DNA from: Chloroflexota bacterium
GTDB lineage: Bacteria; Chloroflexota; Limnocylindria; P2-11E
Length of the DNA: 64,000 nucleotides
Reading direction: 5' to 3'
Assembly: GCA_005889405.1 (NCBI GenBank)
Contig: VBFY01000058.1
Coordinates: forward strand, 1-64,000
The position numbers and the translations under genes are program-made. Shown one piece after another: positions 1 through 64,000 of the stretch. The notes beneath the pieces were generated by a model. It had not been told where the DNA came from. It searched no databases and worked only from the letters and a program-made list of their open reading frames with translations. Numbering within the stretch: the stretch's first letter is position 1; every line of letters starts with the position of its first letter.

Positions 1-6
1 GCTCAT
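1..6 (-). CDS. 5' end of a divergent gene, cut by the window edge
   Basis: Only two codons (ATG AGC, read on the minus strand from base 6) lie inside the window. The call rests on a good Shine-Dalgarno sequence (AGGAG followed by AACGCC and then ATG) and on the divergent arrangement with an HxlR regulator across a palindromic operator. That is the usual layout for an HxlR regulator and its target. The product cannot be named. Confidence 0.4.
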
Positions 7-57
7 GGCGTTCTCCTCTGTCGTTCACGCGGCGTGACCATCCGCTGACCTGCTGAC

Positions 58-94
58 TTGCATCACGCTAGCACTACTCGCTAGCATGATGCAA
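58..94. promoter_or_regulatory. 15-bp inverted repeat, probable HxlR operator
   Basis: The arms TTGCATCACGCTAGC and GCTAGCATGATGCAA are reverse complements with one mismatch, separated by ACTACTC. The repeat lies between the divergent gene starting at base 6 and the HxlR gene starting at 119. Its position favours autoregulation plus control of the divergent gene, and argues against the upstream in-frame ATGs at 86 and 89, which would fall inside the operator. Confidence 0.7.
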
Positions 95-118
95 GTGATC
101 TCTGCTACACTCGGCGTC

Positions 119-682
119 ATGCTGGGACGCACATATGAGAACCAGGTCTGCTCCGCGGCCAGGGCCCTCGAGATCGCGGGCGAGCGTTGGAGCCTGCTCG
201 TCATTCGGAACGCGGCATTCGCCGGAATGACGCGATTCAGCGAATTCCAGAAGAGCCTGGAGATCGCGCCGAACATTCTCGCCGCCAGGCTCGCGCACTT
301 CGTGGAGTCAGGACTCATGGAGACCTGGGACGAGGGGGATGGACGCGAGACCTACCACCTGACGAAGAAGGGACTCGACTTCGTGCCGGTGATCATCGCC
401 CTTACGAAGTGGGGTGATCGCTGGGCCGCGGCTGATGGTGCACCCATCGTCTACGAGCACGGGTGCGGCGGTCGCATGACTCACGTGTTGCAGTGCACGA
501 AGTGCGGAGAGACCGTGCAGCCCGGAGCCGTCACGGCTCGCAAGACGGCGGTGATGGCCAAACTTCAGGCGCAACGCAAAGCCCGAGTGCTGCGACCGCG
601 CGGCGTCGCCCGTGAGCGTCACGGCGCGGCTGCCGGCACAAATGCTGGCTTGTACGTGAGGAGCGCACCCCCACCCGCGTAG
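119..682 (+). CDS. HxlR/MarR-like winged-helix transcriptional regulator
   Basis: A winged-helix DNA-binding protein of about 187 residues. The N-terminus has the HxlR hallmarks: a cysteine near the start (NQVCSAARAL), ERWSLLVIRNAAFAG for the first helices and FQKSLEIAPNILAARL for the recognition helix. A CxxC pair (QCTKCGE) lies near residue 135. I chose ATG 119 over the in-frame upstream ATGs because a near-perfect palindrome occupies 58-94. It probably represses itself and the divergent gene at the window edge. The last 45 or so residues are Arg/Ala-rich and longer than usual for the family, so the C-terminus may be read-through from an old frameshift. The effector is unknown; relatives respond to electrophiles or aldehydes. 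Confidence 0.85.
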   Translation: MLGRTYENQVCSAARALEIAGERWSLLVIRNAAFAGMTRFSEFQKSLEIAPNILAARLAHFVESGLMETWDEGDGRETYHLTKKGLDFVPVIIALTKWGDRWAAADGAPIVYEHGCGGRMTHVLQCTKCGETVQPGAVTARKTAVMAKLQAQRKARVLRPRGVARERHGAAAGTNAGLYVRSAPPPA

Positions 683-752
683 CCGAGACCTGTGAGTTGT
701 AGCTCGAGCAACGCCGAGTGGTCAGCGAGTACCGAAGACGGAGGACAGCGAA

Positions 753-1325
753 ATGGGGAAGATCGTCGTAAGCGACAACGTCTCGCTCGATGGAGTCATC
801 GAGGACCCGGCGGGTGACGAAGGCTTCCCGCGCGGCGCCTGGGTCGGCCTGATCAAGGACCGTCCAGAGCTTGCCAAGCTCGCGCTCGACGAGGCTCTGG
901 GCACCGAGGCCATGCTGATGGGTCGGCGGACCTACGATTGGTTCGCCGCGCGGTGGCCATCCCGGAGTGGGGAGTTGGCGCACCGGTTGAACAGTTTGCC
1001 CAAGTACGTCGTGTCCGCGACGCTCGAACATCCCGACTGGAACAACGCGACGGTCCTCAAGGGCGACGTGCTTCACGAAGTCTCGAATCTGAAACAGAAG
1101 GTCAACGGGGAGATCGTCGTTCCGGCCAGCATCCGGATCGTGCGCACGCTGATGGAGCACGACCTCGTCGACGAGCTGCGGCTGAAGATCTTCCCTGTCG
1201 TGCTCGGCGCCGGCGAGCGCCTCTTCGGCGAAACAAGCGGCAAGAATGCCATGCGCCTCGTCGCCGTCCGGACTCTCGATGGAGACACCGTGTTCCTAAC
1301 GTACGAGCGCGCTCACAACGCCTAG
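753..1325 (+). CDS. dihydrofolate reductase-fold protein (RibD C-terminal family)
   Basis: A 190-residue protein of the RibD_C/DHFR-like fold found in YyaP/YwjB-type proteins. It opens with the typical strand and SLDG motif (IVVSDNVSLDGVIEDPAG), has the LMGRRTYDWF nucleotide-binding segment at about residues 53-62 and the LVDELRLKIFPVVLGAGERLF block near the C-terminus. These proteins are predicted NAD(P)H-dependent reductases; the substrate is usually unknown and true DHFR activity should not be assumed. The start has a good GGAGG ribosome site 8 bases upstream. It follows the HxlR gene by 70 bases on the same strand and may be a separate unit. Confidence 0.85.
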   Translation: MGKIVVSDNVSLDGVIEDPAGDEGFPRGAWVGLIKDRPELAKLALDEALGTEAMLMGRRTYDWFAARWPSRSGELAHRLNSLPKYVVSATLEHPDWNNATVLKGDVLHEVSNLKQKVNGEIVVPASIRIVRTLMEHDLVDELRLKIFPVVLGAGERLFGETSGKNAMRLVAVRTLDGDTVFLTYERAHNA

Positions 1326-1662
1326 CGCCCATCGATTTCGAAGGACCGTGTCGAAAGCACACCCAACTCTTTCGTGAAACGGCCTTGGTCTGACGGACCA
1401 TGGCGACTGACGGCCGCACGGCCGAGCGATGGGTGATCTCTGGAAGGACCGAGCGAATAAATGGGAGCGCCGAACCCAGTGGGGGACTGGCGTTTCACCC
1501 GACGCAGGGCTGCTACGACCGCGTTCGTGGCGATGCGTAAGGCCGGGAGCCCGCTCATCGCGGGGTCCGATTCTGGAGGTCGATAGATGAAATCATTCGG
1601 TTCGCGGGATGAGCACCGCGCGGCCGGAGAGAGATTCGCGGCACGGCTAGCATTTCGCATTC
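1326..1662. other. intergenic stretch without a recognisable gene
   Basis: These 337 bases separate the DHFR-like gene from the cyclase gene. The open frames across it have no family resemblance and no ribosome site. No tRNA or convincing terminator is visible. A possible -10 (TAGCAT, 1648-1653) lies nine bases before the cyclase ATG, which would give a very short leader. Confidence 0.4.
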
Positions 1663-2895
1663 ATGGAGCGTCTCGTCGCGCTGTTCGGGACGGTCGGTGC
1701 GAAGGCTGGGGAGACCGACGACGAAAGGCTCCGACGCGCTCTGCTCGTCGTCCTCGCCTGCCTGATCAGTGTGCTCGCTGTGGGTTGGGGACTGCTCTAC
1801 ATCGCCTTCGGTGAGTCGCTCGGCGGCGCGATCCCGCTCGCCTATACCGTCCTGTCTCTTGCGAGCATCGTCGTGCTGACCCTGACGCGTCGCTACGACG
1901 TCTTCCGATTCACACAGCTAAGCCTCATGCTCGTGCTGCCGTTCGCTTTGATGGTCGCGCTCGGAGGCTTCATCCCATCCAGCGTTGTCGCCGCGTGGGC
2001 CTTCTTCGCGCCGCTTGGGGCGCTCGCGTTCGCCAGCACGCGCGAGGCGCGGCGCTGGTTCGCCGGCTACGTCGTGCTGCTCGTCGCCACCGGCGTCCTC
2101 GGCGGCGCCTTGCGAAGCGCGAACAACCTGCCCGCGGGTCTCGTCGGCGCGATGTTTGTCGTCAACATAACCGGCGTATCCGTCGTCGTGTTCGCCACAC
2201 TCTTCGCGTTCGTGCGAGAGCGCGACAAGGCACTCGACGCGGTCCAGCGCCTCTTCGGCCAGTACCTCTCGCCCCAGATCGCGCGCACGCTCTTGACCGA
2301 TCCCCGTCGGTCCGCCCTCGGCGGGGAGAACCGCGAGGTGAGCGCGCTCTTTGCCGACCTTGAGGGATTCACCCCCTTCACCGAGAGCCGACCACCGCAG
2401 GAGACCGTGAACGCGCTCAACCGCTACTTCAGTGCGGTGGTGCCCGTCATCTTCGCAAACGGCGGGACGATCATCCAGTTTGCCGGAGATGCGATCGTCG
2501 CGGTCTGGAATGCGCCGGTGGAGCAGCCGCGCCATGCTTTGGCGGCCGCTCGCACGGCGCTCGCGATGCAGCGTGCGATCGAAGAAATCGTGCGCGCCGA
2601 TCCGACCTTGCCGCGATTCCGCGTTGGTATCGCCACCGGTGCCGCGCTTGTCGGGAACATCGGAAGCGAGGAGCTCCGCAACTTTGTCGCCCACGGCGAT
2701 GCGGTGAATCTGGCCGCCCGTCTCCAAACCGGAGCGAAAGCCGGTCAGGTCGTCATCTCGGCCCCGACATTCGCGCTCATCCGCGATGTCGCCTCGGTGC
2801 GCCCACTCGGACGGTTCAACGTCAAAGGAAAGTCGGAAGAGGTCGAGGCGTTCGTCCTCGAGGGAATCGCCGACAGAAGCGGACTCCAACCCTGA
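1663..2895 (+). CDS. membrane-bound class III nucleotide cyclase
   Basis: A 410-residue protein with about six hydrophobic segments (roughly residues 27-185) followed by a class III adenylate/guanylate cyclase catalytic domain (about 222-400). The two metal-binding aspartates are present: D232 in LFADLEGFTPF and D276 in QFAGDAIVAVW. So are the transition-state Asn and Arg (N349 and R353 in GDAVNLAARLQ). The purine-specifying pair is not canonical: Gln272 stands where Lys is usual, and Val342 where Asp or Thr is usual. Substrate (ATP or GTP) therefore cannot be assigned. The membrane domain resembles the MASE-type sensors of bacterial cyclases. It is a single-gene unit and presumably makes a cyclic nucleotide signal at the inner face of the membrane. 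Confidence 0.9.
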   Translation: MERLVALFGTVGAKAGETDDERLRRALLVVLACLISVLAVGWGLLYIAFGESLGGAIPLAYTVLSLASIVVLTLTRRYDVFRFTQLSLMLVLPFALMVALGGFIPSSVVAAWAFFAPLGALAFASTREARRWFAGYVVLLVATGVLGGALRSANNLPAGLVGAMFVVNITGVSVVVFATLFAFVRERDKALDAVQRLFGQYLSPQIARTLLTDPRRSALGGENREVSALFADLEGFTPFTESRPPQETVNALNRYFSAVVPVIFANGGTIIQFAGDAIVAVWNAPVEQPRHALAAARTALAMQRAIEEIVRADPTLPRFRVGIATGAALVGNIGSEELRNFVAHGDAVNLAARLQTGAKAGQVVISAPTFALIRDVASVRPLGRFNVKGKSEEVEAFVLEGIADRSGLQP

Positions 2896-3078
2896 GACCG
2901 CCGATCGGCGTTCTACAGCACGCGCCACGCCGGGCTCGTACCACTTCGAACGCGGCCAGCCTCAACTCGGAGCGAACGGAGTGCACCGATGCGGAACTTC
3001 GCGAGGCATGGCGGCCGGCGGAAATTGCTCGCGCGAGATGCAGAGATCGCCGAGGGGCCGGTAAAGCCTCGACCGCTC

Positions 3079-3099
3079 ACGTGGTCCGAAGGACCACGT
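3079..3099. repeat. perfect 9-bp stem hairpin
   Basis: ACGTGGTCC, GAA, GGACCACGT: a 9-bp perfect stem with a 3-base loop, downstream of the cyclase gene. There is no T-run, so it is not a classic intrinsic terminator, but it could end or protect the cyclase transcript. It contains the GGTCC element that is close to the CAATGGTCT repeat further right. Confidence 0.5.
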
Positions 3100-3135
3100 C
3101 CGCTCGATGTGGGGACGTCGCGCGAACCGAGCGAG

Positions 3136-3431
3136 ACATGGTCTACGAAGGGCAATGGTCTAGGAGTCTCGATACTTCACGAGAGAACAATGGTCTCGCC
3201 TGACTCGTGCTCGGATCGCGGAGACCATTGCTCTCTCGCCTACATTGTCCTCTAGACCATTGCTCTATTTCGGCGCGGTCCGACGATCAGGTTTCCGAGG
3301 AAAATGAGCCTCTCGCCGAGGTAGCTCAGTTGGTAGAGCAATGGTCTGAAGAATCGCGCACATCGTGATTCGCGAAATCGCTCGGGAATTCGCGACTGAT
3401 ACCGATTTTCAGCCGCGAAGAGCAATGGTCT
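3136..3431. repeat. cluster of seven (A)CAATGGTCT repeats in both orientations
   Basis: The core CAATGGTCT, or a one-base variant, occurs on the plus strand at about 3136, 3153, 3188, 3339 and 3423, and on the minus strand at 3222-3230 and 3254-3262. The longer form AGAGCAATGGTCT is exact at 3335-3347 and 3419-3431, and occurs in reverse at 3254-3266. The copies at 3181-3197 and 3221-3237 form a large imperfect inverted repeat (GAGAGAACAATGGTCTC against GAGAGAGCAATGGTCTC). One copy is embedded in the tRNA-like sequence at 3315-3387. No coding function is apparent between 2896 and 3495. Confidence 0.7.
3315..3387 (+). pseudogene. tRNA-like relic, 5' half resembling tRNA-Phe(GAA)
   Basis: GCCGAGG, TA, then the D arm GCTCAGTTGGTAGAGC is a textbook tRNA 5' half. 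A seven-base loop CTGAAGA follows, with GAA in the anticodon place. At the distance expected for a 73-base tRNA, GCTCGGG (3380-3386) can pair at five of seven positions with the acceptor strand. The anticodon stem is weak (ATGGT against ATCGC), and the T arm is displaced and lacks a proper GTTCGA loop. I read it as a decayed tRNA gene or tRNA-derived element, not a functional tRNA. Confidence 0.45.
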
Positions 3432-3495
3432 CAGCGGTCAATAGTCTTGTGAGAGTGCGACGGGCAGGCCGTGCTCCTCGATCCAGGCTGATCAG

Positions 3496-3714
3496 ATGAG
3501 TCCGGACACCAGCGTCACTGTTTTGCACCGCGCGCTCTACTGGACAGCGTACGTGCTGTCGGCATTGGGCATCGCGTTCGGATTGTCGTCCGCGCGCGTC
3601 GTCGGAGCGGCGCGCGAGATCCACCTCGTCCTCGTGCCGCTCGCGGCCATCAGGTTAGCCCATCCTGGCCTGGCGGCGAATCGCGTCCGTAATGCACACA
3701 TCTTCACACGATAA
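3496..3714 (+). CDS. small hypothetical protein, doubtful
   Basis: A 72-codon frame with one hydrophobic stretch near the N-terminus (YWTAYVLSALGIAFGL) and a second, weaker one. It has no clear ribosome site and no family I recognise. It ends 9 bases before the 2-hydroxyacid dehydrogenase start, so it could be a small membrane peptide translated with it, or chance. Confidence 0.22.
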   Translation: MSPDTSVTVLHRALYWTAYVLSALGIAFGLSSARVVGAAREIHLVLVPLAAIRLAHPGLAANRVRNAHIFTR

Positions 3715-3723
3715 TTCCGGCAC

Positions 3724-4743
3724 GTGAAGACTCCTGAGGCGGATGCCACACCGGTTCGACGGCGGATCGTCCTGACGTCGGAGACGGCGGCGAAAGCACC
3801 GGAGCAATTCGGCCGGCTTACAGACGCTGGCTTCGCTGTCGAACAGCGCTTTGATCTCGCCGATGAGCACGATGCGGAAGTGCTGATGCGCGGGATCGAC
3901 GGCGCGTGGGGAGTCGTCGCGAACTCCTCGAACCGGTTCGATCGCGCGACACTCCATCGCCTCCGGCATCTCCGTGTGATCGCGCGTACTGGGGTCGGCT
4001 ACGACGCGATCGATGTCGCGGCGGCGACCGCGCACGGCGTCCTCGTCTTCACGACGCCGGGCACGGTCACTGAGTCAGTCGCGGACTTCACGCTCGCGCT
4101 CATGCTGGGATGCCTACGCGACATTGTTGGGCTGAACGCAGCGGTGCGGAGTGGCCAGTGGCGAGCACGTCGTCTGGGCCGTGATCTATGCGGCACTACG
4201 GTCGCGATCGTGGGTCTTGGCGCGATCGGCCAGGCGGTCGCGCGTCGACTCGCAGGTTTTTCGTGCCGCGTCCTGGCGGTCGACCCGCTCGCGGACGCCC
4301 AGTTCTGGGAACCGCGCGGGGTATCCATCTTGAGGCTCGAGGATGCGCTTCCACAAGCTGACGTCGTCACGGTCCACGTGTCCTTGACACCTGAGACGCG
4401 AGGTATGATCGGCCCTCGAGAGCTCGCCTTGCTGCGACCGACAGCGATGATCGTCAACACGTCGCGCGGCGCGGTCCTCGACGAAGCCGCGCTTGTCGAC
4501 GCACTCCAGTCCGGCTCGATCGCCGGTGCGGCACTCGATGTGGTCGAGCGAGAGCCGCTGCCCCCGGACCACGCGCTCGTCTCGCTCGATAACGTCGTAC
4601 TCACCGGCCATGCGGCATCCTCTTCGGTGTGCGCGGTGCGACGGATGTGCGATGCCGTCGTCAACGGCGTACTCGCCGCGGCGGCTGGGGCCGCTCCCGC
4701 CGGATGCCTCAACCCGAGCGTGCTGACGAAGTCGGACCCATGA
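3724..4743 (+). CDS. D-isomer-specific 2-hydroxyacid dehydrogenase (SerA/GyaR-like)
   Basis: A 339-residue NAD-dependent dehydrogenase that interconverts a 2-oxo acid and a D-2-hydroxy acid. Visible are the first substrate-binding segment (ARTGVGYDAIDV), the Rossmann glycine motif GLGAIGQ at about residues 163-169, the catalytic Arg in VNTSRGAVLDE, the Glu in DVVEREPLP and the catalytic His in LTGHAASSS. It has no C-terminal ACT domain, so it is not a full-length SerA; glyoxylate/hydroxypyruvate reductase-like roles are possible. It starts with GTG. The substrate cannot be deduced from its neighbours. Confidence 0.88.
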   Translation: MKTPEADATPVRRRIVLTSETAAKAPEQFGRLTDAGFAVEQRFDLADEHDAEVLMRGIDGAWGVVANSSNRFDRATLHRLRHLRVIARTGVGYDAIDVAAATAHGVLVFTTPGTVTESVADFTLALMLGCLRDIVGLNAAVRSGQWRARRLGRDLCGTTVAIVGLGAIGQAVARRLAGFSCRVLAVDPLADAQFWEPRGVSILRLEDALPQADVVTVHVSLTPETRGMIGPRELALLRPTAMIVNTSRGAVLDEAALVDALQSGSIAGAALDVVEREPLPPDHALVSLDNVVLTGHAASSSVCAVRRMCDAVVNGVLAAAAGAAPAGCLNPSVLTKSDP

Positions 4744-4843
4744 CCAAGCCGTCGAGGTGCAGCTGGGTCGAACGGCACAACGGTCGTCAGGCGGCGAGGG
4801 TAGGAACGCACGATATCGGTGCGGATTGGACGTCGGCTCCGAC

Positions 4844-5080
4844 ATGAACCAGCACACCTTCGAATCCACGCAGTCGGTCGTCTTCCGCGGGCGTCGCGAG
4901 GAGGCGTCCCGCGTCCAACGAGCTCTGCTCAGCGAGGGCATAGCCTGCGGGATTGTCGAAACCCTTGTGCTCGGCGTGGTCGGACCTTCGATGTACCTGT
5001 ATGAGGTTGCGGTCGCTGGACTCGACGATGCGCGTGCGCGTGAGCGGATCCGCGCGCTGGGTCTCACCGCCAAACCCTGA
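4844..5080 (+). CDS. small DUF2007-like protein
   Basis: A 78-residue protein. The pattern of a strand, then EEASRVQRALLSEGI (helix), then a strand (VGPSMYLYEVAVA), then an acidic/arginine helix (DDARARERIRALG) matches the DUF2007 'putative signal transducing' ferredoxin-like fold, which often binds PII-like partners. I chose ATG 4844 over the upstream frame opening at 4757, whose N-terminal residues look non-coding. A GATATCG half-site lies at 4812-4818. It is convergent with the DapF-like gene, 17 bases away. Confidence 0.5.
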   Translation: MNQHTFESTQSVVFRGRREEASRVQRALLSEGIACGIVETLVLGVVGPSMYLYEVAVAGLDDARARERIRALGLTAKP

Positions 5081-5097
5081 CATGATGGCGATGCGCA

Positions 5098-5922
5098 TCA
5101 CGCGCCGCGCGCGATGAGCCGCAACAGGTCGGTCGAGAGATCGCCGCTGCAGACCTCCTCGACCGGGCCGCGCATCTGGATCTCGCCGTCCGGCGCGATC
5201 GTGATGCCGAGCTGACCGCCGGGCATGGTGATCGTGACATCGCCTTCGATGAGCCCCTTGTGCCGGGATGCGGCGGCGACGGCGCAGCTCGACGAGCCTG
5301 ACGCGAGCGTGTAGCCCGCGCCGCGTTCCCAGATCTCGATCTTCACCTCCTGCCGCGAGACGACCTGCGCGAACTGCACGTTCGTGCGGTTCGGGAACGC
5401 TGGGTGATGCTCGATCTTCGGACCGAGGCCGCGCACATCCACCTTCGACACGTCGGGGACGATGACGACACAATGCGGGTTGCCGACGTTCACCGACGTC
5501 ACGGCGAGGCGCTTCCCGTCGACCTCGATCGCGTCGAGCTTGTCGATGTGCGCCTTGCCCATGTCGACTGTGATCTGGCTTACGCGTCCGGCTTCGTGCT
5601 CGAGGAGGCAGGTCACCCGTCCGCCGAGCGTGTGCAGCGTGAAGCGTTCTTTCGACGTGTAGCCATGTTCGCGGAGGAACTTCGCGAAGATTCGCACGCC
5701 GTTCCCGCTCTTCTCGGCCTCGCTGCCGTCGGGATTCAGGATGCGGACGCCGAAGTCTGCGCCGTCGCCCGATGAGACGACGAGGATGCCGTCCGAGCCG
5801 ACACCCCGATTGCGGTCGCAGATCAACCTCACCGCTTCGGGCGTGAGCGCGAAGGGTAGGTCCTTTGGATCCATGACGAGGTAGTCGTTGCCGAGGCCGT
5901 GCGACTTCACATAGTGCGGCAT
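5098..5922 (-). CDS. dapF: diaminopimelate epimerase family protein lacking both catalytic cysteines
   Basis: A 274-residue protein with the whole DapF fold: SHGLGNDYLVMD at the N-terminus, the NPDGSEAEKSGNGVRIF block, GNPHCVV, and WERGAGYTLASGSSSCAVAA. DapF normally interconverts LL- and meso-diaminopimelate with two cysteines. Here the first position is Ser72 (EKSGNG in place of xxCGNG) and the second is Ser208 (LASGSS in place of LACGTG). Everything around them is conserved, so the gene is not decayed. It may use a different substrate or mechanism. ATG 5922 matches the family's N-terminus; the longer frame to 6111 is an unconserved Arg/Pro-rich extension. It is the second gene of an operon with the upstream metallophosphoesterase-like gene (40-base gap) and is divergent from the aminotransferase-LysA operon. 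Confidence 0.85.
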   Translation of the reverse strand: MPHYVKSHGLGNDYLVMDPKDLPFALTPEAVRLICDRNRGVGSDGILVVSSGDGADFGVRILNPDGSEAEKSGNGVRIFAKFLREHGYTSKERFTLHTLGGRVTCLLEHEAGRVSQITVDMGKAHIDKLDAIEVDGKRLAVTSVNVGNPHCVVIVPDVSKVDVRGLGPKIEHHPAFPNRTNVQFAQVVSRQEVKIEIWERGAGYTLASGSSSCAVAAASRHKGLIEGDVTITMPGGQLGITIAPDGEIQMRGPVEEVCSGDLSTDLLRLIARGA

Positions 5923-5962
5923 GTCGTCGTCCCTCGTGTTCTCCCGGCGACGACGTGGACGC

Positions 5963-6703
5963 TCACATCTTCTGCGCGGGACCGGAGCCGGTCTGCGGCG
6001 TGCCCTTGGCGATCTCCGCCAGGTGGATGACCTCGAAGGCCGCGGCGCCGCCCGAGAGGTCGAGCACGCCCACAGTTCCGAGCGCACGCTGGCCCGCCAC
6101 GCGTGCGGCACGGCCCTTCGGGTAGGTCGGGCTGCCGGGATTCACGAAGAGGACGCCGTCCTTCAGGATCGCCGCTTCGCGATGCGTGCTCGCGAATGCG
6201 ACGATATCGACCGGGCCGCCGAACTTCTCGCGAAGGACCGCCTTCGTGTCGATGCCTTCGAACACCGGCAACCCCGCGGCCGGCGCGGAGACGGCTGGGC
6301 CCGGCTCCTTCTCGAGGTTGTGGATCGCGCCGACACGGAAGCCGCCGGCCTCGATGACGCGGGCGAGCCCCGCGACCCGCTCGCCGTCCGCGGGCGTGAC
6401 GTACGTGCCGCCGGCCTTCTTCCCCGAGTAGTCGCGCACGGCGAGGACCGGCGCGACAGCCGATAGTCGGTCGAGGACGCCGCGCCCGAGGGTGTCGTCG
6501 CGCACCCCCATGTGACCGAGGTGCACGATAAGGTCGCAGCCCGCGCCGCGGAACGCCTCGAGCACCTCGGCCGGCAGGTCGCTGCCGTCGTCGCGCGTGT
6601 TGTGGTCGTCGGAGAGGAATCCGATGCGGGTCGCCCTCACGCGCGTGACCGGTGCGATCGCTTCAGCCTGCGCGAGCTCGGTCGTGTTGGTGGCGATGGC
6701 CAT
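5963..6703 (-). CDS. YfcE/MJ0936-like metallophosphoesterase homologue with altered metal site
   Basis: A 246-residue protein of the calcineurin-like phosphoesterase superfamily, YfcE/MJ0936 branch. Visible are the first strand with D-x-H (FLSDDHN, D32 and H34), VHLGHMG where GD is usual, AVRDYSG where GNCD is usual, and STHREAA in place of GHTH, followed by the intact family motif NPGSPTYPKGR. Three metal-ligand positions are thus changed (Asp to His, Asn to Tyr, His to Ser), so ordinary two-metal phosphodiesterase activity is uncertain. The start has a strong GGAGG site 7 bases upstream. It is the first gene of the minus-strand operon with the DapF homologue; the shared intergenic region with the plus-strand operon carries the GATATC palindrome. 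Confidence 0.75.
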   Translation of the reverse strand: MAIATNTTELAQAEAIAPVTRVRATRIGFLSDDHNTRDDGSDLPAEVLEAFRGAGCDLIVHLGHMGVRDDTLGRGVLDRLSAVAPVLAVRDYSGKKAGGTYVTPADGERVAGLARVIEAGGFRVGAIHNLEKEPGPAVSAPAAGLPVFEGIDTKAVLREKFGGPVDIVAFASTHREAAILKDGVLFVNPGSPTYPKGRAARVAGQRALGTVGVLDLSGGAAAFEVIHLAEIAKGTPQTGSGPAQKM

Positions 6704-6747
6704 GGTGAAACCTCCGGATGCATAGTTCGCGGCTGCTTACGGTAGCC

Positions 6748-6766
6748 GATAACGACAACGGATATC
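6748..6766. promoter_or_regulatory. 19-bp GATATC palindrome between divergent operons
   Basis: GATAACG-ACAAC-GGATATC. The site lies midway between the start of the metallophosphoesterase-like gene (6703) and GTG 6808 of the aminotransferase. The right arm overlaps a plausible -10 hexamer (TATCAT, 6763-6768) for the rightward operon. It is one of the copies of a motif shared across the window. Confidence 0.65.
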
Positions 6767-6807
6767 ATGGTGCTCCCAACCCGGCGCAGAAGGAAAAAGG
6801 AGGGCCC

Positions 6808-8130
6808 GTGGACGTCGCCTCGCCGCCGGTCTCCCCGCCCGCCTCCGCCCGCCGGCCGAAGGTCGCACCGGCGCTGCCGGGGCCGCGCGCCGCTGCGCTC
6901 GTCGCGCGCGACGCTGAGGCACTCTCGACCAGCTTCACTCGCCCGTACCCGCTCGCGATGGCGAGAGGTGAGGGGCTCTGGATTACGGACATCGACGGCA
7001 ACGAGTTCCTCGACTTCACCGCGGGTATCGCGGTCACGTCGACCGGCCACTCCCACCCGAAGGTCGTCGCCGCGATCGAGGAGCAGGTACGGAAGTTCCT
7101 GCACATGTCCGGAACCGACTTCTACTACGAGCCCGAAGTCCGTCTCGCCGAACGGCTCCAGGCGAGCGCGCCGGTGAAGGCGCCGGCGCGCGTGTTCTTC
7201 GCGAACTCCGGCGCCGAGACGATCGAGGGCGCCATCAAGCTCGCGCGCTGGGCGACGCGGCGCCCGCATTTCCTGGCGTTCACCGGCGCGTTCCACGGCC
7301 GCACCATGGGCGCGCTGTCGCTTACCGGCAGCAAGGCCGTGCAACGCGACGGCTTCGCGCCGCTCGTGCCGGGTGTCTTCCACGTCCCGTATCCGTCCGC
7401 GAGCCATGGCGGACCGTCGAGCGACGAGGTCTTCGAGCGCATCGATCAGCTGTTCCACACCCTCGCGAAGCCCGACAGCTTCGCCGCGATCTTCGTCGAG
7501 CCGATCCAGGGCGAAGGCGGGTACATCGTGCCACCCGACGACTTCCTCCCGCGTCTCCGCGCGCTCGCGTCGGAGCACGGGATCCTCCTCGTCGTAGACG
7601 AGATCCAGAGCGGCATGGGCCGGACGGGGAAGCTCTACGCGATCGAGCACTGGGGCGTCACCGCGGACATCGTCGTGCTCGCGAAGGGCATCGCCTCGGG
7701 ATTGCCGCTCGGCGCGATCATCGGGGGCGGCGGTGTGATGTCCTGGCCGCCAGGGGCGCACGGCAGCACGTTCGGCGGGAACCCCGTCTCCTGCGCCGCC
7801 GCGCTCGCAACGCTCGACCTCATCGAGGGCGGCCTGCAGGAGAACGCCGCGACGCGTGGGGTACAGCTTCGCGAGGGGCTCGGCGCGCTGGCTTCGCGCC
7901 ACGCCGCGATCACCGACGTCCGCGGGAAGGGCCTGATGGTGGCGTTCGAGGTCCGCACCCCGGCGCTCACGAACGCGGTCATGCAGCAGGCGTTCCGGCG
8001 GGGGCTCCTCGTGCTGCCCACCGGCGCACGTGCGATCCGTCTCTCGCCGGCGCTCACCGTATCGTCCGATGAGATCGCCGTCGCGCTCGAAATCCTCGAC
8101 GCGTCCTGCGCCGCAGCCGCGGCGGCCTGA
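6808..8130 (+). CDS. class III PLP aminotransferase (GabT/ArgD/Lat-like)
   Basis: A 440-residue fold-type I aminotransferase that moves an omega-amino group to 2-oxoglutarate or pyruvate. Visible are ANSGAETIEGAIKLAR (phosphate-binding), GAFHGRTMGALSLTGS, the PLP aspartate in LLVVDEIQSGMGRTGK, the PLP lysine in VLAKGIASGLPLGA and HGSTFGGNPVSCAAA. GTG 6808 is preferred because AGGAGG lies four bases upstream; the ATG at 6718 would place the operator inside the gene. It leads a nine-gene operon. The next gene, an ALDH7-type dehydrogenase, suggests the product is a semialdehyde (for example from lysine, ornithine or GABA). ArgD-like members of this class can also act as succinyl-DAP aminotransferase, relevant given LysA downstream. 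Confidence 0.9.
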   Translation: MDVASPPVSPPASARRPKVAPALPGPRAAALVARDAEALSTSFTRPYPLAMARGEGLWITDIDGNEFLDFTAGIAVTSTGHSHPKVVAAIEEQVRKFLHMSGTDFYYEPEVRLAERLQASAPVKAPARVFFANSGAETIEGAIKLARWATRRPHFLAFTGAFHGRTMGALSLTGSKAVQRDGFAPLVPGVFHVPYPSASHGGPSSDEVFERIDQLFHTLAKPDSFAAIFVEPIQGEGGYIVPPDDFLPRLRALASEHGILLVVDEIQSGMGRTGKLYAIEHWGVTADIVVLAKGIASGLPLGAIIGGGGVMSWPPGAHGSTFGGNPVSCAAALATLDLIEGGLQENAATRGVQLREGLGALASRHAAITDVRGKGLMVAFEVRTPALTNAVMQQAFRRGLLVLPTGARAIRLSPALTVSSDEIAVALEILDASCAAAAAA

Positions 8131-8143
8131 CGAGGGGGACCAG

Positions 8144-9727
8144 ATGACCGTCACCGAGCTCGCACCGACCCACGCCGCGCGCGATGCGCAGGTCGCGAAG
8201 ATCCTCGCCGCGTTCGGCATGACCCCAGGCACCGCGCTCTCCGGCGTCGCCTCGGGCGGACGCTTCGCGCCCGAGCCACGCGGAGCGGTCCTCGAGACCT
8301 TCGATCCGACGACGGGCGTCGTCCTCGCCCGCGTCCGCACGGCCGCGCCCGACGACTACACGGCGGCCGCGAAGGCGGCGCGTGCCGCGTTCGAGCGATG
8401 GCGGCTGGTGCCCGCGCCGCGACGCGGCGAGTTCGTGCGCCTCCTCGGCGAACGGTTCCGCGGGCGCAAGGAGGACCTCGCTCGGCTCATCAGCGTGGAG
8501 AACGGGAAGATCCTCTCGGAGGCTCGCGGCGAGGTCCAGGAAGTCATCGACATGTGCGACCTCGCGGTCGGCCAGTCGCGGCAGCTCTTCGGACGGACCA
8601 TCGTCTCGGAGCGGCCGCAGCACCGCATCGTCGAGAACTGGCATCCGGCCGGCATCGTCGGGATCATCTCCGCCTTCAACTTCCCGGTCGCCGTGCCAGG
8701 CTGGGGCTGGTCGCTCGCCCTTGTCTGCGGCGACAGCGTGCTGTGGAAGCCGTCGAGCCTCACGCCGCTCGCGTCGATCGCGTGTCAGCAACTGTTCCAC
8801 GACGTGACGAACGGCACCGAGGCGGAGGGCGTGTTCTCGCTGGTGAACGGCGCTGGCGCTACCGTGGGCGAGCTGCTCCTCGCCGACGCGCGCGTGCCCC
8901 TCGTGCAGGCGACCGGCTCGTGCGCGCTCGGCGAGCGTGTATCCGCCTCGGTCGGGAAGCGCGGCGCGCGCGCGATCCTCGAGCTCGGCGGCAACAACGC
9001 CGTGGTCGTCCTCGACGACGCGGATCTCGATCAGGCGCTCGCGTCGGTCGTCTTCGGCTCGGTCGGCACCGCCGGCCAGCGCTGCACGACGACGCGCCGG
9101 CTGATCCTCCAACGCGGCATCGCGAAGCGCTTCGTGGATCGCATGCTCGGCGCATACCGCACGGTCCAGATCGGCGATCCGCTCGACGAGCGAACGCTCA
9201 TGGGCCCGCTCATCTCGGCGCAGGCGGTGACGGACTACCGGAACGGCATGGCCGAGATCCGGCGCCAGGGCGGCGACGTGCTCTGTGGCGACGTGGTCCT
9301 CGATCGACCGGGCTACTTTGTCGCGCCGACGATCGTGCGATCGAGAGCCGACATGCCCGTGGTCGCGGACGAGATCTTCGCGCCGATACTGCACGTCTTC
9401 GAGGTCGAGACGCTCGACGAGGCGATCGCGCTGAACAACGCGGTGCCGCAGGGCCTCTCGAGTGCCATCTTCACACGCGATCTGCACGCGGCCGAGCGCT
9501 GGCTCTCCGCGGCCGGCGCCGACACCGGGCTCGCGAACGTGAACGCCGGGACGAGCGGCGCCGAGATCGGCGGTGCCTTCGGCGGGGAGAAGCTCACCGG
9601 CGGCGGGCGCCAGGCTGGGTCGGACGCGTGGAAGGGATATATGCGCCGGCAGACGAGCACCGTGAACTTCGGGACGCAGGTCGTGCTGGCGCAGGGCGTG
9701 CGGTTCGACGTGGAGGAGAAGCCTTGA
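8144..9727 (+). CDS. aldehyde dehydrogenase, ALDH7 (antiquitin/AmaB) type
   Basis: A 527-residue NAD(P)-dependent aldehyde dehydrogenase. The Rossmann region (IISAFNFPVAVPGWGWSLAL), the glutamate motif (LELGGNNAVVV), the catalytic cysteine (GTAGQRCTTTRRL) and the C-terminal signature (GAEIGGAFGGEKLTGGGR, then GSDAWKGYMRR) are typical of the antiquitin family, which oxidises alpha-aminoadipate semialdehyde/piperideine-6-carboxylate in lysine catabolism. A G-rich ribosome site precedes ATG 8144. It follows the aminotransferase by 13 bases and overlaps the LysA start. Together they fit transamination of a terminal amine followed by oxidation of the semialdehyde. Confidence 0.9.
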   Translation: MTVTELAPTHAARDAQVAKILAAFGMTPGTALSGVASGGRFAPEPRGAVLETFDPTTGVVLARVRTAAPDDYTAAAKAARAAFERWRLVPAPRRGEFVRLLGERFRGRKEDLARLISVENGKILSEARGEVQEVIDMCDLAVGQSRQLFGRTIVSERPQHRIVENWHPAGIVGIISAFNFPVAVPGWGWSLALVCGDSVLWKPSSLTPLASIACQQLFHDVTNGTEAEGVFSLVNGAGATVGELLLADARVPLVQATGSCALGERVSASVGKRGARAILELGGNNAVVVLDDADLDQALASVVFGSVGTAGQRCTTTRRLILQRGIAKRFVDRMLGAYRTVQIGDPLDERTLMGPLISAQAVTDYRNGMAEIRRQGGDVLCGDVVLDRPGYFVAPTIVRSRADMPVVADEIFAPILHVFEVETLDEAIALNNAVPQGLSSAIFTRDLHAAERWLSAAGADTGLANVNAGTSGAEIGGAFGGEKLTGGGRQAGSDAWKGYMRRQTSTVNFGTQVVLAQGVRFDVEEKP

Positions 9728-11070
9728 GCATTCCCGTTATCGCGGCCGGCGACATCTTCCCGGACACGACGAGGATCGACCGCGGCCATCTCGTTGTCGG
9801 CGGCTGCGATATGGCTGACCTCGCGGCGCGCTACGGCACGCCGCTCTATGTGTTCGATGAGGCGAGCATTCTCGCGCGGGCCCGCGGCTATCGTGACGCC
9901 CTCGCGCGCAGCTACCCCGGCGCGTCGATCGTCTGCTACGCCTCGAAGGCCTACTCCGCGCCCTGGATCCTGTCGCTCCTCGCCGACGAGGGCGTCGGCC
10001 TCGACGTCGTCTCCGCCGGCGAGCTCTTCGTCGGTGCGAAGGTCGACTTCCCCCGCGAGCGCATCTACTTCCACGGCAACAACAAGGGCGAGGACGAGCT
10101 GCGCCTCGCGCTCGCGGAGCGCGTCGGGCGCATCGTCGTGGACAACCTCGACGAGGTCCGCCTCCTCGCCCGGCTCGCGGTGGAGCGCGGGGTCCGGCCC
10201 GCGGTCCTGCTCCGGGTCTCGCCCAGCGTCGACGCGCACACGCACGCGCACCTCACGACGGGCAATCTCGACACGAAATTCGGCCTGGGCATCGAGTCGG
10301 GCGCCGCGGCTGAGGGCGTGGGCGCGATCCTTCAGGAGCCTGCGCTCGATCTCCGCGGCTATCACGCGCACATCGGCTCGCAGATCCACGAGATCGAGCC
10401 GTATGAGGCCGAGGTCGAGCGTCTCTTCGCCTTCGCGAAGGAGATGCGTGAGGAGCGGGGCGTCGCGCTGCGTGAGATATCGCCGGGCGGCGGGTTCGGC
10501 GTGCGCTATACGACGGAGGACCCGGCGGTGAAGGCGGCCGACATGATCGGCCGCGTCGGCGCGGTGGTCGCCGCCGCGGCGAAGAAGTTCGGCTTCGACC
10601 GGCTGCCCGAGGTGAGCATCGAGCCGGGGCGGTCGATGGTGGCGAACACCGCGATCGCGCTGTATCGCGTCGGCTCGGTAAAGCGCATCCCGGGTGGACG
10701 CACGTACGTCGCTGTCGACGGCGGGATGGCCGACAACATCCGGCCCACCGCGTATGGGGCGAAGTACTCCGCCGTCCTCGCGGGTCGCGTTGACGACACG
10801 CGTACGACCGACGTCGCGATCGCGGGGAAGTACTGCGAGACCGGCGACATTCTCATCCAGCACATCGAGCTGCCGCTTCCTCGCGTCGGTGAGCTCATCG
10901 CTGTCCCGACCGCGGGGGCGTACCACCTGTCCATGGCGAGCAACTACAACATGGCGCTCCGTCCGGCGGTCGTCGTGGTCGCGAACGGAAGGTCGCGCCT
11001 AGTCCGACGCCGCGAGACGTTCGAGGATCTTCTCGCGCCCGAGATCGCCGGCGAGGCTGTGAAGGCCTGA
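9724..11070 (+). CDS. lysA: diaminopimelate decarboxylase
   Basis: A 448-residue fold-type III PLP decarboxylase that converts meso-diaminopimelate to L-lysine. The PLP lysine K75 sits in CYASKAYSA; also visible are HIGSQI, the glycine-rich phosphate-binding segment SPGGGFGV, EPGRSMVANT, and CETGDIL (Thr for the usual Ser in CESGD). DNIRPTAYGAKYSA is as in LysA rather than ornithine decarboxylases. The start is TTG 9724, overlapping the ALDH stop, with GAGGAG seven bases upstream; the much longer frame upstream is a shadow of the ALDH gene. Its place between a semialdehyde dehydrogenase and acyl-CoA genes, under the same palindrome as the DapF homologue, links it to diaminopimelate or lysine metabolism. 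Confidence 0.9.
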   Translation: MSIPVIAAGDIFPDTTRIDRGHLVVGGCDMADLAARYGTPLYVFDEASILARARGYRDALARSYPGASIVCYASKAYSAPWILSLLADEGVGLDVVSAGELFVGAKVDFPRERIYFHGNNKGEDELRLALAERVGRIVVDNLDEVRLLARLAVERGVRPAVLLRVSPSVDAHTHAHLTTGNLDTKFGLGIESGAAAEGVGAILQEPALDLRGYHAHIGSQIHEIEPYEAEVERLFAFAKEMREERGVALREISPGGGFGVRYTTEDPAVKAADMIGRVGAVVAAAAKKFGFDRLPEVSIEPGRSMVANTAIALYRVGSVKRIPGGRTYVAVDGGMADNIRPTAYGAKYSAVLAGRVDDTRTTDVAIAGKYCETGDILIQHIELPLPRVGELIAVPTAGAYHLSMASNYNMALRPAVVVVANGRSRLVRRRETFEDLLAPEIAGEAVKA

Positions 11071-12212
11071 TGGACTTCAGCATCCCCGCGGAGTGGACCG
11101 ACCTGCTCCGCACGGTCCGGGAGTTCACCGAGCAGGAGATCGAGCCGATCTGGCGAAAGATCGAGGACGACGACGAGATCCCCGCGGCCGTCCTCGCGAA
11201 GGCCGGCGCGCTCGGCCTCTTCGGCCTGACGATCCCCGAGGAGTACGGCGGCCTCGGCCTGCCGATGCTCGCGAAGGCGCTCGTGTACGAGGAGCTCGGG
11301 CGCACGCATGCGGGATTCGTCTCGATCATTGGCACCCACTGCGGCATCGGCACGACGGCGATCACGAACCTCGGGAGCGAGGAGCAGAAGCGCGCCTATC
11401 TGCCGATGCTCGCGACCGGGGAATGGATCGGCGCGTTCGCGCTCACCGAGCCTGGCGCCGGATCCGATGCGGCCTCGATCGCCACGAGCGCGACGCGACG
11501 TGGCGACCGCTGGATCTTGAACGGGACGAAACATTTCATCACGAACGCGCGCATGGCGAAGGTCTTCACGGTCTTCGCGGTCACCGACAGGACGAAGGGC
11601 TCGAAGGGGATCTCGGCCTTCATCGTCCCGCGCGACGCGAACGGCTTCACGATCAGCCGGTTCCAGCCGACGATGGGCCTCCGCGGTTCGCACGTCGCGG
11701 AGCTCGTGTTCGAAAACTGCGAGATTCCCGCCGAGAACCTCCTCGGCCCCGAGGGGCTCGGCTACACGACGGCGCTGAAGACGCTCGCGCAGGGACGCGT
11801 CGGGATCGGTGCGCGGTGTGTCGGCGCGGCTCAGCGGTGCATCGAGCTCTCCGTCGACTACGCGCGGCAGCGCAAGCAGTTCGGGAAACCGATCGCCGAG
11901 TTCCAGCTGATCCAGGGCCACCTCGCGGAGATGGCCGCCGAGACCGCGGCGGCGCGACAGCTCGCCTACTACAGCGCGTCGCTCCTCGACGCGGGAAAGG
12001 CGGCTCGCCGCGAGGCCGCGATGACGAAGCTCGTCTGCACCGAGACATACGGGCGTGTCGTCGACAAGGCGGTGCAGATCCACGGCGGCATGGGTTACTG
12101 CAAGGACGTGCAGGTCGAGCATTACTACCGCGACGCACGCATCACCCGCATCTACGAGGGGACGAGCGAGATCCAGAAACTCATCATTGCCCGCGACCTC
12201 CTGGGCGAATAG
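11070..12212 (+). CDS. acyl-CoA dehydrogenase (short-chain type)
   Basis: A 380-residue FAD-dependent acyl-CoA dehydrogenase, making a trans-2-enoyl-CoA. The FAD/substrate segments are clear (FALTEPGAGSDAASI, LNGTKHFITNA, MGLRGSHVAELVFENC), followed by YARQRKQFGKPIAEFQ and IHGGMGY. The catalytic base is present as Glu in IYEGTSEIQKL, the arrangement of the butyryl-CoA/short-chain subfamily. It starts by a TGATG overlap with lysA, so it is translationally coupled. Glutaryl-CoA-, isobutyryl- or butyryl-type substrates are all possible. Confidence 0.92.
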   Translation: MDFSIPAEWTDLLRTVREFTEQEIEPIWRKIEDDDEIPAAVLAKAGALGLFGLTIPEEYGGLGLPMLAKALVYEELGRTHAGFVSIIGTHCGIGTTAITNLGSEEQKRAYLPMLATGEWIGAFALTEPGAGSDAASIATSATRRGDRWILNGTKHFITNARMAKVFTVFAVTDRTKGSKGISAFIVPRDANGFTISRFQPTMGLRGSHVAELVFENCEIPAENLLGPEGLGYTTALKTLAQGRVGIGARCVGAAQRCIELSVDYARQRKQFGKPIAEFQLIQGHLAEMAAETAAARQLAYYSASLLDAGKAARREAAMTKLVCTETYGRVVDKAVQIHGGMGYCKDVQVEHYYRDARITRIYEGTSEIQKLIIARDLLGE

Positions 12213-12214
12213 CG

Positions 12215-13471
12215 GTGGGTGCGCTCGATGGGCTGAAGGTCGTCGACCTCTCCCGCGTCCTCGCGGGGCCGATCTGCACGATGATGCTCGGCGACCACGG
12301 CGCCGATGTCGTGAAGGTCGAGCCGCCCGCGCTCGACGACACGCGCGCGTGGGGACCGCCGTTCGCCGGCGCGAGCGCGGCGGGCGCGCCCGAGGGCTAC
12401 CGCGGCGAGAGCGCGTACTACCTCTTCTGCAACCGCAACAAGCGCGGCATCGTCCTGGATCTCTCAAAGCCGGCCGGCCGCGATGTCGCCCTCCGCCTCA
12501 TCGACGATGCCGACGTCGTGGTGGAGAACTTCAAGCCCGGGACGCTCGAGAAGTGGGGCCTCGCCTACGAGGACGTGCTGCGCAAGAGGAACCCGCGGCT
12601 CATCCTCGCGTCGATCAGCGGGTTCGGCGCGGACGGCCCGTACAAAGATCTGCCCGGATACGACGTCCTCGGTCAGGCGATGGGCGGGATCATGAGCATC
12701 ACCGGCGAGCCGGGCTCGGGGCCGACGCGCGTCGGGATCGCGATCGCGGACATCTCGAGCGGCCTCTACGCGATGCACGGCATCCTCCTCGCACTCGCGG
12801 CGCGCGAGCGCAGCGGCGAGGGTCAGCGGGTGGAGTGCTCGCTCCTCGAGTCGATCGTCAGCCTGCTCACGCACATCGCCTCGAACTACCTCGTCGGTGG
12901 CGTGCCGCCGAAGCAATACGGCAACACCCATCCCAGCATCGTGCCCTATCAGCTGTTCCGCAGCTCGGACGGCTACGTCTACATCGCCAACGGCAACGAC
13001 TCGCAGTTCGCGAAGCTCGTCACCGAGCTCGGGATGCCCGAGCTCGCCTCGGACCCGCGGTACCGCTCCAACGCTGACCGCGTCGCGAATCGCGAGACGC
13101 TGATCCCGTTCATCCAGTCAAAACTCACGCAGCGTCCCAGCCGTGAGTGGGTCGAACGCTTCTGGACGACCGGCGTGCCCGCCGGGCCGGTGCAGAGCCT
13201 CGAGGAGGTGTTCCGCGATCCGCAGGTCCTCCACCGCGAGATGGTCGTCACGATGGATCACCCGACGATCGCCCAGGGCGTCCGCATGACCGGCATCCCT
13301 GTGAAGCTGAAGGGCACGCCGGCGACGCTGCGGCGGTATCCGCCGCTGCCGGGTGAGCACACGCGCGAGGTCCTCCGCGAGCACGGCTACGCCGATGCCG
13401 AGATCGCGCATCTCGAGGAGGTGGGTGTTGTGCGCAGTTGGGCCGCGCGCGCGGCGGTGCCGCAGGGATGA
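12215..13471 (+). CDS. CaiB/BaiF family acyl-CoA transferase (class III)
   Basis: A 418-residue class III CoA-transferase that exchanges CoA between a carboxylic acid and an acyl-CoA. The N-terminus LDGLKVVDLSRVLAGPICT, the segment DHGADVVKVEPP, ENFKPGTLEKWGL and the catalytic Asp in IAIADISSGLYAMHG are all typical. It ends with PPLPGEHTREVLREHGY, a common C-terminal signature. The start is GTG 12215, three bases after the acyl-CoA dehydrogenase stop. It likely activates the carboxylate that the dehydrogenase and thiolase-fold protein process. It is one of three family members in the window. Confidence 0.9.
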   Translation: MGALDGLKVVDLSRVLAGPICTMMLGDHGADVVKVEPPALDDTRAWGPPFAGASAAGAPEGYRGESAYYLFCNRNKRGIVLDLSKPAGRDVALRLIDDADVVVENFKPGTLEKWGLAYEDVLRKRNPRLILASISGFGADGPYKDLPGYDVLGQAMGGIMSITGEPGSGPTRVGIAIADISSGLYAMHGILLALAARERSGEGQRVECSLLESIVSLLTHIASNYLVGGVPPKQYGNTHPSIVPYQLFRSSDGYVYIANGNDSQFAKLVTELGMPELASDPRYRSNADRVANRETLIPFIQSKLTQRPSREWVERFWTTGVPAGPVQSLEEVFRDPQVLHREMVVTMDHPTIAQGVRMTGIPVKLKGTPATLRRYPPLPGEHTREVLREHGYADAEIAHLEEVGVVRSWAARAAVPQG

Positions 13472-14628
13472 CCGAATACACGCTGCGCGGCCAGGTCGCG
13501 ATCGTCGGTGTCGCCGAGAGCGCGCTCGGGAAGACACCGGACCGCACCGTGCTCTCGCTGCAGCAGGAGGCGGCGCTCGGCGCGCTCGACGACGCGGGGC
13601 TCGCGCTGTCGGACGTGGACGGCCTCTTCGTCTCGGGATATCAGTACGCGGAGCGGCCCGCGGTGCTCACCGCCGAGTACCTCGGCATCCAGCCGCGCTA
13701 CCTCGAGTCGACGAATCTCGGCGGGTCGGGGTTCGTCGCGGCGGTCGAGCGCGCGGGCGCGGCGATCGCGGCGGGGCTCTGCGAGACGGTGCTCATCTGC
13801 TACGGCTCGACGCAGTACTCGAGCCGGACGCGCGCGCTCGGCGGACGGCCGCCGGAGTGGAGCTACCAGTTCGAGGTGCCGCACGGCCCGGCGCTGCCGC
13901 TCTCGGCGTACGCGCTCGCGGCGACGCGGCACATGTACCTCTATGGCACGACGTCGGAGCAACTCGCGGAGGTCGCGGTGGCGGCACGCCAATGGGCCAT
14001 GCGCAACCCGAAGGCGCTGCGCCGCGCGCCGCTCACCGTCGATGAGGTGCTCGCCTCGCCGCTCATCTCCTCGCCGCTGCGCGGCCTCGACTGCTGTCTT
14101 GTGACCGACGGTGGCGGCGCGGTCGTCGTCACGAGTGCCGAACGCGCACGCACGCTGCGCAGGCAGCCGGTCTACCTCCTCGGGAGCGGGATCGCGACGA
14201 CGCACGAGGCGATCACGAACATGCCCGAGCTCACTGAGACGCCGGCGCGCGCGAGCGGGGCGCTCGCGTTCGCGCGCGCCGGCGTGCGCCCGCACGAGGT
14301 CGACGTCGTCGAGGTCTACGACTCGTTCACCATCACCGTGGTCCTCACGCTCGAGGACCTCGGGTTCTGTCGGACGGGCGAGGGCGGCGCGTTCGTGTCC
14401 GGCGGCCGGATCGCGCCGGACGGCGACTTCCCCCTGAACACGAGCGGTGGCGGCCTCTCGTACACGCATCCTGGGATGTTCGGGATCTTCCTGCTCATCG
14501 AGGCGGTACGACAGCTGCGCAGCGACTGCGGCGAGCGGCAGGTCGCGAACGCGCGGACGGCCCTCTGCCACGGCACCGGCGGCCAGCTCTCGACCGCCGC
14601 GACGGTGATCCTCGGGAGGGAGGCATGA
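13468..14628 (+). CDS. thiolase-fold protein without nucleophilic Cys; probable aldolase partner of DUF35
   Basis: A 386-residue member of the SCP2/thiolase-like family. The fold markers are present (VAIVGVAESALGKTPDRT, the VEVYDSFTITV block, the His segment GGGLSYTHPGM and the C-terminal Cys in LCHGTGGQLS). The usual nucleophilic cysteine is missing: residues 81-88 read STNLGGSG instead of a Cys-containing loop. Thiolase-fold proteins without this Cys that pair with a DUF35 protein include the Ltp2-type retro-aldolases of steroid side-chain degradation. The next gene is a DUF35 protein coupled by ATGA overlap, so a DUF35-dependent aldolase acting on a hydroxyacyl-CoA is a better reading than a classical thiolase. 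Confidence 0.82.
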   Translation: MTEYTLRGQVAIVGVAESALGKTPDRTVLSLQQEAALGALDDAGLALSDVDGLFVSGYQYAERPAVLTAEYLGIQPRYLESTNLGGSGFVAAVERAGAAIAAGLCETVLICYGSTQYSSRTRALGGRPPEWSYQFEVPHGPALPLSAYALAATRHMYLYGTTSEQLAEVAVAARQWAMRNPKALRRAPLTVDEVLASPLISSPLRGLDCCLVTDGGGAVVVTSAERARTLRRQPVYLLGSGIATTHEAITNMPELTETPARASGALAFARAGVRPHEVDVVEVYDSFTITVVLTLEDLGFCRTGEGGAFVSGGRIAPDGDFPLNTSGGGLSYTHPGMFGIFLLIEAVRQLRSDCGERQVANARTALCHGTGGQLSTAATVILGREA

Positions 14629-15032
14629 GCCTCCCGCTCCCGCTGCCGACCATCGACCCCGACACGCAGCCCTTTTGGGACGGCGCGCGTCGCGGCGCGT
14701 TGCTCATCCAGCGCTGCCGCGACTGCGGGCGGCCGCAGTTCTTTCCGCGGCCGCGGTGCGTCCGCTGCGGCGGATCGATCGCCTGGATCGAGGCGAGCGG
14801 GGAGGGTCGCGTCTATTCGTACACGGTCGTGCATCGCGCGCCGCACGAGTCGCTCGTGCCTCTCGTTCCGTACGTCGTCGCCCTCGTCGATCTTGCCGAA
14901 GGCGTGCGGATGATGTCGCGCGTCCGCGCCGCGGACTCGGGCGTGGTGCAGATCGGCGCGGCGGTCAGGGTCGCGTTCGAGCGGGTCAGCGACGAGGTGA
15001 CGCTCCCGCTCTTCGAGGTGGTGGGGCCATGA
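14625..15032 (+). CDS. DUF35 Zn-ribbon/OB-fold acyl-CoA-associated protein
   Basis: A 135-residue OB-fold protein with an N-terminal rubredoxin-like zinc ribbon (CRDCGRPQFFPRPRCVRC: C-x2-C-x10-C-x2-C) followed by the ACP/CoA-binding OB domain (GRVYSYTVVHR, VPYVVALVDLAEGVRMMSR). Such proteins are obligatory partners of thiolase-fold enzymes and of MaoC-like hydratases, stabilising the CoA substrate. It overlaps both neighbours by four bases. Confidence 0.9.
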   Translation: MSLPLPLPTIDPDTQPFWDGARRGALLIQRCRDCGRPQFFPRPRCVRCGGSIAWIEASGEGRVYSYTVVHRAPHESLVPLVPYVVALVDLAEGVRMMSRVRAADSGVVQIGAAVRVAFERVSDEVTLPLFEVVGP

Positions 15033-16111
15033 CCACGATCTCGGCGCCCGCGGTGGCCCACGGCGAGCTGCGCGGCCTCGTCACGCGCATCGTCGAACGG
15101 GCCGGATTCCGCGACGCCGACGCGCGCGAGATCGCCGACGCGCTCGTCGAGGCGGACCTTCGGGGCATCGTTTCGCATGGCGTGATGCACGTGCCCAACC
15201 TCGTGAAGCGCACGAAGCTCGGCCTGGTGCGCACGACGCCGGACATGAAGGTTCTCGCCGAGAGCGCCTCCGTGGCACGCATCGACGCGGACCGCGCGGC
15301 GGGGTTCATCGCCGCCGCACGAGCGATGGATACCGCGATCGCCAAGGCGCGCGCGACCGGCGTTGGCGCGGTCGCGGTGACGAACAGCACCCACTACGGC
15401 ATGGGGGCGCGGTACGCCGAGCGCGCGGCGCGCGCGGGAATGATCGGCCTCGCGCTGGCGAACGCGACCGCGACCATGCCGTCGCCCGGCGGTGCGCGCG
15501 CGCTCCTCGGGACGAACCCGATCTCGTTCGCCGTGCCGGGGGAAGGGGATGCGGCCGCGATCTGCCTCGACATGGGCCTCGGCCAGGTGACGCTGAACTC
15601 GGTCCGCGACGCGGCGAAACGTGGCCGCGCGCTTCCCGAGGGTGTCGCGACGGCGAATGACGGCACGCCGACGACCGATCCGGCGAAGGCGCTCGACGGC
15701 GGCTTCCTGCTTCCGTTCGGAGGGCACAAGGGCTTCGGCCTCGCGGTGCTCGTGGAGGTCCTCGCGGGCGTGCTCACCGGCGCCGGGATCGGTCGCGACG
15801 TCGGCTCGCTCTTCGTGGACTACGACCGCGCGCAGAACACCGGGCACTTCCTGCTCGCGCTCGATGTGTCGCACTTCTGCTCGCTCGAGCAGTTCCGATC
15901 GCGCCGCGACTTCCTCGTCTCGTGGATCCAGGCGTCGCCTCGCGCGGCGGGCGCCGGCCCGGCGCTGCTCCCCGGGCAGCGCGAGTACCAGACACGTCGC
16001 GAGCGGATCGCGAGCGGCATCCCGCTCCCGAAGGAGACCGCTGCCGACCTTGCGGTGCTCGCCGAAGAGCTCGGCGTCGCCGTGCCGCAGAGCCTGCGCG
16101 ATGCGGCTTAG
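15029..16111 (+). CDS. LDH2/MDH2-type NAD(P) dehydrogenase
   Basis: A 360-residue member of the malate/L-lactate/ureidoglycolate dehydrogenase family (YlbC/AllD/DpkA fold), which reduces 2-oxo acids or cyclic imines such as piperideine-2-carboxylate. It has the catalytic-type His50 in LRGIVSHGVMH and H122 in TNSTHYGMGARYA, plus the cofactor segment LGTNPISFAVPG and FGGHKGFGLA. It is the only one of the three LDH2 proteins in the window that keeps these histidines. Start ATG 15029 overlaps the DUF35 stop. A DpkA-like role would fit lysine metabolism, but the substrate is not shown by sequence. Confidence 0.88.
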   Translation: MTTISAPAVAHGELRGLVTRIVERAGFRDADAREIADALVEADLRGIVSHGVMHVPNLVKRTKLGLVRTTPDMKVLAESASVARIDADRAAGFIAAARAMDTAIAKARATGVGAVAVTNSTHYGMGARYAERAARAGMIGLALANATATMPSPGGARALLGTNPISFAVPGEGDAAAICLDMGLGQVTLNSVRDAAKRGRALPEGVATANDGTPTTDPAKALDGGFLLPFGGHKGFGLAVLVEVLAGVLTGAGIGRDVGSLFVDYDRAQNTGHFLLALDVSHFCSLEQFRSRRDFLVSWIQASPRAAGAGPALLPGQREYQTRRERIASGIPLPKETAADLAVLAEELGVAVPQSLRDAA

Positions 16112-16832
16112 CGGCGGTCGGACGCTCTATGGACTCGCGCTCGGCATCCTCATGCTCGACACGCACTCCCCGCGTCTCGTTGGGGATGTCGGCAACGCCG
16201 CGACCTGGCCGTTCCCCGTCCAGTACCGCGTGGTGAGGGGCGCGGACCCCGCACGGATCATGGGCCGCGATCCCGACCCGACGCTCCTCGCGCCGTTCAT
16301 CGATGCGGCGCGCGAGCTCGAAGGTCTCGGTGTGCACGCCATCACCACGAGCTGCGGATTCCTCGCGGTCTTCCACCGCGAGCTGCAGGACGCGGTCGCC
16401 GTGCCGATGCTCACCTCCGCGCTCCTTCAGGTGCCCTTCGTCTCGCGCGTCATCGGGACGAGGCGGCGCGTCGGCATCCTCACCGAGAGGCCGAACCTGA
16501 CCGAGCGCCACTTCAACGCCGTCGGCTGGTCATCGCAGTACGTGCCCATCGCGGTCACCGCGATGCCCGACGGCGCGACGTTCCCGAAGGTGTACATCGA
16601 CGACGAGCCGACCGCGGACGCCGACATCCTCGAGGGCGACATGCTGGAGCTCGCGACGCGGGCCGTCCGCGAGCATCCGGACACCGGCGCGCTCGTCTTC
16701 GAGTGCACGAACTTCGTGCCGTTCTCGCAGGCCGTGCGGCGCGCCACCGGGCTGCCGGTGTACGACCTCTACACGCTGGTCATGCACACGTTCCTCGCGA
16801 CCGAGGGCCGGACGTTCGAGAGGAGACTCTGA
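16101..16832 (+). CDS. Asp/Glu/hydantoin racemase family protein
   Basis: A 243-residue protein of the Asp/Glu racemase superfamily (maleate isomerase, arylmalonate decarboxylase and hydantoin racemase belong here). Both cysteine positions are present: TTSCGFLAVF near residue 82 and FECTNFVPF near residue 199. It is the last gene of the nine-gene operon; its start (ATG 16101) overlaps the LDH2 gene by 11 bases. A close paralogue lies at 56885-57622. Racemisation or cis-trans isomerisation of a dicarboxylate or amino acid is possible; the exact reaction is not predictable. Confidence 0.82.
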   Translation: MRLSGGRTLYGLALGILMLDTHSPRLVGDVGNAATWPFPVQYRVVRGADPARIMGRDPDPTLLAPFIDAARELEGLGVHAITTSCGFLAVFHRELQDAVAVPMLTSALLQVPFVSRVIGTRRRVGILTERPNLTERHFNAVGWSSQYVPIAVTAMPDGATFPKVYIDDEPTADADILEGDMLELATRAVREHPDTGALVFECTNFVPFSQAVRRATGLPVYDLYTLVMHTFLATEGRTFERRL

Positions 16833-16840
16833 TGTAGCGC

Positions 16841-17767
16841 TCAGGCATCCGCGAGCGAGGCGACGAGTGGCGCGAAGAGGTCGATGTCGGCCTCGGCGAC
16901 GCGATGGAACGTGGCGCCGAACCGCTCGCGGCGCTCGATGAGCCCGTCGCGGACCATGTCGCGCGAGCCGAACAGGTAGAACGGGCTCTCGCGCAGGAGC
17001 ATGACCGGGATGCCGAGCTTCGCGGCGGTCTCGTCGTAGCGGCGCCGAGCGTCGTCGGTGATGGCGAGTTCGCACTGCACGTTCAGGGTGATCGCGCCGA
17101 AGCGGCCTCCGGCGGCCGCGCGCACGATGCCCAGCTTCTCCTCGAGCGCCGCCGCCGTGAGGTCTGTCGCCTCCACCGCGCCACGACGCTCGCTCGGGAA
17201 GACGTACGACAGGATGTCGGCATGACGTCCCGCGAGACGCAGCATCGCCTGCCGCGAGGCGCCGATGAGGATGGGCGGGTGCGGCTGCTGGATCGGGCGG
17301 GGAAGCACGGTCGCACTCTTCGTCGCATAGAAGCGTCCCGCGTGATCGACCTTCTCTTCGGTCCAAAGACGCTTCAGCAGCGGGACCGCCTCGGCGAGCC
17401 GGGCGAAGCGTGTCCGGGGCGGGTCGAGCGGAATGCCCATCATCGCGTAGTCAGGCTCGTACCAGCCCGTCCCGACCGCCACGTCGAGCCTGCCACCGGA
17501 GAGGACGTCGAGGGTGGCCATCTCCTTCGCGAACAGCACCGGGTTGCGGTAGTCGTTCGCGAACACGAGCGCGGAGACGCGCAGCTTCGTCGTGGCGTCG
17601 GCCGCGGCCATCAGCGCGGGGACCGTCGCGAACTGCGGCGAGAGGTGGTCGGGCATGTTCAGCGTGTCGTACCCGAGCGCCTCGAGCTTGCGCGCCTTCT
17701 CGCGCCAGCCGGCGGCGCTCGGCGCGTTTCGCGCGGTCACCATGAAGCGGAACGGACGTGCGCTCAC
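16841..17767 (-). CDS. LLM-class F420-dependent oxidoreductase
   Basis: A 308-residue TIM-barrel flavin/F420 protein of the luciferase-like monooxygenase superfamily, closest in style to the TIGR03621 group (RPFRFMVTARNAPS at the N-terminus, YDTLNMPDHLSPQF, RVSALVFANDYRNPVLFAKE, VGTGWYEPDY). It starts with GTG overlapping the stop of the quinone reductase gene upstream on the same strand, so the two are co-transcribed. It converges with the racemase gene, with only 8 bases between stops. Substrate unknown. Confidence 0.85.
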   Translation of the reverse strand: MSARPFRFMVTARNAPSAAGWREKARKLEALGYDTLNMPDHLSPQFATVPALMAAADATTKLRVSALVFANDYRNPVLFAKEMATLDVLSGGRLDVAVGTGWYEPDYAMMGIPLDPPRTRFARLAEAVPLLKRLWTEEKVDHAGRFYATKSATVLPRPIQQPHPPILIGASRQAMLRLAGRHADILSYVFPSERRGAVEATDLTAAALEEKLGIVRAAAGGRFGAITLNVQCELAITDDARRRYDETAAKLGIPVMLLRESPFYLFGSRDMVRDGLIERRERFGATFHRVAEADIDLFAPLVASLADA

Positions 17768-18738
17768 CCGGCCGGCTCCAGCAGCAGCTTCCCGATCGTC
17801 GCTCGGCTGGCCAGATCGCGATGGGCCGCCGGGGCGTCACGCAGCGCGTAGCGCTTGCCGATCCGCACCGCCAGCTTTCCGGCGGCGATCCATCCGAACA
17901 CGTCCCGTGCGCGACGGAGCAGATCGTCGTGCGCGGCCGTCAGGACCGCCACGTTGCAGCGGGCCAGCGTGAGCGAGCGAGGGTTCAGCCTCGCGAGGTC
18001 GAACGGCCCGACCGGGCCGCTGGCCGATCCGAAGAAGACCATGTATCCGGCCGGCCGCAGGCACGCGAAGCTCTTGTCGAAGGTGTCCTTGCCCACGCCG
18101 TCGTACACGACGTCGACGCCACGCCCGCCGGTGAGCCGCTCCACCTCCTTCACGAAGTCGGCCTGCGTGTGGACGATGACCTCGTCCGCTCCAGCCGCGC
18201 GCGCGGCACGTGCCTTCTCCTCGCTCGAAACTGTCGCGATGACGCGCGCTCCGCGCATTTTCGCCATCTGCGTGACGAAGAGGCCGACGCCGCCCGCGGC
18301 GGCGTGCACGAGGCAGCTATCACCCCTGGCGATCGGATATGTGGTGTGCGTGAGGCAGTGCGCGGTGAGGCCCTGGAGCGTCGCGGCCGCGGCGGTCCGC
18401 GTGCCCACGCCGTCGGGGAGCGTGATGAGCCGGTCCGCCGCGAGGGCCGCGTGCGTTGCGTACGAGCCGGGCAGCATCTGCCAGGCGACGCGTTCGCCGA
18501 CGCGGACGCCGTCCGTCGATGGCCCGAGGGCCTCGACGACGCCCGCGCCCTCGAGGCCCATCGGCTGCGGGAAGGTCGGCGGTCGGCCGACGCCGAGGCG
18601 CTGGTTCAGGTCGATGAAGTTCACGCCTGCGGCTTCGATCCGGACGAGCGCCTGGCCCGCTTCAGGCATCGGCGTCGGCAGGTCCTCGAACCGGAGCACC
18701 TCTGGTCCACCGTACTCGTACAGCCGTATCGCCTTCAT
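17764..18738 (-). CDS. zinc-independent quinone oxidoreductase (zeta-crystallin/QorA type)
   Basis: A 324-residue medium-chain NADPH:quinone reductase. Typical are MKAIRLYEYGGPEVLRFED, NFIDLNQRLGVG, the nucleotide-binding segment HAAAGGVGLFVTQMAK and the C-terminal YALRDAPAAHRDLASRATIG with KLLLEPAG. A strong GGAGG site precedes ATG 18738. It is divergent from an HxlR-type regulator 73 bases away, which probably controls it; that pairing is common for quinone/electrophile reductases. A C-terminal fragment of a similar gene lies at 36851-37114. Confidence 0.9.
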   Translation of the reverse strand: MKAIRLYEYGGPEVLRFEDLPTPMPEAGQALVRIEAAGVNFIDLNQRLGVGRPPTFPQPMGLEGAGVVEALGPSTDGVRVGERVAWQMLPGSYATHAALAADRLITLPDGVGTRTAAAATLQGLTAHCLTHTTYPIARGDSCLVHAAAGGVGLFVTQMAKMRGARVIATVSSEEKARAARAAGADEVIVHTQADFVKEVERLTGGRGVDVVYDGVGKDTFDKSFACLRPAGYMVFFGSASGPVGPFDLARLNPRSLTLARCNVAVLTAAHDDLLRRARDVFGWIAAGKLAVRIGKRYALRDAPAAHRDLASRATIGKLLLEPAG

Positions 18739-18811
18739 CGCGCGATCCTCCGCGTTGCGTTACTTTTTGTGTGTGGGCGCATCTTCGGTCACCCTACAAG
18801 CCGCGAGCAAG

Positions 18812-19237
18812 ATGGCATCTCCGAGTGCGCGACCGCACCCGCAGGTAACCACCTCGGCGCCGGCCGGAACGGCGAGGGGGCTCGGCATCTGCCTGTGCCG
18901 CCATTGCCGCACCCGCGAGGTGCTCGACCGCATCGGAGACAAGTGGTCCGTCGACGTCATCAGCGTGCTCGGCGTGGACTCGCGCCGCTTCACCGAGCTG
19001 CTCCGCATCGTCGAGGGGATCAGCCAGCGCATGCTCACGGTCACGGTTCGCGGTCTCGAGCGGGACGGCATCGTGACGCGAACGGTGCACCCCGTCGTCC
19101 CGCCACGCGTCGACTACGCGTTGACCCCGATGGGCCGCACGCTCCTCGACACGATCCGCAGCCTGCGGCGCTGGGCGCACGAACACGCTGCGCACATCGA
19201 CGCCGCTCGGGAGCGGTACGACCGCGCCAACCGCTGA
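18812..19237 (+). CDS. HxlR-family transcriptional regulator
   Basis: A 141-residue winged-helix protein. It shows the family core: CRHCRTREVLDRIGDKWSV (here a CxxC at the N-terminus), RRFTELLRIVEGISQRML for the recognition helix, GLERDGIVTRTVHPVVPPRV for the wing, and YALTPMGRTLLDTIRSLRRW. I chose ATG 18812; a GTG at about 18770 is an alternative. It is divergent from the quinone reductase-LLM operon and likely senses a quinone or electrophile through its cysteines, as QorR/YodB-type proteins do. Confidence 0.88.
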   Translation: MASPSARPHPQVTTSAPAGTARGLGICLCRHCRTREVLDRIGDKWSVDVISVLGVDSRRFTELLRIVEGISQRMLTVTVRGLERDGIVTRTVHPVVPPRVDYALTPMGRTLLDTIRSLRRWAHEHAAHIDAARERYDRANR

Positions 19238-19243
19238 CCCGCG

Positions 19244-19345
19244 CTAACGCTCCGTCGCGCGCGGTCGCGCCTCGCCGGTTAGCACGTCGATCGCGATGAG
19301 CCGTTCGGCGCACCGCCTTCGCTACCGCACGGCGCGCGGTCGCCG
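19244..19345 (-). pseudogene. C-terminal relic of a CCG-domain iron-sulfur protein gene
   Basis: On the minus strand, 19312-19244 reads CAERLIAIDVLTGEARP and ends in TAG. This matches the C-terminal tail of the CCG protein at 61744-63072 (QEQLISVDVLSGAVRP). Immediately upstream, but in another frame, PCGSEGG matches its CGGEGG. The intact CCG gene next door (19374-20759) already has its own tail, so this is a leftover from a duplicated or replaced copy, with a frameshift. Confidence 0.5.
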
Positions 19346-19373
19346 GGTGCGAGAACGACTCTCGCCGTGACGG

Positions 19374-20759
19374 CTAGCGAGCTCGCGAGAGGCCGGGAGC
19401 CGCGCCGAGCATGACATCGATCGGGATGACGTCGTCCGCTTCGTGCGTCCCGCACGTGCAGCCGGTGAGGCCACCGGTGGTCGGGTAGATCGAGCTCGTC
19501 GCGATCCCGAGCGCCTGCTCCTCGGTGAGGCCCCAGCTCTGCCAATTGCGCCGTGTCTGACGGACGACCTCCTGCGGATCGCCAAGCCGTGCCGCGGCCT
19601 GTGCGCGATCGGGGTTCTCGACGCCCAGCGCCTCCGCGAGGATCGACACCGGATGCCGCACGTTCATGCGGTCGCTCGCGTAGCGGCCCCACATCTGATG
19701 GCAACTGAAGTGTGTCGACGATACGGTGTCGCCGCCCTGCGCCTGGACGAGATCGGCGAGATGGGCCGCCGACTCGGTGCGCTCGCGCGCGTCTTCTTCG
19801 GGCGGCGTCCATCGCGGATAGTCGGAGATGCCGGTCGCGCCCGCGTACCGCCCCATACGAAGAGCGGAGCACGGCCTGACCTCGGCGAGCTCGCCCTCAG
19901 CGCGGCCGACGACCGTGACGCCGGGGATGAGCGAGAGGAGCCGTGCCATGTCCTCGTGGATCCGCGGGACCGTGCCGGCGAGACCGTCGTGCCAATCGAG
20001 CACCACGCGACGCGAGAGCCTTCGCTTCCACGGCACACGATCGCCCAGCCGCTCGACTTCCTCGGCGAAGAAGCTTCCGGTCCAGAGATGCCGGAGGTTC
20101 GGCTGTGGCACGCCGAAGATCTCGCGACGGCTCATCGTGATGGCCGCGGTCTGCTGGCACGCGTGGCAGGACATCACGATGGTCTTCGCGCCGATGGCCT
20201 CGGCGTAGCGGAGCTTGCTCATGGTGAAGGCTTCGCCCGCCTCGGCATGACCCTTCGCGAGGAAGGGCTTGCCGCAGCAGCCGGCGGGACCGGACGCCAC
20301 CGCGAAACGGATGCCGAGCGCCTTCGCGACCGCTATCCCGTCGAGCAGGAAGTGGGGCATCGCGCGTGTGCCGCAGCTGAAGGTGAAGAACACATCGACC
20401 GGCTCGCTCGGCATGACGCGCTCGTCGGCCATCCACGTGACCTCGTCGCGCGCGACGAAGAGCCTCATCGGCGCGCCGACCCAGTCCATGACACCCTTCG
20501 GGTGGTCGACGCCGGTGACGTAGTTGGTCACTCCCATGATCTGTCGTATGTCACCGCCGTAGAGGCGGTCGTCCGCGATGCCGCCCAGCGCCGCTTGGAT
20601 GCGGCGGAATTGCTCGGCCGTGGGCACAAGGCGCCCCGCCTCGATGTGCTCGTACTCTTTCGGATCGATCTGCGCGCGCGCCGCAAGGTCCTCGGGGCGC
20701 GCGATACCTGCCGCGAGGCGCTCCGCAGCCAGATGATTCGGGACCTGGAAGTCGTTCAT
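19374..20759 (-). CDS. HTH-CCG fusion: XRE-like domain joined to HdrB-type iron-sulfur domain
   Basis: A 461-residue protein. Residues 8-62 look like a lambda-repressor/XRE-like helical domain (LAARAQIDPKEYEHIEAGR, then EQFRRIQAAL). From about residue 120 it has one HdrB/GlpC-type CCG module: C129, a CC pair at 161-162, then CHAC (198-201), i.e. C-x31-CC-x35-C-x2-C. CCG modules bind 4Fe-4S clusters in HdrB, GlpC, LutA and SdhE. The second module is reduced, and a Cys-rich tail (CTCGTHEAD) closes the protein. The start MNDFQVPNHLAAERL is shared in style with the paralogue at 61744. A cluster-bearing DNA-binding sensor is an attractive but unproven reading; an HdrB-like enzyme subunit is the alternative. 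It is transcribed with the upstream 158-residue protein. Confidence 0.8.
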   Translation of the reverse strand: MNDFQVPNHLAAERLAAGIARPEDLAARAQIDPKEYEHIEAGRLVPTAEQFRRIQAALGGIADDRLYGGDIRQIMGVTNYVTGVDHPKGVMDWVGAPMRLFVARDEVTWMADERVMPSEPVDVFFTFSCGTRAMPHFLLDGIAVAKALGIRFAVASGPAGCCGKPFLAKGHAEAGEAFTMSKLRYAEAIGAKTIVMSCHACQQTAAITMSRREIFGVPQPNLRHLWTGSFFAEEVERLGDRVPWKRRLSRRVVLDWHDGLAGTVPRIHEDMARLLSLIPGVTVVGRAEGELAEVRPCSALRMGRYAGATGISDYPRWTPPEEDARERTESAAHLADLVQAQGGDTVSSTHFSCHQMWGRYASDRMNVRHPVSILAEALGVENPDRAQAAARLGDPQEVVRQTRRNWQSWGLTEEQALGIATSSIYPTTGGLTGCTCGTHEADDVIPIDVMLGAAPGLSRAR

Positions 20760-20769
20760 GGCCGCGAGG

Positions 20770-21246
20770 CTAGGAGCGCTCGCCCCGCGTGGGAATGGCC
20801 GCGCGTGCGGTCGATTTGTCGGAATCTGTCGTGGCGGGGCCGAAGTCGAGGTCGTCGGTGATCCGCTCGGGGAGCTTCCAGCGGATGTACGACTTGCCCG
20901 TCTGCGAGTGGTAGTGATTCGCGCGCCGGATGCCCTGCGCGAACGCGCGCTCGAACTCCTCCCAATCCCGAGCCTCGACAGTCGCGAGCAGCGGCACGAG
21001 CGCATCCCGATCGAACTCCGCAAGCTGTCGTGCGTACTTCGGCCGGATCACCGCGAGCATTCGCTGCCGGGAGCGGATCTCCCGGAGGCAGTACGCGGCG
21101 AGCTCCCAGTTCCCGCCGTGGGCGGCGTAGTACGCGCGCGCGTAGCGCCTGCCCACCTGCGCCATGATCTCGCTCGTCCCGGGAAGGGCCTCGGCGATCT
21201 GCTCGAGCCTGAGCTCACCGTTCTTGGTCCGAACGAGAGTATCCAT
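20770..21246 (-). CDS. conserved protein resembling cytochrome c-like family without heme motif
   Basis: A 158-residue protein. The segments YYAAHGGNWELAAYCLREI, RPKYARQLAEF and DWEEFERAFAQGIRRAN resemble a family of small helical proteins in which the last helix carries CxxCH heme-binding cysteines. Here that site reads ANHYH, and there is no signal peptide. It may be a cytoplasmic relative binding something else, or none. It is the first gene of the minus-strand pair with the CCG protein (10-base gap). The family assignment is from memory of the pattern and is tentative. Confidence 0.6.
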   Translation of the reverse strand: MDTLVRTKNGELRLEQIAEALPGTSEIMAQVGRRYARAYYAAHGGNWELAAYCLREIRSRQRMLAVIRPKYARQLAEFDRDALVPLLATVEARDWEEFERAFAQGIRRANHYHSQTGKSYIRWKLPERITDDLDFGPATTDSDKSTARAAIPTRGERS

Positions 21247-21334
21247 CGCATCCCTCCGGTATTCGCATCATGATCGCTGTGCCTCGCGATCGGCCTGAGC
21301 GTCGCATCGTGGCGCTTGCCCCGTCAACGGCTCA

Positions 21335-22189
21335 CTACCGGTGTTTCGCGCGATATGCGCGCGGACTGGTGCCGAACTGCCGCCTGAACTGGCGACTCAG
21401 CTCGAAGATCGAGCCGAAGCCCGTTCGCTCGGCGATGACTCCGACGGGATCGTCCGTCGACTCGAGCAGCAACGCCACCTGACGCAGCCGCATCGAGCGC
21501 ATGAGGTGCGCCGGCGCCACGCCGAGCTGCGCCCTGAACACGTGCGCGAAGTGTGCCCCGGACATGCCGGCCCGACGTGCGAGGTCCGCGACCTTGTGCG
21601 GCGCGGAGGGGTCGGCGATCGCGCCCTGGAGCGCGCCGAGGACGCGCGGATCGATGCGCCGCGCGCGGAGCGATTCGCGTCGCGCGATGAGGAAGAGCTC
21701 GCGGATCCAGAGCGCCAGCAGCTCGACGTGGATGCGCTCCTCCCGTCGGAGCATCGGTCTGTCGGTCCCGGCGACAGACGCGAGGGCGCGCGCTGTCTCT
21801 CGCTCCTGGACGCCGGCGATGATGCGCGCCCAGACCTCCTGCAGCGCGAGCCGGTGCCCCGCGAGCTCGATGTGCTTTCGGTACAGCCCGTCCGCGACGC
21901 GCTCGAAGCCGGCGGGCGTCCATTCCGGCCACGGATCGAAGCGGAGCGAGAGCGCGTCCCATCGGTCACCGGGGAGGACGCCGCGTGTCCCCGGCGTGTC
22001 GCGGCGGAGCAGGACGAGATCTCCCGCGGTGGCGAAGATCTCCGTCCGGGGTGGGTAGCGGAACGCGGCGCGGCCGCGGATCGTGTACGTCAGCATCCAC
22101 AAACCCTCGGCGGTGGGACGCGCGGGCGGGACGTTCGTCCACTCGACGTGGTTCGCGAAGGCGACGGCATCGGCGCCGTCCGGGATCAC
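21335..22189 (-). CDS. AraC-family transcriptional regulator
   Basis: A 284-residue protein with an N-terminal cupin-like ligand domain (about residues 20-110, including FRYPPRTEIFATAGDLVLL) and a C-terminal double helix-turn-helix (about 185-284). The second HTH is typical: GSIFELSRQFRRQFGTSPRAYR. It starts with GTG, overlapping the stop of the AMACR-like gene upstream on the same strand, so it is the last gene of that unit. It probably regulates the acyl-CoA catabolic genes around it. Confidence 0.88.
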   Translation of the reverse strand: MIPDGADAVAFANHVEWTNVPPARPTAEGLWMLTYTIRGRAAFRYPPRTEIFATAGDLVLLRRDTPGTRGVLPGDRWDALSLRFDPWPEWTPAGFERVADGLYRKHIELAGHRLALQEVWARIIAGVQERETARALASVAGTDRPMLRREERIHVELLALWIRELFLIARRESLRARRIDPRVLGALQGAIADPSAPHKVADLARRAGMSGAHFAHVFRAQLGVAPAHLMRSMRLRQVALLLESTDDPVGVIAERTGFGSIFELSRQFRRQFGTSPRAYRAKHR

Positions 22190-23319
22190 CTGATCGCGCC
22201 GGCCCGCCGGAGATCGTCGATCTCACCGGGCGCGTACCCCCAATCCGCCAGCACCTCGCTGGTGTGCTGTCCGGGCAGCGGCGGCGCGCTGCGGACGCGT
22301 GTCGGCGTGCGTGACAGCCGCGGGGCGGGTGCGGGCTGTCGCACCGACGCGAACTCGGTGAACGTGCCGCGCGCCACGTTGTGTGGATGCGCCGCGGCCT
22401 CATCGAACGAGAGGATCGGGGCGACGCACGCGTCGCTGCCGTCGAAGATCGCCGTCCACTCCCGCTGCGTCCGCGCGCCGAACGCCGTCGCGAAGCGCTG
22501 ACGAAGCGCCGGCCAGTTCGCGCGGTCGCCGCGGGGCGGCAGATCGCGCAGGCCAAGCCGGCGCACGAGCTCGTCGTAGAACTTCTCCTCGAGCGCGCCG
22601 ACGGCCATGAAGCGGCCGTCGACGGTCTCGTACACGCTATAGAAAGGAGCGCCCCCGTCGAGGAGATTCGTGCCGCGCTCCGATCGCCAGTGCCCAGCGG
22701 CGATGAGGGCGTGGACGTGCGCCGCGAGGAGACTCGTCGTATCGACCATCGCGGTGTCGACGATCTGTCCCCGGCCAGAGTCCCGCGCCTCGAGGACGGC
22801 GCACAGCAGACCGAACGCGAAGATCGCGCCGCCTGCGTAGTCCCCCACGAGATTCAATGGTGGGACCGGCGCGGATCCCGTCCCGCCGATCGCGGAGAGC
22901 ACGCCGGTGAGCGCGATGTAGTCGATGTCGTGCCCGGCCATCGCCGCGTACGGGCCATCCTGTCCCCATCCGGTGACCCGGCCGAAGACGAGCCGTGGAT
23001 TGCGCCCGGCGCAGACGTCGGGGCCGAAGCCGAGACGCTCGGCGACTCCCGGACGGAAGCCCTCCATGAGCACGTCCGCCCGCTCGACGAGACGCAGGAG
23101 GGTCGCGACGCCGGCGCTCTTCTTCAGGTCGATCATGGCCGAGCGGCGTCCGCGGTTGAGGACGTCGAACTCCGGCGGCGACTCGCTGTTCACCGGGTCG
23201 GGGCGATCGATGCGGAGCACGTCGGCGCCCATGTCCGCGAGGAGCATCGCCGCGAACGGACCGGGTCCGCGGCTCGCGATCTCGAGGACGCGAAGCGTCG
23301 CGAGCGGACCCGACGCCAT
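22186..23319 (-). CDS. alpha-methylacyl-CoA racemase-type CaiB family enzyme
   Basis: A 377-residue CaiB/BaiF family member of the AMACR branch, which epimerises 2-methylacyl-CoA thioesters. The three racemase acid/base positions can be placed: His in AGHDIDYIALTG, Asp in LVGDYAGGAIF and Glu in YSVYETVDGRFMAVGALE. The N-terminal LEIASRGPGPFAAMLLADMG and C-terminal PLPGQHTSEVLADWGY are also typical. It overlaps the AraC gene downstream and the broken GntR gene upstream. With the divergent acyl-CoA dehydrogenase pair and crotonase it suggests beta-oxidation of a branched acid. Confidence 0.9.
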   Translation of the reverse strand: MASGPLATLRVLEIASRGPGPFAAMLLADMGADVLRIDRPDPVNSESPPEFDVLNRGRRSAMIDLKKSAGVATLLRLVERADVLMEGFRPGVAERLGFGPDVCAGRNPRLVFGRVTGWGQDGPYAAMAGHDIDYIALTGVLSAIGGTGSAPVPPLNLVGDYAGGAIFAFGLLCAVLEARDSGRGQIVDTAMVDTTSLLAAHVHALIAAGHWRSERGTNLLDGGAPFYSVYETVDGRFMAVGALEEKFYDELVRRLGLRDLPPRGDRANWPALRQRFATAFGARTQREWTAIFDGSDACVAPILSFDEAAAHPHNVARGTFTEFASVRQPAPAPRLSRTPTRVRSAPPLPGQHTSEVLADWGYAPGEIDDLRRAGAIR

Positions 23320-23988
23320 CAGGGATGAGCGGCGCTCATGTCCGGCGGGATATGGACCGCGCTCGCCACGGTCGCGACGTGCGCACGTACGAGACGCTCG
23401 ACCTTGGCGGGATCGCCTCCGCGGAGCGCGTGAAAGATCTCCCAGTGCTCGCGCTGCGCCGCGGCAACGAGGTCGTGGTCGCGCTCGAAGGCGGGAAGGT
23501 AACGGAGCGTCCGCACGCGCACGCGATCGACCTCCTCGCGGAGCAGCCGTGACGGCGCCGCGGCATAGATGCGCTCGTGGAACCGTTTCGTGAGGGCCCA
23601 GAAGTCGGCCGTGCGTCGCGCATCGCGCGCGCGGTCCATCCGGTGCAGGAGGTCCTCGAGCGCGTCGAAGGCGGCATCGTCGAGCTTCTTCGTGGCCTGC
23701 GCGGCCGCTGCGGCCTCCACGATCGCGCGCACGAAGTACTCCTCCTTCATCCGCTCGTGCGAGAGGCGCACAACGCGCGCGTGCCTCACGAAGCGGCATG
23801 TGCGTGAGGTCGAAACGTTCGGCAAGCGACACGACGGTCAGCAGCTCGCCCGGTGTGAGGTCTCCGCTGAGGATCGCACGGCGGACGACGTCGGTCGCGA
23901 CCTCAGCCTTCGTGCGGTACGCGGGGAGGTCCTCGGTCGCCGCGTGCTCTGCCGGTGCCGGCGTGGAGCGGACCGCCTGCCTCGCCAT
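23319..23988 (-). pseudogene. GntR/FadR-family regulator with internal deletion and frameshift
   Basis: From ATG 23988 the frame encodes a good GntR N-terminus (AEVATDVVRRAILSGDLTPG, LTVVSLAERFDLTHMPLREA). At about 23780 the protein sense jumps to another frame, continuing directly with ARVVRLSHERMKEEYFVRA and a complete FCD ligand domain to the stop at 23319. About 20 residues of the winged helix, normally between PLREA and the wing, are missing. The remaining frame is therefore broken and the DNA-binding domain incomplete. A TATCTT hexamer seven bases before ATG suggests a leaderless promoter. It lies 26 bases from the divergent acyl-CoA dehydrogenase gene. Confidence 0.75.
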
Positions 23989-24014
23989 CTTTTATAAGAT
24001 ATCATGCTTCCGGA
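23989..24014. promoter_or_regulatory. 26-base divergent promoter region
   Basis: The gap between the GntR relic and the acyl-CoA dehydrogenase is A/T-rich against a GC-rich background and contains TATAAG/TAAGAT (23993-24000, rightward -10 candidates) and TATCTT (24001-23996 on the minus strand). It also carries GATATC but not the full 19-base palindrome. Both transcripts would have leaders of about 0-10 bases. Confidence 0.45.
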
Positions 24015-25160
24015 ATGACGCTGGCACGCGCGGCCCCCAGTACGCACGAGCTGGGCGCGCTGCGCGCCGAGGTGCGCGCGTTCCTCGCGGAGGCGCGCGC
24101 CGCGGGCGCCTTCATCCCGCGCTGCGACTCGTGGATCAGCGGCCACGACCCGGAGTTCAGCCGCGAGCTCGGGCGTCGCGGTTGGATCGGTCGGAGCTGG
24201 CCCGCCCGCTACGGCGGCCGCGATCGGGACGAACTCGAGCGGTATGCCATCACCGAGGAGCTGCTCGCAGCCGGAGCGCCAGTGGCCGCGCACTGGTTCG
24301 CGCAGCGCCAGACGGGCCCGCTCCTCCTGCGCCACGGCACCGAGGCGCAGCGCCGGCGTTTCCTGCCCGCGATCGCAGGCGGCGATTGCTATTTCGCGAT
24401 CCTCATGAGCGAACCGAACGCGGGCTCGGACCTCGCGTCGGTGCGGACTTCCGCGGAGCCCGTTGCCGGCGGATGGCGGGTCACCGGCCGGAAGGTCTGG
24501 ACGAGCCATGCCCACAAAAGTCACTTCGGCGTCCTCCTTTGCCGCACGGGCCCGCCGGGCGAGCGGCGGCACGAAGGCCTGAGCCAGCTCATTCTCGATC
24601 TGCACGCGCCCGGCGTGACGATCCGTCCGATCCGGCTTTTGAGCGGCGAATCGCATTTCAGCGAGGTCACGCTCGACGGGGCGTTCGTGCCGGACGACAT
24701 GCTGGTGGGCAGCATCGGGAACGGCTGGTCGCAGGTCCTGTCCGAGCTCGCGTTCGAGCGCAGTGGTCCCGAGCGATTCCTCAGCACGATGCCGCTCATC
24801 CTCGAGTTCATCGACGCGGCCGGCCCGGACTGCGCGCCCGAGACGGCGGAGACGATCGGCCTCCTCGCCGCGCAGCTCTGGACGATGCGCCGCATGTCGA
24901 TGGAGATCGCGCGTGCGCTCGCGGCGGGCGATGCGCCCGCGGCGCGCGCCGCCCTCGTGAAGGACATCGGGACGCGCTTCGAGCAGTGGTCGGTGGAGGC
25001 GATCCGGCGGGTCGCCGGTCGCGAGCCCGCGCCCGAGAGCGCCGACCGCATCTCCTCGCTCCTGGCCCAGGCGATCGCCGCCTCGCCAACGGTCACGTTG
25101 CGCGGCGGCACGAGCGAGATCCTGCGCGGCGTTGTCGCGCGAGAGCTCGCGTCGCGATAA
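24015..25160 (+). CDS. acyl-CoA dehydrogenase, FAD-binding subunit of a probable heteromer
   Basis: A 381-residue acyl-CoA dehydrogenase. FAILMSEPNAGSDLASV is the FAD segment, followed by VTGRKVWTSHAHKSHF; the C-terminal signature is LRGGTSEILRGVVARELA, the GGTSEI form used by FadE28/29-type enzymes rather than the YEGT form. A shorter dehydrogenase follows 20 bases later. The pair looks like the two chains of an alpha2beta2 acyl-CoA dehydrogenase, as in steroid side-chain degradation. ATG 24015 is chosen over 23955, which lies inside the divergent GntR gene. Confidence 0.88.
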   Translation: MTLARAAPSTHELGALRAEVRAFLAEARAAGAFIPRCDSWISGHDPEFSRELGRRGWIGRSWPARYGGRDRDELERYAITEELLAAGAPVAAHWFAQRQTGPLLLRHGTEAQRRRFLPAIAGGDCYFAILMSEPNAGSDLASVRTSAEPVAGGWRVTGRKVWTSHAHKSHFGVLLCRTGPPGERRHEGLSQLILDLHAPGVTIRPIRLLSGESHFSEVTLDGAFVPDDMLVGSIGNGWSQVLSELAFERSGPERFLSTMPLILEFIDAAGPDCAPETAETIGLLAAQLWTMRRMSMEIARALAAGDAPAARAALVKDIGTRFEQWSVEAIRRVAGREPAPESADRISSLLAQAIAASPTVTLRGGTSEILRGVVARELASR

Positions 25161-25180
25161 GTAGTCGAAGGATAAGCGGC

Positions 25181-26284
25181 ATGGGGTCCGATCCGATCGC
25201 CGACACCGCTCTGCTCGAGCAGCTCGCGCGTGACGTGCTCGAGCGCTCCTGCGGGGCCGAGGTCGTCGCCTCCTCGGAGTCGGCGTGGCCCGAGGAGCTC
25301 TGGCGAGCGCTGGACACGACAGGTCTGACACGCGTCGGCGTGTCGGAGGCGCGCGGCGGCGCGGGTGGCGGCTGGGCCGAGGCCGCGGCGATCCTACGCA
25401 CAGCCGCTCGCTACGCGGCGCCGGTGCCGCTCGCGGAGACCAGCGTTCTCGCTGGCTGGGCGCTCGATGAGGCGGCCGTCGAGCTCCCGGGTGGTCCCCT
25501 GACGGTCGCGCGTGGAGACCTGCGTGTGGAGCGTCGTCGCGATGGGTGGATCCTCTCCGGGCGTGCCGATCGCGTGCCGTGGGCGCGCGAGAGCTCATGG
25601 ATCGTCATGTTCGTCGACCGCCGCGACACATGTCTCGTCGCCGCGGTCCCGTCGGATCGTCCACGCATCGTGCGCTCGCTCAACCTCGCCCGCGAGCCGC
25701 GCGACACGGTCATCTGTGACGAGATCGATCTGCGCGATCTGCCCGTCGCGGAGCTCGAGTCGCCGACGGGCCTGGTCTCGCGCGGGGCGCTGGTCCGTGC
25801 GATCCAGATGAGCGGCGCCCTCGACCGCGTGCTCGAGCTCACGGTGGAGTACGCGAGCGTGCGCCGCCAGTTCGGTCGCGCGATCGCCGAGTTCCAGGCC
25901 GTGCAGCAGGAGCTCGCGCTGCTCGCGGGCGAGGCCGCCGCGGCACGTGCCGCGGCGGATGAGGCCGTGTCCGCGGTCGCTGCCGTGACGGGGACGCCAT
26001 CGACGCGCGCGGCACACACTCGCCGCGAGGAGGTCGCCGCGGCGAAGGTCCGTACGGGGATCGCCGCATACGAGGGTGCGCGCATCGCGCATCAGCTGCA
26101 CGGTGCGATCGGGATCACCTTCGAGCATCAGCTGCATCACTTCACCTCGCGGCTCCTCAGCTGGCGCGAGGAGTACGGAAACGAGCGCCGGTGGGCGACC
26201 GAGCTCGGGCGCCTTCTCGCCGCGATGGGCGGCGAAGGGACGTGGCGGCGTCTTGTGACTGCCGGCGATCCGGTCGCGCCATGA
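25181..26284 (+). CDS. acyl-CoA dehydrogenase, second (degenerate) subunit of a probable heteromer
   Basis: A 367-residue acyl-CoA dehydrogenase-like protein with the C-terminal helical part intact (YASVRRQFGRAIAEFQAVQ, HQLHGAIGITFEHQLHHF) but a diverged FAD loop and no G-T-S-E-I motif at the C-terminus. This is the pattern of the partner chain in heteromeric FadE enzymes, where FAD sits at the subunit interface. It follows its larger partner by 20 bases and overlaps the crotonase start by four bases. Confidence 0.85.
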   Translation: MGSDPIADTALLEQLARDVLERSCGAEVVASSESAWPEELWRALDTTGLTRVGVSEARGGAGGGWAEAAAILRTAARYAAPVPLAETSVLAGWALDEAAVELPGGPLTVARGDLRVERRRDGWILSGRADRVPWARESSWIVMFVDRRDTCLVAAVPSDRPRIVRSLNLAREPRDTVICDEIDLRDLPVAELESPTGLVSRGALVRAIQMSGALDRVLELTVEYASVRRQFGRAIAEFQAVQQELALLAGEAAAARAAADEAVSAVAAVTGTPSTRAAHTRREEVAAAKVRTGIAAYEGARIAHQLHGAIGITFEHQLHHFTSRLLSWREEYGNERRWATELGRLLAAMGGEGTWRRLVTAGDPVAP

Positions 26285-27057
26285 GCGGAGCCAAAGTCGT
26301 GCTCGAAGACGCGGGCGACGGCGTGCGCGTCATCCGGCTCGCCGATCCGCGGCGGCGCAACGCGATCGATCGCGTGCTCCGCGACGAGCTCGTCGCGGCG
26401 GCCGCCGCCGTCGCGTCCGATGCGGCCGCGCGATCGCTCGTGCTGCGTGCCGACGGGCCGTCCTTCTGTTCGGGCGCCGATCTCGTCGAGACGTTCGGCG
26501 GTGCGGACCGAAAGAGCGTGGCGGAGGTGCGCGCCGACCTCGTCCGCATCTATGAGGCGATCCTCTGCATCCGCGACCTCGAGATCCCGACCGTCGCGGC
26601 GGTGCGCGGCGCGGCGATCGGCGCGGGTCTGAACCTCGCCCTCGCGTGCGACGTACGTCTTGCCGCGCCGGATGCGTCCTTCGCGGCACTCTTCTCGCGG
26701 ATCGGCCTGCATCCGGGTGGCGGCTGCTCGTATCTGCTCACCGAAGCGATGGGGCCGCAGCGCGCCATGCGCGTGCTGCTCGACGGGGAGACGCTCGAAG
26801 CGAACACCGCCGCGCATGCTGGCCTCGTCGACGAGGTCGTCGACGACCCCGAGGCGCGCGCGCTCGAGGCCGCCCACCGCTGGGCGCGCCTCGATCCCGA
26901 GCTCGCACGCGGCATCAAGCGGAGCGTTCGCCTCGCGAAGACCGAAGGGCTCGCGGCATCGCTCGAGTTCGAGTCGTGGGCGCAGGCCGCGTCGGCCCGC
27001 AAACCGCGCATCCAGGAGCTCGTCGCCGAGCGTCTCGCGCGGAGCACCAGAAGTTGA
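26281..27057 (+). CDS. enoyl-CoA hydratase/isomerase (crotonase) family protein
   Basis: A 258-residue crotonase-fold protein, hydrating or isomerising an enoyl-CoA. The oxyanion-hole segments are FCSGADLVETFGG (about residue 62) and RGAAIGAGLNLALACDV (about residue 107). The helix SRIGLHPGGGCSYLLTEAMG has Gly-Gly-Gly where some hydratases carry the second Glu, so an isomerase or other crotonase activity is possible. It is coupled by ATGA overlap to the dehydrogenase pair. Confidence 0.88.
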   Translation: MSGAKVVLEDAGDGVRVIRLADPRRRNAIDRVLRDELVAAAAAVASDAAARSLVLRADGPSFCSGADLVETFGGADRKSVAEVRADLVRIYEAILCIRDLEIPTVAAVRGAAIGAGLNLALACDVRLAAPDASFAALFSRIGLHPGGGCSYLLTEAMGPQRAMRVLLDGETLEANTAAHAGLVDEVVDDPEARALEAAHRWARLDPELARGIKRSVRLAKTEGLAASLEFESWAQAASARKPRIQELVAERLARSTRS

Positions 27058-27086
27058 TTGGCGACCGCGTTAAGGGGGGTGATCAG

Positions 27087-27608
27087 GTGAACGGACATCT
27101 CATGGACAGCGTCAGCTGGCAGATCCTGGGGCTGCTCCAGCAGAACGCGCGCATTTCGTTCAGCGAGATCGGTCGGCGTGTCGGGCTTACGCCGACCGCG
27201 GTCGCCGAGCGGATGAGACGGCTCGAGGACGCGAGGATCATCCGCGGATACCGGCTCGAGATCGGGGCCGATCAGGTCGGATATGCGATGACCGTGTTCA
27301 TACGCGTGGCCGTGCGGCCCGGCGCGTCGGCGCAGCTCGCGCGTCTCGCTGGGGCCACGCCGGAGGTGCTCGAGTGCTACCGCATCACCGGCGACGATTC
27401 GTACCTGTTGAAGGCGATCGTCACGTCGGTCCAGCACCTCGAACAGCTGCTGCTCCGCATCCGACCCCTCGGGCAACCCGCGACCTCGGTGGTGTTGTCC
27501 TGCGTCCAGTCGCATCCCGTCGTGCAGCCGGCCGCGGCTGACCTGGGGCAGAACGGCAATGGGCGCGCGCCGACGCGGCCGGAGGAGCTGGGCGTTCGTA
27601 CGGCCTGA
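27087..27608 (+). CDS. Lrp/AsnC-family transcriptional regulator (copy 1)
   Basis: A 173-residue regulator with an N-terminal helix-turn-helix (QQNARISFSEIGRRVGLTPT, AVAERMRRLEDARIIRGY) and a RAM/AsnC ligand domain (YAMTVFIRVAVRPGA, ECYRITGDDSYLLKAIV). Start GTG 27087 has a strong G-rich ribosome site (AGGGGGGTGAT) and the same position as in the very similar paralogue at 47480. Lrp-type proteins sense amino acids. It follows the crotonase by 29 bases and precedes decayed M20 and RidA genes, both amino-acid-related. Confidence 0.9.
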   Translation: MNGHLMDSVSWQILGLLQQNARISFSEIGRRVGLTPTAVAERMRRLEDARIIRGYRLEIGADQVGYAMTVFIRVAVRPGASAQLARLAGATPEVLECYRITGDDSYLLKAIVTSVQHLEQLLLRIRPLGQPATSVVLSCVQSHPVVQPAAADLGQNGNGRAPTRPEELGVRTA

Positions 27609-27631
27609 CGCGATCCGGAGCACGGAGGGCG

Positions 27632-27721
27632 AGGGGCGCGCATGCCGAGGACGAGCACGTGCTCGTCGACAGCCTGCCGCGCCGGGCGGCGCTGCTCGCG
27701 GGCCTCATCGCGGAGGCGTGA
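27632..27721 (+). pseudogene. C-terminal relic of an M20 peptidase (DapE/ArgE-like) gene
   Basis: One frame ending in TGA at 27719-27721 reads RGAHAEDEHVLVDSL followed by a helix ending AALLAGLIAEA. This is the C-terminal signature of M20 metallopeptidases (GAHxPDEH, with the metal-ligand His near the end of the catalytic domain). Only about 29 codons survive; the rest is gone, and the upstream bases belong to the Lrp gene. The family includes succinyl-DAP desuccinylase, of interest beside the other dap genes. Confidence 0.5.
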
Positions 27722-27723
27722 GC

Positions 27724-28125
27724 ATGCGACGGATCCTGCGGCCGAAGACACTCCCGCCGAGCGATCGCGAGATGGGCTACAGCTATGGCGTGCAGGTCGG
27801 GAACATGATCTGGGTCTCCGGCCAGGTCGCGAGGAACGAGCGCAACGAGCTCGTCGGCGGTGACGACCCGGTCGCACAGACGGAGCAGTGTTTCCGCAGC
27901 GTCGCCGCGGTCTTCGCCGAGGCTGGGCGTCGCTGCGCGATGTCGTCTAGCTCAACATCTTCACTACGGACGCGAGCATCGCCCAGGCAGCGCGTGCGCA
28001 AGCGCGTCTTCGCCGATCCCGACTATCCGACCGCGGCGATGCTCGTCGCCGCGACGATCCGCCCCGAGTACCTCGTCGAGATCCAGGCCGTCGCGATCGT
28101 CTCCCGGTCTACCTCACCGGGCTGA
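27724..28125 (+). pseudogene. RidA (YjgF/Rid) family gene broken by two frameshifts and a stop
   Basis: The N-terminal part (from ATG 27724, good GGAGG site) and the C-terminal part are in one frame and look like RidA: MIWVSGQVARNERNELVGG, TEQCFRSVAAVFAEAG, then RKRVFADPDYPTAAMLVA and IRPEYLVEIQAVAIV. Between about 27920 and 28000 the family sequence (SLRDVV, then LNIFTTDASIAQAARA) lies in another frame and contains a TAG where Lys is expected. RidA hydrolyses reactive enamines/imines made by PLP enzymes. Two compensating indels plus a stop point to real decay, though consensus errors are possible. Confidence 0.7.
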
Positions 28126-29802
28126 CACCGCGGCGGCGGCGCGGTCGGTGTTCACCGAAAGCTGCAGTGGATCGATCTTCACGTGGATCACCGCCGGCCG
28201 GTCGGCCCGGCGCGCCTCCTCGAACGCCACGGGAATGTCGTCGTCTCGCTCGACGTTCAGGCCCATTGCGCCGAGAGAGCGCGCGAAGGCAGCGATGTCG
28301 ACCGGACCGAGCGCGGTGGCGATGCGTCGGTGTGTGCCCGTCTTTTCCTGGTCCATGCGGATCGTGCCGTACTGCTCGTTGTCGAGGACGATCGCGACGA
28401 ACGGGGTCCGCTCGCGCACCGCGGTCTCGAGCTCGGTCCCGGTCATGAGGAAACCACCGTCCCCGACCAAGCAGACGACCTCGCGCTCAGGGAGGGCGAG
28501 CTTCGCCGCGATCGCGGCGGGGATGCCATAGCCCATCGCACCGTTCGTCGGCGCGAGGAACGTGCGTGGCAGTGTCCATCGCAGGTAGCGGTGCGGCCAC
28601 CCGCCGAAGTTCCCCGCGTCGCTCGTGACGATCGCGTCCGCCGGAAGCAGGCGGCGGAGATGCCAGACCACTGCCTGCTGGTCGACGAAGCCGTCACGGG
28701 CGGATCCGCGCCGCGCCGGCGTTGTCTCGCGGTCCCAGTGCTCTCGCTCGACGCGGGTGCGCTCTGCCCAGCGCGCGCGGCGATCCGGCGCGATCGGGGC
28801 AGCGGACGCGGCCGCGGTCAGGGCCTCGGCGAAGAAACGCGGATCGGAGACGCAGGCGATCTCCGCTTGCACGCGTCCGCCGAGCGAGGAGGGGTCGACG
28901 TCGACGTGCACGAGCCGCGTCTCCGCGGCCGGCGCCGCGTAATGGTAGGTGGCGAATTCGTTGAGACGTGTCCCGATCGTGATGAGGACGTCCGCGGCGA
29001 GGAGGCGCTCGCGGACGCAGGTGGGCGCCCAGCCGCCGGTCATACCCAGGTATTGGGGATGGTCGTTGGGGAACGCGTCGGGACGTCGCAGGATCGTCAT
29101 CGCCGGGAGGCCGAGCGTCTCCGCCAGGCGCACACACGCGGCGGTCGCGCCCGCGGCCAGGACCCCGCCGCCGAATAGAAGGAGTGGCCGCTCGGCGCCA
29201 CGGAGAAGCTCGAGCGTTCGCGCTACCGCTTCGGGATCCGGGGCGGGCCGCGGCGGCACGATGCGCGCGAACTCGGCCCGCTCGACCTCCTCGTCGAGGA
29301 GATCCTCACGCAGCACGAGCACCACCGGACCGGGCCGTCCGACGACGGCCTCGCGCGCGGCTCGGTAGGCGAGCTCGCCGAGGCGCGACGCGCTGGGTGG
29401 CTCCACCGTCCACTTGGCGACCGGGCCGAACGCCTGCGCGATATCGACCTCCTGGAACGCCTCGCGGTGGCGGAACTCGGTCGTCACCTGGCCGACGAGC
29501 GCGATGAGCGGCGCGGAGTCCTGGCGCGCGGTGTGAATACCGATGGACATATTCGCCGCGCCGACCATGCGCGTGCCCATGCACACGGCGGGTCGTCCGA
29601 CGAGCCGCGCGTACGCCGCGGCCATGAACGCGGCGCCACCCTCGTGCCGCGTCGCTACCACGCGGATGCGCGGCTCGTCCGCGAGCGCATCGAGCACACC
29701 CAGGAAGCTCTCACCCGGCACGGTGAACGCGTGGTCCACGCCCGCGGCGACGAGCGCGTCGACGACGGCACGACCTCCGGTGGTCGATCTTCGACAGGTC
29801 AC
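28114..29802 (-). CDS. thiamine diphosphate-dependent enzyme, acetolactate synthase-like
   Basis: A 562-residue ThDP enzyme with the three usual domains: N-terminal PYR domain with catalytic Glu in FTVPGESFLGVLDAL, the central domain (AERPLLLFGGGVLAAG), and the C-terminal PP domain with the ThDP motif GDGGFLMTGTELETAV and VLDNEQYG. TNGAMGYGIPAAIAAKLAL is also typical. Members decarboxylate or ligate 2-oxo acids. The FAD-segment motifs of true acetolactate synthase are not obvious, so a decarboxylase is equally possible. It starts with GTG overlapping the ALDH stop, so it is translated with it. Confidence 0.88.
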   Translation of the reverse strand: MTCRRSTTGGRAVVDALVAAGVDHAFTVPGESFLGVLDALADEPRIRVVATRHEGGAAFMAAAYARLVGRPAVCMGTRMVGAANMSIGIHTARQDSAPLIALVGQVTTEFRHREAFQEVDIAQAFGPVAKWTVEPPSASRLGELAYRAAREAVVGRPGPVVLVLREDLLDEEVERAEFARIVPPRPAPDPEAVARTLELLRGAERPLLLFGGGVLAAGATAACVRLAETLGLPAMTILRRPDAFPNDHPQYLGMTGGWAPTCVRERLLAADVLITIGTRLNEFATYHYAAPAAETRLVHVDVDPSSLGGRVQAEIACVSDPRFFAEALTAAASAAPIAPDRRARWAERTRVEREHWDRETTPARRGSARDGFVDQQAVVWHLRRLLPADAIVTSDAGNFGGWPHRYLRWTLPRTFLAPTNGAMGYGIPAAIAAKLALPEREVVCLVGDGGFLMTGTELETAVRERTPFVAIVLDNEQYGTIRMDQEKTGTHRRIATALGPVDIAAFARSLGAMGLNVERDDDIPVAFEEARRADRPAVIHVKIDPLQLSVNTDRAAAAVSAR

Positions 29803-31280
29803 GCGCGCGCGGTGGGCGCCGGGAAGTTCATGTAGACGGTCTTCGACTCGGTGAAGAACTCGCGTGCGGCCTTGCCCTGCTCGCGCGAGCCGGAGCTCGA
29901 TTCTTTCACGCCGCCGAACGGCACGTGGTACTCGATGCCGGAGGTCTCCTGGTTCACCTTCACCACGCCCGCGCGGATGTCCTGCGCGAAACGGTGCGCG
30001 GTCGCGAGGTCGTTGGTGAAGATGCTCGCGGAGAGGCCGTACGGCGTGTCGTTCGCGAGCGCGACGGCGTCCTCGTACGAGGCGACCGGCAGGACCGCCG
30101 CGACCGGGCCGAAGATCTCCTCGCGCGCGATCGGGTTTGTGGGCGCGACGTCGACGAAGACCGTCGGCTTCACGAAGTAGCCGTCGCCGAGCGGCCCACC
30201 GGCGCGCTCGCCGCCCGCGACCGCGCGCGCGCCGTCGCGTCGCGCCTGCTCGAGGTAGCGCAGCACGCTGTCGAGCTGCGCTGAGGAGACGATCGGACCG
30301 ATCTTCGTCTTGGGATCGAGGGGGTCGCCCACCGTCCACGACTCCGCATGCGCGCGCAACCGATCGACGATCTCGGCGGCGACGCTCCTCTGCACGATGA
30401 CGCGGCTCGTCGCGGTGCACTTCTGACCGGTCGCGAGGAAGGCGCCACGCGCGACCTGCTCCGCCGCGAAGTCGAGATCGGCGTCTTGGAGCACGATCGC
30501 CGGATTCTTGCCGCCGAGCTCGAGCTGGACGCGCTTGCCGCTCGCCGCCGCCTTCGCCTGGAGCCCGCGCCCGACAGCGTTCGAGCCGGTGAACGTCACG
30601 GCCGCGACATCGGGATGCGTCACGAGCGTGTCGCCGACCTCCGAGCCCTTGCCGAGGACGAGGTTGAGCACGCCGCTCGGCAACCCGGCGTCGAGCACGG
30701 CGCGCGCGATGTGGACCGCGGTGAGCGGCACGAGATCCGCCGGCTTCCACACGACGGTGTTGCCGAACGCCAGCGCGGGCGCGATCTTCCATGCCGGGAT
30801 GCACGCCGGGAAGTTCCATGGCGTGATCACGCTGACGACGCCGAGAGGCTCGCGCTTCGTGTACAGGAATAGGTTCGGTCGGCCCGAGGGGTAGGTCTCG
30901 CCATCCGGATCGAGCGCCTGCACCGCGTAGTAGCGGAAGATGTTCGCGCCGAGCCGCACCTCGCGCACGGCCTCGTCGAGCGTCTTCCCCTCTTCACGCG
31001 TCAGGTCGCGCCCGATCTGCTCCGCACGCGCGTCGAGGAGGTCGCCCGCCTTCCGGAGGAAGTCGCCCCGCGCGGTCGCGAGCGTCGCGCGCCACATCGG
31101 GAACGCCGCGCGGGCGGCCTCGACCGCGCGTCGCGCGAGGGCCGCGTCGGCGAGCGTGGTATTCGCGACGGTCTCCTTCGGATGCGTGGGATTCGTATCC
31201 GCGCTCCGCCGCGGGCCGGGGTGCCATTCACCCGCCACATACGAGGCGATTTCCGGGATCTCTTCAGCGATCGTCGTCAT
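29799..31280 (-). CDS. aldehyde dehydrogenase (oxoglutarate/succinate semialdehyde type)
   Basis: A 493-residue NAD(P) aldehyde dehydrogenase. VVSVITPWNFPACIPAWK (cofactor), LELGGKNPAIVLQDAD (general base Glu), and the catalytic Cys in LATGQKCTATSRVIV are clear; GQKCTATS is the form seen in 2-oxoglutarate-semialdehyde dehydrogenases. The C-terminal PFGGVKESSSGSREQGK is typical. ATG 31280 fits the family start; the frame upstream to 31370 is unlikely. It leads a two-gene operon with the ThDP enzyme: a 2-oxo acid decarboxylase feeding an aldehyde dehydrogenase would be a sensible pair. Confidence 0.9.
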   Translation of the reverse strand: MTTIAEEIPEIASYVAGEWHPGPRRSADTNPTHPKETVANTTLADAALARRAVEAARAAFPMWRATLATARGDFLRKAGDLLDARAEQIGRDLTREEGKTLDEAVREVRLGANIFRYYAVQALDPDGETYPSGRPNLFLYTKREPLGVVSVITPWNFPACIPAWKIAPALAFGNTVVWKPADLVPLTAVHIARAVLDAGLPSGVLNLVLGKGSEVGDTLVTHPDVAAVTFTGSNAVGRGLQAKAAASGKRVQLELGGKNPAIVLQDADLDFAAEQVARGAFLATGQKCTATSRVIVQRSVAAEIVDRLRAHAESWTVGDPLDPKTKIGPIVSSAQLDSVLRYLEQARRDGARAVAGGERAGGPLGDGYFVKPTVFVDVAPTNPIAREEIFGPVAAVLPVASYEDAVALANDTPYGLSASIFTNDLATAHRFAQDIRAGVVKVNQETSGIEYHVPFGGVKESSSGSREQGKAAREFFTESKTVYMNFPAPTARA

Positions 31281-31646
31281 CGTCCTGCTCCCTACGTGAG
31301 CAACTCTGCTTCGAAGAATGCTAGGCCGCATCGCCCTTCGCGACGGTTGCAGATTGCGAACCAGCGACACGTCACGGTGGAGAAACCGAATCGGAAGGCG
31401 GCTGGCGATGACCCTTTCGCGCGGGGCGCCGCAGGGTCTTGCGGTCGCGTCGCGCGGCGCGATCCACGTCGGGGCCGACCCTGTTACCGCGGCGTGCGTG
31501 ACGGACGCGGAAGTGCGTACTTGTCCGCGTCACCACCTTGGCGGAGCATGCGCTCAGGCACGAAAAGTGATCGCGCGGCCATCGCCGCGCTCTTCTGCTG
31601 GCGTGCTGCCTTCGGCCGCGCCGCAGTTAACTACCGGAGGGCGTGG
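31281..31646. other. 366-base divergent intergenic region
   Basis: It separates the ALDH and MFS genes, which diverge. A 110-codon open frame crosses it but looks like Arg-rich noise. The one clear structure is the hairpin at 31504-31531. I see no palindrome of the GATATC type and no RNA gene. Confidence 0.4.
31504..31531. repeat. strong hairpin in the MFS upstream region
   Basis: GACGCGGA and TCCGCGTC pair perfectly over eight bases, extended by AGT/ACT with a two-base bulge around a GCGT loop. It lies 116 bases before the MFS start and has no T-run. It could be a leader structure or a protein site; nothing decides between them. Confidence 0.4.
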
Positions 31647-32861
31647 ATGACGCGCGAGCAGCGGATCGTCATGGCTGTACTGACGTTCCTCGGCGCGAGC
31701 TACGTGTATTCGACGACGATCATGGCGCCGCTGCTGCTTCAGCTCGCCGCCCAGTTCGGCGTGAGCGCCGGCACTGCGGGCCTGACCTCGGCGGCGTACG
31801 GCGTGCCGACGATCGTGCTCGGGATGCTCGTTGGCCCGTACTCGGATCGCTACGGACGCAAGCGTTTCCTCGTCTCCGGAGCCCTGCTGCTCGCGGCGTC
31901 TACGCTCGCCGCCGCGCTCGCGCCGACGTTCGCACTGGTCGTTGCGAGCCGGTTCTGCGGCGGCATCGGCGCGGCGCTTCTCGGGTCGAGCATGACCGCG
32001 GCGCTCGCCGATGCGGTGCCCTACCGGCAGCGCGGGGGAGCGATCGCGATCGTCTCGACCGGCGGGAACCTCTTCGCGTTCGTCGTCGGTCTGCCTCTGG
32101 CCGGCATCGTCGCGGAGGCCACGAGCTGGCGCGTGTCGCTCGCGATGCTCGCGGCGCTCTTCGTCGTCGGCGCGGCCGCGATCGCGCGCTGGATCCCGCC
32201 GTCGCACGCGTCCGCCACCGTCGCGGGTGTGCGGCGGCTCTACCGGCTCGCGCTCGGCGATCGGTCGGCGCTGCTCCTCCTCGCGGCCGCGCTCCTCGCC
32301 GGGTTCGCGTGGACCGGATGGAGTGGGTACGTCGTGGTCTTCTTCCAGCGCACGTTCGAGCTGCCGCAGGGCATCGCTTCCATCTTCACCATCACCACCG
32401 GCGTGGGGTTCTTCGTCGGCGGACAGATCGGTGGACGGACCGGGGATCGATTTGGGAACCGCTCCGTGGGCATCGCGGTCCTCGTCGTCGCGGCCGCGGC
32501 GTATGCGGCCATGACGCCGGCGGCCTTGCCGATCGCAGCCGCAGCTGCGCTCAATGTCGTGCTCATCGCGCTCATTGCGGCCCGCGTCGTGACGATCCAG
32601 GTGATGCTCAGCGAGCAGGTCCCGGCCTCGCGCGGGACGCTCATGGCGATCTTCGGATCCGTGAACGCGGCGGCGGCGGCCGGCGGCGTGGCGCTCGCCG
32701 GCCTTGCGATCGACATCGGAGGCTTCGGGCTCTTCGGGATCGTGTGCGTCATCTTGGTCACGACCGCCGCCGCGCTCCTCGTGTTCGTGCACGAGCGCGC
32801 GGCCGTCGACCATGACGATGCCGTGGCGGCGCGCGCGGGTACGCTGACTGGAGCGAAATGA
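31647..32861 (+). CDS. MFS transporter (first of a pair)
   Basis: A 404-residue major facilitator with 12 predicted membrane segments. The inter-helix 2-3 signature GPYSDRYGRKRFLVSGAL is clear, as is PYRQRGGAIAIVSTGG in helix 4/5. It resembles drug/metabolite antiporters of the DHA1 type. GGAGG lies six to ten bases before ATG 31647. It is the first gene of a unit with an LLM protein (ATGA overlap) and possibly the similar MFS gene at 33839. Substrate unknown. Confidence 0.88.
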   Translation: MTREQRIVMAVLTFLGASYVYSTTIMAPLLLQLAAQFGVSAGTAGLTSAAYGVPTIVLGMLVGPYSDRYGRKRFLVSGALLLAASTLAAALAPTFALVVASRFCGGIGAALLGSSMTAALADAVPYRQRGGAIAIVSTGGNLFAFVVGLPLAGIVAEATSWRVSLAMLAALFVVGAAAIARWIPPSHASATVAGVRRLYRLALGDRSALLLLAAALLAGFAWTGWSGYVVVFFQRTFELPQGIASIFTITTGVGFFVGGQIGGRTGDRFGNRSVGIAVLVVAAAAYAAMTPAALPIAAAAALNVVLIALIAARVVTIQVMLSEQVPASRGTLMAIFGSVNAAAAAGGVALAGLAIDIGGFGLFGIVCVILVTTAAALLVFVHERAAVDHDDAVAARAGTLTGAK

Positions 32862-33763
32862 CCGCGCCGCTGCGCATCGGGCTCAAGCTGGGCGGGCAGG
32901 ACACGAGCGCCGACGAGCTGCGGGCGTTCTGGCGGATCGCGGACGATGCGGGATTCGACCACCTGTGGTGCCTCGACCTGTACGCGGCGATCGGCGACGC
33001 CGGCCCCGACCGCCCGATCTTCGAGGGGTGGGCCCTTCAGGCGGCGATGGCCGTCGCGACCACGCGTATCCGCATCGGCTGCACCTTCAGCGGCAACACG
33101 CATCGCCCGCCGTGGATGCTCGCCAAGCTCGCGGTGACCGTGGATCACCTCTCGCGTGGTCGGCTCGAGCTCGGCATCGGCGCGGGCTACGAAGAGACCG
33201 AGCATCGCATGTATGACATCGGCGGCCTCGATCACCGCGTCGGGCGACTGGCCGAATCCCTCGAATGCCTCAAACTCCTATGGACTCGTCAGCGCACGGA
33301 TTTCGCGGGCCGCTATTACACACTGCGTGACGCGATCGCCAATCCAAAGCCGATCCAGAAGCCGTATCCCCCGATCTGGGTCGGTGCCGGAGGTGATCAA
33401 ACGCTTCGCGTCGTCGCGCGTCACGCCGACGTGTGGAACTGTCCGGGAGGCGCGCGCCGTCTTCCGAATGGCGTGATCGAGATGACGCCGAAGCTCGCCG
33501 ACGCGGACCGGAGGCTCAGCGAGATCTGCGCGGAGATCGGGCGCGATCCGGCGAGCATCCGGCGCGCGGTCCAGCTCGAGTGGAACGGCGCGGACCCCGG
33601 GGTCCTCATCGAAAGCTCCGCGCGCTGGCTCGAGGCGGGGTTCACCGAGCAGATCGTCTACCTGAAGCCACCTGGTGCCCTGCGTACGGCGGAAGCCGCC
33701 GCCGCGACGCTGGACGAGTTGCGCGCGCTCGCGGCCCGTTCGTCCCCGCTGCCTCCTGACTGA
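32858..33763 (+). CDS. LLM-class F420/FMN-dependent oxidoreductase
   Basis: A 301-residue luciferase-like TIM barrel protein. IGLKLGGQDTSADELRAFWR, FDHLWCLDLYAAIG, RIGCTFSGNTHRPPWMLAK, LELGIGAGYEETEH and the C-terminal YPPIWVGAGGDQTLRVVARH are typical of F420-dependent LLM proteins. It overlaps the upstream MFS gene by four bases, so the two are coupled. Whether it modifies the transported compound is an inference from this coupling. Confidence 0.88.
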   Translation: MTAPLRIGLKLGGQDTSADELRAFWRIADDAGFDHLWCLDLYAAIGDAGPDRPIFEGWALQAAMAVATTRIRIGCTFSGNTHRPPWMLAKLAVTVDHLSRGRLELGIGAGYEETEHRMYDIGGLDHRVGRLAESLECLKLLWTRQRTDFAGRYYTLRDAIANPKPIQKPYPPIWVGAGGDQTLRVVARHADVWNCPGGARRLPNGVIEMTPKLADADRRLSEICAEIGRDPASIRRAVQLEWNGADPGVLIESSARWLEAGFTEQIVYLKPPGALRTAEAAAATLDELRALAARSSPLPPD

Positions 33764-33838
33764 AGCGCCGCAGCATCGGCACCTCCGATCGGACGCATCC
33801 GAACTCCCTATTGGACGCGAAGCACCGGCGACACTTTC

Positions 33839-35083
33839 ATGGAGGACCTGAGCTCATCACGCTCCACGTCCGCGGACCGCAGCGGCCCCTTCCTCGTGCC
33901 GCTCTCGCTCTCCGCGTTCGCGGTCATCTACTCGGGCGCGGTGATCGCTCCGCTCGTGACGCAGCTCGCGGGCGAGTTCGATGTCTCGACGGGGTCGGTC
34001 GGGCTCGCGGTGGCGGCGTACAGCCTTCCCGCGATCGTCGTCGGGATGATCGCCGGCCCGCACGCGGACCGTTACGGCCGCAAGCGGTTCCTCATCGTCG
34101 GAGCGCTGTGGACCGGCATCTTCACGCTCGCGGCGGCCCTCGCACCGACGTTCGCCGCGCTCCTCGCACTGCGGGCGCTCGCCGGCTTCGGCGCGGCGCT
34201 CGTGCTGCCGAACATGATGGCCGCGGTCGCCGATCGCTTCCCGTATCGCGAGCGTGGACGTGCGATCGCCAAGGTCTTCGTGGCGAACACGCTCGGCCAG
34301 GCCGCTGGCATCACGTTTGGCGGCATCGTCGCGGAGCATCTGGGTTGGCGCGTCGCCGTCGCATCGGCGGGCATGCTCCTGGTAGCCGTCGCCGCCGCGG
34401 TCGCGCCCGTCGTATTCCCGCGGGTGAGCGCGACGCTCGCCTCGGGGACGCTCGGCGTGTACCGCGCGGTGCTCGGTGACCGCTCCGCCGTGGCGATCCT
34501 GGCCGCCAACCTTCTCGGCGTCGTGGCATGGGGGACGTGGGGGACTTTCATCGTGGCCTTCTTCCAGCGCGGCTACGGCGTCGCCCAGGGGCTGGCATCG
34601 ACGTACGCCCTGGTCCTCGGGGTCGGCATGCTCGTCGGCACTCAGGCCGGAGGCTGGCTTGGCGACCGCGCGCGCCAGAAGGTGCTCCTCGCGCTCTCGC
34701 TGTCCACGTTCGGCGCGCTCGTCGTCGTGGTGACCGTCGCGGATCTTCCGGCGCCGCTCGCGATCGGTCTCAGCCTCCTCGGGGCCGTCGCCTTTGGCGT
34801 CCGCGCGACGGCCAACGGAGCGCTGATGACCGCACAGGTACCGCAGGCCCGCACGACGGTGCTCGCGATCTCGCAGGCGACGGTCGGCGCGGGTGCCGTG
34901 TTCGGCACACCCGCTGGCGGAGCGCTGCTCGATGCGTTCGGGTTCCCTGCGGTGGGGGCGTACTGCTTCGCGACGGCGGTCGCCTCATCCGCGCTGGTCG
35001 CCCTCTACGTGCGCGAAGGGGAGCAGCACGTGCCGGACCGTGACATGGCCGCTGCGCTCGTGGAAGCGACGCCCTCGGACTGA
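33839..35083 (+). CDS. MFS transporter (second of a pair)
   Basis: A 414-residue 12-helix MFS carrier, a clear paralogue of the protein at 31647 (shared GPHADRYGRKRFLIVGAL, and ALAPTFAALLALRALAGFGAAL against the similar segment there). The 75-base gap after the LLM gene shows no terminator. No ribosome site is evident before ATG 33839; a GGAGG occurs just after it, so the true start may lie slightly downstream. It likely exports a small molecule; no operator of the GATATC type is present. Confidence 0.86.
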   Translation: MEDLSSSRSTSADRSGPFLVPLSLSAFAVIYSGAVIAPLVTQLAGEFDVSTGSVGLAVAAYSLPAIVVGMIAGPHADRYGRKRFLIVGALWTGIFTLAAALAPTFAALLALRALAGFGAALVLPNMMAAVADRFPYRERGRAIAKVFVANTLGQAAGITFGGIVAEHLGWRVAVASAGMLLVAVAAAVAPVVFPRVSATLASGTLGVYRAVLGDRSAVAILAANLLGVVAWGTWGTFIVAFFQRGYGVAQGLASTYALVLGVGMLVGTQAGGWLGDRARQKVLLALSLSTFGALVVVVTVADLPAPLAIGLSLLGAVAFGVRATANGALMTAQVPQARTTVLAISQATVGAGAVFGTPAGGALLDAFGFPAVGAYCFATAVASSALVALYVREGEQHVPDRDMAAALVEATPSD

Positions 35084-35101
35084 AGGCCGTTCGGCTCCCG
35101 G

Positions 35102-36370
35102 CTACAAGCCCGCGACCACATGGAAGCGCGTCGGTCTGAACGGTGCGACGTCGACGGTCGTGGGCTCGCCGTCCATGAGCTGCTGGACCAGCTTGCCGGT
35201 GATCGCGCCCATGCACAGGCCTTTGTGACCGTGACCGAACGCGAGGTAGGCGTTCGGAAAGCGCGGAGCCCGGCCGATCACCGGAAGGGAGTCCGGCGTC
35301 GCGGGGCGCCGGCGCATCCAGAAGGCCGCTCCATCCGCGCGCAGCTCGGGGAACACCTTCTGTGCGGACCGGATGAGCCGCTGCGGCAACCGCATGTCCG
35401 CAGGCGCGGCGATGCTCGCGAGTTCGTCGTACCCGGCGAGCCGGAACCCGGTGCGGTGCGGGGTCAGCGCTGAGTGGACGTCGGCGAGGACGATCGGCAC
35501 GTCGATCTTGAACCCCGGATCGGGCAGGTCTGCGCCGTACCCGCGCTCGACGTCGAGTGGCACATCGCTCCCCAGACGGCGAAGGAGGCCACGTGACCAT
35601 GGACCCGCGGCGATGACGACCGCACCGGTCGCGACGGCGCCGTTGTCGGTGCGGACCTGCAGGACGCGGCCGTCGCTCGTGTCGAAGCCACGCACCTCGG
35701 CGCGTTCGAAGCGGCCACCGTTCGCGACGAACGAAGCGAGGAGTGTCTGCGTGAAGGCTTGCGGATCCGCTGTCCAGTGCGCCTTCGGAAAATAGATGCC
35801 GACCTCGAAACGGCCCGCGAACGCCGGGCTGAGCCTGGCCATCGCGGTGTCGTCGAGGATCTCGTAGGTGACGCCGCGCCGTTGCCGCAGGCGGAGGTCG
35901 AATGAGTCGGGATCCAGTGCATCGCGGCGGCGGTAGGCGTACAGATGCCCGCGGTTCTTGAGAATGGCCTCCGCTTCGGTGCCGGCGACGAGCGGTCGGA
36001 AGGCATCGAGCCCTCGCGACATCAGGCTGTAGAGCGCCGTCGAGATCGCCTCGACCCGTGACGGCCGGCTGTTGAGCGCGAAGCGGATCATCCACGGGGC
36101 AAGGCGCGGCAGGTACCGCATCCGCAGCACGAGGGGCGATTCGGGATCGCGCAGCAGATGTGGCAGGGAACGGATCACGTCGGGTGTTCCCACCGGCATG
36201 CAGTCGTCGGAGAACATCCCGCCGTTGTGGCCGGATGCCTCGTCGCCGACTTCGCCGCGCTCGATGACCATCACGCTCCTGCCCGTGCGCTGCAGCTGAA
36301 GCGCCGTGCTGACGCCGACGATCCCGCCGCCGACCACGACGGCATCGACGCCCTCACGGACCGTGGTCAT
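35102..36370 (-). CDS. FAD-dependent D-amino acid oxidase/dehydrogenase family protein
   Basis: A 422-residue DAO-superfamily flavoprotein (DadA/glycine oxidase-like). The FAD dinucleotide motif VVVGGGIVGVSTALQLQ at residues 10-26 is followed by GDEASGHNGGMFS; the C-terminal end shows RRRPATPDSLPVIGRAP and LAFGHGHKGLCMGAITG. It would oxidise a D- or N-substituted amino acid to the 2-oxo acid. It sits 15 bases downstream of a small membrane protein gene on the same strand and is probably co-transcribed from the palindrome at 36822. No membrane anchor is seen. Confidence 0.9.
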   Translation of the reverse strand: MTTVREGVDAVVVGGGIVGVSTALQLQRTGRSVMVIERGEVGDEASGHNGGMFSDDCMPVGTPDVIRSLPHLLRDPESPLVLRMRYLPRLAPWMIRFALNSRPSRVEAISTALYSLMSRGLDAFRPLVAGTEAEAILKNRGHLYAYRRRDALDPDSFDLRLRQRRGVTYEILDDTAMARLSPAFAGRFEVGIYFPKAHWTADPQAFTQTLLASFVANGGRFERAEVRGFDTSDGRVLQVRTDNGAVATGAVVIAAGPWSRGLLRRLGSDVPLDVERGYGADLPDPGFKIDVPIVLADVHSALTPHRTGFRLAGYDELASIAAPADMRLPQRLIRSAQKVFPELRADGAAFWMRRRPATPDSLPVIGRAPRFPNAYLAFGHGHKGLCMGAITGKLVQQLMDGEPTTVDVAPFRPTRFHVVAGL

Positions 36371-36385
36371 CGGAGCTTCCCATCG

Positions 36386-36799
36386 CTAATACCCAAAGCG
36401 CATTGCCACCATCAGCGTGAACATCACCGGAAACCCCGCCACGTAGAGCTTCCCGTACACGGGCCGGCCGTTCGGCCAGCCGATGGTGATGTAGCTGACC
36501 ATGAGCAAGCCGATGACGAGCGCGCCCAGGTACGTGATCCCGTACGGTGTCGCGAGGTCGGACCACACACCGGTCAGTGCGCCTCGAAGTATCCCCAGGG
36601 CCACGGTACCGGTCGATGCGATGACGGTGAGTCGGCGTGCAGGACCGACGACCATCTCGGTGCGCACGGCGGTTTCGTGCTCGGGGATGCGGCGGAGCGT
36701 TGGGAACAGCACCATCCGCGTGAAAAGGATGGTGCCGAACCAATAGATCGCGAAGATCACGTGCAGCCACTGGACGATCGCCGTGACGAGCAGGAGCAC
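36386..36799 (-). CDS. four-helix membrane protein (CopD/HemJ-like)
   Basis: A 137-residue integral membrane protein with about four helices. IVQWLHVIFAIYWFGTILF in helix 1 contains the His/Trp pattern of CopD/HemJ-type (UPF0093) proteins, which can bind heme or metal. GTG 36799 is the most likely start; its ribosome site (GGGGAGG) is 11 bases away, a little far. The 19-base palindrome at 36822-36840 lies just upstream. It precedes the DAO-family gene and may serve as its electron acceptor partner in the membrane, but this is inference. Confidence 0.7.
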   Translation of the reverse strand: MLLLVTAIVQWLHVIFAIYWFGTILFTRMVLFPTLRRIPEHETAVRTEMVVGPARRLTVIASTGTVALGILRGALTGVWSDLATPYGITYLGALVIGLLMVSYITIGWPNGRPVYGKLYVAGFPVMFTLMVAMRFGY

Positions 36800-36821
36800 C
36801 GTCCGTTCGACCTCCCCGAGC

Positions 36822-36840
36822 GATATCGGCTTACGATACT
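36822..36840. promoter_or_regulatory. 19-bp GATATC palindrome
   Basis: GATATCG-GCTTA-CGATACT, between the divergent membrane-protein gene (start 36799) and the quinone-reductase fragment/chrA unit (start 36851). A rightward -10 candidate, TACGAT (36832-36837), overlaps the right arm. Confidence 0.65.
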
Positions 36841-36850
36841 GGGAGTGGAG

Positions 36851-37114
36851 ATGCCGCGACAGCAGACGCCCCCGCTCGTCGACAGCGTCTGGCTCTCGCA
36901 GCGCGGCGGCATGTACCTGACGCGAGCGGTCCGCGGACACTTCATCGCCGACCGCACCCAGCTCGTCGCCCGCATGGCGGAGCTGTTCGACTGGATCGTC
37001 TCCGGGGGGCTGCGGGTCAATATCGCGCGTCGCTCCCCGCTCAGTGACGCGGCACGCGCTCACCGGGACATCGAGAGTGGCGCGCCGACGGGGAAGATCC
37101 TGCTCGAGGTATAG
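36851..37114 (+). pseudogene. C-terminal fragment of a quinone oxidoreductase
   Basis: An 87-codon frame matching only the C-terminal quarter of zeta-crystallin-type quinone reductases: SVWLSQRGGMYLTR, HFIADRTQLVARMAELFDW, then RRSPLSDAARAHRDIE and GKILLEV. The catalytic and NADPH-binding parts are absent. It has its own ATG with a purine-rich site (GGGAGTGGAG) and lies just right of the GATATC palindrome, so a deletion seems to have fused a promoter to the gene's tail. It could still be expressed and couples to chrA two bases downstream. Confidence 0.7.
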
Positions 37115-37116
37115 GG

Positions 37117-38370
37117 ATGGCCGAGGATCGCGCGGTGGCAGCGGCAGACGCGACGCACGGCCGGGCCACCGCGCCCGCGAGCAGGGCCGGCGCGGTGCTC
37201 GAGGTCCTTGGTGTTGCGCTGCGGCTCGGGCTGACCTCGTTCGGTGGGCCGATCGCGCACATCGGCTACTTCCGCGCCGAGTACGTGCAGCGTCGGGGCT
37301 GGGTCGACGAGGCGACCTTCGCCGACCTTGTCGCGCTCGCGCAGTTCCTGCCCGGAGCGGCATCGAGCAAGCTCGGCATCATGCTCGGGACCCTGCGCGT
37401 CGGTCTGTGGGGCGGGCTCGCCGCGTGGGTCGGCTTCACGCTCCCGTCGGCGATCGCTCTCGTCATCTTCGCGTACGGCGCCCGGAGCATCGGTCCGGAG
37501 GCGGCGGGCTGGTTGCACGGCCTCAAGATCGTGGCGGTCGCGGTCGTCGCACAGGCCGTCTGGAGCATGGCGCGGAATCTCGCGTGGGACCGCTCGCGCG
37601 GAACGATCGCGCTGCTCGCCGCCGCGGCGACGCTCGCGTTCCCTTCGAACGCCGCGGCCCAGGTGGTGGTCATCGTCATCGCGGGTCTCCTGGGTCTGCG
37701 GTTCCTCGGGTCGATGGCCATCGAGGACCGGCCGCACATTCGTGTACCGATCGGCCGCACCATCGCCTTCAGCGCGCTCGGGGTATACCTCGTGCTCCTC
37801 GTCCTGCTGCCGCTCCTGCGCCAGGCGTTCTCGCTCCAGCCGATCGCCGTCGTGGACTCCTTCTTCCGCTCGGGCGCTCTGGTGTTCGGAGGTGGCCACG
37901 TGGTCTTGCCCCTGCTCCAAGCCGAGGTCGTCCCGCCGGGCTGGCTCTCGAACGAGCAGTTCCTCGCGGGGTACGGTGCGGCGCAGGCGGTCCCTGGGCC
38001 ACTCTTCACGTTCGCCGCCTACCTCGGCGCCTCTCTCGGTCCCGAGCCGAACGGCGTCGCCGGCGCCGCGCTCGCGCTCGTCGCGATCTTCCTGCCCTCG
38101 TTCCTCCTCGCGTATGTGGCGCTCGGCTCGTGGGGCATGCTCCGCTCCCGCCCGGCGGTCCAGGCGACGCTGCGGGGGATCAATGCCGGTGTGGTCGGCC
38201 TGTTGCTCGCGGCCCTTTACACCCCGGTCTCGACGAGCGCGATCGCGCGTCCGCTCGACTTCGCGCTCGCGCTCCTCGCCTTCGGCCTGCTCATCGCGTG
38301 GAAGGCACCGCCCTGGATCGTGGTACTGCTCACAGCTGCTGCGGGGGCGCTGCTCCAGTCGCTCGGCTGA
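37117..38370 (+). CDS. chrA: chromate transporter, two-domain ChrA
   Basis: A 417-residue membrane protein with two homologous CHR domains. The first shows LGLTSFGGPIAHIGYFRAEY and ALAQFLPGAASSKLGIMLG; the second shows GALVFGGGHVVLPLLQAE and GYGAAQAVPGPLFTFAAYLG. These duplicated FGGP and PGP motifs define ChrA, which exports chromate (or sulfate-like oxyanions) from the cytoplasm. It starts two bases after the quinone-reductase fragment stop and converges on an EntS-like exporter. It is probably read from the palindrome-bearing promoter at 36822. Confidence 0.93.
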   Translation: MAEDRAVAAADATHGRATAPASRAGAVLEVLGVALRLGLTSFGGPIAHIGYFRAEYVQRRGWVDEATFADLVALAQFLPGAASSKLGIMLGTLRVGLWGGLAAWVGFTLPSAIALVIFAYGARSIGPEAAGWLHGLKIVAVAVVAQAVWSMARNLAWDRSRGTIALLAAAATLAFPSNAAAQVVVIVIAGLLGLRFLGSMAIEDRPHIRVPIGRTIAFSALGVYLVLLVLLPLLRQAFSLQPIAVVDSFFRSGALVFGGGHVVLPLLQAEVVPPGWLSNEQFLAGYGAAQAVPGPLFTFAAYLGASLGPEPNGVAGAALALVAIFLPSFLLAYVALGSWGMLRSRPAVQATLRGINAGVVGLLLAALYTPVSTSAIARPLDFALALLAFGLLIAWKAPPWIVVLLTAAAGALLQSLG

Positions 38371-38373
38371 CTC

Positions 38374-39660
38374 CTATTTAAGCAAGCCGGCGCGCTCGGA
38401 CGGCATGACGGTCCGTGCGCGCGCCGGGCCGAGGGCGACGAGGACGGCGGCGGCGGTGGCCGTCAGGATCAGGCCCGCGGCCACGACCGCGACGTCGATC
38501 CCGACGAGCGAGCCTGCCGTCCCGATGAGCATGACGCCGAGCGGCGTGAAGCCGCTGACGGTGACGAGGTAGTAGCTGAGCGCGCGCCCGCGCAGAGCGT
38601 CGGGTGTCGTCATCGTGATCCAGCCGATGGCCAGGCCGGAGAAGGCGAACTGCGCGAGGCCCATCGCAGCCGCGAGCGCGAGCGCGGGAAGGAGCGTGTG
38701 CTGCAGCCCGAATGCGCCCGACACCACGCCGAGCGCCGCGGCGCAGGCGGCGAGCGCCGTCCCCTGTCCGCGCGCCCGGCGGAGCGAGGCGATGGCCAGC
38801 GACCCCGCGAGCGTGCCGAGGCCGCGCGCGGCGAGGAGCCACGACAGCTCGAGCGCGCCGACGTGCAGCACGTCGGCCGCCACCGCTGGCATGACGTACG
38901 CGACCGCGCGCCCGAACACCGCGGCGAGGGCGGCGAGCGTCATCACCCAGCGAAGCAGGCCGTCGCGCACGACGTAGCTGAGCCCATCGAGGAGCGCTCC
39001 GGCCGTGCTTCGCGGCGGCGCATCCGGCGATGCGGGCATCGGCTGGACGCGCGTCATCGCCGCGAGCGATGCGACGTGGAGCACCACCTCCAGACCGAGG
39101 ATGCCCGGGAGGCCGATCGGGCCGAGGAGGAGGCCGCCGAGGAACGGGCCCGCGAACATGGCCACGTTGATCGTCGCGTTGGTGAGGCCGACCGCGCTCA
39201 TGAGGTCGTCCTTGGGAACGAGTCGCGGGAGCGAGGCCTGCGCGGCCGGCAGCTCGAGCGCGCCGGCGGTCGATCCCACGAACACGAGCGCCATGAGCGC
39301 GCCGATGCCGCCCCAGCTGAGGAACGCCACGGCCGCGAGCGCGGCGGCGGCACCGGCCTCGACGATCTGGGTCCAGATGAAGAGCGTGCGCCGGTCGAGG
39401 CGGTCGGCGAGCACTCCGCCGATGAGACCGAACGCGAGCCCGGGAGCGGCTCGCGCCAGGCCGAGCAGGCCGAGGTACAGCGCCGCGCGCTGCGGCGCGC
39501 CCTCGCGTGCCGCCATCACCACTGCGAGCCAACCCACCGCGAAGAGGTCGATCTGGCTGCCCGTCTGGGATGCTGCGTACGCCGCGGACAGCGCGCGAAA
39601 TCCCTCGTGACGCAGCGACGCGAACGTCGAGAGGCGCGCCGCGCTCGCGCCGGAGGTCAA
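38374..39660 (-). CDS. EntS-like MFS exporter (MFS_3 family, copy 1)
   Basis: A 428-residue MFS carrier of the EntS/MFS_3 group: SQTGSQIDLFAVGWLAVVM in helix 1, GLIGGVLADRLDRRTLFIWT after helix 2, and NATINVAMFAGPFLGGLLLG in the middle. The best known member exports enterobactin. It begins with TTG 39660, 61 bases after the FhuF-like gene on the same strand, so the two probably form an operon controlled from 40716. This neighbourhood (FhuF-like protein plus EntS-like exporter plus divergent Opp importer) recalls siderophore loci. A paralogue lies at 60446. Confidence 0.85.
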   Translation of the reverse strand: MTSGASAARLSTFASLRHEGFRALSAAYAASQTGSQIDLFAVGWLAVVMAAREGAPQRAALYLGLLGLARAAPGLAFGLIGGVLADRLDRRTLFIWTQIVEAGAAAALAAVAFLSWGGIGALMALVFVGSTAGALELPAAQASLPRLVPKDDLMSAVGLTNATINVAMFAGPFLGGLLLGPIGLPGILGLEVVLHVASLAAMTRVQPMPASPDAPPRSTAGALLDGLSYVVRDGLLRWVMTLAALAAVFGRAVAYVMPAVAADVLHVGALELSWLLAARGLGTLAGSLAIASLRRARGQGTALAACAAALGVVSGAFGLQHTLLPALALAAAMGLAQFAFSGLAIGWITMTTPDALRGRALSYYLVTVSGFTPLGVMLIGTAGSLVGIDVAVVAAGLILTATAAAVLVALGPARARTVMPSERAGLLK

Positions 39661-39721
39661 TGCCCGCCGAGGATCACGACGGGTCGATCGCGCACGTCGA
39701 CGCCGCTCGTCCCCGTGGCGC

Positions 39722-40690
39722 TCACCGTCCGGCGATGCCGAGCTTCTCGAGTCCGACGCGGATCGCCCGCTGTTCCGCGGGGCCTCCCGGCGTCCCCATC
39801 GGCACGCCGTGACGCTCGCGGACGAGCGCCAGGCGGTCGTCGGCCGGGAGGAATGGGCAGTTCGCGCACAGCCGACCGAGCCGGTCGGAGAGATAGAAGG
39901 TGACGCAGCACACCCCGCGAACGTGGTGACCGTGCGGGAGGTCGGATGCCGGATCGGACCAGGTGAGGAGACTGGTCAGCGGGTTCGGCCCCGCGACCCC
40001 CGGGAGCACGGCCGCGCCGAGGACCGCGATCCGGTCCTCGACGAACGGCGCCGCGGCCGCGGGGGAGAGGTACTCGTCGGCGGTGTCGGACGTGAGCCCG
40101 ACCCACTCCGCCGCGTTGGTCCACATCAGGCGGGGGGAGACCTTCGTGATCTCGCGGGCCCGCTCGAAGAGGGGCGCGATGTTCTCGGCGTAGAGCTTGC
40201 GCCACACGTACGCGCGCAGCTCCGCGAGCGTCGGCACGATCGGCCCGGTCGCCGGGAGCGTCGTCGGACGCTCCGCGCAACGCATGGCCTCGTCCTCGCG
40301 GAGGTCGAGCGTCACGAGGAAGGGGATGTTGCTGCGGACGATGAGCCTGCATCGGGACGCGGAGAGGTCCAGGCCCACACCTCGGGCCAGCGCGACGAGC
40401 GCCACCGCGGAGATCGATGATGAGTATTGGCGCGTGAAGCGCGACACCGCGATGCGCAGGTCGGCATCGGCACCGTCGTCCGGGAGCTCGACCCCGTCGA
40501 CGTGATGTTTCGCATGCGCCTGCGTCGAGGCGGCGCGGGCGATCGCCGCGCGCAGGAAGTCGACATCGAGATATCGTTCCGCCGGAACGACCTCGTCCGT
40601 CGGCGCGGGCTCGGAGACAAGCCTGCCCTCAAACCATCGCTGGAGCTCGCCGAGCTGGGCGATCAGGGCGGTCGCGAGCGGGCCGCTCAT
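39722..40690 (-). CDS. FhuF-like ferric-siderophore reductase family protein (copy 1)
   Basis: A 322-residue protein with the FhuF architecture: a helical N-terminal region resembling the siderophore-binding part, and a C-terminal 2Fe-2S motif with cysteines 261, 262, 275 and 278 (GVCCVTFYL, then RLCANCPFL), i.e. CC-x12-C-x2-C. E. coli FhuF has CC-x10-C-x2-C. FhuF reduces ferric siderophores in the cytoplasm to release iron. The segment LPGVAGPNPLTSLLTW is also found, with small changes, in the paralogue at 48932. It is divergent from the Opp operon across the palindromes at 40716 and 40822. Confidence 0.75.
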   Translation of the reverse strand: MSGPLATALIAQLGELQRWFEGRLVSEPAPTDEVVPAERYLDVDFLRAAIARAASTQAHAKHHVDGVELPDDGADADLRIAVSRFTRQYSSSISAVALVALARGVGLDLSASRCRLIVRSNIPFLVTLDLREDEAMRCAERPTTLPATGPIVPTLAELRAYVWRKLYAENIAPLFERAREITKVSPRLMWTNAAEWVGLTSDTADEYLSPAAAAPFVEDRIAVLGAAVLPGVAGPNPLTSLLTWSDPASDLPHGHHVRGVCCVTFYLSDRLGRLCANCPFLPADDRLALVRERHGVPMGTPGGPAEQRAIRVGLEKLGIAGR

Positions 40691-40715
40691 GGTGCCGGCA
40701 CCTCCCTCGGATATC

Positions 40716-40734
40716 GATATCGCCTAACGTTATA
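40716..40734. promoter_or_regulatory. 19-bp GATATC palindrome, FhuF/Opp intergenic, copy 1
   Basis: GATATCG-CCTAA-CGTTATA, 26 bases before the FhuF-like start on the minus strand; a further GATATC immediately to its left overlaps it. Confidence 0.65.
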
Positions 40735-40821
40735 GATGCGCAAGTCTACCTTCGCCGGGCGCTCCCAGCGGCGGGGGCGGCGCCTGACGGTCCGCGCGGC
40801 GGGGGTCTTGCATCGGCAGCC

Positions 40822-40840
40822 GATATCGCCGAACGTAAAC
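40822..40840. promoter_or_regulatory. 19-bp GATATC palindrome, FhuF/Opp intergenic, copy 2 (weaker)
   Basis: GATATCG-CCGAA-CGTAAAC. The left arm is perfect and the right arm keeps CGTAAAC. It lies 82 bases before the Opp permease start and is almost exactly 106 bases from copy 1, on the same face after ten helical turns. Confidence 0.5.
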
Positions 40841-40921
40841 TGGCTCACACTTCGCGGCGATGGGGAGGTACGATCCTCGAATGGCCCTGCGGATGGCGCC
40901 GGCTCCTTCAGGGCTGAGCGC

Positions 40922-41914
40922 GTGCTGACCTATCTCGCCCAGCGGATCGGCCTCGGCATCCTGACGATCTGGGTGGTATCCGTCCTGTCCTTCGTCATCA
41001 TCCAGTTGCCGCCGGGGGACTACGTCTCCACCTACCTGGCGCAGCTCGCGGAGCAGGGCAGCACCGCGTCCGCGGCCGAGGCCGAGAGCCTGCGTGTCGA
41101 ATACGGCCTCGATCAGCCGGTCTACGTCCAGTACGCGAAGTGGGTCTTCCAGATGGTCCAGGGCAACTTTGGCATGTCGCTCGACTGGAAGCGGCCCGTG
41201 GCGGACGTCATCGGCGACCGCCTTGCGCTCACGATGATCGTCACCGTGGCCGCGATCCTGTTCACCTGGATCCTCGCGCTCCCCATCGGGATCTACTCCG
41301 CCGTTCGCCAGTACTCCGTCGCGGACTATATCTTCACGTTCCTCGGCTTCCTCGGCCTCGCGGTGCCGAGCTTCCTCCTTGCGCTCGTCCTCATGTACTT
41401 CGGCTTCGTCGTGCTCAACGCAAACATCGGCGGGCTCTTCTCGCCGGAGTACGCGGACGCCCCGTGGAGCCTCGCGAAAGCCTGGGATCTGGCGCAGCAT
41501 CTTCCGATCCCGGCGCTCGTGCTCGGCCTCGCGGGGACCGCGCAGCTGGTGCGGATCATGCGTGCGAACCTGCTCGACGAGCTGCGCAAGCCGTATGTGA
41601 TCACCGCGCTCGCGAAGGGTCTCAGCGAGCGGCGGGCGATCCTCAAGTACCCGGTGCGCGTCGCCCTCAACCCCTTCGCGAGCTCGATCGCGTTCCTGTT
41701 CCCACAAGTCGTCTCGGGTTCGATCATCGTCTCGCTCGTGCTCAGCTTGCCGACCGTCGGTCCGCTGCTGCTCCGGGCGTTACTCGCGCAGGACATGTTC
41801 CTCGCGGGCACGATCGTGATGCTCATCGGGGTGTTGACCGTCATTGGGATACTCGTCTCGGACCTCATTCTCATGTGGCTCGACCCCCGGATCAGGTTGT
41901 ACGGGCGCCGCTGA
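40922..41914 (+). CDS. Opp/Dpp-family ABC transporter permease (OppB-like)
   Basis: A 330-residue inner-membrane permease. VLTYLAQRIGLGILTIWVV opens the protein, as usual for DppB/OppB; the GDYVSTYLAQ region, and the EAA loop containing ALAKGLSERRAILKYPVRVAL, are present, with about six membrane helices. GTG 40922 is chosen; the longer frame from ATG 40736 would include two operators. It forms a channel for peptides, nickel chelates, opines or other short organic ligands with the next gene. First of a four-gene operon. Confidence 0.9.
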   Translation: MLTYLAQRIGLGILTIWVVSVLSFVIIQLPPGDYVSTYLAQLAEQGSTASAAEAESLRVEYGLDQPVYVQYAKWVFQMVQGNFGMSLDWKRPVADVIGDRLALTMIVTVAAILFTWILALPIGIYSAVRQYSVADYIFTFLGFLGLAVPSFLLALVLMYFGFVVLNANIGGLFSPEYADAPWSLAKAWDLAQHLPIPALVLGLAGTAQLVRIMRANLLDELRKPYVITALAKGLSERRAILKYPVRVALNPFASSIAFLFPQVVSGSIIVSLVLSLPTVGPLLLRALLAQDMFLAGTIVMLIGVLTVIGILVSDLILMWLDPRIRLYGRR

Positions 41915-43104
41915 TGGCCACGGCCGCGAACATCGTCGTCACCCCGGTCGAGACGCCTCCGCCCGCGGCGCCGCCCGCTCCGACCGCCCCCGGGCTCGTC
42001 GACGGCCGCGTCGCCGAGGAGCGCGTGTCGGTCGCCTCGCAGTGGCAGCTCATGTGGTGGCGGTTCCGGAAGCATCGCCTCGCGATGGTGAGCGCCGGTA
42101 TCGTCGCGCTCTTCTACCTCGGGGTGATCTTCGCCGACTTCCTGGCGTACGCCGATCCGTACGCCTCCGAGGGGCAGCGCACCCTCCTTCCGCCCCAGGC
42201 CATCCACCTCTTTGACGACGGGCGCTTCGCGCCGTTCGTCTACGGCATCAAAGGCGAGCGGGATCTCACGACGTTCAAGCGCGTATACGTCGAGGACACG
42301 AGCCGGAAGCTGTACGTCCGTCCTTTCGCGACGGGGTTCGACTACAAGCTGCTCGGGTTCATCCCCACGAACATGCATCTCATCGGGCTCGACGGCGCGC
42401 CGACCGAGACGAACCTCTTCCTTCTCGGCGGTGACCTGCAGGGCCGCGATCTGTGGTCGCGCCTCATGTACTCGACGCAGACCTCGCTCACCATCGGCCT
42501 GGTGGGCGTCACGCTGAGTCTGCTGTTCGGCGTCGTGCTCGGCGGCATCGCGGGCTACTACGGCGGCTTCGCCGACACCGTGATCCAGCGGCTCATCGAG
42601 GTCCTGTTCTCCATCCCATCCATCCCGCTGTGGATGGGCCTCGCCGCCGCGATGCCGAGGGACTGGGGCATCGTGCAGGTCTACTTCGCGATCACCGTCA
42701 TCATCTCGCTCATCGGCTGGACGACGCTCGCGCGGGTCGTGCGCGGGCGTTTCCTGTCGCTCCGCGATGAGGACTTCGTCAAGGCCGCCGAGCTCGCGGG
42801 CGCGGGCCCGTGGCGGATCATCTTCGTGCATCTGGCGCCGCTCTTCCTCAGTCACATCATCGCCGCGACGACGCTCGCCCTGCCCGCGATGATCATCAGT
42901 GAGACCGCGCTCAGCTTCCTGGGGCTGGGCCTGCGTCCACCGGCCATGAGCTGGGGGGTGCTGCTCCAGCAGGCGCAGAACGTCCAGACCGTCGCGCTTT
43001 CACCTTGGCTGATGATCCCGGCGATCCCGGTGACGATCGTGATCCTCGCGTTCAACTTCCTGGGGGACGGCCTCCGCGACGCCGCGGACCCATATGGTGT
43101 GTAG
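41914..43104 (+). CDS. Opp/Dpp-family ABC transporter permease (OppC-like)
   Basis: A 396-residue permease. After an N-terminal cytoplasmic tail the OppC_N helix appears (WWRFRKHRLAMVSAGIVAL), then a long periplasmic insert (residues about 70-165), and the core with GRDLWSRLMYSTQTSLTIG, the EAA loop KAAELAGAGPWRIIFVHLAP and the C-terminal FLGDGLRDAADP. It couples by TGATG overlap to the upstream permease. The large insert is longer than usual for OppC but occurs in some Chloroflexota and Thermotogae members. Confidence 0.9.
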   Translation: MATAANIVVTPVETPPPAAPPAPTAPGLVDGRVAEERVSVASQWQLMWWRFRKHRLAMVSAGIVALFYLGVIFADFLAYADPYASEGQRTLLPPQAIHLFDDGRFAPFVYGIKGERDLTTFKRVYVEDTSRKLYVRPFATGFDYKLLGFIPTNMHLIGLDGAPTETNLFLLGGDLQGRDLWSRLMYSTQTSLTIGLVGVTLSLLFGVVLGGIAGYYGGFADTVIQRLIEVLFSIPSIPLWMGLAAAMPRDWGIVQVYFAITVIISLIGWTTLARVVRGRFLSLRDEDFVKAAELAGAGPWRIIFVHLAPLFLSHIIAATTLALPAMIISETALSFLGLGLRPPAMSWGVLLQQAQNVQTVALSPWLMIPAIPVTIVILAFNFLGDGLRDAADPYGV

Positions 43105-44159
43105 ATGAGCGCGAACATGGCGCTCCTCTCCGTGCGCGACCTGAGGACGTACTTCGTCGCCGACGAGGGGACGACGCGTGCCGTGGATGGCGCGACGTTC
43201 GACCTGTACGCCGGCAAGACGCTGGGCATCGTCGGCGAGACCGGCTGCGGGAAGAGCGTGACCGCTCGCTCGATCCTGCGGATCGTCGAGCGGCCGGGCC
43301 GGATCGTCAGCGGCGAGATCCTTCTGCAGCGCGACGGCGGCTACATCGATCTCGCGAAGCTCGATCCCGACGGCCGCGAGATCCGGCGGGTGCGGGGTGG
43401 GGAGATCGGGCTGGTCTTCCAGGAGCCGATGACCTCCTTCAGCCCGGTGCACACCGTGGGCGACCAGGTCATCGAGGCCATCCAGCTGCACCGGCGTCTC
43501 GACAAAGCGCGCGCGCGCGCGCGCGCGATCGAGCTGTTCCGGATGGTCGGCATCTCGCGGCCCGAGGGCCGGCTCGACGAGTACTCGTGGCAGCTCTCCG
43601 GCGGTCTGCGCCAGCGCGCGATGATCGCGATGGCCCTCGCTGCCGAGCCGCGCCTGCTCATCGCCGACGAGCCCACGACGGCGCTCGATGTGACGACCCA
43701 GGCGCAGATCCTCGAGCTCCTACGGGACCTGCAGCGCAAGACCCACATGGCGATCATGCTGATCACGCACGACCTCGGCGTCATCGCCGAAATGGCCGAC
43801 GATGTGGTGGTGATGTACCTCGGCCGCGTCGTCGAGCACGGTCCGGTCGACCAGATCTTCCATGCGCCGAAACATCCGTACACCCAGGCCTTGCTCCGCT
43901 CCATCCCGGGGATCCAGCACGAGGCGCGCGTGAAGCTGCCGACCATCAGCGGATCGATCCCGCATCCGTTCGCGCGGCCGGCCGGGTGTCCGTTCCACCC
44001 GCGGTGTGCGTTGGTCATGGCCTGCGCCGCCGCCCCGGACGGCGTCTGCTGCGATCATCACGAGCCCGAGCTCATCACCGTCGAGGAAGGGCACAGCGTG
44101 AGCTGCCATCTCTACCGGAAGAAGGGCGCCGCCGTGCCTCTCGCCCTGGAGTCCGCACG

Positions 44160-44163
<4 letters not shown>
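43105..44163 (+). CDS. Opp/Dpp-family ABC ATPase (OppD-like)
   Basis: A 352-residue ATP-binding subunit: Walker A GETGCGKS (residues 44-51), Q-loop VFQEPMTSFSPV, signature LSGGLRQRAMIAMA, Walker B LLIADEPTTALD, and switch His in LITHDLGVI. The C-terminal oligopeptide-transporter domain has the Cys-rich segment GCPFHPRCALVMACAA. It begins right at the OppC stop. A 21-base alternating GC run (43507-43527) encodes an Ala-Arg repeat and could be slippage-prone. Confidence 0.93.
43507..43527. repeat. alternating (GC) tract of 21 bases inside oppD
   Basis: The run codes for Ala-Arg repeats between the Q-loop and the signature motif. Replication slippage by one repeat unit (2 bases) would shift the frame, and such tracts can adopt Z-DNA. 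The frame is intact here. Confidence 0.6.
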
Positions 44164-45272
<1,109 letters not shown>

Positions 45273-45293
45273 GTCCCCGCGAGTCCAGCGCCC

Positions 45294-46223
45294 TCATCGG
45301 CCCGCGAGCCGCGCGATCACCCGTGCCATCGGCTTCCCGTTCGCGTGGTTCGTCGTGACGTACGAAAGGCCGTAGCGCTCGCGTCGCGCGAGCAGCTGCT
45401 CAACGATGCCGTCGGTCGAGCCCGCGAGGACGTGCGGCGAGTCGAAGACCTCGGCCGCCGGGATCCCGAGGCGCACCTCGGCCTCTTGGACGACCTCGTC
45501 CCGCGGGCGGTCGATCGCGACGATGAACACCTGCACCTGCAGCTCGAGCTGGGCGAAGCGGTCCGGCGCGGCCGATCGGATCCATTCGATGCGCTGCGCG
45601 GTCGCGGACCCGGTCATGCTCGCCCCGTCCTGAACGCGTCCGCCGCCGCCGTTCAGGATCACGTGGACGCCCACAATGTCGGCGACGCGGGCCGCGACCG
45701 CGAGCATCCGCGGGCGGCCCCCGCCGACGAGGATCGGCGGGCCGGGCCGCTGGATCGGCTTCGGACGACCGTCGAGGTCGTGGATCTGGAAGTGGCGGCC
45801 TGTGAACGAGAAGGGCCCCTCGCCGAAGAGGCCGCGCATGATGAGCGCACCCTCCTCGAGGCGGCCGACACGAATTGCGGGCGGATCGAACGGGATCCCC
45901 GAGCGGTCGTAGTCGGCGACGTCCCATCCCGCCCCCAGACCGACCTCCGCACGTCCGTCGGACAGCACGTCGAGCGTCGCGACCTCCTTCGCGGTGATCG
46001 CCGGATGCCGGAAGTCGTTGTCGAGCACCAGCGTGCCAAGCCGCAGCCGGGTCGTCGCGGCGGCCGCGCAGGCGAGCGCGCTGAACGGGGCGAGCTGGTC
46101 GCGGAAATGGTCCGAGATGAGCAGGACGTCGAAGCCCATCGACTCGACGGACTGCGCCCGCTCGGTCCACTCGCGGCGGGAAGCTGCCGAATGCATGGCA
46201 AGGCCGAAACGGAAGGGCCTCAT
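45294..46223 (-). CDS. LLM-class F420-dependent oxidoreductase (TIGR03621-like)
   Basis: A 309-residue luciferase-like protein, paralogous to the one at 16841 (shared RPFRF N-terminus, ISDHFRDQLAPF, LGTLVLDNDFRHPAITAKE, LGAGWDVADYDRSG). ATG 46223 has a clean GGAGG site; the upstream frame extension would cover the palindrome. It is divergent from a CCG protein gene across the operator at 46262-46280 and convergent with oppF. Substrate unknown. Confidence 0.87.
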   Translation of the reverse strand: MRPFRFGLAMHSAASRREWTERAQSVESMGFDVLLISDHFRDQLAPFSALACAAAATTRLRLGTLVLDNDFRHPAITAKEVATLDVLSDGRAEVGLGAGWDVADYDRSGIPFDPPAIRVGRLEEGALIMRGLFGEGPFSFTGRHFQIHDLDGRPKPIQRPGPPILVGGGRPRMLAVAARVADIVGVHVILNGGGGRVQDGASMTGSATAQRIEWIRSAAPDRFAQLELQVQVFIVAIDRPRDEVVQEAEVRLGIPAAEVFDSPHVLAGSTDGIVEQLLARRERYGLSYVTTNHANGKPMARVIARLAGR

Positions 46224-46261
46224 CGTGCGACCTCCGGGCGGGCGACCAGGCAGTACCCAAT

Positions 46262-46280
46262 GGTATCGGCTTTCGATATC
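46262..46280. promoter_or_regulatory. 19-bp GATATC palindrome
   Basis: GGTATCG-GCTTT-CGATATC between two divergent genes. TATCAT (46277-46282) begins in the right arm and ends eight bases before ATG 46291, so the CCG gene may be leaderless with its -10 overlapping the operator. Confidence 0.7.
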
Positions 46281-46290
46281 ATGAACCGCC

Positions 46291-47460
46291 ATGACGACGG
46301 AATCTTCCGCGACCCCTGAAGCCGTCCCTCCGACGGCGCCGACCATCGGCGACTACTCGTATCCCGACTTCTACCGCGCGATGCTCGAGCGCGAGCGGAT
46401 GCAGGTCGCGAAGGACGAGGTCCGCTGGACGGAGAAGCACCGCGAGCCCGAGCGTGCGGTCGACGTCCTCCTGAACTTCGGGTGCAACGTGCGCCAGACC
46501 CCGCACCTGATGCGGGACGCGGTCGCCATCCTGGAGACGCTCAAGGTCGACTTCGCGGCGGTCGCCGGCCAGCAGTTCTGCTGCGGCAAGCCGTACAGCA
46601 ACGCGAAGTTTTCCGACGCGGCGCGGAGCGTCGTGGAGGCGTCGGTGAAGCGGATGGCCTCGTACCGTCCGACGCGGGCGATCCAGTGGTGCTCCGCCTG
46701 CGAGATGCAGTTCCACGACATCGTCATTCCGGAGGTCGGGATCGAGTTCCAGAGCGACGGCTTCGCCGCCTACCTGGTCGAACGGCTCGACGAGATGGGA
46801 TCCGACGTGCCGTGGAAGCGCGATGTGCGGATCAAGGCGGTCGTGCACGGGCACCTCGGTGAGCACGTCGTGCGCGACGCGCACCCGCCGATCGTCATGG
46901 AGCTGCTGCGGCGGATCCCCGGCGTCGAGGTCGTGCGCTATGCCGACACGCCCGCGCTCCAGATCTGCGACAACGCCGGGATCAAGATCCGCAACATCGG
47001 GTCGTCGGAATACCGTGCCGTGCAGGGCGACCTCGAGTCCTACCTCTCCGAGCACGGCGCCGACACGCTCGTCACGATGTACCACAGCTGCACGCGCGAG
47101 CTGAGCAAGTTCGCCAGCGACAGCCTGCGCATCAACCACTACGTCGCCGTGCTCGCGCGCGCCCTCGGCGTGGAGCAGCCAGACCGGTTCTCCGAGTACT
47201 GGCGCCTCGGCGACCCCGCGAAGGTCGTGGCCGCGTCTCGCCGCAACTGGGAATCGTGGGGCTGGACCGAGCCTGAGGCCTACGCGCTCGCGCACAAGTA
47301 CTTCGTGCCCAGCTACGTCGAGGCACCCGAGTGCCCCTGCAACGGGGCGTGCTCGCGGACGGGGGCCGCGTGGCTCAGCGCGAACAAGATCGAGCGTGGG
47401 ACCGCGCTGCCGGTGATCGACCCATTCACCCAGAAGGTCGCGCAGCGCGACCTCGTGTGA
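46291..47460 (+). CDS. HdrB-type CCG-domain iron-sulfur protein without HTH
   Basis: A 389-residue protein with one CCG module of the same spacing as its two paralogues: C65, CC at 97-98 and CSAC at 134-137 (C-x31-CC-x35-C-x2-C). The C-terminal region has YRAVQGDLESYLSEHGADT, the MYHSCTRELSKFASD block and a Cys-rich tail (ECPCNGACS). Unlike the copies at 19374 and 61744 it has no helix-turn-helix; its first 45 residues are a Pro-rich tail and a helix. It likely binds a 4Fe-4S cluster and could be a redox subunit. It is followed 20 bases later by the second Lrp/AsnC gene. Confidence 0.8.
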   Translation: MTTESSATPEAVPPTAPTIGDYSYPDFYRAMLERERMQVAKDEVRWTEKHREPERAVDVLLNFGCNVRQTPHLMRDAVAILETLKVDFAAVAGQQFCCGKPYSNAKFSDAARSVVEASVKRMASYRPTRAIQWCSACEMQFHDIVIPEVGIEFQSDGFAAYLVERLDEMGSDVPWKRDVRIKAVVHGHLGEHVVRDAHPPIVMELLRRIPGVEVVRYADTPALQICDNAGIKIRNIGSSEYRAVQGDLESYLSEHGADTLVTMYHSCTRELSKFASDSLRINHYVAVLARALGVEQPDRFSEYWRLGDPAKVVAASRRNWESWGWTEPEAYALAHKYFVPSYVEAPECPCNGACSRTGAAWLSANKIERGTALPVIDPFTQKVAQRDLV

Positions 47461-47479
47461 GCGTCGGGAGCGCGCCGCG

Positions 47480-48007
47480 GTGAACCACGTCGTCATGGAC
47501 GGTGTGAACTGGCGGATCCTCGCGCTGTTGCAGGAGAACGCCCGGATCTCCTTCAGCGAGATCGGACGTCAGGTGGGGTTGACGCCCACCGCCGTCGCGG
47601 AGCGCGTGCGGCGGCTCGAAGACGCGCGGATCATCCGCGGTTACCACGTCGACGTTGGTGCCGAGGAGCTCGGCTACGCGATGACCGTGTTCATCCGCGT
47701 GACGGTGCGGCCCGGGTCGTCCTCGCAGCTCGCTCGACTCGCCGCGACACTGCCCGAGGTCCTTGAGTGCCACCGGGTCACCGGCGACGACTCGTATCTC
47801 ATCAAGGCGGTCGCGACGTCGGTGCGTCACCTCGAGCAGCTGCTCCTCAAGATCCGGCTGTTCGGGCAGCCGGCGACCTCGGTCGTCCTGTCGACCGTCG
47901 TGGGGCACCCACTGGTGCGTCCCGCCGCGGCGGGTGAGGGCGGTGAAGAGCCGAGCGGCTCGCCGAAGCCGAGGACGACGCAGGATCTCACGGCGCGTAG
48001 CGCCTAG
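47480..48007 (+). CDS. Lrp/AsnC-family transcriptional regulator (copy 2)
   Basis: A 175-residue paralogue of the regulator at 27087, nearly identical in the DNA-binding domain (ENARISFSEIGRQVGLTPT, AERVRRLEDARIIRGY) and in the ligand domain (YAMTVFIRVTVRPGS, TGDDSYLIKAVATS). It starts with GTG at the matching position. The two proteins probably bind the same or similar DNA and differ in expression. It sits in an operon with the CCG protein downstream of a GATATC palindrome, so it is itself probably part of the regulon. Confidence 0.92.
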   Translation: MNHVVMDGVNWRILALLQENARISFSEIGRQVGLTPTAVAERVRRLEDARIIRGYHVDVGAEELGYAMTVFIRVTVRPGSSSQLARLAATLPEVLECHRVTGDDSYLIKAVATSVRHLEQLLLKIRLFGQPATSVVLSTVVGHPLVRPAAAGEGGEEPSGSPKPRTTQDLTARSA

Positions 48008-48048
48008 CCTCCCATCGCCCGCCGCTACACCTTCTCGTTCACGCTACT

Positions 48049-48765
48049 TCAAGCCGTAACGCGCGTCGGGTCCGGCGCCGTCTGCCCGGTCGCGACGGCG
48101 TCGAGCACGCGAGCGAGCTCCGCGGGACGCGAGAGGAACGGCGAGTGCGAGCTCCGGAGCTCGATCGTCTCCGCGCCCAGCCGTCGCGCGGCGTCGCGCT
48201 GGTACGCGGGGTCGACCGCGCGGTCGTGGGCGCAGACGATGTAGGTCGCCGGCACCGCGGGCCACAGCGCGAGGGGCGACGGCTCGAGCGCGGGCGTGCG
48301 AGCCTGCCGGCGCAGACGCGCGAGCGCGTAGCGGCGCGCCGCGTCGTCGCAGTCGTGGTAATAGCGTCGCACCGCCTCGTCGGGTGGGCGGCTCTGCGTG
48401 CCGTCGCTGTTGTCGATCTTCGAGCCGCGTGCCCGCATCCGTGGATCGGCCGCGGCCTGTTCCGCGAGCGAACGTCCGGGCTCGGGGACGACCGCCGCGA
48501 TGAACACCATGCGTCGCAGGGAGCGGATGGACGCGACGACCGGGACGACGAGACCGCCGAGCGAATGGCCGACGACGAGGGCGTCGTCGCGACCGGCGAG
48601 CGCGTCGACGACGATCCGCGCATATCGTGAAACGCCGGCGGTCACGTCCTCGCACGGGAGATCGACTGCAACGACCTCGTGGCCGCGGCGCTCGAGCGCC
48701 GGGACGAGGTAGCTCCAGGCCCACGCGCCGTGGTGCGCCCCGTGAACGAGCGCGAACGTGCTCAC
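48049..48765 (-). CDS. alpha/beta hydrolase (salicylate-binding-protein-2-like)
   Basis: A 238-residue alpha/beta hydrolase. FALVHGAHHGAWAWSYLVPAL gives the oxyanion region, VVGHSLGGLVVP the nucleophile elbow Ser, ICAHDRAVDP the acid Asp region and SSHSPFLSRPAEL the catalytic His. Esterase or C-C/amide hydrolase activity is possible. It starts with GTG and is divergent from the second FhuF-like gene. Confidence 0.87.
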   Translation of the reverse strand: MSTFALVHGAHHGAWAWSYLVPALERRGHEVVAVDLPCEDVTAGVSRYARIVVDALAGRDDALVVGHSLGGLVVPVVASIRSLRRMVFIAAVVPEPGRSLAEQAAADPRMRARGSKIDNSDGTQSRPPDEAVRRYYHDCDDAARRYALARLRRQARTPALEPSPLALWPAVPATYIVCAHDRAVDPAYQRDAARRLGAETIELRSSHSPFLSRPAELARVLDAVATGQTAPDPTRVTA

Positions 48766-48909
48766 GACCAGCGGCCTCGCACATCCTTGACGCTACGGGA
48801 GCGGCGGGCGTGATTTCGCCTGGCGGTGCCGGGTGCGGACCTGGACATTGCATCCATAGGCGGTCCTTCGCTCGCAGAGTCCGACGCAGACACTGCGATT
48901 CTGTTCTGC

Positions 48910-48928
48910 GATATCGTGTGCCGCTATA
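48910..48928. promoter_or_regulatory. 19-bp GATATC palindrome
   Basis: GATATCG-TGTGC-CGCTATA, ending three bases before the annotated ATG 48932 of the FhuF-like gene. There is no room for a ribosome site, so the mRNA is leaderless or starts translation downstream (GTG 48947). Confidence 0.55.
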
Positions 48929-48931
48929 GCC

Positions 48932-49855
48932 ATGCGCACACGATTGGTGAACCACGGAGCGGACCCCGTCGCGACGGCGTCGAGCGATCTGGCCAGGGCG
49001 CTGCTCGAGGCCGTCGAGTCCGTGGGGCCGTACCAGCGCGCTTACCCGTTATTGCTGGAGACGCCGCCCGACATGGAGACGGTGCGCATCGAGGATCTCG
49101 TTCGGTCCGATGCGCTTCGCGCCTACGCCGTGCGGGCGGTCGCCGAGTGGTCGCATCATCCGATGGACGAGGATCCGCGCGCCGCGGTGTCGCGTCTCGC
49201 GCGCCGCTACCTCGGATCGGTCGTCACCGCGGTGCTCGCGCCGCTCGCCCACGGCGTCGGCATCGTTATCGACACCGGCCGCGTCCGCGCGATCGTGCAA
49301 CACGACCTGCCGCAGGGGATCGTGCTCGGTACGCATGAGGCGCTCCTGTGCCGCGAGCGTCCGGCGTCGTGGCCGATCGCGGGCATCGAGGTCGCCACGC
49401 TCGACGAGCTGCGCGACCGTGTCTTCGGCGCGCTCCTCGCGCACTGCGCGTGGGTCTTCGATCGCATCGTCGCCGCGATCAAGGTCTCGCCGCAGCTCCT
49501 GTGGAGCACCGCCGCCGAACAGGTCGACGTTCTCTACGACAACGCCGCCGACGGGCCGGCCGCGGCCGTGTTCGCGCGCGCCACGGCGGATCGGGATCGG
49601 CTGCTCCTCGCCGAGACGGTCCCCGGCGTCGCCGGTCCCAATCCGCTGCGCGACCTCCTCTACTGGGAGGCCGCGGCCGAGGGACCCGAGGCTGGCCACG
49701 TGTACCACGTGCGGCGCGTGTGCTGCGCGAACTTCGTGGTCCCCGGCCGGACGCAGGGCTACTGCCGCAACTGCGACCTCATCACGCCGGCGCAGCGCCT
49801 GGAGATGTGGAACGAGTGGCGTGAGTCGGTCCGCGTCCGGGGCAGGGTGAATTGA
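48932..49855 (+). CDS. FhuF-like ferric-siderophore reductase family protein (copy 2)
   Basis: A 307-residue protein with the FhuF C-terminal cluster motif: cysteines 264, 265, 278 and 281 (RRVCCANFVV, then GYCRNCDLI), CC-x12-C-x2-C. It shares with copy 1 the segment VPGVAGPNPLRDLLYW and the pattern of a Trp/Asn-Ala-Ala block (KVSPQLLWSTAAEQ against KVSPRLMWTNAAEW). It probably reduces a bound ferric chelate. Start ATG 48932 follows the annotated frame; GTG 48947 is possible. It is operonic with dapB (2-base gap). Confidence 0.75.
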   Translation: MRTRLVNHGADPVATASSDLARALLEAVESVGPYQRAYPLLLETPPDMETVRIEDLVRSDALRAYAVRAVAEWSHHPMDEDPRAAVSRLARRYLGSVVTAVLAPLAHGVGIVIDTGRVRAIVQHDLPQGIVLGTHEALLCRERPASWPIAGIEVATLDELRDRVFGALLAHCAWVFDRIVAAIKVSPQLLWSTAAEQVDVLYDNAADGPAAAVFARATADRDRLLLAETVPGVAGPNPLRDLLYWEAAAEGPEAGHVYHVRRVCCANFVVPGRTQGYCRNCDLITPAQRLEMWNEWRESVRVRGRVN

Positions 49856-49857
49856 CG

Positions 49858-50658
49858 ATGTCGCTCCGCGTCGGCGTCGTCGGGGCCACGGGGAAGATGG
49901 GGCGCGTCGTCTGTGCGCAGGTCCTCGAGGATCCCGCGCTCGAGCTCGTCGCGGCGGTCGCGCGGTCGAATGCCGGTGCGCCATTCGATACCTACGTCGG
50001 CCGCAGCACCGGCCTCCCGGTGTCCGACCGCCGCGAGGCGCTGCTCGAGGCGCGTGCGCAGGTCGCCGTCGATTTCACGCATCCCGATGCCGTGCTCGCG
50101 AACGCGCGCTGGTACCTCGAGCACGGGCTTCACGCCGTCGTCGGCACCACCGGACTCGGGCCGGACGACGTCGAAGCGCTGCGCGCGCTCGCCGAGAAGA
50201 ACGGGACGAACGCGGTGGTGGCGCCGGACTTCTCGTTCGGCGGCGCGGTGCTGCTGCACATCGCGCGCATCGCCGCGCGGCACTTCCCGTACGTCGAGCT
50301 CCTCGAGACGCACCTGCCGTCGAAGGCCGAAGCGCCCAGCGGCACGACGATGAACACCGCACGCGAGCTCGCGAAGGTGCGGCCATCACCCTCGCCCGTC
50401 GTGACTTCCCGCGAGCTCGCACCCGGCGTGCGAGGCGGCGAGGTCGCGGGCATCCGCGTGCATTCGCTCCGCCTCCCTGGTCCGCCGGGCATCGAGGAGA
50501 TTCGTCTCGCGCGCGCCGGCGAGCTCCTCACGATCAGCCTCGCCGCGTACGACCGTGCCCCCTTCGCGAATGGCGCGGTCCTGGCGATCAAGGCGGTCGC
50601 GTCGCGGCCCGGTCTCACGTACGGTCTCGGGCCGCTCCTCGATCTCGATGGTGACTGA
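49858..50658 (+). CDS. dapB: 4-hydroxy-tetrahydrodipicolinate reductase
   Basis: A 266-residue DapB that reduces HTPA to tetrahydrodipicolinate in diaminopimelate synthesis. The Rossmann motif VGATGKMGR, VDFTHPDAV, GTTGLGPDDVEAL and the substrate motif KAEAPSGTT are present, with the catalytic His retained (ETHLPSK), though the usual second His of HHxxK is Leu. VVAPDFSFGG replaces the usual APNFS, a small departure. ATG 49858 has AGGGTGA upstream; TTG 49852 is an alternative. It lies between a FhuF-like gene and a MmgE/PrpD gene rather than beside dapA, which is unusual. Confidence 0.88.
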   Translation: MSLRVGVVGATGKMGRVVCAQVLEDPALELVAAVARSNAGAPFDTYVGRSTGLPVSDRREALLEARAQVAVDFTHPDAVLANARWYLEHGLHAVVGTTGLGPDDVEALRALAEKNGTNAVVAPDFSFGGAVLLHIARIAARHFPYVELLETHLPSKAEAPSGTTMNTARELAKVRPSPSPVVTSRELAPGVRGGEVAGIRVHSLRLPGPPGIEEIRLARAGELLTISLAAYDRAPFANGAVLAIKAVASRPGLTYGLGPLLDLDGD

Positions 50659-51994
50659 GGCGATCGCGACCGCGACGGCGAGCGAGCGCCTCGCGCGCTC
50701 TGTGGCCGACCTCCGCCTCGAGGACCTGCCGCGCGAAGTGCTCACGAAGGCCAAGGAGCAGGTCGCGTATCACGTGGCGCACGCGCTGCGGGGACATCGT
50801 CATGAGGATGGGCGGCGCGCTCTGGCCATCGCGGCATCGCTGAGCGAAGGCGCGGGCGCGGGAACGATCATCGGCTCCGCGTCGCGCGCGCTCCCGATGG
50901 ATGCGGCGTTCGCGAACAGCACGCTCATGCGCGCGACGGGGATGGACGACGTCATCTTCCCGGCGGGCGTGCACGCGGCGCTCGTGACTCTGCCGCCCGC
51001 GCTCGCCCTCGCGGAGCGGCACCACCGGTCGGGTGCGGAGCTGCTGGTCGCGCTCGTCGCAGGCTACGACGCGATCGCGGCGGTCGCGATGGACATTGAG
51101 GCCTGGGGCGCTCGGGAACCACGGCGGCCGACGATCCCGTTCGGCCCGTTCGGCGGCGCGGCGGCGGCCTGCCGCATCCTTGATCTCGACGCCACGCGGA
51201 TCGCATCCGCGTTCGGCTATGCGGCGCACTCCGCGATGGGGCTGGCCGAGCAGGGCGGCGACTGGCCCCACTACTACGCGCTCGTGGCGCGAAACGGGAT
51301 GATGGCCGCGCTCCTCGCGCAGGCCGGCGCGACGACGAGCCGGACGATCCTCGAGGGCCGTTATGGCTTCTACGAGACGTTCTTCGGCTCGGTGCCCGCG
51401 GGGCTCGACGAGTCGTTCGCGCGGATCGGCGAGCCTCACGCGATCCTCGAGGCGACGACGAAGCGCTACCCGGGTACCGGAGCGAACATCGTCGCGGTCG
51501 AGCTGGTGCGTGAGATGCTGCGCGCCCACGGCCTGGCGCCGCGGCGCATCGCTCGCATCGATCTCACCCTGCCGTCAGAGCGGGAGAACTTCACCGCCGG
51601 GCACCATCGGGCGCCGTTCCGGCCCTGGTGGGCGGCTTCGTCGGTGCTGTTCCAGGTCGCGATCGTGATCCTCGACGGCGGTCGCACGGACTTCGCGCGC
51701 TACGAGCGGCCCAACGCGCCGGAGATCGACGCGCTCATCGATCGCATGCACGTCTCCTTCGAACCCGACCACGGCTTCCAATTCGCGCGGGTGCGTGTCG
51801 CGACCACCGACGGCGCGGTCCACGAGGGTGAGGCCGAGCGCTACCGCTTCCCGCCGATCGACGCGGCGCGGGAGATCGCCGACGCCGGCCGCGAACTGGT
51901 CCCCGCACCACAGCTCGCGCGCGCGGCCGAGCTCATCGCGGGTCTCGAGTCGGTCGACGACGTCGCGACGCTGATGGAGGCCCTGCGGCCCTGA
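50648..51994 (+). CDS. MmgE/PrpD family protein
   Basis: A 448-residue all-helical MmgE/PrpD fold protein. Typical segments are TKAKEQVAYHVAHALRG, AFANSTLMRATGMDDV, GAELLVALVAGYDAIAAVAMD, and AFGYAAHSAMGLAEQGGDW. The family includes 2-methylcitrate dehydratase, cis-aconitate decarboxylase and iminodisuccinate epimerase, an aminopolycarboxylate-degrading enzyme. The last is of interest because of the racemase, LDH2 and FhuF-like genes nearby, but sequence does not decide. ATG 50648 overlaps dapB by 11 bases; GTG 50651 is an alternative. Confidence 0.85.
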   Translation: MVTEAIATATASERLARSVADLRLEDLPREVLTKAKEQVAYHVAHALRGHRHEDGRRALAIAASLSEGAGAGTIIGSASRALPMDAAFANSTLMRATGMDDVIFPAGVHAALVTLPPALALAERHHRSGAELLVALVAGYDAIAAVAMDIEAWGAREPRRPTIPFGPFGGAAAACRILDLDATRIASAFGYAAHSAMGLAEQGGDWPHYYALVARNGMMAALLAQAGATTSRTILEGRYGFYETFFGSVPAGLDESFARIGEPHAILEATTKRYPGTGANIVAVELVREMLRAHGLAPRRIARIDLTLPSERENFTAGHHRAPFRPWWAASSVLFQVAIVILDGGRTDFARYERPNAPEIDALIDRMHVSFEPDHGFQFARVRVATTDGAVHEGEAERYRFPPIDAAREIADAGRELVPAPQLARAAELIAGLESVDDVATLMEALRP

Positions 51995-52013
51995 CCCTTC
52001 GGACCCGCGAGTC

Positions 52014-53084
52014 CTAGGCCGGCCAGCTCACGCCGAGCTCGTCCGCCAGCGCGCGCAGGTCGCGCGCGGTCGCGGCCGGGATCGGGATGCCGTCACGCTC
52101 CCGCTGCGCGGCGGTGAGGTAGCCGCGCTCGCCCGGCGCGTAGAGCCGGTCGGTCCCGGGTTCAGTTGGCGACGTCAGCGTCTCATCGATGAGCGCATCG
52201 ACGCGCTGGGTGAAGCGCTCGTATGGCATCGAGGCGGTCGGATCGATCGCGAGCATGAAGAGGCTCGTGCTCTGCGGGGTGCCGACCTCGTCGGGCCCGA
52301 CCACCCGTGGACCGAAGCGCTCGCCGCCCGCGAGGACGCCGGTGAGCACCTCCCACAGCATCGCGAGCCCCGAGCCTTTCGGCCCGCCGAGCGGCAGGAC
52401 GCGGCCCGCGAGCGCGGCTGCCGGATCGGTCGTCGGCCGTCCAGCGGGATCGACCGCGACGCCCTCGGGGAGCGCGTCGCCGCGCTCCGCGTGCTCGTGG
52501 ATGGCGGTCCAGGTGATGGCGCTGTTCGCCGTGTCGAGGAGGAGAGGCTGGTGCCTGCCGGCGGGTGTACCAACCGCGAACGCCTGGTTACCGAGCGTCT
52601 TCGTCGTCCCGCCCCAGGGAGCCATCACCGGGAGGCAGTCGTTGATCGCCAGCCCGATCATCCGGGACGCGATCGCGAGGGTGGGGTAGTAGCCGAGCGC
52701 GAACGCGAACGTCGTGTTACGCACCACGGCGGCGCCGACGCCGTTCGTCTTCGCCTTCGCGATCGCGGTCCGCATCGCGTGGACGCCGACGACCGGGGCC
52801 CACGAGTCCCGCGCGTCGATGACGGCCAGCCCGGTGGTGTCTCGAACGGTCGCGAGCGACGCGGTGCGTCGGGTGCCACCGGCGCGCATGCGCTCGACCG
52901 CGAGTCGCAGCCGAAGCACGCCCTGCTTCGCGATCCCGCGGAGATCCGACCACACGAGCACGTCGGCCATGGTCATCGCGTCGTCGGGTGCGGCCCCCGC
53001 GGCCTCGAGGACCCGCGCAGTGAAGGTGCGCAGCTCGTCCGCGCGGACTCTCGTGGGCGCGGCGCGGACGCCGGGGGAAGCCAC
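52014..53084 (-). CDS. LDH2/MDH2-type dehydrogenase lacking the catalytic histidine
   Basis: A 356-residue LDH2-family protein. The fold markers are clear (VRADELRTFTARVLEAAGA, AMRTAIAKAKTNGVGAAVV, LGNQAFAVGTPAG, LPLGGPKGSGLAMLWE). Where active members have SHG, this one reads LRGIAKQGVLRL (Gln54), and the second His position is Thr (RNTTFAFALG). Activity in the usual sense is doubtful unless other residues substitute. Start GTG 53084 is chosen because it sits seven bases after a TATAAA hexamer, suggesting a leaderless transcript; the upstream frame runs into the divergent gene. Confidence 0.85.
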   Translation of the reverse strand: MASPGVRAAPTRVRADELRTFTARVLEAAGAAPDDAMTMADVLVWSDLRGIAKQGVLRLRLAVERMRAGGTRRTASLATVRDTTGLAVIDARDSWAPVVGVHAMRTAIAKAKTNGVGAAVVRNTTFAFALGYYPTLAIASRMIGLAINDCLPVMAPWGGTTKTLGNQAFAVGTPAGRHQPLLLDTANSAITWTAIHEHAERGDALPEGVAVDPAGRPTTDPAAALAGRVLPLGGPKGSGLAMLWEVLTGVLAGGERFGPRVVGPDEVGTPQSTSLFMLAIDPTASMPYERFTQRVDALIDETLTSPTEPGTDRLYAPGERGYLTAAQRERDGIPIPAATARDLRALADELGVSWPA

Positions 53085-53106
53085 GTTATCGTTTATAATA
53101 CATCTA
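53085..53106. promoter_or_regulatory. 22-base bidirectional leaderless promoter
   Basis: The entire gap between two divergent start codons. Rightward: TATAAT (53094-53099), seven bases, ATG 53107. Leftward: TATAAA (53097-53092), seven bases, GTG 53084. The two -10 elements overlap on opposite strands and both transcripts should begin at or next to the start codon. A GTTATCG half of the GATATC palindrome is at 53085-53091. Confidence 0.7.
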
Positions 53107-54837
53107 ATGACGTCGGAGGCGACCGCCCCCGCCCCGCGCGCCACGAAGCGCGCGCCGATGATGCGGGAGCACTTCTTCCGGTTCCTCGAAGACCAGGGCA
53201 TTACGCACGTCTTCGGCAATCCCGGCACGACCGAGCTTCCGATCGTGGACGGCATCAACGACCACCCGAGCATCCGCTACGTGCTCGCGCTCCACGAGGA
53301 CGTCGCGGTCGCGATGGCCATGGGCTTCTCACGGACGTCGGGGAGGCCCGGCGTCGTGAACCTGCACGTCGCACCCGGCCTGGGTCACGGGCTCGGCAAC
53401 CTCTACAACGCCTGGCGCGCGCGCATGCCCATCCTGGTCACGGTCGGCCAGCACGACACGAGCCTCCTGCTTCACGAGCCGATCCTCGCCGCGGACCTCG
53501 CCGCGATGGCGCGTCCCTTCACGAAGTGGGCGTACGACGTCCGGCGACCGGACGAGGTGCGCACCGCCCTGCAGCGCGCCTTCAAGGAGGTCACGACCCC
53601 GCCGGTCGCCCCGGTGTTCCTGTCGTTCCCGACCGATGTCATGCTCGCGCCGCTGCAGGGCGAGCTCGACGGATCGGTGAGCAAGGTGAGCGCGACGTAT
53701 GCGGCGCCCGAGGCGGTCGAGGAGGCCGCCGCGGCCGTGGCGAGCGCCGAGAATCCGATCATCATCGCCGGTGACGGCGTCGGCCTCGCGGACGCGTGGG
53801 TCGAGGTGGCAGCGGTCGCGGAGGCGATCGGCGCTCCCGTCTACACCGAGGAGCTGTCGACGCTCTGGAACTTCCCCTCCGATCATTCGCACTACGCGGG
53901 CGCCCTCCCGAACGTGTCGGCGCGCATGCGTGCCAAGTTCGACGGTGTGGATCTCGTGCTCTTCATCGGGTTCACCTCGCAGGCACCGGTCTCGCGCCAC
54001 GACGGCGCCGGGCCGCTCGTGCCGGAACGCGTCCGCGTCGTGGCGGTGCACGAGGACGAGTGGGAGATCGGGAAGAACCAACCGGTCGAGGTCGGGCTCC
54101 TCGGCGACGTCAAGCGCAATACCGCCGCCCTCGCCGACGCGCTCCGAAGTGCGACGCGCGGCAGGTCCGCCGAGGTCAGCGAGCGATCGAAGGCGGTGCG
54201 CGCGGCGTCGGCCGAGCGCGCGGCCCAGTGGCGCGCTAAGGCGCGAGCGGCCCGTCAGGCCGCGGCCCTGTCCGCGACCTCCGTCGCCGCGGAACTGGCC
54301 GACGCGCTGCCGCCCCGCTCGATCATGGTCGACGAGGCGATCTCGAATCGCGAGGCCTTCGTCAGCCTGGCCAAGCTCGGAGATCCGCTCGCCTACTTCG
54401 GCGCCAAAGGCCTGTCGCTCGGGCATTCCGGCGGCGCGGCGATCGGCATCAAGCTAGGAGCCCCTGACCGCACGGTCGTGTGCGTGGTCGGAGACGGCTC
54501 TCTGATGTATTACCCGCAGGCTCTCTGGAGCGCGGCAAATACGAAGGTTCCCGTCCTCTTCCTCGTCATCAACAACCGCTCCTACCGCGTGCTCAAAGTG
54601 ATCCTCGGCCGCTGGGGCGGGCCGTGGGGCGAGACCGGCGCACTTCCGCCGGGGCTCAACTTTGGAGAGCCGGACATCGACTTCGTCGCGCTGGCGTCCG
54701 CGATGGGCGTCGGCGCCGAGCGCGTCGCGACACCGGCCGAACTGCGCACGGCGATCGACCGCGGGCTCGCCGCGGGCGCGCCGTACCTCCTCGACGTGCG
54801 GCTCGAGCAGCCCGACGACGTGCCCGCGGGGAGCTGA
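53107..54837 (+). CDS. benzoylformate decarboxylase-like ThDP enzyme
   Basis: A 576-residue ThDP enzyme resembling benzoylformate decarboxylase: FGNPGTTELPIVDGI (catalytic Glu), GVVNLHVAPGLGHGLGNLYN, ILVTVGQHDTSLLLHEPIL, and the ThDP motif VVGDGSLMYYPQALWSAAN with VINNRSYRVLKV. It decarboxylates a 2-oxo acid to an aldehyde, or ligates it to one. It begins a rightward operon with a CoA-transferase, DapD, a racemase and an F420/PPOX protein. Leaderless from TATAAT at 53094. Confidence 0.9.
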   Translation: MTSEATAPAPRATKRAPMMREHFFRFLEDQGITHVFGNPGTTELPIVDGINDHPSIRYVLALHEDVAVAMAMGFSRTSGRPGVVNLHVAPGLGHGLGNLYNAWRARMPILVTVGQHDTSLLLHEPILAADLAAMARPFTKWAYDVRRPDEVRTALQRAFKEVTTPPVAPVFLSFPTDVMLAPLQGELDGSVSKVSATYAAPEAVEEAAAAVASAENPIIIAGDGVGLADAWVEVAAVAEAIGAPVYTEELSTLWNFPSDHSHYAGALPNVSARMRAKFDGVDLVLFIGFTSQAPVSRHDGAGPLVPERVRVVAVHEDEWEIGKNQPVEVGLLGDVKRNTAALADALRSATRGRSAEVSERSKAVRAASAERAAQWRAKARAARQAAALSATSVAAELADALPPRSIMVDEAISNREAFVSLAKLGDPLAYFGAKGLSLGHSGGAAIGIKLGAPDRTVVCVVGDGSLMYYPQALWSAANTKVPVLFLVINNRSYRVLKVILGRWGGPWGETGALPPGLNFGEPDIDFVALASAMGVGAERVATPAELRTAIDRGLAAGAPYLLDVRLEQPDDVPAGS

Positions 54838-54840
54838 TCG

Positions 54841-56064
54841 GTGACCGCGCCGCTCGCCGGCGTCCGCGTCCTCGACCTGTCACAGGCGATGAGCGGTCCG
54901 TACGCGACGATGATGCTCGCGGACGCGGGCGCCGACGTGATCAAGCTCGAGCCGCCCGACGGCGACCACGTGCGCTCCTGGCTCCAGGGGCGGACTCCGG
55001 TGAGCCCGTACATCATGGCCGCCAACCGCTCGAAGCGGAGCGTCGTCATCGACCTGAAGCAGGACGCGGGCCGCGAGCTCGCGCTCGCGCTCGCCGCGCA
55101 GTGCGGCGTGCTGGTCGAGAACTTCAAGCCCGGCGTCGCCGCGCGTCTCGGGATCGGCTACGACGATGTCCGGCGCAAGAATCCGCGCATCGTGTATTGC
55201 TCGGTGTCCGGTTTCGGCCAGACCGGGCCGCTCAGCAACAAGGTCGCCTACGACCTCATCGCCGCGGGCTACGGCGGGACGATGAGCGTCACCGGGGAGG
55301 AGGGCGGGCGGTACGTGCGACCGGGAGTTCCCGCGTCGGACCTCCTCGCGGCGATGGCGTCCGCGTATTCGATCGTCCTCGCGCTCATGCAGCGCGAGCG
55401 TACCGACGAAGGGTGTTACCTCGACATCGCGCTCCTGGATGGCCAGCTCTTCGCCATGGCGCATCACCTCCTCGCGTATCAGGCCACCGGGAAGGTGCCC
55501 GGCCTGCACGGGTCGGCGCACCCGCAGGTCGCTCCGTACCAGACCTATCGCACCGGCACGACCGACATCAACGTCGCCGTCCTCACCGACAAGCAGTGGC
55601 GCGCGTTCTGCCGGCTCCTCGGACACGATGCGTGGCTCGCCGACCCGCGCTTGCGCTCGCCGGGGACCCGGAATGCCCACCGCCGCGAGCTCGAGCGCGA
55701 GATCGAGGCGGTGCTCGCGACGCGGCCGGCGACGTACTGGATCGCCGCGTTCGAGGACGCCGGCGTGCCGTGCGGGCCGATCAACACGACCGCGGAGCTG
55801 CTCGACGACGCGCACCTCCGCCAGCGCGGCATGTACCTCGAGTACGACGACCCCGACATCGGTCGGGTACGGGTGCCGGGCGCTCCGTGGCGCGGCCCCG
55901 GGATCATGGAGCGCTGGACGCCGCCGCCGCGACTCGGCGAGCACACCGACGAGGTGCTGCGGGAGATCCTGGGACTGAGCGACGAGCGCCTCGACGCACT
56001 GCGAAGAGATCACGTCATCGAACCACGGACGAAAGGGCTGGTCGCCGAAGGAGCAGAAGCATGA
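54841..56064 (+). CDS. CaiB/BaiF family acyl-CoA transferase
   Basis: A 407-residue class III CoA-transferase. LAGVRVLDLSQAMSGPYATM, DAGADVIKLEPPDGD, LVENFKPGVAARLG and the catalytic Asp in VPASDLLAAMASAYSI are visible. The third family member in the window; it differs from the AMACR-type one by lacking the racemase His/Glu positions. It starts with GTG four bases after the ThDP gene and overlaps dapD. Confidence 0.9.
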   Translation: MTAPLAGVRVLDLSQAMSGPYATMMLADAGADVIKLEPPDGDHVRSWLQGRTPVSPYIMAANRSKRSVVIDLKQDAGRELALALAAQCGVLVENFKPGVAARLGIGYDDVRRKNPRIVYCSVSGFGQTGPLSNKVAYDLIAAGYGGTMSVTGEEGGRYVRPGVPASDLLAAMASAYSIVLALMQRERTDEGCYLDIALLDGQLFAMAHHLLAYQATGKVPGLHGSAHPQVAPYQTYRTGTTDINVAVLTDKQWRAFCRLLGHDAWLADPRLRSPGTRNAHRRELEREIEAVLATRPATYWIAAFEDAGVPCGPINTTAELLDDAHLRQRGMYLEYDDPDIGRVRVPGAPWRGPGIMERWTPPPRLGEHTDEVLREILGLSDERLDALRRDHVIEPRTKGLVAEGAEA

Positions 56065-56888
56065 CGCTGAACGTGTCGGACCTCGAGTCGATCGTTGTCG
56101 AGGCGGGAACGCGGCCGGACGCGGTGAAGGACCCCGAGGTCCGTCGGGCGATCGAGGAGACGATCGACCGGCTCGACCGTGGCGAGATCCGCGTCGCCGA
56201 GAAGGTCGACGGCGAGTGGAAGGTCAACAGCTGGATGCAGCAGGCCATCGCGCAGTACTTCCGGATCCCGCCGATGGCGACGATCCCCTCCGGGACGTTC
56301 GAGTACCACGACAAGCTCCCGCTGAAGCGTGATCTCGCGCGGCAGGGCATCCGCATGGTGCCCGGCGGGATCATCCGCTACGGCGCGCACCTCGAGGCGG
56401 GCGTCGTCGTGATGCCGGGCTTCATCAACATCGGCGCGTACGTCGGGAGCGGGACCCTCGTGGACACGTGGGCCACGGTCGGCAGCTGCGGCCAAGTCGG
56501 TCGCAATGTCCACCTCGCGGGTGGCGCCGGTATCGGCGGCGTCCTCGAACCCGCCGGCTCGAAACCGGTGATCGTCGAGGACAACGTCTTCATCGGCTCA
56601 CGCTGCATTCTCGTCGAGGGCGTCTTGGTGGAGGAGGGCGCGGTCCTCGCGGCGAACGTGTCGCTCACCGGGTCGACGCACATCATCGACGTGACGAAGG
56701 AAGAGCCGATCACCTACAAGGGCCGCGTGCCGCCGCGCTCGATCGTCGTTCCCGGGACGCGGTCGCGGAAGTTCCCCGGCGGCGAATTCCAGATCGCCTG
56801 CGCGCTCATCATCGGTGAGCGCTCGGCGCGGACCGAGGGCAAGGTCTCGCTGATGGAAGCGGCGCGCGAATTCGGCGTGAGCCTGTGA
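56061..56888 (+). CDS. dapD: tetrahydrodipicolinate N-succinyltransferase
   Basis: A 275-residue left-handed beta-helix acyltransferase. SWMQQAIAQYFRIPPMATI, the DapD signature VRMVPGGxxRxGA-type block (RMVPGGIIRYGAHLEAGV), PGFINIGAYVGSGTLVDTW and hexapeptide repeats (VHLAGGAGIGGVLEP) identify DapD, the succinylase-branch enzyme of diaminopimelate synthesis. It is embedded between a CoA-transferase and a racemase in an operon starting with a ThDP enzyme, an odd place for a housekeeping dap gene. Confidence 0.92.
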   Translation: MTLNVSDLESIVVEAGTRPDAVKDPEVRRAIEETIDRLDRGEIRVAEKVDGEWKVNSWMQQAIAQYFRIPPMATIPSGTFEYHDKLPLKRDLARQGIRMVPGGIIRYGAHLEAGVVVMPGFINIGAYVGSGTLVDTWATVGSCGQVGRNVHLAGGAGIGGVLEPAGSKPVIVEDNVFIGSRCILVEGVLVEEGAVLAANVSLTGSTHIIDVTKEEPITYKGRVPPRSIVVPGTRSRKFPGGEFQIACALIIGERSARTEGKVSLMEAAREFGVSL

Positions 56889-57622
56889 CGCGGCTCGTCC
56901 GTGGCGGCAAGGCTGCCTACGGCCAGGACGTCGGGATCCTCATGATGGACAACACCTTCGCGCGGCTCCCCGGAGACATCGGTAACGCGATGACGTTCGA
57001 GTTCCCGGTCCAGTTTCGCGTGATCGACGGGTCGACCAATGAGCGCATCGTGTGGGAGCGCGATCGCGCGCTTCTCGCCCCGTACGTCGGCGCGGCGCAG
57101 GAGCTCGAGCGTTCGGGTGTCCGCGCGATCACGACCTCCTGCGGCTTCCTCGCGATGTTCCAGCCCGAGCTCGCCGCCAGCGTACACGTCCCGCTCTTCA
57201 CCTCGAGCCTCCTCCTCGTGCCGCTCGTGAAGCGGATGATCCGTCCTGACCAGCGCGTCGGGATCATCACCGCCGACTCGAGCGCGCTTGACGAGACGCA
57301 CTTCAATGCCTGCGGCTGGTCGGCCACCGAGATCCCCGTCGCGCTCGAGGGGATGCAGGCGCGCTCGGCCTTCTGGGACGCCTACCCGAAGAACGCGCTG
57401 GAGTACGACGTCGATGCGGTCGCCGCGGACATGCGCGACGCCGCGGTCGCGCTCCTGCGCGAGCATCCCGATGTCGGTGCCATCGTCCTCGAGTGCACGA
57501 ACATGGCTCCCTACGCGCACGTGGTGCAGGAGGCGACCGGCCTGCCGGTGTTCGACGTGCAGACGCTGACGAATCTCGTGTACGAGGCGACGCACCGCGT
57601 CCCGTATGGCGACGGCCGATGA
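56885..57622 (+). CDS. Asp/Glu/hydantoin racemase family protein (paralogue)
   Basis: A 245-residue paralogue of the protein at 16101: DVGILMMDNTFARLPGDIGN, AITTSCGFLAMFQPEL (first Cys), VLECTNMAPYAHVV (second Cys). Start GTG 56885 overlaps the dapD stop by four bases. The pairing of dapD with this gene here, and of lysA with its paralogue in the other operon, suggests that both racemase-like proteins act on related dicarboxylic or amino compounds. Confidence 0.83.
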   Translation: MTRLVRGGKAAYGQDVGILMMDNTFARLPGDIGNAMTFEFPVQFRVIDGSTNERIVWERDRALLAPYVGAAQELERSGVRAITTSCGFLAMFQPELAASVHVPLFTSSLLLVPLVKRMIRPDQRVGIITADSSALDETHFNACGWSATEIPVALEGMQARSAFWDAYPKNALEYDVDAVAADMRDAAVALLREHPDVGAIVLECTNMAPYAHVVQEATGLPVFDVQTLTNLVYEATHRVPYGDGR

Positions 57623-58040
57623 AGCTCGAGCCGCCGATCCGCGCCTTCCTCCAGGAGCCACGCTACGCGGTGCTCGCGACGCTCAACCCGAGTGGCGCCC
57701 CGCACCTCACCGAGATGTGGTACGACCTGCGCGCCGACGAGATCGTCTTCAACACGACCGAAGAACGCACGAAGAAGCGCAACCTGGAGCGCGACCCGCG
57801 CGCGTCGATCCTCGTGTCCGGCCGCCACGGGGACCCGGTATGGGCGTCGGTGTCGTACGTGCGCGCCGACGGCGTGGCCCGACGGATCGCGACCGGCAAC
57901 GAGGCGCTCGAGGACATCGTCGCGCTGTCGATCCGCACGACGGGCCGGGGTCGGCGGAGAGCGCACGCCGGACCTTCGCCGCCATGCGCCGGGTCACGTA
58001 CGCGCTCGCGATCGAGCGGGTCTACCCGAAAGGGCTCTGA
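57619..58040 (+). pseudogene. F420/PPOX-type split-barrel protein with single-base deletion
   Basis: The reading frame from ATG 57619 gives a normal PPOX (pyridoxamine-5'-phosphate oxidase-like) N-terminus: RYAVLATLNPSGAPHLTEMW, then KKRNLERDPRASILVSG and ALEDIVALSI. After about 57936 the family C-terminus continues in another frame (DGPGSAESARRTFAAMRR, then IERVYPKGL and TGA at 58040). One base is missing between CGC and AC (57936/57937), where a TAC codon would restore the frame. It may be an F420-dependent reductase. The deletion could be real or a consensus error. Confidence 0.75.
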
Positions 58041-58239
58041 TGAGCGAGGTCGTGACGGGTTGCAGCGAAGGATGCCGAAGTACCTCTAGCTTGCAACCTG
58101 ACAAGCCCTCGCGCTGGACTTTTTCGACCGGCCCAGCATCGACCATTCGACCGCGATCCTGCCTCCGGCGGGACCTGGAGCAGTGGACGGACTCGCGATC
58201 CCCGAGGACGGCAGCACAACGGGTAGTGGAGGGATGAAC
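58041..58239. other. 199-base intergenic region before the binding-protein gene
   Basis: No gene, palindrome or clear terminator. The only T-run (GGACTTTTT, about 58119-58127) is not preceded by a strong stem. It presumably holds the promoter of the binding-protein gene. Confidence 0.35.
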
Positions 58240-60324
58240 GTGCACAGGCAGTCACACGCTCGTCGCATCTCACGTCGCGAGCTTCTCAAGATCTCCGCAG
58301 CGGCGAGCGCTGCGTCGCTTCTCGTCGCGTGTTTCCCGCAGGCCACGCCGTCCGCGTCGCCGGGAGCAAGCGGAACGCCGCAGACCGCCGGCAAGTACGC
58401 CCTCGGCAAGCTCGGAGGGCCCGAGGTCATCACCGACGCGTCCAAGTTCCCGAAGACGTTCAAGGAGGCGCCCGAGCTTGCCGCGCTCGTGCAACAGGGC
58501 AAGCTTCCACCTGTCGCCGATCGTATCGGCCAAGACCCCATCGTCCTGAAACCCCTCGAGGGCATCGGGAAGTACGGAGGCACGCTCCGCAAGGCGCTCT
58601 TTGGCGGCGTCACGGCGGAGCTGACCGCCTATAAGTTCGGCGTGGGTCCAAGCAGCCTGTTCTACTGGGACCCGACCCGGACGAAGGTCGTCCCCAACCT
58701 CGCGCTCGGCTACGAGGAGAGCGCCGATGGGAAGACGCTCACCGTGCATCTCCGCCGCGGGCTGCGCTGGAACGACGGCGAGCCGTTCACCGCCGACGAC
58801 ATCATGTTCTGGTTCGAGGACATCTACCAGAACAAGCAGCTCTACACGCCCGGGACGAGCACGGATCTCTTGATCGCCGGGAAGCCGGTCGCGATCGAGA
58901 AGGTCGATCAGTACACCGTCCGGTACGTCTCGCCCGAGCGGAACAGCCTCATGATCCAGCGGCTCGCTTCTCCGCTCAGCGACGTGGGCGGGAACACCTT
59001 CCGCGTCGCGCGCGGCGGCTATCAGCCGAAGCACTACCTCATGAAGTTCCACCCCAAGTACGCGGCGGGTGGCCAAGCGGCCGTCGACAAGATGGCGACC
59101 GACGCCAAATTCAACGGGTGGGTCCCGTTCTTCCAGGACCGCGTGACCTGGCAGAACAACCCCGACTACCCCCTGATGTCGCCGTGGAAGGTCACCGTCC
59201 CGATGAACAATCCGACCCAGTTCGTCATGGAGCGCAACCCCTACAGCCCGTGGGTCGACACCGACGGCAACCAGCTCCCATACATCGGCAAGCTCCAGTA
59301 CACCGCCGCGGACAACCTGGAGGTCGTGGCGACGCGCGCGGTGGCGGGCGAGTACGACTTCCAGGAGAACATCCTCGGCGTGGACAAGCTTCCGGTGCTC
59401 ATCGACGGCCAGACTCGGGGCGGCTACAAGGTCTACCTCGACCCGGAGCAGGGGGCCATCGGGATCATGATCAACCTCGCGTACGAAGACGACCCCGAGA
59501 TCGGCGAGTGGTACCGCAACGTCGACTTCCGGCGTGCGCTGTCCCTGGGCATCGACCGGAGTCAGATCAACGAGACGTTCTTCCTCGGCACGGGGATCCT
59601 GAGCTCATCCGCGCCGAGTGACGACAACCTCTACTTCCCGGGCAAGGAGTGGCGTACGAAGTGGGCGACGCTCGACATCGCCCAGGCGAACCAGCTCCTC
59701 GACAAGATCGGCCTCACGCAGAAGGACAGCGACGGCTACCGGCTGCGCAAGGACGGCAAGGGCCGCCTCCGCCTCGCCTTCACCGGCGTCGCGCGTCTTG
59801 GCGTCGACGGCGCGCAGCTCGGCGAGATGGTCAAGCAGCACTGGCAGAAGATCGGCATCCAGCTCGATGTCGACAACGTGGCGAGCGCGCTGGCCCAACA
59901 GCGGATCGCCGCCAACCAGACGCAGATGGTCCTGAACGCCGTGGCCACGGAGGACGTCTACCTCTTCACCGGCACGCTCACACCGGGCGGCGGCGGCTTC
60001 TCCGCGATCATCGGCGTCCCGTACGGCCAATGGCTCACCTCGGGCGGCAAGCAGGGCAAGGAGCCGTTCCCGGCCCTCAAGCAGGCGATGGATCTGCTCG
60101 AGAAGGGCAAGACCCAGTCGGACCCGGAGCGCACCGAGACGGCCAAGGAGCTCTTCCGCCAGCACATCGACAATGTCTTCACGATCGGGATCGTCTCGGC
60201 CGACCTGAACCAGGGCGTCCGCATCGCCAAGACGACCCTCGGCAACGTCCCGGCCCGCATCGTGAACTCCAACCTGGCCCAGTCGCCCGTGAACGCCAGC
60301 CCACAGACTTTCTACTTCAAGTAG
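58240..60324 (+). CDS. Opp/Dpp-type substrate-binding lipoprotein
   Basis: A 694-residue family 5 extracellular solute-binding protein. The signal peptide has a twin-arginine motif (SRRELLK at residues 11-17), a hydrophobic core and a lipobox LLVAC, so it is a Tat-exported lipoprotein with Cys31 as its anchor. The mature part shows the SBP_bac_5 blocks VHLRRGLRWNDGEPFTADDI, FRRALSLGIDRSQI and the C-terminal ELFRQHIDNVFTIG. GTG 58240 is preferred because GGAGGG ends six bases before it; ATG 58234 directly abuts that site. It likely serves the OppBCDF operon at 40922, which lacks its own binding protein. Ligand unknown. Confidence 0.9.
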   Translation: MHRQSHARRISRRELLKISAAASAASLLVACFPQATPSASPGASGTPQTAGKYALGKLGGPEVITDASKFPKTFKEAPELAALVQQGKLPPVADRIGQDPIVLKPLEGIGKYGGTLRKALFGGVTAELTAYKFGVGPSSLFYWDPTRTKVVPNLALGYEESADGKTLTVHLRRGLRWNDGEPFTADDIMFWFEDIYQNKQLYTPGTSTDLLIAGKPVAIEKVDQYTVRYVSPERNSLMIQRLASPLSDVGGNTFRVARGGYQPKHYLMKFHPKYAAGGQAAVDKMATDAKFNGWVPFFQDRVTWQNNPDYPLMSPWKVTVPMNNPTQFVMERNPYSPWVDTDGNQLPYIGKLQYTAADNLEVVATRAVAGEYDFQENILGVDKLPVLIDGQTRGGYKVYLDPEQGAIGIMINLAYEDDPEIGEWYRNVDFRRALSLGIDRSQINETFFLGTGILSSSAPSDDNLYFPGKEWRTKWATLDIAQANQLLDKIGLTQKDSDGYRLRKDGKGRLRLAFTGVARLGVDGAQLGEMVKQHWQKIGIQLDVDNVASALAQQRIAANQTQMVLNAVATEDVYLFTGTLTPGGGGFSAIIGVPYGQWLTSGGKQGKEPFPALKQAMDLLEKGKTQSDPERTETAKELFRQHIDNVFTIGIVSADLNQGVRIAKTTLGNVPARIVNSNLAQSPVNASPQTFYFK

Positions 60325-60331
60325 CCGCTAT

Positions 60332-60377
60332 GACCGCGAGGCCGCTCGATCGAACTGATCGACGGCCCTCGCGGGTC
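60332..60377. terminator. long hairpin between convergent genes
   Basis: GACCGCGAGGCCGCTCGATC pairs imperfectly with GATCGACGGCCCTCGCGGGT around a GAACT loop. It lies 8 bases after the binding-protein stop and converges with the exporter gene. There is no T-run; a bidirectional stem-loop end is likely. Confidence 0.5.
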
Positions 60378-60386
60378 ACGTGACCC
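60373..60386. repeat. 14-bp perfect palindrome GGGTCACGTGACCC
   Basis: It follows and partly overlaps the hairpin at 60332-60377 and contains CACGTG. Function unknown; possibly a second stem or a protein site. Confidence 0.4.
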
Positions 60387-60445
60387 GGTAAGCCCGCGGA
60401 CGTATCGCCGCCTCGTTGATGTCGCGTCAGCCCGCTCGCGATTGC

Positions 60446-61672
60446 CTATCCGTGCCTCGCCGGCTCCGTCCGCCAGTGCCGACCCGACCAGCGGTGCGCT
60501 GGCGCAAGGGCAAGCAGGATCACGGCGACGCCGATGACGATCGCGCCGTTCAGCGCCAGCGCCCACGCCGCGCCACCCAGGCTCACCAGCGTTCCGGCTT
60601 CGAGCTGACCGAGCGGGCCGGAGCCGATGCTGAGGAGGTAGACCCCCATGGCCCGTCCACGTTGGCTGACGGGTACGGCGAGCTGCATGAGCGTGTACTG
60701 CAAGACGTCGAACGCGCCGTTGCATACGCCGACGACGAGCATGATCGCAACCGCCATCGCAACGCTCGTGCTCGCCCCGAGGGCGATGAGCGACGCGCCG
60801 AAGGCGGCGGCCGACAGGCTGAGGAGCGGCTCACGACGGACGCGCGCCGGCAGAAGTGACAACGCCACGACGGCGACGGTCGCGCCCACCGACGCCGAGC
60901 CCGTGAGCGCGCCGAGGGCCTGCGGACCCGATCGCAGGACATCGCGCACGAGGACGGGCACGGCGGAGCTGAACGAGTACGCGAAGACCTCAGCCGCGAT
61001 GGCGGCGAGCGCGAGCGTGCGGAGCGTGGGCACGTCGAGCACGAGGCGCGTGGCCTCCCGCAGCGCGAGCGCGAACGGAATGGCGACCCATTCGGCGGAG
61101 TCGGCTCGCCGCACGCGGAGCGGAAGCACGAACGCGGCGGCGAGCGCGTACGCGACGCCGACAGCGAGGTAGCACGCCGCCGTCCCGAAGGTCGCGATAA
61201 GCGCGCCGCCGGCGAACGCGCCGGCGGCCTTCGACAGCCGGTCGCCGAGCGACACGCTGGCGACGGCGTTCGGCGCGATCTCGCGTCCCGCGATGTCGAG
61301 CGCGAGCGCCTGACGCGCGGGAATGTCCATCACTTGAAGACACCCGTTCGCAAGGCCGATCGCGATCACCTGCCACGGCACGAGGCCCACCGTCGCGACG
61401 AAGTAGGTGACGGCAGTCATCACGCTCACGCCGGAGACGGCCGTCGCAAGAAGGATTGCGCGACGATCGAACCGGTCGGCGATGGTCCCGGCGGTGAGCC
61501 CGAAGAGGAGCTTCGGGAGCGAGCGCGCCGCGAGCGCGGCACCGACCGCGAGCGGTCCGCCCGCCGTCAGGGCGAGCCACGAGGTGGCCGTGAGCTCGAG
61601 ATGCTGCGCCGCGCCGACGCCGAGCGTTGACAGCCAGAGCCATCTGAAACCGGGGGACCGCATGAGGGACAC
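60446..61672 (-). CDS. EntS-like MFS exporter (MFS_3 family, copy 2)
   Basis: A 408-residue MFS carrier related to the protein at 38374. AAQHLELTATSWLALTAGG in helix 1, GLTAGTIADRFDRRAILLAT after helix 2 and SLGDRLSKAAGAFAGGALIA are typical of the EntS/MFS_3 group. Start GTG 61672 (ATG 61663 is an alternative) has no ribosome site; the GATATC palindrome is 15 bases upstream, and TATCAT (from its arm) may be a -10 for a very short leader. It lies downstream of the CCG gene at 61744 but has its own promoter. Confidence 0.85.
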   Translation of the reverse strand: MSLMRSPGFRWLWLSTLGVGAAQHLELTATSWLALTAGGPLAVGAALAARSLPKLLFGLTAGTIADRFDRRAILLATAVSGVSVMTAVTYFVATVGLVPWQVIAIGLANGCLQVMDIPARQALALDIAGREIAPNAVASVSLGDRLSKAAGAFAGGALIATFGTAACYLAVGVAYALAAAFVLPLRVRRADSAEWVAIPFALALREATRLVLDVPTLRTLALAAIAAEVFAYSFSSAVPVLVRDVLRSGPQALGALTGSASVGATVAVVALSLLPARVRREPLLSLSAAAFGASLIALGASTSVAMAVAIMLVVGVCNGAFDVLQYTLMQLAVPVSQRGRAMGVYLLSIGSGPLGQLEAGTLVSLGGAAWALALNGAIVIGVAVILLALAPAHRWSGRHWRTEPARHG

Positions 61673-61686
61673 GTGCGAGGGTCAAT

Positions 61687-61705
61687 GATATCGCTTTTCG
61701 ATATC
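61687..61705. promoter_or_regulatory. 19-bp GATATC palindrome, perfect
   Basis: GATATCG-CTTTT-CGATATC, perfect 7-bp arms, between the exporter start (61672) and the CCG-protein stop (61744). Confidence 0.75.
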
Positions 61706-61743
61706 GTGCGGCCACATCTGGACCACGGCCGCGCGGTCGGGGG

Positions 61744-63072
61744 TCAGGCGGGTCGCACCGCTCCGCTCAGCACGTCGACCGAGATGAGTTGCTCCTGACA
61801 CCCGCCCTCGCCCCCGCACGCGCAGCGTGACGGGCCGTCCGCATAGGCAGGATCGAAGATCGCCTGAGCGAGCGTCCGCGCACGCTCCTCGCGCATCCCC
61901 CAGGAGCTCCACATCGGTCGCGTCTGTTCGAGGATCGCTTCCGGATCGCCGAGCTTGCACGCGGCCTGGTAGCGGTCCGGGCTCGCGCACCCAAGGGCGT
62001 CCGCAAGCAGCGATATCGGATGCCGGACCGCGAGGCGATCGCTGGAGAACCGCGACCACCACTGCTGGCCGGTGTGGTGCGTCGCGCTCATCGTGTCCGC
62101 ACCTCGCGCCGCGAACAGATCGGCCAGCCTCTCGCGTCGCCGCTCCACGTCGTGGCGCGAGAGTGCCGGGTCGTTCACGATCGTCTCCGCGTTCCCGTGC
62201 CCGGCGATGCGGTCGATCTCCGGGTCGACGAAGCCGACCACTTCGACTCCGGGGATCATCGCGAGAACGCGCGCGCACGTCTCGGTGGCCTCGACATGGA
62301 CGGGGCTGCCGCCGGCCCGCAGCACCAGCACCTTCGCCCCGACCTCGCGCTGCCAGGGCACGCGCTCGCCGAGCTTGCGCAGGGTTTGCTCGAGGAGCGT
62401 GTACATCTGCACGTTCGCGGGGAGCTGTGTGCCGAGCAGCCGCTCGCGGCGCTCGATCATGCTGAAGGTGTTCTGGCAGTTCGTGCACATGTGCGCGGTG
62501 AGCGAGGCTCCCCATGCGACGCTGCGCGCCACCGACGCCGCGTGCATGCGCTCTGCCTGTTTCAGGTCTTTGTAGTGGCGGTAGTACGTCCCGCAGCAGA
62601 AGAGGCGGCCGGCACCCGCGGCGAAGTTGACGCCGAGCGCCCGCAGCACGCCCACCGTATCGAGGATCAGGTGAGGCGTGTGCTGCGGGCCGCAGCTCAT
62701 GTTCACGAACACGTCAACCGCACCGTCGGGTGCGACGTTGCGCTCGATCCACACGGTCTCTTCCTTCGACACGAGGAGGTGGCCGGCATCCTCGAGGTCA
62801 CCCCAGAACCGCGCGTAGTTCGGCCGCTCGCGCGGGACGTCCGCGCCGATGTTCGCGAGCCACGCGTCGTACAAGCGCTGCGGCGCGATCCCAGCGAGCG
62901 CCGCGCAGATGCGCTCGAGCTCGTCGAGCGTCGGCAGGATGTCGCCGCCCTCGATGTGCGCGTACCACGAGGGCTCGATGCCAGCCAGGGACGCCAGCCG
63001 CTCGGGGGCGTCGAACCCGGCCCTGGTCCGCTCCTGCGCCAGGTGGTTGGGGTAGGGAACCGTCGCGGTCAT
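61744..63072 (-). CDS. HTH-CCG fusion protein (paralogue)
   Basis: A 442-residue paralogue of the protein at 19374. Residues 8-65 form the helical DNA-binding-like domain (LASLAGIEPSWYAHIEGGD, then ELERICAALAG). The CCG module has C127, CC at 159-160 and CTNC at 196-199 (C-x31-CC-x35-C-x2-C). The Cys-rich tail is CACGGEGGCQEQ followed by LISVDVLSG. Two copies with the same domain order show that the fusion is not an assembly accident. A redox- or iron-sensing regulator is possible; no GATATC palindrome lies at its own start. Confidence 0.8.
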   Translation of the reverse strand: MTATVPYPNHLAQERTRAGFDAPERLASLAGIEPSWYAHIEGGDILPTLDELERICAALAGIAPQRLYDAWLANIGADVPRERPNYARFWGDLEDAGHLLVSKEETVWIERNVAPDGAVDVFVNMSCGPQHTPHLILDTVGVLRALGVNFAAGAGRLFCCGTYYRHYKDLKQAERMHAASVARSVAWGASLTAHMCTNCQNTFSMIERRERLLGTQLPANVQMYTLLEQTLRKLGERVPWQREVGAKVLVLRAGGSPVHVEATETCARVLAMIPGVEVVGFVDPEIDRIAGHGNAETIVNDPALSRHDVERRRERLADLFAARGADTMSATHHTGQQWWSRFSSDRLAVRHPISLLADALGCASPDRYQAACKLGDPEAILEQTRPMWSSWGMREERARTLAQAIFDPAYADGPSRCACGGEGGCQEQLISVDVLSGAVRPA

Positions 63073-63147
63073 CCGCGGAACACTCTAGCGAGGACCTCCG
63101 GAAAGTTGTGACATCGGATGCGCCGATCCCAGCGATCGAGCGATTCG

Positions 63148-63225
63148 ATGGGACGTCACAAGGACGAGATCGTGGACCTCTATTCGCGGTTCGCGGCCGC
63201 CGAGATCGGCCGTCACGTCGAATGA
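63148..63225 (+). CDS. 25-codon frame, doubtful
   Basis: ATG 63148 to TGA 63225 reads with ordinary codon bias (KDEIVDLYSRFAAAEIGRH), which is unusual for chance in a GC-rich gap. No ribosome site and no recognised family; it may be the end of a lost gene. Confidence 0.15.
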   Translation: MGRHKDEIVDLYSRFAAAEIGRHVE

Positions 63226-63323
63226 CCCGGGGATCATCGCGCGGACCGATCGCTCCCATCCGATCATTCGATTGGTCACGCGACCTCGTCGTCCGTAGGC
63301 TCGGTGCCGGTCGGAGGTGTCTG

Positions 63324-63584
63324 GTGAGCACTGAGGGGTCGGGCACGTTCAGGCGCGTCCTGCGTCTGGTCTCCGAGCGCGCGCTGGGCGCGCAGCCCAC
63401 CGGATCCGCAAGCGGACCATCGGGCGACGGCACTCGGCGCCCCGGCGCTCTGCCCATGGCCTTGGACGGTTGCGTCGGCTGCGGAATGTGCGGTCGTCAC
63501 GCCGCCTCGCTCGACCCGCTCCGGGCCGCCCGCCACGTGCTCAGGGAACGTGCAAGCGCCGAGACCGAGCCACCGCTCACCTGA
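63324..63584 (+). CDS. small Cys-motif protein (CVGCGMC)
   Basis: An 86-residue frame starting at GTG 63324 with a strong GGAGGTG ribosome site seven bases upstream. Near residue 53 it reads DGCVGCGMCGRHA, like half of a ferredoxin-type cluster motif (CxxCxxC), without the fourth distal Cys-Pro. The N-terminal half has an amphipathic helix. It ends inside the palindrome at 63583. Its place between the CCG gene and LDH2 copy 3 suits a small iron-sulfur or metal-binding protein, but I recognise no family. Confidence 0.4.
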   Translation: MSTEGSGTFRRVLRLVSERALGAQPTGSASGPSGDGTRRPGALPMALDGCVGCGMCGRHAASLDPLRAARHVLRERASAETEPPLT

Positions 63585-63601
63585 TATCGGCTTCCGATAT
63601 C
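63583..63601. promoter_or_regulatory. 19-bp GATATC palindrome, perfect
   Basis: GATATCG-GCTTC-CGATATC, perfect 7-bp arms, 47 bases upstream of ATG 63649. TATCGT (63598-63603) overlapping the right arm is a possible -10. Confidence 0.75.
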
Positions 63602-63648
63602 GTAGGGCCGTGTACGCCGGCGCTCCGGCGTCCGCGGGAGGTTGACCG

Positions 63649-64000
63649 ATGGCTGTTCACGCCGCTTCGACGACCGTCGTGCCCGCCGCTGAGCTGCGGT
63701 CTTTCGCCGCCAAGGTCGCGCGGACCGTCGGCGTCCCCGAGGAGGACGCCACGGCCATCGCTGACGGGATGGTGTGGACTGAGCTGCGCGGCGTCGACAT
63801 CGGCATCAAACGTCTGACGACGCTGGTCAGCCGCATCCGCGCCGGCGGGACGCGCGCCGATCCGCGGCCCGCGGTCATCCGCGAGTCTGCGTCGTTCGCC
63901 GTCCTCGAAGGACACGAGGCCTGGGGCCAGGTCACGTCCGTGCGCGCGATGCGTCTTGCGATCGCGAAGGCGAAGTCCACCGGCGTTGGCGCCTGTGTGG
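63649..64000 (+). CDS. LDH2/MDH2-type dehydrogenase, N-terminal part (cut by window end)
   Basis: The first 117 codons of a third LDH2-family gene, with a good GGGAGG site eight bases before ATG. The fold is recognisable (PAAELRSFAAKVARTVGVPE, AMRLAIAKAKSTGVGA). At the catalytic-His position it reads LRGVDIGIKRL, with Gly in place of His, so like the copy at 52014 it departs from active members. It is controlled from the perfect palindrome at 63583. Confidence 0.85.
   Translation, partial: MAVHAASTTVVPAAELRSFAAKVARTVGVPEEDATAIADGMVWTELRGVDIGIKRLTTLVSRIRAGGTRADPRPAVIRESASFAVLEGHEAWGQVTSVRAMRLAIAKAKSTGVGACV

Follow-up and report, generated by a model that had tools for sequence, protein, structure and literature searches.

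A DapF homologue of Chloroflexota with serine at both catalytic cysteine positions, a probable diaminopimelate epimerase

In cofactor-independent amino-acid epimerases the pair of cysteine thiols is regarded as essential, and this view is the basis of annotation, of inhibitor design (aziridino-DAP, iodoacetamide) and of redox-switch models. Cysteine-to-serine mutants of PddB have under 0.1% activity, with Mycobacterium tuberculosis DapF cited likewise (PMC8225329), and those of HisR are strongly reduced (PMC11602996). In H. influenzae DapF, serine has been engineered singly at each of the two positions (C73S and C217S; 2q9h, 2q9j). Natural catalytic serines in place of cysteine occur in the proline racemase superfamily, which has a DapF-like fold: the Ser/Cys 4-hydroxyproline epimerase B9JQV3 carries out two-base proton transfer, and the Ser/Thr dehydratase t3HypD (B9K4G4) uses a serine positioned by the i+3 residue (PMC4113996). 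The DapF of Corynebacterium glutamicum undergoes redox inactivation through a disulfide between its two cysteines (PMC5296763). Neither a natural Ser/Ser DapF nor any other natural Ser/Ser epimerase was found in our literature searches.

The window analyzed here is a stretch of 64,000 nucleotides from contig VBFY01000058.1 (C32) of a Chloroflexota MAG (G000; 3.05 Mb, 96% complete, 4.6% contamination). On its minus strand lies an intact dapF-like frame that begins MPHYVKSHGLGNDY from an ATG preceded by a GAGGGA-like ribosome site (Table 1). Ser72 lies within NPDGSEAEKSGNGVRIFAKF and Ser208 within WERGAGYTLASGSSSCAVAAA, and alignment places them at the cysteines of the EMCGNG and LACGTGAC motifs of solved DapFs. 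Direct reading and this alignment confirmed both the coordinates and the two serines (in EKSGNG and LASGSS) given in the first-pass annotation. The protein scored above the cut-off of the DapF equivalog model TIGR00652 and matched PF01678 (DAP_epimerase) with 208.2 bits, compared with 27.9 bits for the Pro_racemase model PF05544, which was not the best match. Its AF2 model (pLDDT 91.3) had DapF 9mro as the top PDB match (TM 0.86), and the best 26 PDB matches were all DapF or O-ureidoserine racemase; PhzF, at ranks 27 and below with 17% identity, is not the closest fold. The protein is like DapF (TIGR00652/PF01678; 9mro, 1gqz, 5m47) in fold, domain layout, DAP ligands, profile score and DAP-pathway neighbors, but it has serine at both acid/base positions. 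On its sequence, we file the gene as a variant of DapF and not as a canonical member, because the Cys/Cys pair, one of the defining features of DapF, is absent from positions 72 and 208.

Table 1. Features of the Ser/Ser dapF locus and DAP-pathway genes of the window contig
Feature	Position	Strand	Remarks
Ser/Ser DapF homologue	5098..5922	-	274 aa; Ser72 and Ser208 at the catalytic Cys positions; TIGR00652 249 bits, cut-off 114.65
Ser72 codon, AGC in EKSGNG	5707..5709	-	position counted from start 5922
Ser208 codon, TCA in LASGSSSC	5299..5301	-	position counted from start 5922
Metallophosphoesterase (PF12850)	5963..6703	-	upstream of dapF, same strand
Class-III aminotransferase	6718..8130	+	PRK05769 family, 574 bits, cut-off 552
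Aldehyde dehydrogenase, closest to L-piperidine-6-carboxylate dehydrogenase	8144..9727	+	672.8 bits, just under cut-off 730
lysA, diaminopimelate decarboxylase	9727..11070	+	TIGR01048 426 bits, cut-off 297.9
dapB	49852..50658	+	TIGR00036 175 bits, cut-off 122
dapD	56079..56888	+	NF008808 313.8 bits, cut-off 204
Second dapB	C32:74880-75443		window contig
dapL	C32:81121-82269		window contig

Our survey covered 400 genomes from the phylum and 177 from the class and gave 108 fully alignable DapF sequences, nearly all from Chloroflexota. The catalytic pair was Cys/Cys in 69 of these, Ser/Ser in 34, Ser/Cys in four and Cys/Ser in one. When a tree was built with the catalytic and neighboring columns masked, 33 of the 34 Ser/Ser sequences formed one clade (support 100/94), which answers in the affirmative the question of whether such homologues group together. 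The remaining Ser/Ser sequence (G128), the four Ser/Cys sequences and the Cys/Ser sequence fell outside this clade, each apart among Cys/Cys sequences. The Ser/Cys (G215, G296, G262 and G406) and Cys/Ser (G170) proteins are half-replaced DapFs in otherwise Cys/Cys lineages, with separate origins.

The columns that separate the main clade from the Cys/Cys set cluster at the active site. K/R71, I78, Q183 and S211 are present in 33/33 members of the clade and in 0/69 Cys/Cys sequences, in which position 71 is typically M or A, position 78 is Cys in 67, position 183 is Glu in 59 and position 211 is Gly in all 69; Y14 likewise occurs in 33/33 of the clade versus 9/69. S211 is also present in the separate Cys/Ser protein of G170 and absent from the separate Ser/Ser protein of G128. 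These residues, invariant together with both serines, accord with the subfamily with conserved surroundings that the first-pass annotation proposed, and the Ser/Ser subfamily is real and old and is linked to the DAP pathway in several families. In 34/34 Ser/Ser genes, Ser72 is encoded by AGY and Ser208 by TCN, with all four third bases used at the latter, which indicates two old substitutions that have been retained since. Pairwise dN/dS (NG86) within the window's group and its nearest relative was 0.13-0.40, a rough figure as dS is high.

The MAG carries a second dapF copy (C9:1456-2265) that is 77% identical to the window copy and also Ser/Ser; a search for a Cys/Cys DapF elsewhere in this genome found none. 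Wrong binning of contig C32 was considered and rejected, as there was no sign of a foreign family and its tetranucleotide correlation was 0.63-0.76 to the genome's own contigs versus 0.57-0.62 to other families; by composition, C32 could also be a contig of a close relative of this genome.

In Anabaena DapF, the distal end of DAP is held by N66, N164, N197, E215 and R216, and the side chain of T226 binds the reacting carboxylate (PMC12039745). The five distal ligands correspond to N63, N148, N181, E199 and R200 of the window protein, and all five are kept in 35/37 Ser/Ser sequences; the position of T226 is Ser or Thr in Ser/Ser proteins. The DapF-like racemases HisR, CntK, PddB and O-ureidoserine racemase retain the Cys/Cys pair and have other amino acids as substrates, whereas the set of DAP ligands is intact in the window protein.

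We examined the gene context of the Ser-bearing DapFs. In the window, lysA lies about 4 kb from dapF, and dapB and dapD lie 44-51 kb away. In the window's family, lysA adjoins Ser/Ser dapF in G001, G002, G004, G008 and G013 and at the second copy in G000, and in G020 it stands beside dapF, cut by the contig end. The G013 dapF (C109:32030-32718; L043 about 9979-10728), directly upstream of lysA, is split over two frames by a frameshift or assembly error. In other families, dapF overlaps dapL in G214 (NF006756 591 bits, cut-off 507), G127 has miaA, dapF and then a convergent dapL, and G169 has an operon of dapF, dapC (TIGR03537 493 bits, cut-off 453.6), dapD (332.5 bits, cut-off 204) and hflX. 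The separate Ser-bearing DapFs of G128, G170, G215 and G262 directly adjoin dapL on the same strand. On the first-pass annotation's question of whether dap neighbors are kept, the Ser/Ser gene has dapL, dapC-dapD or lysA beside it in these relatives.

Further genes of the window contig were noted. An Asp/Glu/hydantoin racemase-like gene (PF01177; window 56885-57622) has a 4-base overlap with the end of dapD and is a possible alternative racemase in the organism. FhuF-like proteins (PF06276; one over the cut-off at 36.8 bits and one below it at 22.1 bits) accompany both dapB genes (window 48932-50658, L037 9840-11767). Similar-looking genes at window 46291-47460 and 61744-63072 and at L037 4805-6259, all on one contig, encode a cysteine-rich CCG domain (PF02754) in two cases and an HTH_31 domain in the third.

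Twelve Ser/Ser genomes (G214, G127, G238, G253, G169, G184, G209, G236, G111, G320, G377 and G073) combine dapB and lysA with either dapL or dapD, and in none of them does Ddh or LysX reach the cut-off; in G127 lysA is divided between two frames, and in G253 a contig end truncates it. Bypass by meso-DAP dehydrogenase (Ddh) found no support, with none over the cut-off in 36 genomes. In 39 genomes searched with PF01678, the only further full-length DapF was the second Ser/Ser copy of G000, and an extra DapF fragment in G209 is also Ser/Ser. Therefore, if lysine is synthesized by the DAP route in the twelve, the Ser/Ser protein is the sole recognized epimerase candidate. Against its own proposal, the first-pass annotation had set the absence of a canonical DapF combined with full complementation by this gene; the absence is what we found.

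The window's family differs in its lysine genes. LysX, of the aminoadipate route, is present in all eight of its Ser/Ser genomes, and within the family G000 alone has dapB, dapD and dapL, all on the window contig; in the siblings G001-G004, G008, G020 and G013, lysX is present and dapB, dapD and dapL were not found. G054 likewise has a Ser/Ser DapF and lysX, and neither lysA nor another DAP gene was found in it. Ser/Ser dapF is therefore not always linked to DAP synthesis. Wherever MurE could be read, in genomes of the Ser type and of the Cys type alike, its specificity motif is EDPR or DDPx instead of DNPR, which suggests that DAP may not be the cell-wall residue; since it does not distinguish the two types, the motif was dropped as an explanation of the Ser type.

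The sequence, the clade, the gene context, the sole-copy status, the conserved ligands and the fold model are what is shown, and from these we infer with moderate confidence that the window protein is a DAP epimerase of DapF fold in which a serine pair replaces the cysteine thiol/thiolate pair, Ser72 and Ser208 acting as acid and base. LL- or meso-DAP would be bound as in ordinary DapF: the five residues named above would hold its distal amino acid, and G73/N74 and G209/S210, each at the N-terminus of a helix, its reacting carboxylate. Ser72 and Ser208 would move the alpha proton between faces. Three influences probably adjust the acidity of these serines, namely the N-termini of the two helices, a positive charge close by (Lys/Arg71, accompanied by the replacement of Glu183 with Gln) and Ser211; K71, Q183 and S211 may each have a role in catalysis. 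Ser211 is at i+3 from Ser208, the spacing seen in B9K4G4; however, B9JQV3 has serine at one position only, and the substrates of both enzymes are hydroxyprolines, whereas profile scores assign the window protein to DapF. The H. influenzae mutants carry one serine at a time, whereas the natural protein has both, with co-varying neighbors. The first-pass annotation had suggested another mechanism or another substrate. The former, a serine acid/base mechanism, is likely, yet unproven because of the near inactivity of the Cys-to-Ser mutants of relatives. The latter is unlikely for window-like members, because the DAP ligands are kept, the neighbors are dapL, dapC-dapD or lysA, and there is no second DapF. 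In Chloroflexota families without lysX and Ddh, the Ser/Ser enzyme would provide LysA with the meso-DAP needed for lysine; in the window's family, where lysX is present, it may act with the adjacent LysA, either as a second route to lysine or to salvage DAP.

The salvage function, which involves the same epimerase chemistry and is compatible with our preferred explanation, is a serious possibility that falls somewhat short of an even chance. Here dapF-lysA of the window's family would serve the salvage or breakdown of peptidoglycan-derived DAP, from LL-DAP through meso-DAP and lysine to aminoadipate, the last steps being carried out by the neighboring aminotransferase and piperideine-6-carboxylate (P6C) dehydrogenase. 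The gene order of the window (aminotransferase, P6C dehydrogenase, lysA, acyl-CoA dehydrogenase, CaiB-type CoA transferase) fits such a pathway, although the first two of these genes do not adjoin the dapF copies of the siblings. Siblings with lysX and without dapB, dapD and dapL have nevertheless kept Ser/Ser dapF beside lysA, and the MurE motif is EDPR rather than DNPR; in contrast, two dapB genes, dapD and dapL are all present on the window contig itself.

Alternatively, the Ser/Ser protein might bind DAP and no longer epimerize it, with meso-DAP coming from another racemase or with LysA accepting LL-DAP. LysA has the same fold as decarboxylases of L-amino acids, the racemase-like gene that overlaps dapD in the window could provide the missing activity, and changing Cys to Ser all but abolishes activity in relatives. 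We consider this improbable, given the dN/dS values with both serines invariant, the conserved operon position in dapF-dapC-dapD, and the repeated origin of serine replacements, several of them beside dapL; moreover, among the local stretches examined, the racemase-like gene was not found at other loci.

An equally doubtful reading, that the protein derives from DapF but epimerizes or dehydrates a different amino acid and that its DAP neighbors are historical, draws on wider sampling beyond Chloroflexota by plasmid, phage and IMG/VR scans. Two Ser/Ser DapFs are plasmid-borne, in Agrobacterium vitis (pRvVAT039a) and Streptomyces sp. NBC_01216, and lie in a common gene cluster (L296 2177-8113 and L298 4317-10015, respectively) that encodes an iron-containing redox enzyme, a 2OG-Fe dioxygenase, the Ser/Ser DapF, a molybdopterin oxidoreductase and an aldo/keto reductase. 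This cluster resembles an uncharacterized pathway for an amino-acid-derived metabolite. A further Ser/Ser DapF (L294, 2923-3768) is at the edge of a clostridial-looking provirus contig, and in a quick FastTree it and the A. vitis protein branch within the Ser/Ser clade (support 0.954). At L294 1-1879, a serine recombinase stands beside an open reading frame whose start resembles sporulation sigma factor G, a possible skin-like element at the provirus edge. Both plasmid proteins have lost the ligand N148 and, judging from this, probably act on a substrate other than DAP. The existence of these distant relatives, the hydroxyproline substrates of the same-fold Ser/Thr and Ser/Cys members (PMC4113996) and G054, in which DAP genes were not found, would all agree with a different amino acid as substrate. 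However, all five DAP ligands are retained in window-like members, and dapL, dapC-dapD or lysA adjoin in separate families with no other DapF; the loss of N148 in the plasmid proteins, set against its retention in the window protein, strengthens the case that the latter acts on DAP.

Finally, a sequencing error or pseudogene, for which no support was found beyond the one frameshifted sibling copy in G013, can be set aside with near certainty, as the same serine pair recurs in intact frames and fixed codon classes in 34 genes of many assemblies (34/108 sequences), and the clade, the second, 77% identical copy and the dN/dS values bear out the first-pass view that this is not decay.

We judge the chances to be about even that an old and large lineage carries out the 1,1-proton transfer on LL-DAP by two serines without a thiol, aided by the co-evolved K/R71, Q183 and S211, that serine has also replaced catalytic cysteine in further separate DapF lineages, and that the cysteine pair is not required for the DapF reaction. 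If so, a serine-only sole DapF in DAP operons would show a much weaker acid doing the same proton transfer. Having two serines and no cysteine pair, such an enzyme could not form the inactivating disulfide and would be immune to this form of inactivation; as a speculation, escape from disulfide inactivation may have driven the change from cysteine to serine. The Cys/Cys, Ser/Cys, Cys/Ser and Ser/Ser DapFs constitute a ready natural panel. If the Ser/Ser protein is not an epimerase, the lysine pathway would be closed in some unexpected way in these bacteria, so that both outcomes would be informative.

What the first reader, a model, noticed from the sequence alone, without database searches (positions are those of the whole stretch)
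6748..63601. A 19-bp palindrome, GATATCG-N5-CGATATC, marks a scattered regulon
Copies at 6748, 36822, 40716, 40822 (weaker), 46262, 48910, 61687 and 63583 all lie between genes and within about 3-82 bases of start codons; two are perfect (61687, 63583). Arms and the 5-base spacer are constant at 19 bases. The genes controlled are the DapF homologue, the LysA operon, a membrane protein/chrA locus, both FhuF-like genes, OppBCDF, a CCG protein with Lrp, DapB, an EntS-like exporter and an LDH2 gene. This is seen in sequence. That one regulator reads all of them is inference; candidates in the window are the two Lrp/AsnC twins and the HTH-CCG proteins. An alternative is that the palindrome is a symmetric pair of outward -10 elements (TATCAT/TATCGT run out of the arms), i.e. 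a bidirectional promoter core.
Basis: partly seen in the sequence, partly recalled or inferred. Interest (0 to 1): 0.82.

Follow-up and report, generated by a model that had tools for sequence, protein, structure and literature searches.

The report
PadR repressor operator marks gene island
A short mirror-image DNA signal scattered over this stretch is probably the landing site of one small repressor of the PadR family, encoded just outside the window, and relatives of that repressor in several bacterial phyla often carry the same signal in front of their own genes.

Summary
The palindrome is real and far above chance. It occurs in ten intergenic regions of one 95.6-kb contig, C32, of a Chloroflexota genome; elsewhere in that genome it lies mostly inside genes. 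The best-supported reader is neither an Lrp twin nor an HTH-CCG protein, but a PadR-family regulator at C32:76446-76922, 12.4 kb past the window, with tandem copies before its own gene. This PadR occurs in 2 of 20 genomes of the order searched, the same two that carry the CCG protein, FhuF and DapB genes. In 23 of 26 homologous PadR loci of other Chloroflexota the motif stands at the gene's start (shuffles: mean 0.3, largest 3); on plasmids of three other phyla, 12 of 18. An unseeded palindrome search of the 26 regions ranks TATCG-N5-CGATA first. Nearest named relatives are Rv3488 and ChrI, whose chrI-chrA1 operon is induced by chromate. Nine literature searches showed no such operator. About ten promoters carry it here, over an island with diaminopimelate enzymes, FhuF-like proteins, an Opp importer, exporters and chrA. 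Binding, repression and inducer are inferred.

The parts
6748..6766 (.). operator copy between a metallophosphoesterase-DapF pair (-) and an aminotransferase/ALDH/LysA run (+)
   Evidence: 2 mismatches; matrix score 19.0; genes
36822..36840 (.). operator copy between a small membrane protein (-) and a short ADH-like frame followed by chrA (+)
   Evidence: 2 mismatches; score 24.7; chrA over its NCBIfam cut-off
40716..40734 (.). operator copy before the FhuF-like gene 39722-40690 (-), which is followed by an MFS carrier
   Evidence: 2 mismatches; score 25.0
40809..40840 (.). weak tandem operator copies (40809 and 40822, 13-bp step) before the Opp permease/ATPase genes (+)
   Evidence: 3 mismatches each; scores 12.4 and 12.8
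46262..46280 (.). operator copy between an LLM oxidoreductase gene (-) and the CCG-protein/Lrp genes (+)
   Evidence: 1 mismatch; score 23.8; the G010 orthologue of the CCG gene also has a copy in front
48910..48928 (.). operator copy before FhuF-like, DapB and PrpD-family genes (+)
   Evidence: 2 mismatches; score 20.4; a weak 13-bp-step neighbour at 48897 scores 9.0
61687..61705 (.). perfect operator copy before an EntS-like MFS carrier (60446-61672, -)
   Evidence: 0 mismatches; score 29.7, highest on the contig
63583..63601 (.). perfect operator copy before an LDH2-family gene (C32:63649-64716, +, runs out of the window)
   Evidence: 0 mismatches; score 27.7
5098..5922 (-). DapF, likely target
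   Evidence: TIGR00652 249 bits, cut-off 114.65
9724..11070 (+). LysA, likely target at a distance, in the run that follows the 6748 copy
   Evidence: TIGR01048 426 bits, cut-off 297.9
37117..38370 (+). chromate efflux transporter ChrA, likely target
   Evidence: TIGR00937 321.7 bits, cut-off 171.7
39722..40690 (-). FhuF-like protein, likely target
   Evidence: PF06276 26.1 bits, cut-off 25.2; below the FhuF equivalog cut-off
40922..45272 (+). Opp-type ABC importer permeases and ATPases, likely targets
46291..47460 (+). CCG-domain protein, likely target; found in 2 of 101 relatives
   Evidence: PF02754
48947..50658 (+). FhuF-like protein and DapB, likely targets
   Evidence: DapB TIGR00036 175 bits, cut-off 122
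60446..61672 (-). EntS-like MFS carrier, likely target
   Evidence: PF05977 123.5 bits; EntS model 66.9 of 324 bits, below its cut-off

Best explanation
The palindrome is the operator of a PadR-family repressor of the Rv3488/ChrI type, encoded on the same contig at C32:76446-76922, outside the window. A PadR dimer would read one TATCG-N5-CGATA palindrome; tandem copies share the middle CGATATCG at a 13-bp step and could hold a second dimer. The site lies on or just after the -10, so bound protein would block its own gene and about ten promoters of this island until an inducer, plausibly a toxic oxyanion or metal such as chromate, releases it. Shown: the motif, its placement, its conservation in front of this PadR subfamily in four phyla, co-inheritance of PadR and motif-linked genes. 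Inferred: binding, repression rather than activation, two dimers on tandem sites, the inducer.
For: PadR domain PF03551 69.1 bits. Tandem copies end 62 bp before the padR start. Among 20 genomes of the same order or closer only G000 and G010 have this PadR (71% identity), the same two that have the CCG protein, FhuF and DapB. In G010 copies stand before padR, between the Opp genes and a divergent LLM/DapL-like/DapF run, and before the CCG gene. 23 of 26 other Chloroflexota PadR loci have a copy with up to 3 mismatches at the gene start (21 with up to 2); shuffles mean 0.3, largest 3; 4 of 324 other windows of the same loci. 21 of these 23 have a second copy exactly 13 bp away, counting up to 4 mismatches. 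Unseeded palindrome count: TATCG-N5-CGATA first, 10 of 26 loci, largest value in 20 shuffled sets 2. 12 of 18 plasmid loci from Pseudomonadota, Bacillota and Actinomycetota; shuffles mean 0.2, largest 2. chrA is a likely target here and stands near padR in 8 of 26 Chloroflexota loci, a 77362-like MFS gene in 9 of 26.
Against: No binding data. 3 of 26 Chloroflexota loci and 6 of 18 plasmid loci lack a copy with up to 3 mismatches at padR. In G010 the copies on C19 score low (9.2, 6.5, 3.7, against 17.6 before CCG), and the fetched FhuF and DapB contigs of G010 have no copy. The training sites of the matrix were selected by resemblance to the window's consensus; the unseeded count is the answer to that. 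NCBIfam's Rv3488 cut-off is not reached (108 of 140 bits). The known PadR operator, ATGT-N8-ACAT, is different.
Confidence: 0.84

Rival explanations
1. An Lrp/AsnC twin (47480-48007 or 27054-27608) reads the palindrome; a 5-N5-5 inverted repeat is a usual shape for that family (recalled, not from a call).
For: The gene at 47480 follows the CCG gene behind the 46262 copy. The twins are 70% identical.
Against: G010, which has the motif, has only a distant Lrp (35%). Lrp homologue loci L055-L064 have no copy just upstream. The motif goes with PadR in genomes chosen for PadR alone.
Confidence: 0.05
2. The palindrome is a symmetric bidirectional promoter core, two outward -10 elements.
For: At 46262, 6748 and 61687 an arm runs into TATCAT close to the start codon.
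Against: A core promoter should be genome-wide; this motif is concentrated on one contig and its copies elsewhere are mostly inside genes. In 9 of 23 PadR loci it begins 19-29 bp after the first base of a TTGACA-like box, so it covers or follows the -10.
Confidence: 0.05
3. An XRE-type HTH fused to a CCG protein (for example 61744-63072) reads the palindrome.
For: HTH_31 in 61744; CCG genes are confined to G000 and G010 among 101 relatives.
Against: The two other genomes with CCG hits in the phylum sample (G250, G396) are not among the 24 other PadR-bearing genomes, most of which have the motif before padR. No C32 matrix hit of 9.0 or more lies within 500 bp upstream of the XRE-CCG genes 19374, 61744 or 68868 (starts).
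Confidence: 0.03

Closest known systems
ChrI, PadR-family regulator of the chrI-chrA1 operon of Bacillus cereus SJ1 (PMC2936356, passages read)
   Same: PadR-family gene linked to a ChrA chromate exporter; the paper reports chrI and chrA1 co-transcribed and induced by Cr(VI). Here chrA has an operator copy in front, and several plasmid padR genes with the motif adjoin chrA.
   Different: I compared no ChrI sequence, and the passages give no operator for it. In this genome chrA lies about 39 kb from padR and about nine other intergenic regions carry the motif.
Rv3488 (PDB 5zhc), PadR-family regulator of Mycobacterium tuberculosis
   Same: Best solved relative by sequence (E 2.6e-31); said to act in countering toxic metal stress (passage of PMC7474061).
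   Different: Below the NCBIfam equivalog cut-off, 108 of 140 bits. Its operator was not looked up: the paper cited for it (Kumari 2018) is not held and was not read.
PadR, LmrR and LadR repressors with the ATGT-N8-ACAT operator (PMC4517056, passages read)
   Same: Same protein family; control of own and neighbouring promoters through an inverted repeat.
   Different: Other half-site (TATCG against ATGT), odd-length centre (19 bp against 16 bp), 13-bp tandem register.

Membership tests
PadR family | PadR winged-helix domain over the Pfam cut-off | tested here: met
   PF03551 69.1 bits, cut-off 27
PadR family | binds the canonical ATGT-N8-ACAT operator | tested here: not met
   The repeat conserved before these genes is TATCG-N5-CGATA; the canonical form is from a passage of PMC4517056. 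ATGT-N8-ACAT did not appear among the top 12 unseeded palindromes, but 4-base arms were not scanned
Rv3488 equivalog (NCBIfam NF053635) | score over the curated cut-off | tested here: not met
   108.1 of 140 bits; 0 of 151 class genomes over the cut-off
ChrI type (padR-chrA operon) | padR adjoins chrA | tested here: not met
   In G000 chrA is at 37117-38370 and padR at C32:76446. In other genomes a chrA-like gene lies in the 1.5-kb flanks of 8 of 26 loci
ChrI type (padR-chrA operon) | chromate induces the operon | not testable with these tools
   reported for B. cereus SJ1 (passages of PMC2936356)
Lrp/AsnC regulon | motif conserved before orthologous lrp genes | tested here: not met
   no copy just upstream in L055-L064
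staphylopine-type metallophore system | CntA-type binding protein over the cut-off, plus nicotianamine-synthase-like and opine-dehydrogenase enzymes | tested here: inconclusive
   CntA model 51.5 of 800 bits for 58234-60324, not met. The enzyme pair did not appear among genes scanned with Pfam, but not every gene of the contig was scanned

The most novel reading that the evidence does not exclude
A ChrI/Rv3488-type PadR, often next to a single pump elsewhere, has become master regulator of a laterally acquired system that makes, exports, re-imports and reduces a diaminopimelate- or lysine-derived metal chelator: DapB, DapL-like, DapF and LysA making the precursor, EntS-like carriers exporting it, Opp importing it, FhuF-like and CCG proteins reducing it, all under one metal or oxyanion signal.
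Probability: 0.14. Interest if true: 0.82.

Novelty: new variant of a known kind. Interest (0 to 1): 0.64.

Why it matters
It gives a predicted operator, TATCG-N5-CGATA in 13-bp tandem register, for a PadR subfamily found here in four phyla and often on plasmids beside chrA, and for which nine searches of the held library showed no operator. That makes many padR-chrA, padR-MFS and padR-permease/DoxX loci testable with one short DNA probe. It also offers a candidate case of regulon expansion, from a repressor that often sits by one pump to about ten promoters of an island.

Tried and rejected
Lrp twins and HTH-CCG proteins as the regulator: rejected on co-occurrence and upstream sequence. Outward -10 pair: rejected as the main reading. 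The search for related loci with a FhuF-like protein found no relative; with the CCG alignment it found two contigs, both of the G010 isolate. G010's FhuF and DapB contigs were checked for the operator and had none. The NCBIfam Rv3488 model matched none of the 14 named control genomes, so that gave no named comparison. Nine literature searches listed nothing I recognised as this operator; most hits were seen as listings only, and passages were read in PMC4517056, PMC2936356, PMC6624303, PMC7474061 and PMC10655114. In PMC6624303 ATATCG occurs only in the oligonucleotide table.

Considered: C32 as a wrongly binned contig. The assembly has 4.64% contamination. Mean tetranucleotide correlation of C32 with other pieces of the bin is 0.919, against 0.937 among those pieces and 0.839 between C32 and two congeners, one 20-kb piece each. 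It looks native or ameliorated, but this is no proof. The operator claim does not depend on it.
Full report
What was checked. The window is bases 1-64000 of contig C32 (95,592 bases) of a 3.05-Mb, 114-contig genome, G000. Its phylum is taken as Chloroflexota from the same-family genome G010: a contig of the same number, length and match is VGPA01000137.1, titled Chloroflexi bacterium isolate K_Offshore_80m_m2_157.

Matches with up to 3 mismatches in the window: 16, against 2.87 by shuffling. Genome-wide there are 25 places with up to 2 mismatches, 11 on C32, which is 3.1% of the bases (binomial 9e-11, though overlapping tandem copies are not independent). Of the 14 elsewhere, 12 lie in long frames with clear codon-position bias and two are unclear. 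Further copies are at C32:76352/76365, 78640 and 82353/82366, which gives ten intergenic regions over about 76 kb. Several are tandem: two palindromes share the central CGATATCG at a 13-bp step.

Relatives. Copies with at most 1 mismatch occur in 16 of 61 genomes: five in G000, all on C32, and one or two in each of 15 others. The one in G010 (C137:409-427) ends 21 bp before the ATG of the gene for the CCG-protein orthologue, 69% identical. The CCG protein was found in 2 of 101 genomes. FhuF was found in 2 of 31, with the G010 hit below the family cut-off. DapB was found in 6 of 21, but within the same order in only 2 of 14, G000 and G010. The four CCG, four FhuF-like and two DapB hits of G000 are all on C32. 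So these likely targets are patchy in the order.

The regulator. C32:76446-76922 encodes a PadR-family protein (PF03551, 69.1 bits), and a tandem copy of the motif ends 62 bp before its start. Of 31 genomes searched, 6 have a match: G000, G010 (71% identity) and four class-level genomes with weak hits; among the 20 genomes of the same order or closer only G000 and G010 do. In G010 padR follows OppD/OppF-like genes on the same strand. One site lies directly before padR and another between the Opp genes and a divergent run of LLM, DapL-like and DapF genes. A third copy precedes what I read by eye as a remnant of the molybdopterin oxidoreductase gene that has a copy in G000 at 78640. These three score lower (3.7, 9.2 and 6.5) than the one before CCG (17.6). 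The fetched G010 contigs with FhuF and DapB have none.

The decisive test. A profile of the two PadR proteins found homologues in 25 of 400 Chloroflexota genomes, G000 included. With one more locus, I examined 26 loci outside G000 and G010. 23 of 26 have the motif with up to 3 mismatches (21 with up to 2) between -120 and +60 of the match start. 200 rounds of dinucleotide shuffling give 0.3 loci on average and at most 3, and 4 of 324 other windows of the same loci have one. The misses are L077, L081 and L100; L081 has a tandem pair about 1.4 kb upstream, perhaps at the head of an operon. 21 of the 23 have a second copy, counting up to 4 mismatches, exactly 13 bp away. An unseeded count of all exact 5-base inverted repeats with spacers 0-20 ranks TATCG-N5-CGATA first, in 10 of 26 loci; the largest count in 20 shuffled sets is 2. 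Loci of weak PadR hits (L068-L073) and of Lrp homologues (L055-L064) have no copy just upstream.

Outside the phylum. tblastn of the PadR against plasmids gave 1874 records, all under 60% identity, 40 listed. I fetched 18, chosen by hand for spread, from Pseudomonadota, Bacillota and Actinomycetota. 12 of 18 have a site with up to 3 mismatches at padR (8 with up to 2); shuffles give 0.2 on average and at most 2. The unseeded count again ranks TATCG-N5-CGATA first, in 6 of 18, this time without a shuffled control. Of the six misses, four have a 4-mismatch site. In one, padR follows chrA and a 3-mismatch site precedes chrA. One (Salinimonas) has none. In a Rhodococcus and a Streptomyces plasmid 1-mismatch copies stand before amino-acid permease genes near padR.

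Independent matrix. A matrix from 43 sites of the 26 loci was run on C32 and on 199 kb of other G000 contigs. The 19 C32 hits of 9.0 or more are all intergenic or at a gene edge; the control has 2. Caveat: the training sites were chosen by resemblance to the window's consensus.

Size of the regulon. Among 26 PadR-bearing genomes searched for copies with at most 1 mismatch, 11 have none, 13 have one or two, and two very large genomes have three (11 Mb) and five (8.9 Mb). G000 has five in 3.05 Mb, all on one contig. Because many real sites have 2-3 mismatches, this does not measure the other regulons; that G000's regulon is expanded is an inference. In the 1.5-kb flanks of padR, 8 of 26 loci have a chrA-like gene and 9 of 26 a 77362-like MFS gene.

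Mechanism. In 9 of 23 loci the first site begins 19-29 bp after the first base of a TTGACA-like box with at most 1 mismatch; 13 of 23 have such a box in the region examined. The site therefore covers or follows the -10. With its place before padR itself and the behaviour of known PadR repressors (passages), repression is the likeliest action. The best solved relative is Rv3488, said to counter toxic metal stress (passage). The functional parallel is ChrI, whose operon with chrA1 is induced by Cr(VI) (passages); I did not compare its sequence. Among 37 aligned PadR rows H53, H57 and H75 (G000 numbering) are invariant, possible ligands by inference; padR loci L084 and L087 were not in that alignment.

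What the island does is open. Likely targets include DapF, LysA, two DapB (both over the equivalog cut-off; a site precedes the one at 49858 through its FhuF-like neighbour, and none was found for the one at C32:74823), a DapL-like aminotransferase (over a subfamily cut-off; site at 82353), chrA (over its cut-off), FhuF-like proteins (the two tested lie below the FhuF equivalog cut-off) and EntS-like carriers (the one tested is below the EntS cut-off). Since close relatives gave no DapB hit, a use outside cell-wall making is possible. A secreted chelator is my boldest reading, at low probability.

Verdict. Observation confirmed; a single regulator supported; the named candidates and the promoter-core alternative not supported. 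The find is a predicted operator for a widespread PadR subfamily, with what looks like an unusual expansion of its regulon.

Noticed in passing
window 19374-20759, 46291-47460, 61744-63072 and C32:68868-70259: Four paralogous CCG-domain proteins, at least one with an N-terminal HTH (61744); found in 2 of 101 relatives and 3 of 400 phylum genomes. Function unknown.
   Followed up: partly
window 27054-27608 and 47480-48007: Two Lrp/AsnC regulators, 70% identical, with no close counterpart in the relatives searched.
   Followed up: partly
window 49858-50658 and C32:74823-75632: Two DapB genes beside FhuF-like genes; no DapB hit in the 12 other same-order genomes searched apart from G010.
   Followed up: partly
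window 36851-37114: Short frame that by eye resembles the C-terminal part of the ADH at C32:71313-72281, perhaps a gene remnant behind the 36822 operator.
   Followed up: no
L108:5651-5682 and L110:3039-3070, 4844, 7273: On Rhodococcus and Streptomyces plasmids the same palindrome stands before genes near padR: amino-acid permeases, DoxX and a hypothetical gene.
   Followed up: partly
L074:2300-3140: In G010 the start of a molybdopterin oxidoreductase gene, broken soon after, keeps an operator-like copy in front (read by eye).
   Followed up: no

Follow-up and report, generated by a model that had tools for sequence, protein, structure and literature searches.

HTH-CCG genes of contig C32

The window, meaning the whole stretch of DNA analysed here, comprises the first 64 kb of a 95.6-kb contig (C32) of a Chloroflexota bacterium. 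A search of the whole genome with the protein P1 leads to four places, all of them on this contig, and these are the genes P2, P4, P1 and P3. P1 (61744-63072, minus strand, 442 aa from an ATG) joins an XRE-type HTH domain (residues 6-75, 62848-63057, minus strand; Pfam HTH_31) to an HdrB-like part (residues 119-373, 61954-62718, minus strand). P2 (19374-20759, minus strand, 461 aa) has the same domain order, with its start taken as the ATG at 20759, the mechanical open reading frame continuing to 21023. P4 (46291-47460, plus strand, 389 aa) is a CCG-family protein in which no HTH was found with Pfam, and P3, another HTH-CCG protein, lies at 68868-70259 of C32, which is 4.9 kb past the end of the window.

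The first CCG module of P1 keeps all five cluster ligands (C127, C159, C160, C196 and C199), while its second module is degenerate in the alignment. The five-cysteine set of CCG and HdrB-type proteins, C-x31..39-CC-x35..36-C-x2-C, is present in P1, P2 and P4, where a script check returned the spacing C-x31-CC-x35-C-x2-C, beginning at C127, C129 and C65, respectively, so that the five ligands are intact in each; they are also intact in two rows from a sister genome (G010). The set is incomplete in P3, which retains the x31 and x35 spacings and ends in CTAD, with Asp replacing the last Cys. Most ligands of the second module are absent from all seven rows of the family alignment (A2). The Pfam scores vary among the paralogues: HTH_31 reaches 31.1 bits in P1 (cut-off 27), 25.7 bits in P2 as a whole protein and 28.5 bits with its N-terminus alone (below and above the cut-off), and stays below the cut-off in P3 (18.5 bits whole, 24.1 for the domain), while CCG (PF02754) scores 15.6 bits in P1, below its cut-off of 20.6, 31.6 bits in P2 and 36.4 bits in P4. 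Neither a Fer4 match (Pfam, E up to 1) nor an HdrC domain was found in P1, P2 or P4. The HTH-CCG fusion is real. The sequence-only reading, which had described an HTH joined to an equally spaced CCG module at 19374-20759 and 61744-63072 and a third paralogue at 46291 devoid of the HTH, is borne out by Pfam, script and, for the fusion, structure, and the genome-wide search for the same domain order that it proposed yielded P3 as a further copy. The fusion was not found in the prior art searched.

The AlphaFold2 model of P1, built from a five-row alignment, has a mean pLDDT of 68.7 and a pTM of 0.75; it places five helices in residues 11-72, with pLDDT block means of 81-92 over residues 11-60 and values below 50 at 74-105, 291-303 and 408-442. 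Foldseek searches with this model put EtfD, LutA and HdrB at the top, with 7 chains at E up to 0.001, and the first 1000 Foldseek chains were re-aligned with VIA-align 2. Residues 119-373 align with HdrB at Z 14.1-15.0 over about 236-241 residues, with EtfD at 14.2 and with LutA at 13.0, and residues 6-75 align with the XRE domains of C.AhdI (Z 10.2), C.BclI (10.0) and SinR (9.8), as well as with DNA-bound PlcR (Z 9.9, 1.6 A over 64 residues). Searched against the PDB, a profile built from the three HTH domains matched the HigA3 antitoxin (E 0.0033); folding the HTH by itself, with no alignment, produced a poor model (mean pLDDT 59.7), which was set aside. The N-terminus thus matches XRE regulators at a Z of about 10, and a non-HTH N-terminus, which the earlier reading had named as the finding that would count against it, was not obtained. 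The five-helix HTH is shared with C.AhdI, C.BclI, SinR, PlcR and HigA3, and Pfam HTH_31 is found in P1 and P2; unlike in those regulators, the HTH is joined here to a CCG module, the domain is acidic, and any DNA binding is putative.

Relatives and distribution

CCG modules are familiar from redox proteins of respiration and methanogenesis, and in GlpC a ferredoxin domain lies in the same chain as the CCG part. Outside the family, the closest relatives found have the order ferredoxin-CCG-CCG (read by eye) and a length of 419-435 aa; they comprise weakly matching proteins of two further Chloroflexota genomes (identities of 27% and 25%) and one protein encoded on a plasmid of Ilyobacter. Together with the GlpC proteins, they agree with the sequence-only view of CCG modules as enzyme parts. 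P1 resembles HdrB, EtfD, GlpC and LutA in the fold of residues 119-373 and in the ligand set of the noncubane [4Fe-4S] cluster, but the XRE domain takes the place of the ferredoxin part and the second CCG module has lost most ligands. In EtfD, according to PMC13083937, the noncubane ligands are C637, 672, 673, 709 and 712, which corresponds to spacings of x34, x35 and x2.

A tree of the core separates the eight family rows from three outside rows (support 100/99) and pairs P4 with the orthologue in G010 (96/98), to which it is 69.9% identical across 302 columns. It does not unite the HTH-bearing rows in a single supported group, because P1 branches from an open fork together with a row that lacks the HTH. 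Identity in the HTH compared with the rest of the protein amounts to 50.8% vs 35.8% for P1/P2, 43.1% vs 41.6% for P1/P3 and 56.9% vs 49.5% for P2/P3, and the HTH appears to be conserved between paralogues at least as well as the remainder.

Within the Chloroflexota genomes, genome contigs (by pattern scan), plasmids and viral contigs searched, the HTH-CCG fusion is very rare. P1 matches 2 of 61 near relatives at E 1e-5, its own genome counted, and 3 of 400 genomes of the phylum at 1e-6, these being its own genome and the two distant ferredoxin-CCG-CCG matches; the CCG family was not found in the other 4 genomes of the genus (E 1e-5). Alignment A2 matches 3 of 177 genomes of the class at 1e-10, namely the own genome, G010 (the sister genome) and, weakly, G001, and the pattern scan of genome contigs returned 2 loci, both in one Chloroflexi genome. 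Plasmids gave no match to P1 and 18 records with P4, mostly glpC, with the Ilyobacter ferredoxin-CCG-CCG protein at the lowest E-value, while viral contigs searched with A2 gave 29 pattern matches and no relative. The sister genome holds four family genes, three without an HTH and one HTH-CCG gene, which lies at a contig end, is frame-shifted in the assembly and has the same domain order. Two sister-genome matches with one internal TGA each were considered as selenocysteine candidates and rejected on reading, because one has an ordinary stop at the 3' end (locus L029) and the other changes frame close to its 3' end (L030).

Contig setting and palindromes

The setting is the stronger of the new results: the genome's four CCG-family genes and four FhuF-like genes all lie on contig C32, as does a PadR gene (76446-76922). 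Two FhuF-like genes lie in the window (48947-49855, plus strand, Pfam FhuF 36.8 bits; 39722-40690, minus strand, 26.1 bits), both encoding CC-x12-C-x2-C, and two lie beyond it (67020-67856 and 73837-74823). The cluster motif begins with CC-x12 in three of the four proteins and CC-x13 in one, followed by C-x2-C, in contrast to the CC-x10-C-x2-C of the FhuF siderophore reductase as given in PMC8068687; the name FhuF-like was chosen because the latter motif is absent and Pfam FhuF is above its cut-off in only 3 of the 4. YqjI/NfeR is a PadR-type iron regulator, and YqjI stands among the iron regulators of FeGenie (PMC7005843); the PadR protein found here shares C32 with the FhuF-like proteins. 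FhuF was found in 2 of 28 genomes of the bacterial family, this one and G010, and the CCG family and a close PadR (71% identity) occur in the same 2; for two families each present in 2 of 28 genomes the chance of an identical pair is 1 in 378, and one shared transfer may explain both genomes.

A 12.5-kb contig of G010 carries the PadR gene with relatives of the C32 chromate transporter (68%), of both peptide-type ABC ATPases (75%), of a luciferase-like protein (41%) and of the C32 genes 81079 (72%) and 5098 (40%), which are DapL and DapF by eye; much of the island is thus common to the two genomes. Both ends of C32 carry a repeat (3184-3471 and about 91403-91864) that possibly marks the island borders and recurs on other contigs of the genome and in relatives at 74-89% identity. 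Directly behind P1 and on the same strand lies an MFS_3 transporter gene (60446-61672, minus strand; Pfam MFS_3, E 1.1e-35), and the G010 HTH-CCG gene is divergent to an MFS gene. P3 is followed on its strand by a weak match to DUF2703 (10272-10631 of locus L027; 17.1 bits, below the cut-off) and an AhpC/TSA protein (10679-11308 of L027), a thiol-redox neighbourhood, and a 158-aa helical protein of no Pfam family lies directly before P2 on the same strand (20770-21246). Two DapB-type reductase genes (49858-50658, and 74823-75647 of C32) each adjoin a FhuF-like gene. C32 further carries luciferase-like monooxygenases, a DAO oxidase, MmgE/PrpD, an Asp/Glu racemase and a peptide-type ABC transporter (together at 16841-17743, 32858-33763, 45294-46139, 35102-36370, 50648-51994, 56885-57622, 40922-45272 and 58183-60324), which, together with the FhuF-like reductases and by comparison with the EDTA and iminodisuccinate pathways, could conceivably be a set for the breakdown of a metal chelate or metallophore; a literature search gave nothing decisive on this idea. 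No RNA families or tRNAs were found within the window.

A perfect inverted repeat before the Ldh_2 gene supplied the pattern GATATCGG-N3-CCGATATC, which has 7 matches in the window with up to 3 mismatches, against 0.34 expected, and none of 100 shuffles reaches 7. In the form GATATCG-N5-CGATATC, all 5 genome sites with up to 1 mismatch lie on C32, as do 11 of the 25 with up to 2 mismatches (one overlapping another), this contig being 3.1% of the sequence. Sites are found 11 bp before P4 (46262-46280), 19 bp before the FhuF-like gene 48947 (48910-48928, 2 mismatches) and 26 bp before the FhuF-like gene 39722-40690 (40716-40734, 2 mismatches), with a weaker copy between the latter gene and an ABC permease gene (40809-40827). 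Copies with perfect arms lie between P1 and the MFS_3 gene, 15 bp before the latter (61687-61705), and before the Ldh_2 gene, 511 bp upstream of P1 (63583-63601). Further sites are found ahead of a small membrane-type gene that belongs to no Pfam family (36822-36840, 2 mismatches), within a predicted gene near its start (6748) and at 78640 and 82353 of C32; two overlapping ones lie upstream of the PadR gene, at distances of 63 and 76 bp (76352 and 76365 of C32), and one site lies 10 bp before a molybdopterin oxidoreductase gene. The FhuF-like genes 67020 and 73837 have no such site, and none lies near the starts of the HTH-CCG genes. G010 has a single site when up to 1 mismatch is allowed, positioned 22 bp ahead of its P4 orthologue, so that the palindrome before the HTH-less CCG gene is kept in both genomes that have this gene; the PadR start of G010 is preceded by a site with one good half (score 15.0). 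The overlapping pair at the PadR gene itself makes PadR, we infer, the likeliest reader of the palindrome, and a PadR regulon across iron, transport and redox genes of C32 is likely from the placement of the sites; the E. coli nfeF-nfeR gap, a known PadR operator, contains no good match to it.

A different palindrome, ATCGG-N5-CCGAT, is common to P1 and P3 when the four upstream stretches are compared, against an average of 0.08 in 200 shuffled sets. Its 3 exact sites on C32 lie before P1 (63113-63127, 41 bp before the start), before P3, within the predicted first codons of a divergent LysR gene, and 50 bp before the MFS gene 33839 (33775-33789); they are candidate operators of the HTH-CCG proteins. 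When one mismatch is allowed, a second copy appears beside both the P1 site (63236-63250, 164 bp before the P1 start) and the P3 site, and 6 of 13 sites are non-coding, compared with 9.1% of C32 (binomial 0.0005); none of eight control half-sites, at any of three spacings, had more than 1 non-coding match. The motif was found post hoc, partly from the same sites that were later counted, its totals are not clearly above those of shuffles (9 vs 5.7 in the window and 4 vs 1.8 in L027), and P2 has no copy upstream. The HTH domains are acidic (net charge -5 in P1, -2 in P2 and -2 in P3); among the other HTH_31 matches of the genome, 8 of 10 carry net charges of +2 to +11, and the two negative ones (-3 and -2) look by eye like RodZ and ParB. 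An HTH motif can contact protein, as SepH binds FtsZ (PMC7968930).

Possible regulators or redox partners

The best, though tentative, explanation is that the HTH-CCG proteins are descendants of GlpC/HdrB-type proteins acting as local transcription regulators. A redox ancestor of this type would have given rise to a protein in which the ferredoxin part is absent, one cluster site is left and an XRE domain is carried. The first CCG module, with the ligands present in the sequences of P1 and P2, would hold one noncubane-type [4Fe-4S] cluster, whose loss or change with iron or thiol/redox status would alter the XRE domain; this domain would bind ATCGG-N5-CCGAT before its own gene, where the palindrome occurs in pairs in the case of P1 and P3, and might also do so ahead of transporter genes in the vicinity. 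The HTH-less P4 would be a working redox protein of the same iron system, with PadR controlling P4 and the FhuF-like reductases through GATATCG-N5-CGATATC, as suggested by the sites and the co-occurrence; the palindrome common to P4 and FhuF-like genes and its retention before the G010 orthologue of P4 support this part. A regulatory role is favoured by the XRE fold, the conservation of the HTH, the same domain order in G010, the intact ligands of P1 and P2, the paired palindromes, the MFS_3 gene behind P1 and the MFS gene divergent to the G010 HTH-CCG gene. Against it stand the acidic HTH, the ligand loss in P3, a post hoc palindrome that is not above shuffles in total and is missing at P2, the HTH rows unsupported as one tree group and the lack of a GATATCG site near HTH-CCG starts, while the HTH-less state of three of the four G010 family members argues against a DNA-binding sensor. 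A sensor role is possible for the HTH-CCG proteins. The more specific proposal, in which the HTH-CCG proteins are transcription factors and an HdrB-type noncubane [4Fe-4S] cluster serves them as a sensor of iron or of thiol/disulfide state, is on balance unlikely. The bridging cysteine of HdrB is taken here to be the last cysteine of the motif. The bridging cysteine of each ligand set is displaced by substrate in HdrB, according to PMC13083937, and P3, with Asp at the last ligand, might be a fixed-state variant.

A plausible alternative, nearly as likely as the regulator, is that all CCG-family proteins are redox or iron-release partners of FhuF-like [2Fe-2S] ferric reductases, with the XRE-like domain docking or dimerising instead of binding DNA. 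It accounts better for the HTH-less members, which are the majority in G010, and for the co-occurrence of four FhuF-like and four CCG-family genes on one contig and of both families in the same 2 of 28 genomes; the palindrome common to P4 and FhuF-like genes and the acidity of the HTH fit it too, as do the SepH-FtsZ precedent (PMC7968930) and CCG proteins such as EtfD that carry electrons (PMC13083937). However, it leaves the paired palindromes before P1 and P3 unexplained, no ferredoxin domain is left for electron relay, and P1 and P2 are outside the control of the GATATCG palindrome. Both readings could be true at once, with P4 as the partner and P1 to P3 as the regulators.

It is rather improbable that the HTH-CCG proteins lack a cluster, or hold another metal such as zinc, and either regulate in response to another signal or are decaying copies: the family-wide degeneracy of the second CCG module, the Asp ligand of P3 and the sub-threshold CCG score of P1 point that way, but the five first-module ligands are kept in P1, P2, P4 and the two G010 rows, the open reading frames are full-length and the HTH is conserved. 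A binning error of the contig together with an assembly artefact behind the fusion, which the absence of the family from the other four genus genomes (E 1e-5) and a listed contamination of 4.64% might suggest, is highly improbable, given three HTH-CCG genes with the same domain order and one more in another genome, a G+C of 0.694 for C32 compared with 0.652-0.710 in 15 loci on other contigs of the genome, and the repeat near 91.4-91.9 kb, which is found again on contigs C51 and C57 and in genomes of the same genus, with DNA identity of up to 89%.

If the regulator reading with cluster sensing is true, the HTH-CCG proteins would be a new class of cluster-sensing regulator built from a redox enzyme, extending the small set of iron-sulfur regulators by one cluster type and one fold; they would form such a class only given DNA binding that depends on the cluster. 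Even without sensing, the shared palindrome ties together CCG proteins, FhuF-like ferric reductases and a PadR regulator, and the island offers a testable route to the redox partners and the control of FhuF-like reductases in Chloroflexota.
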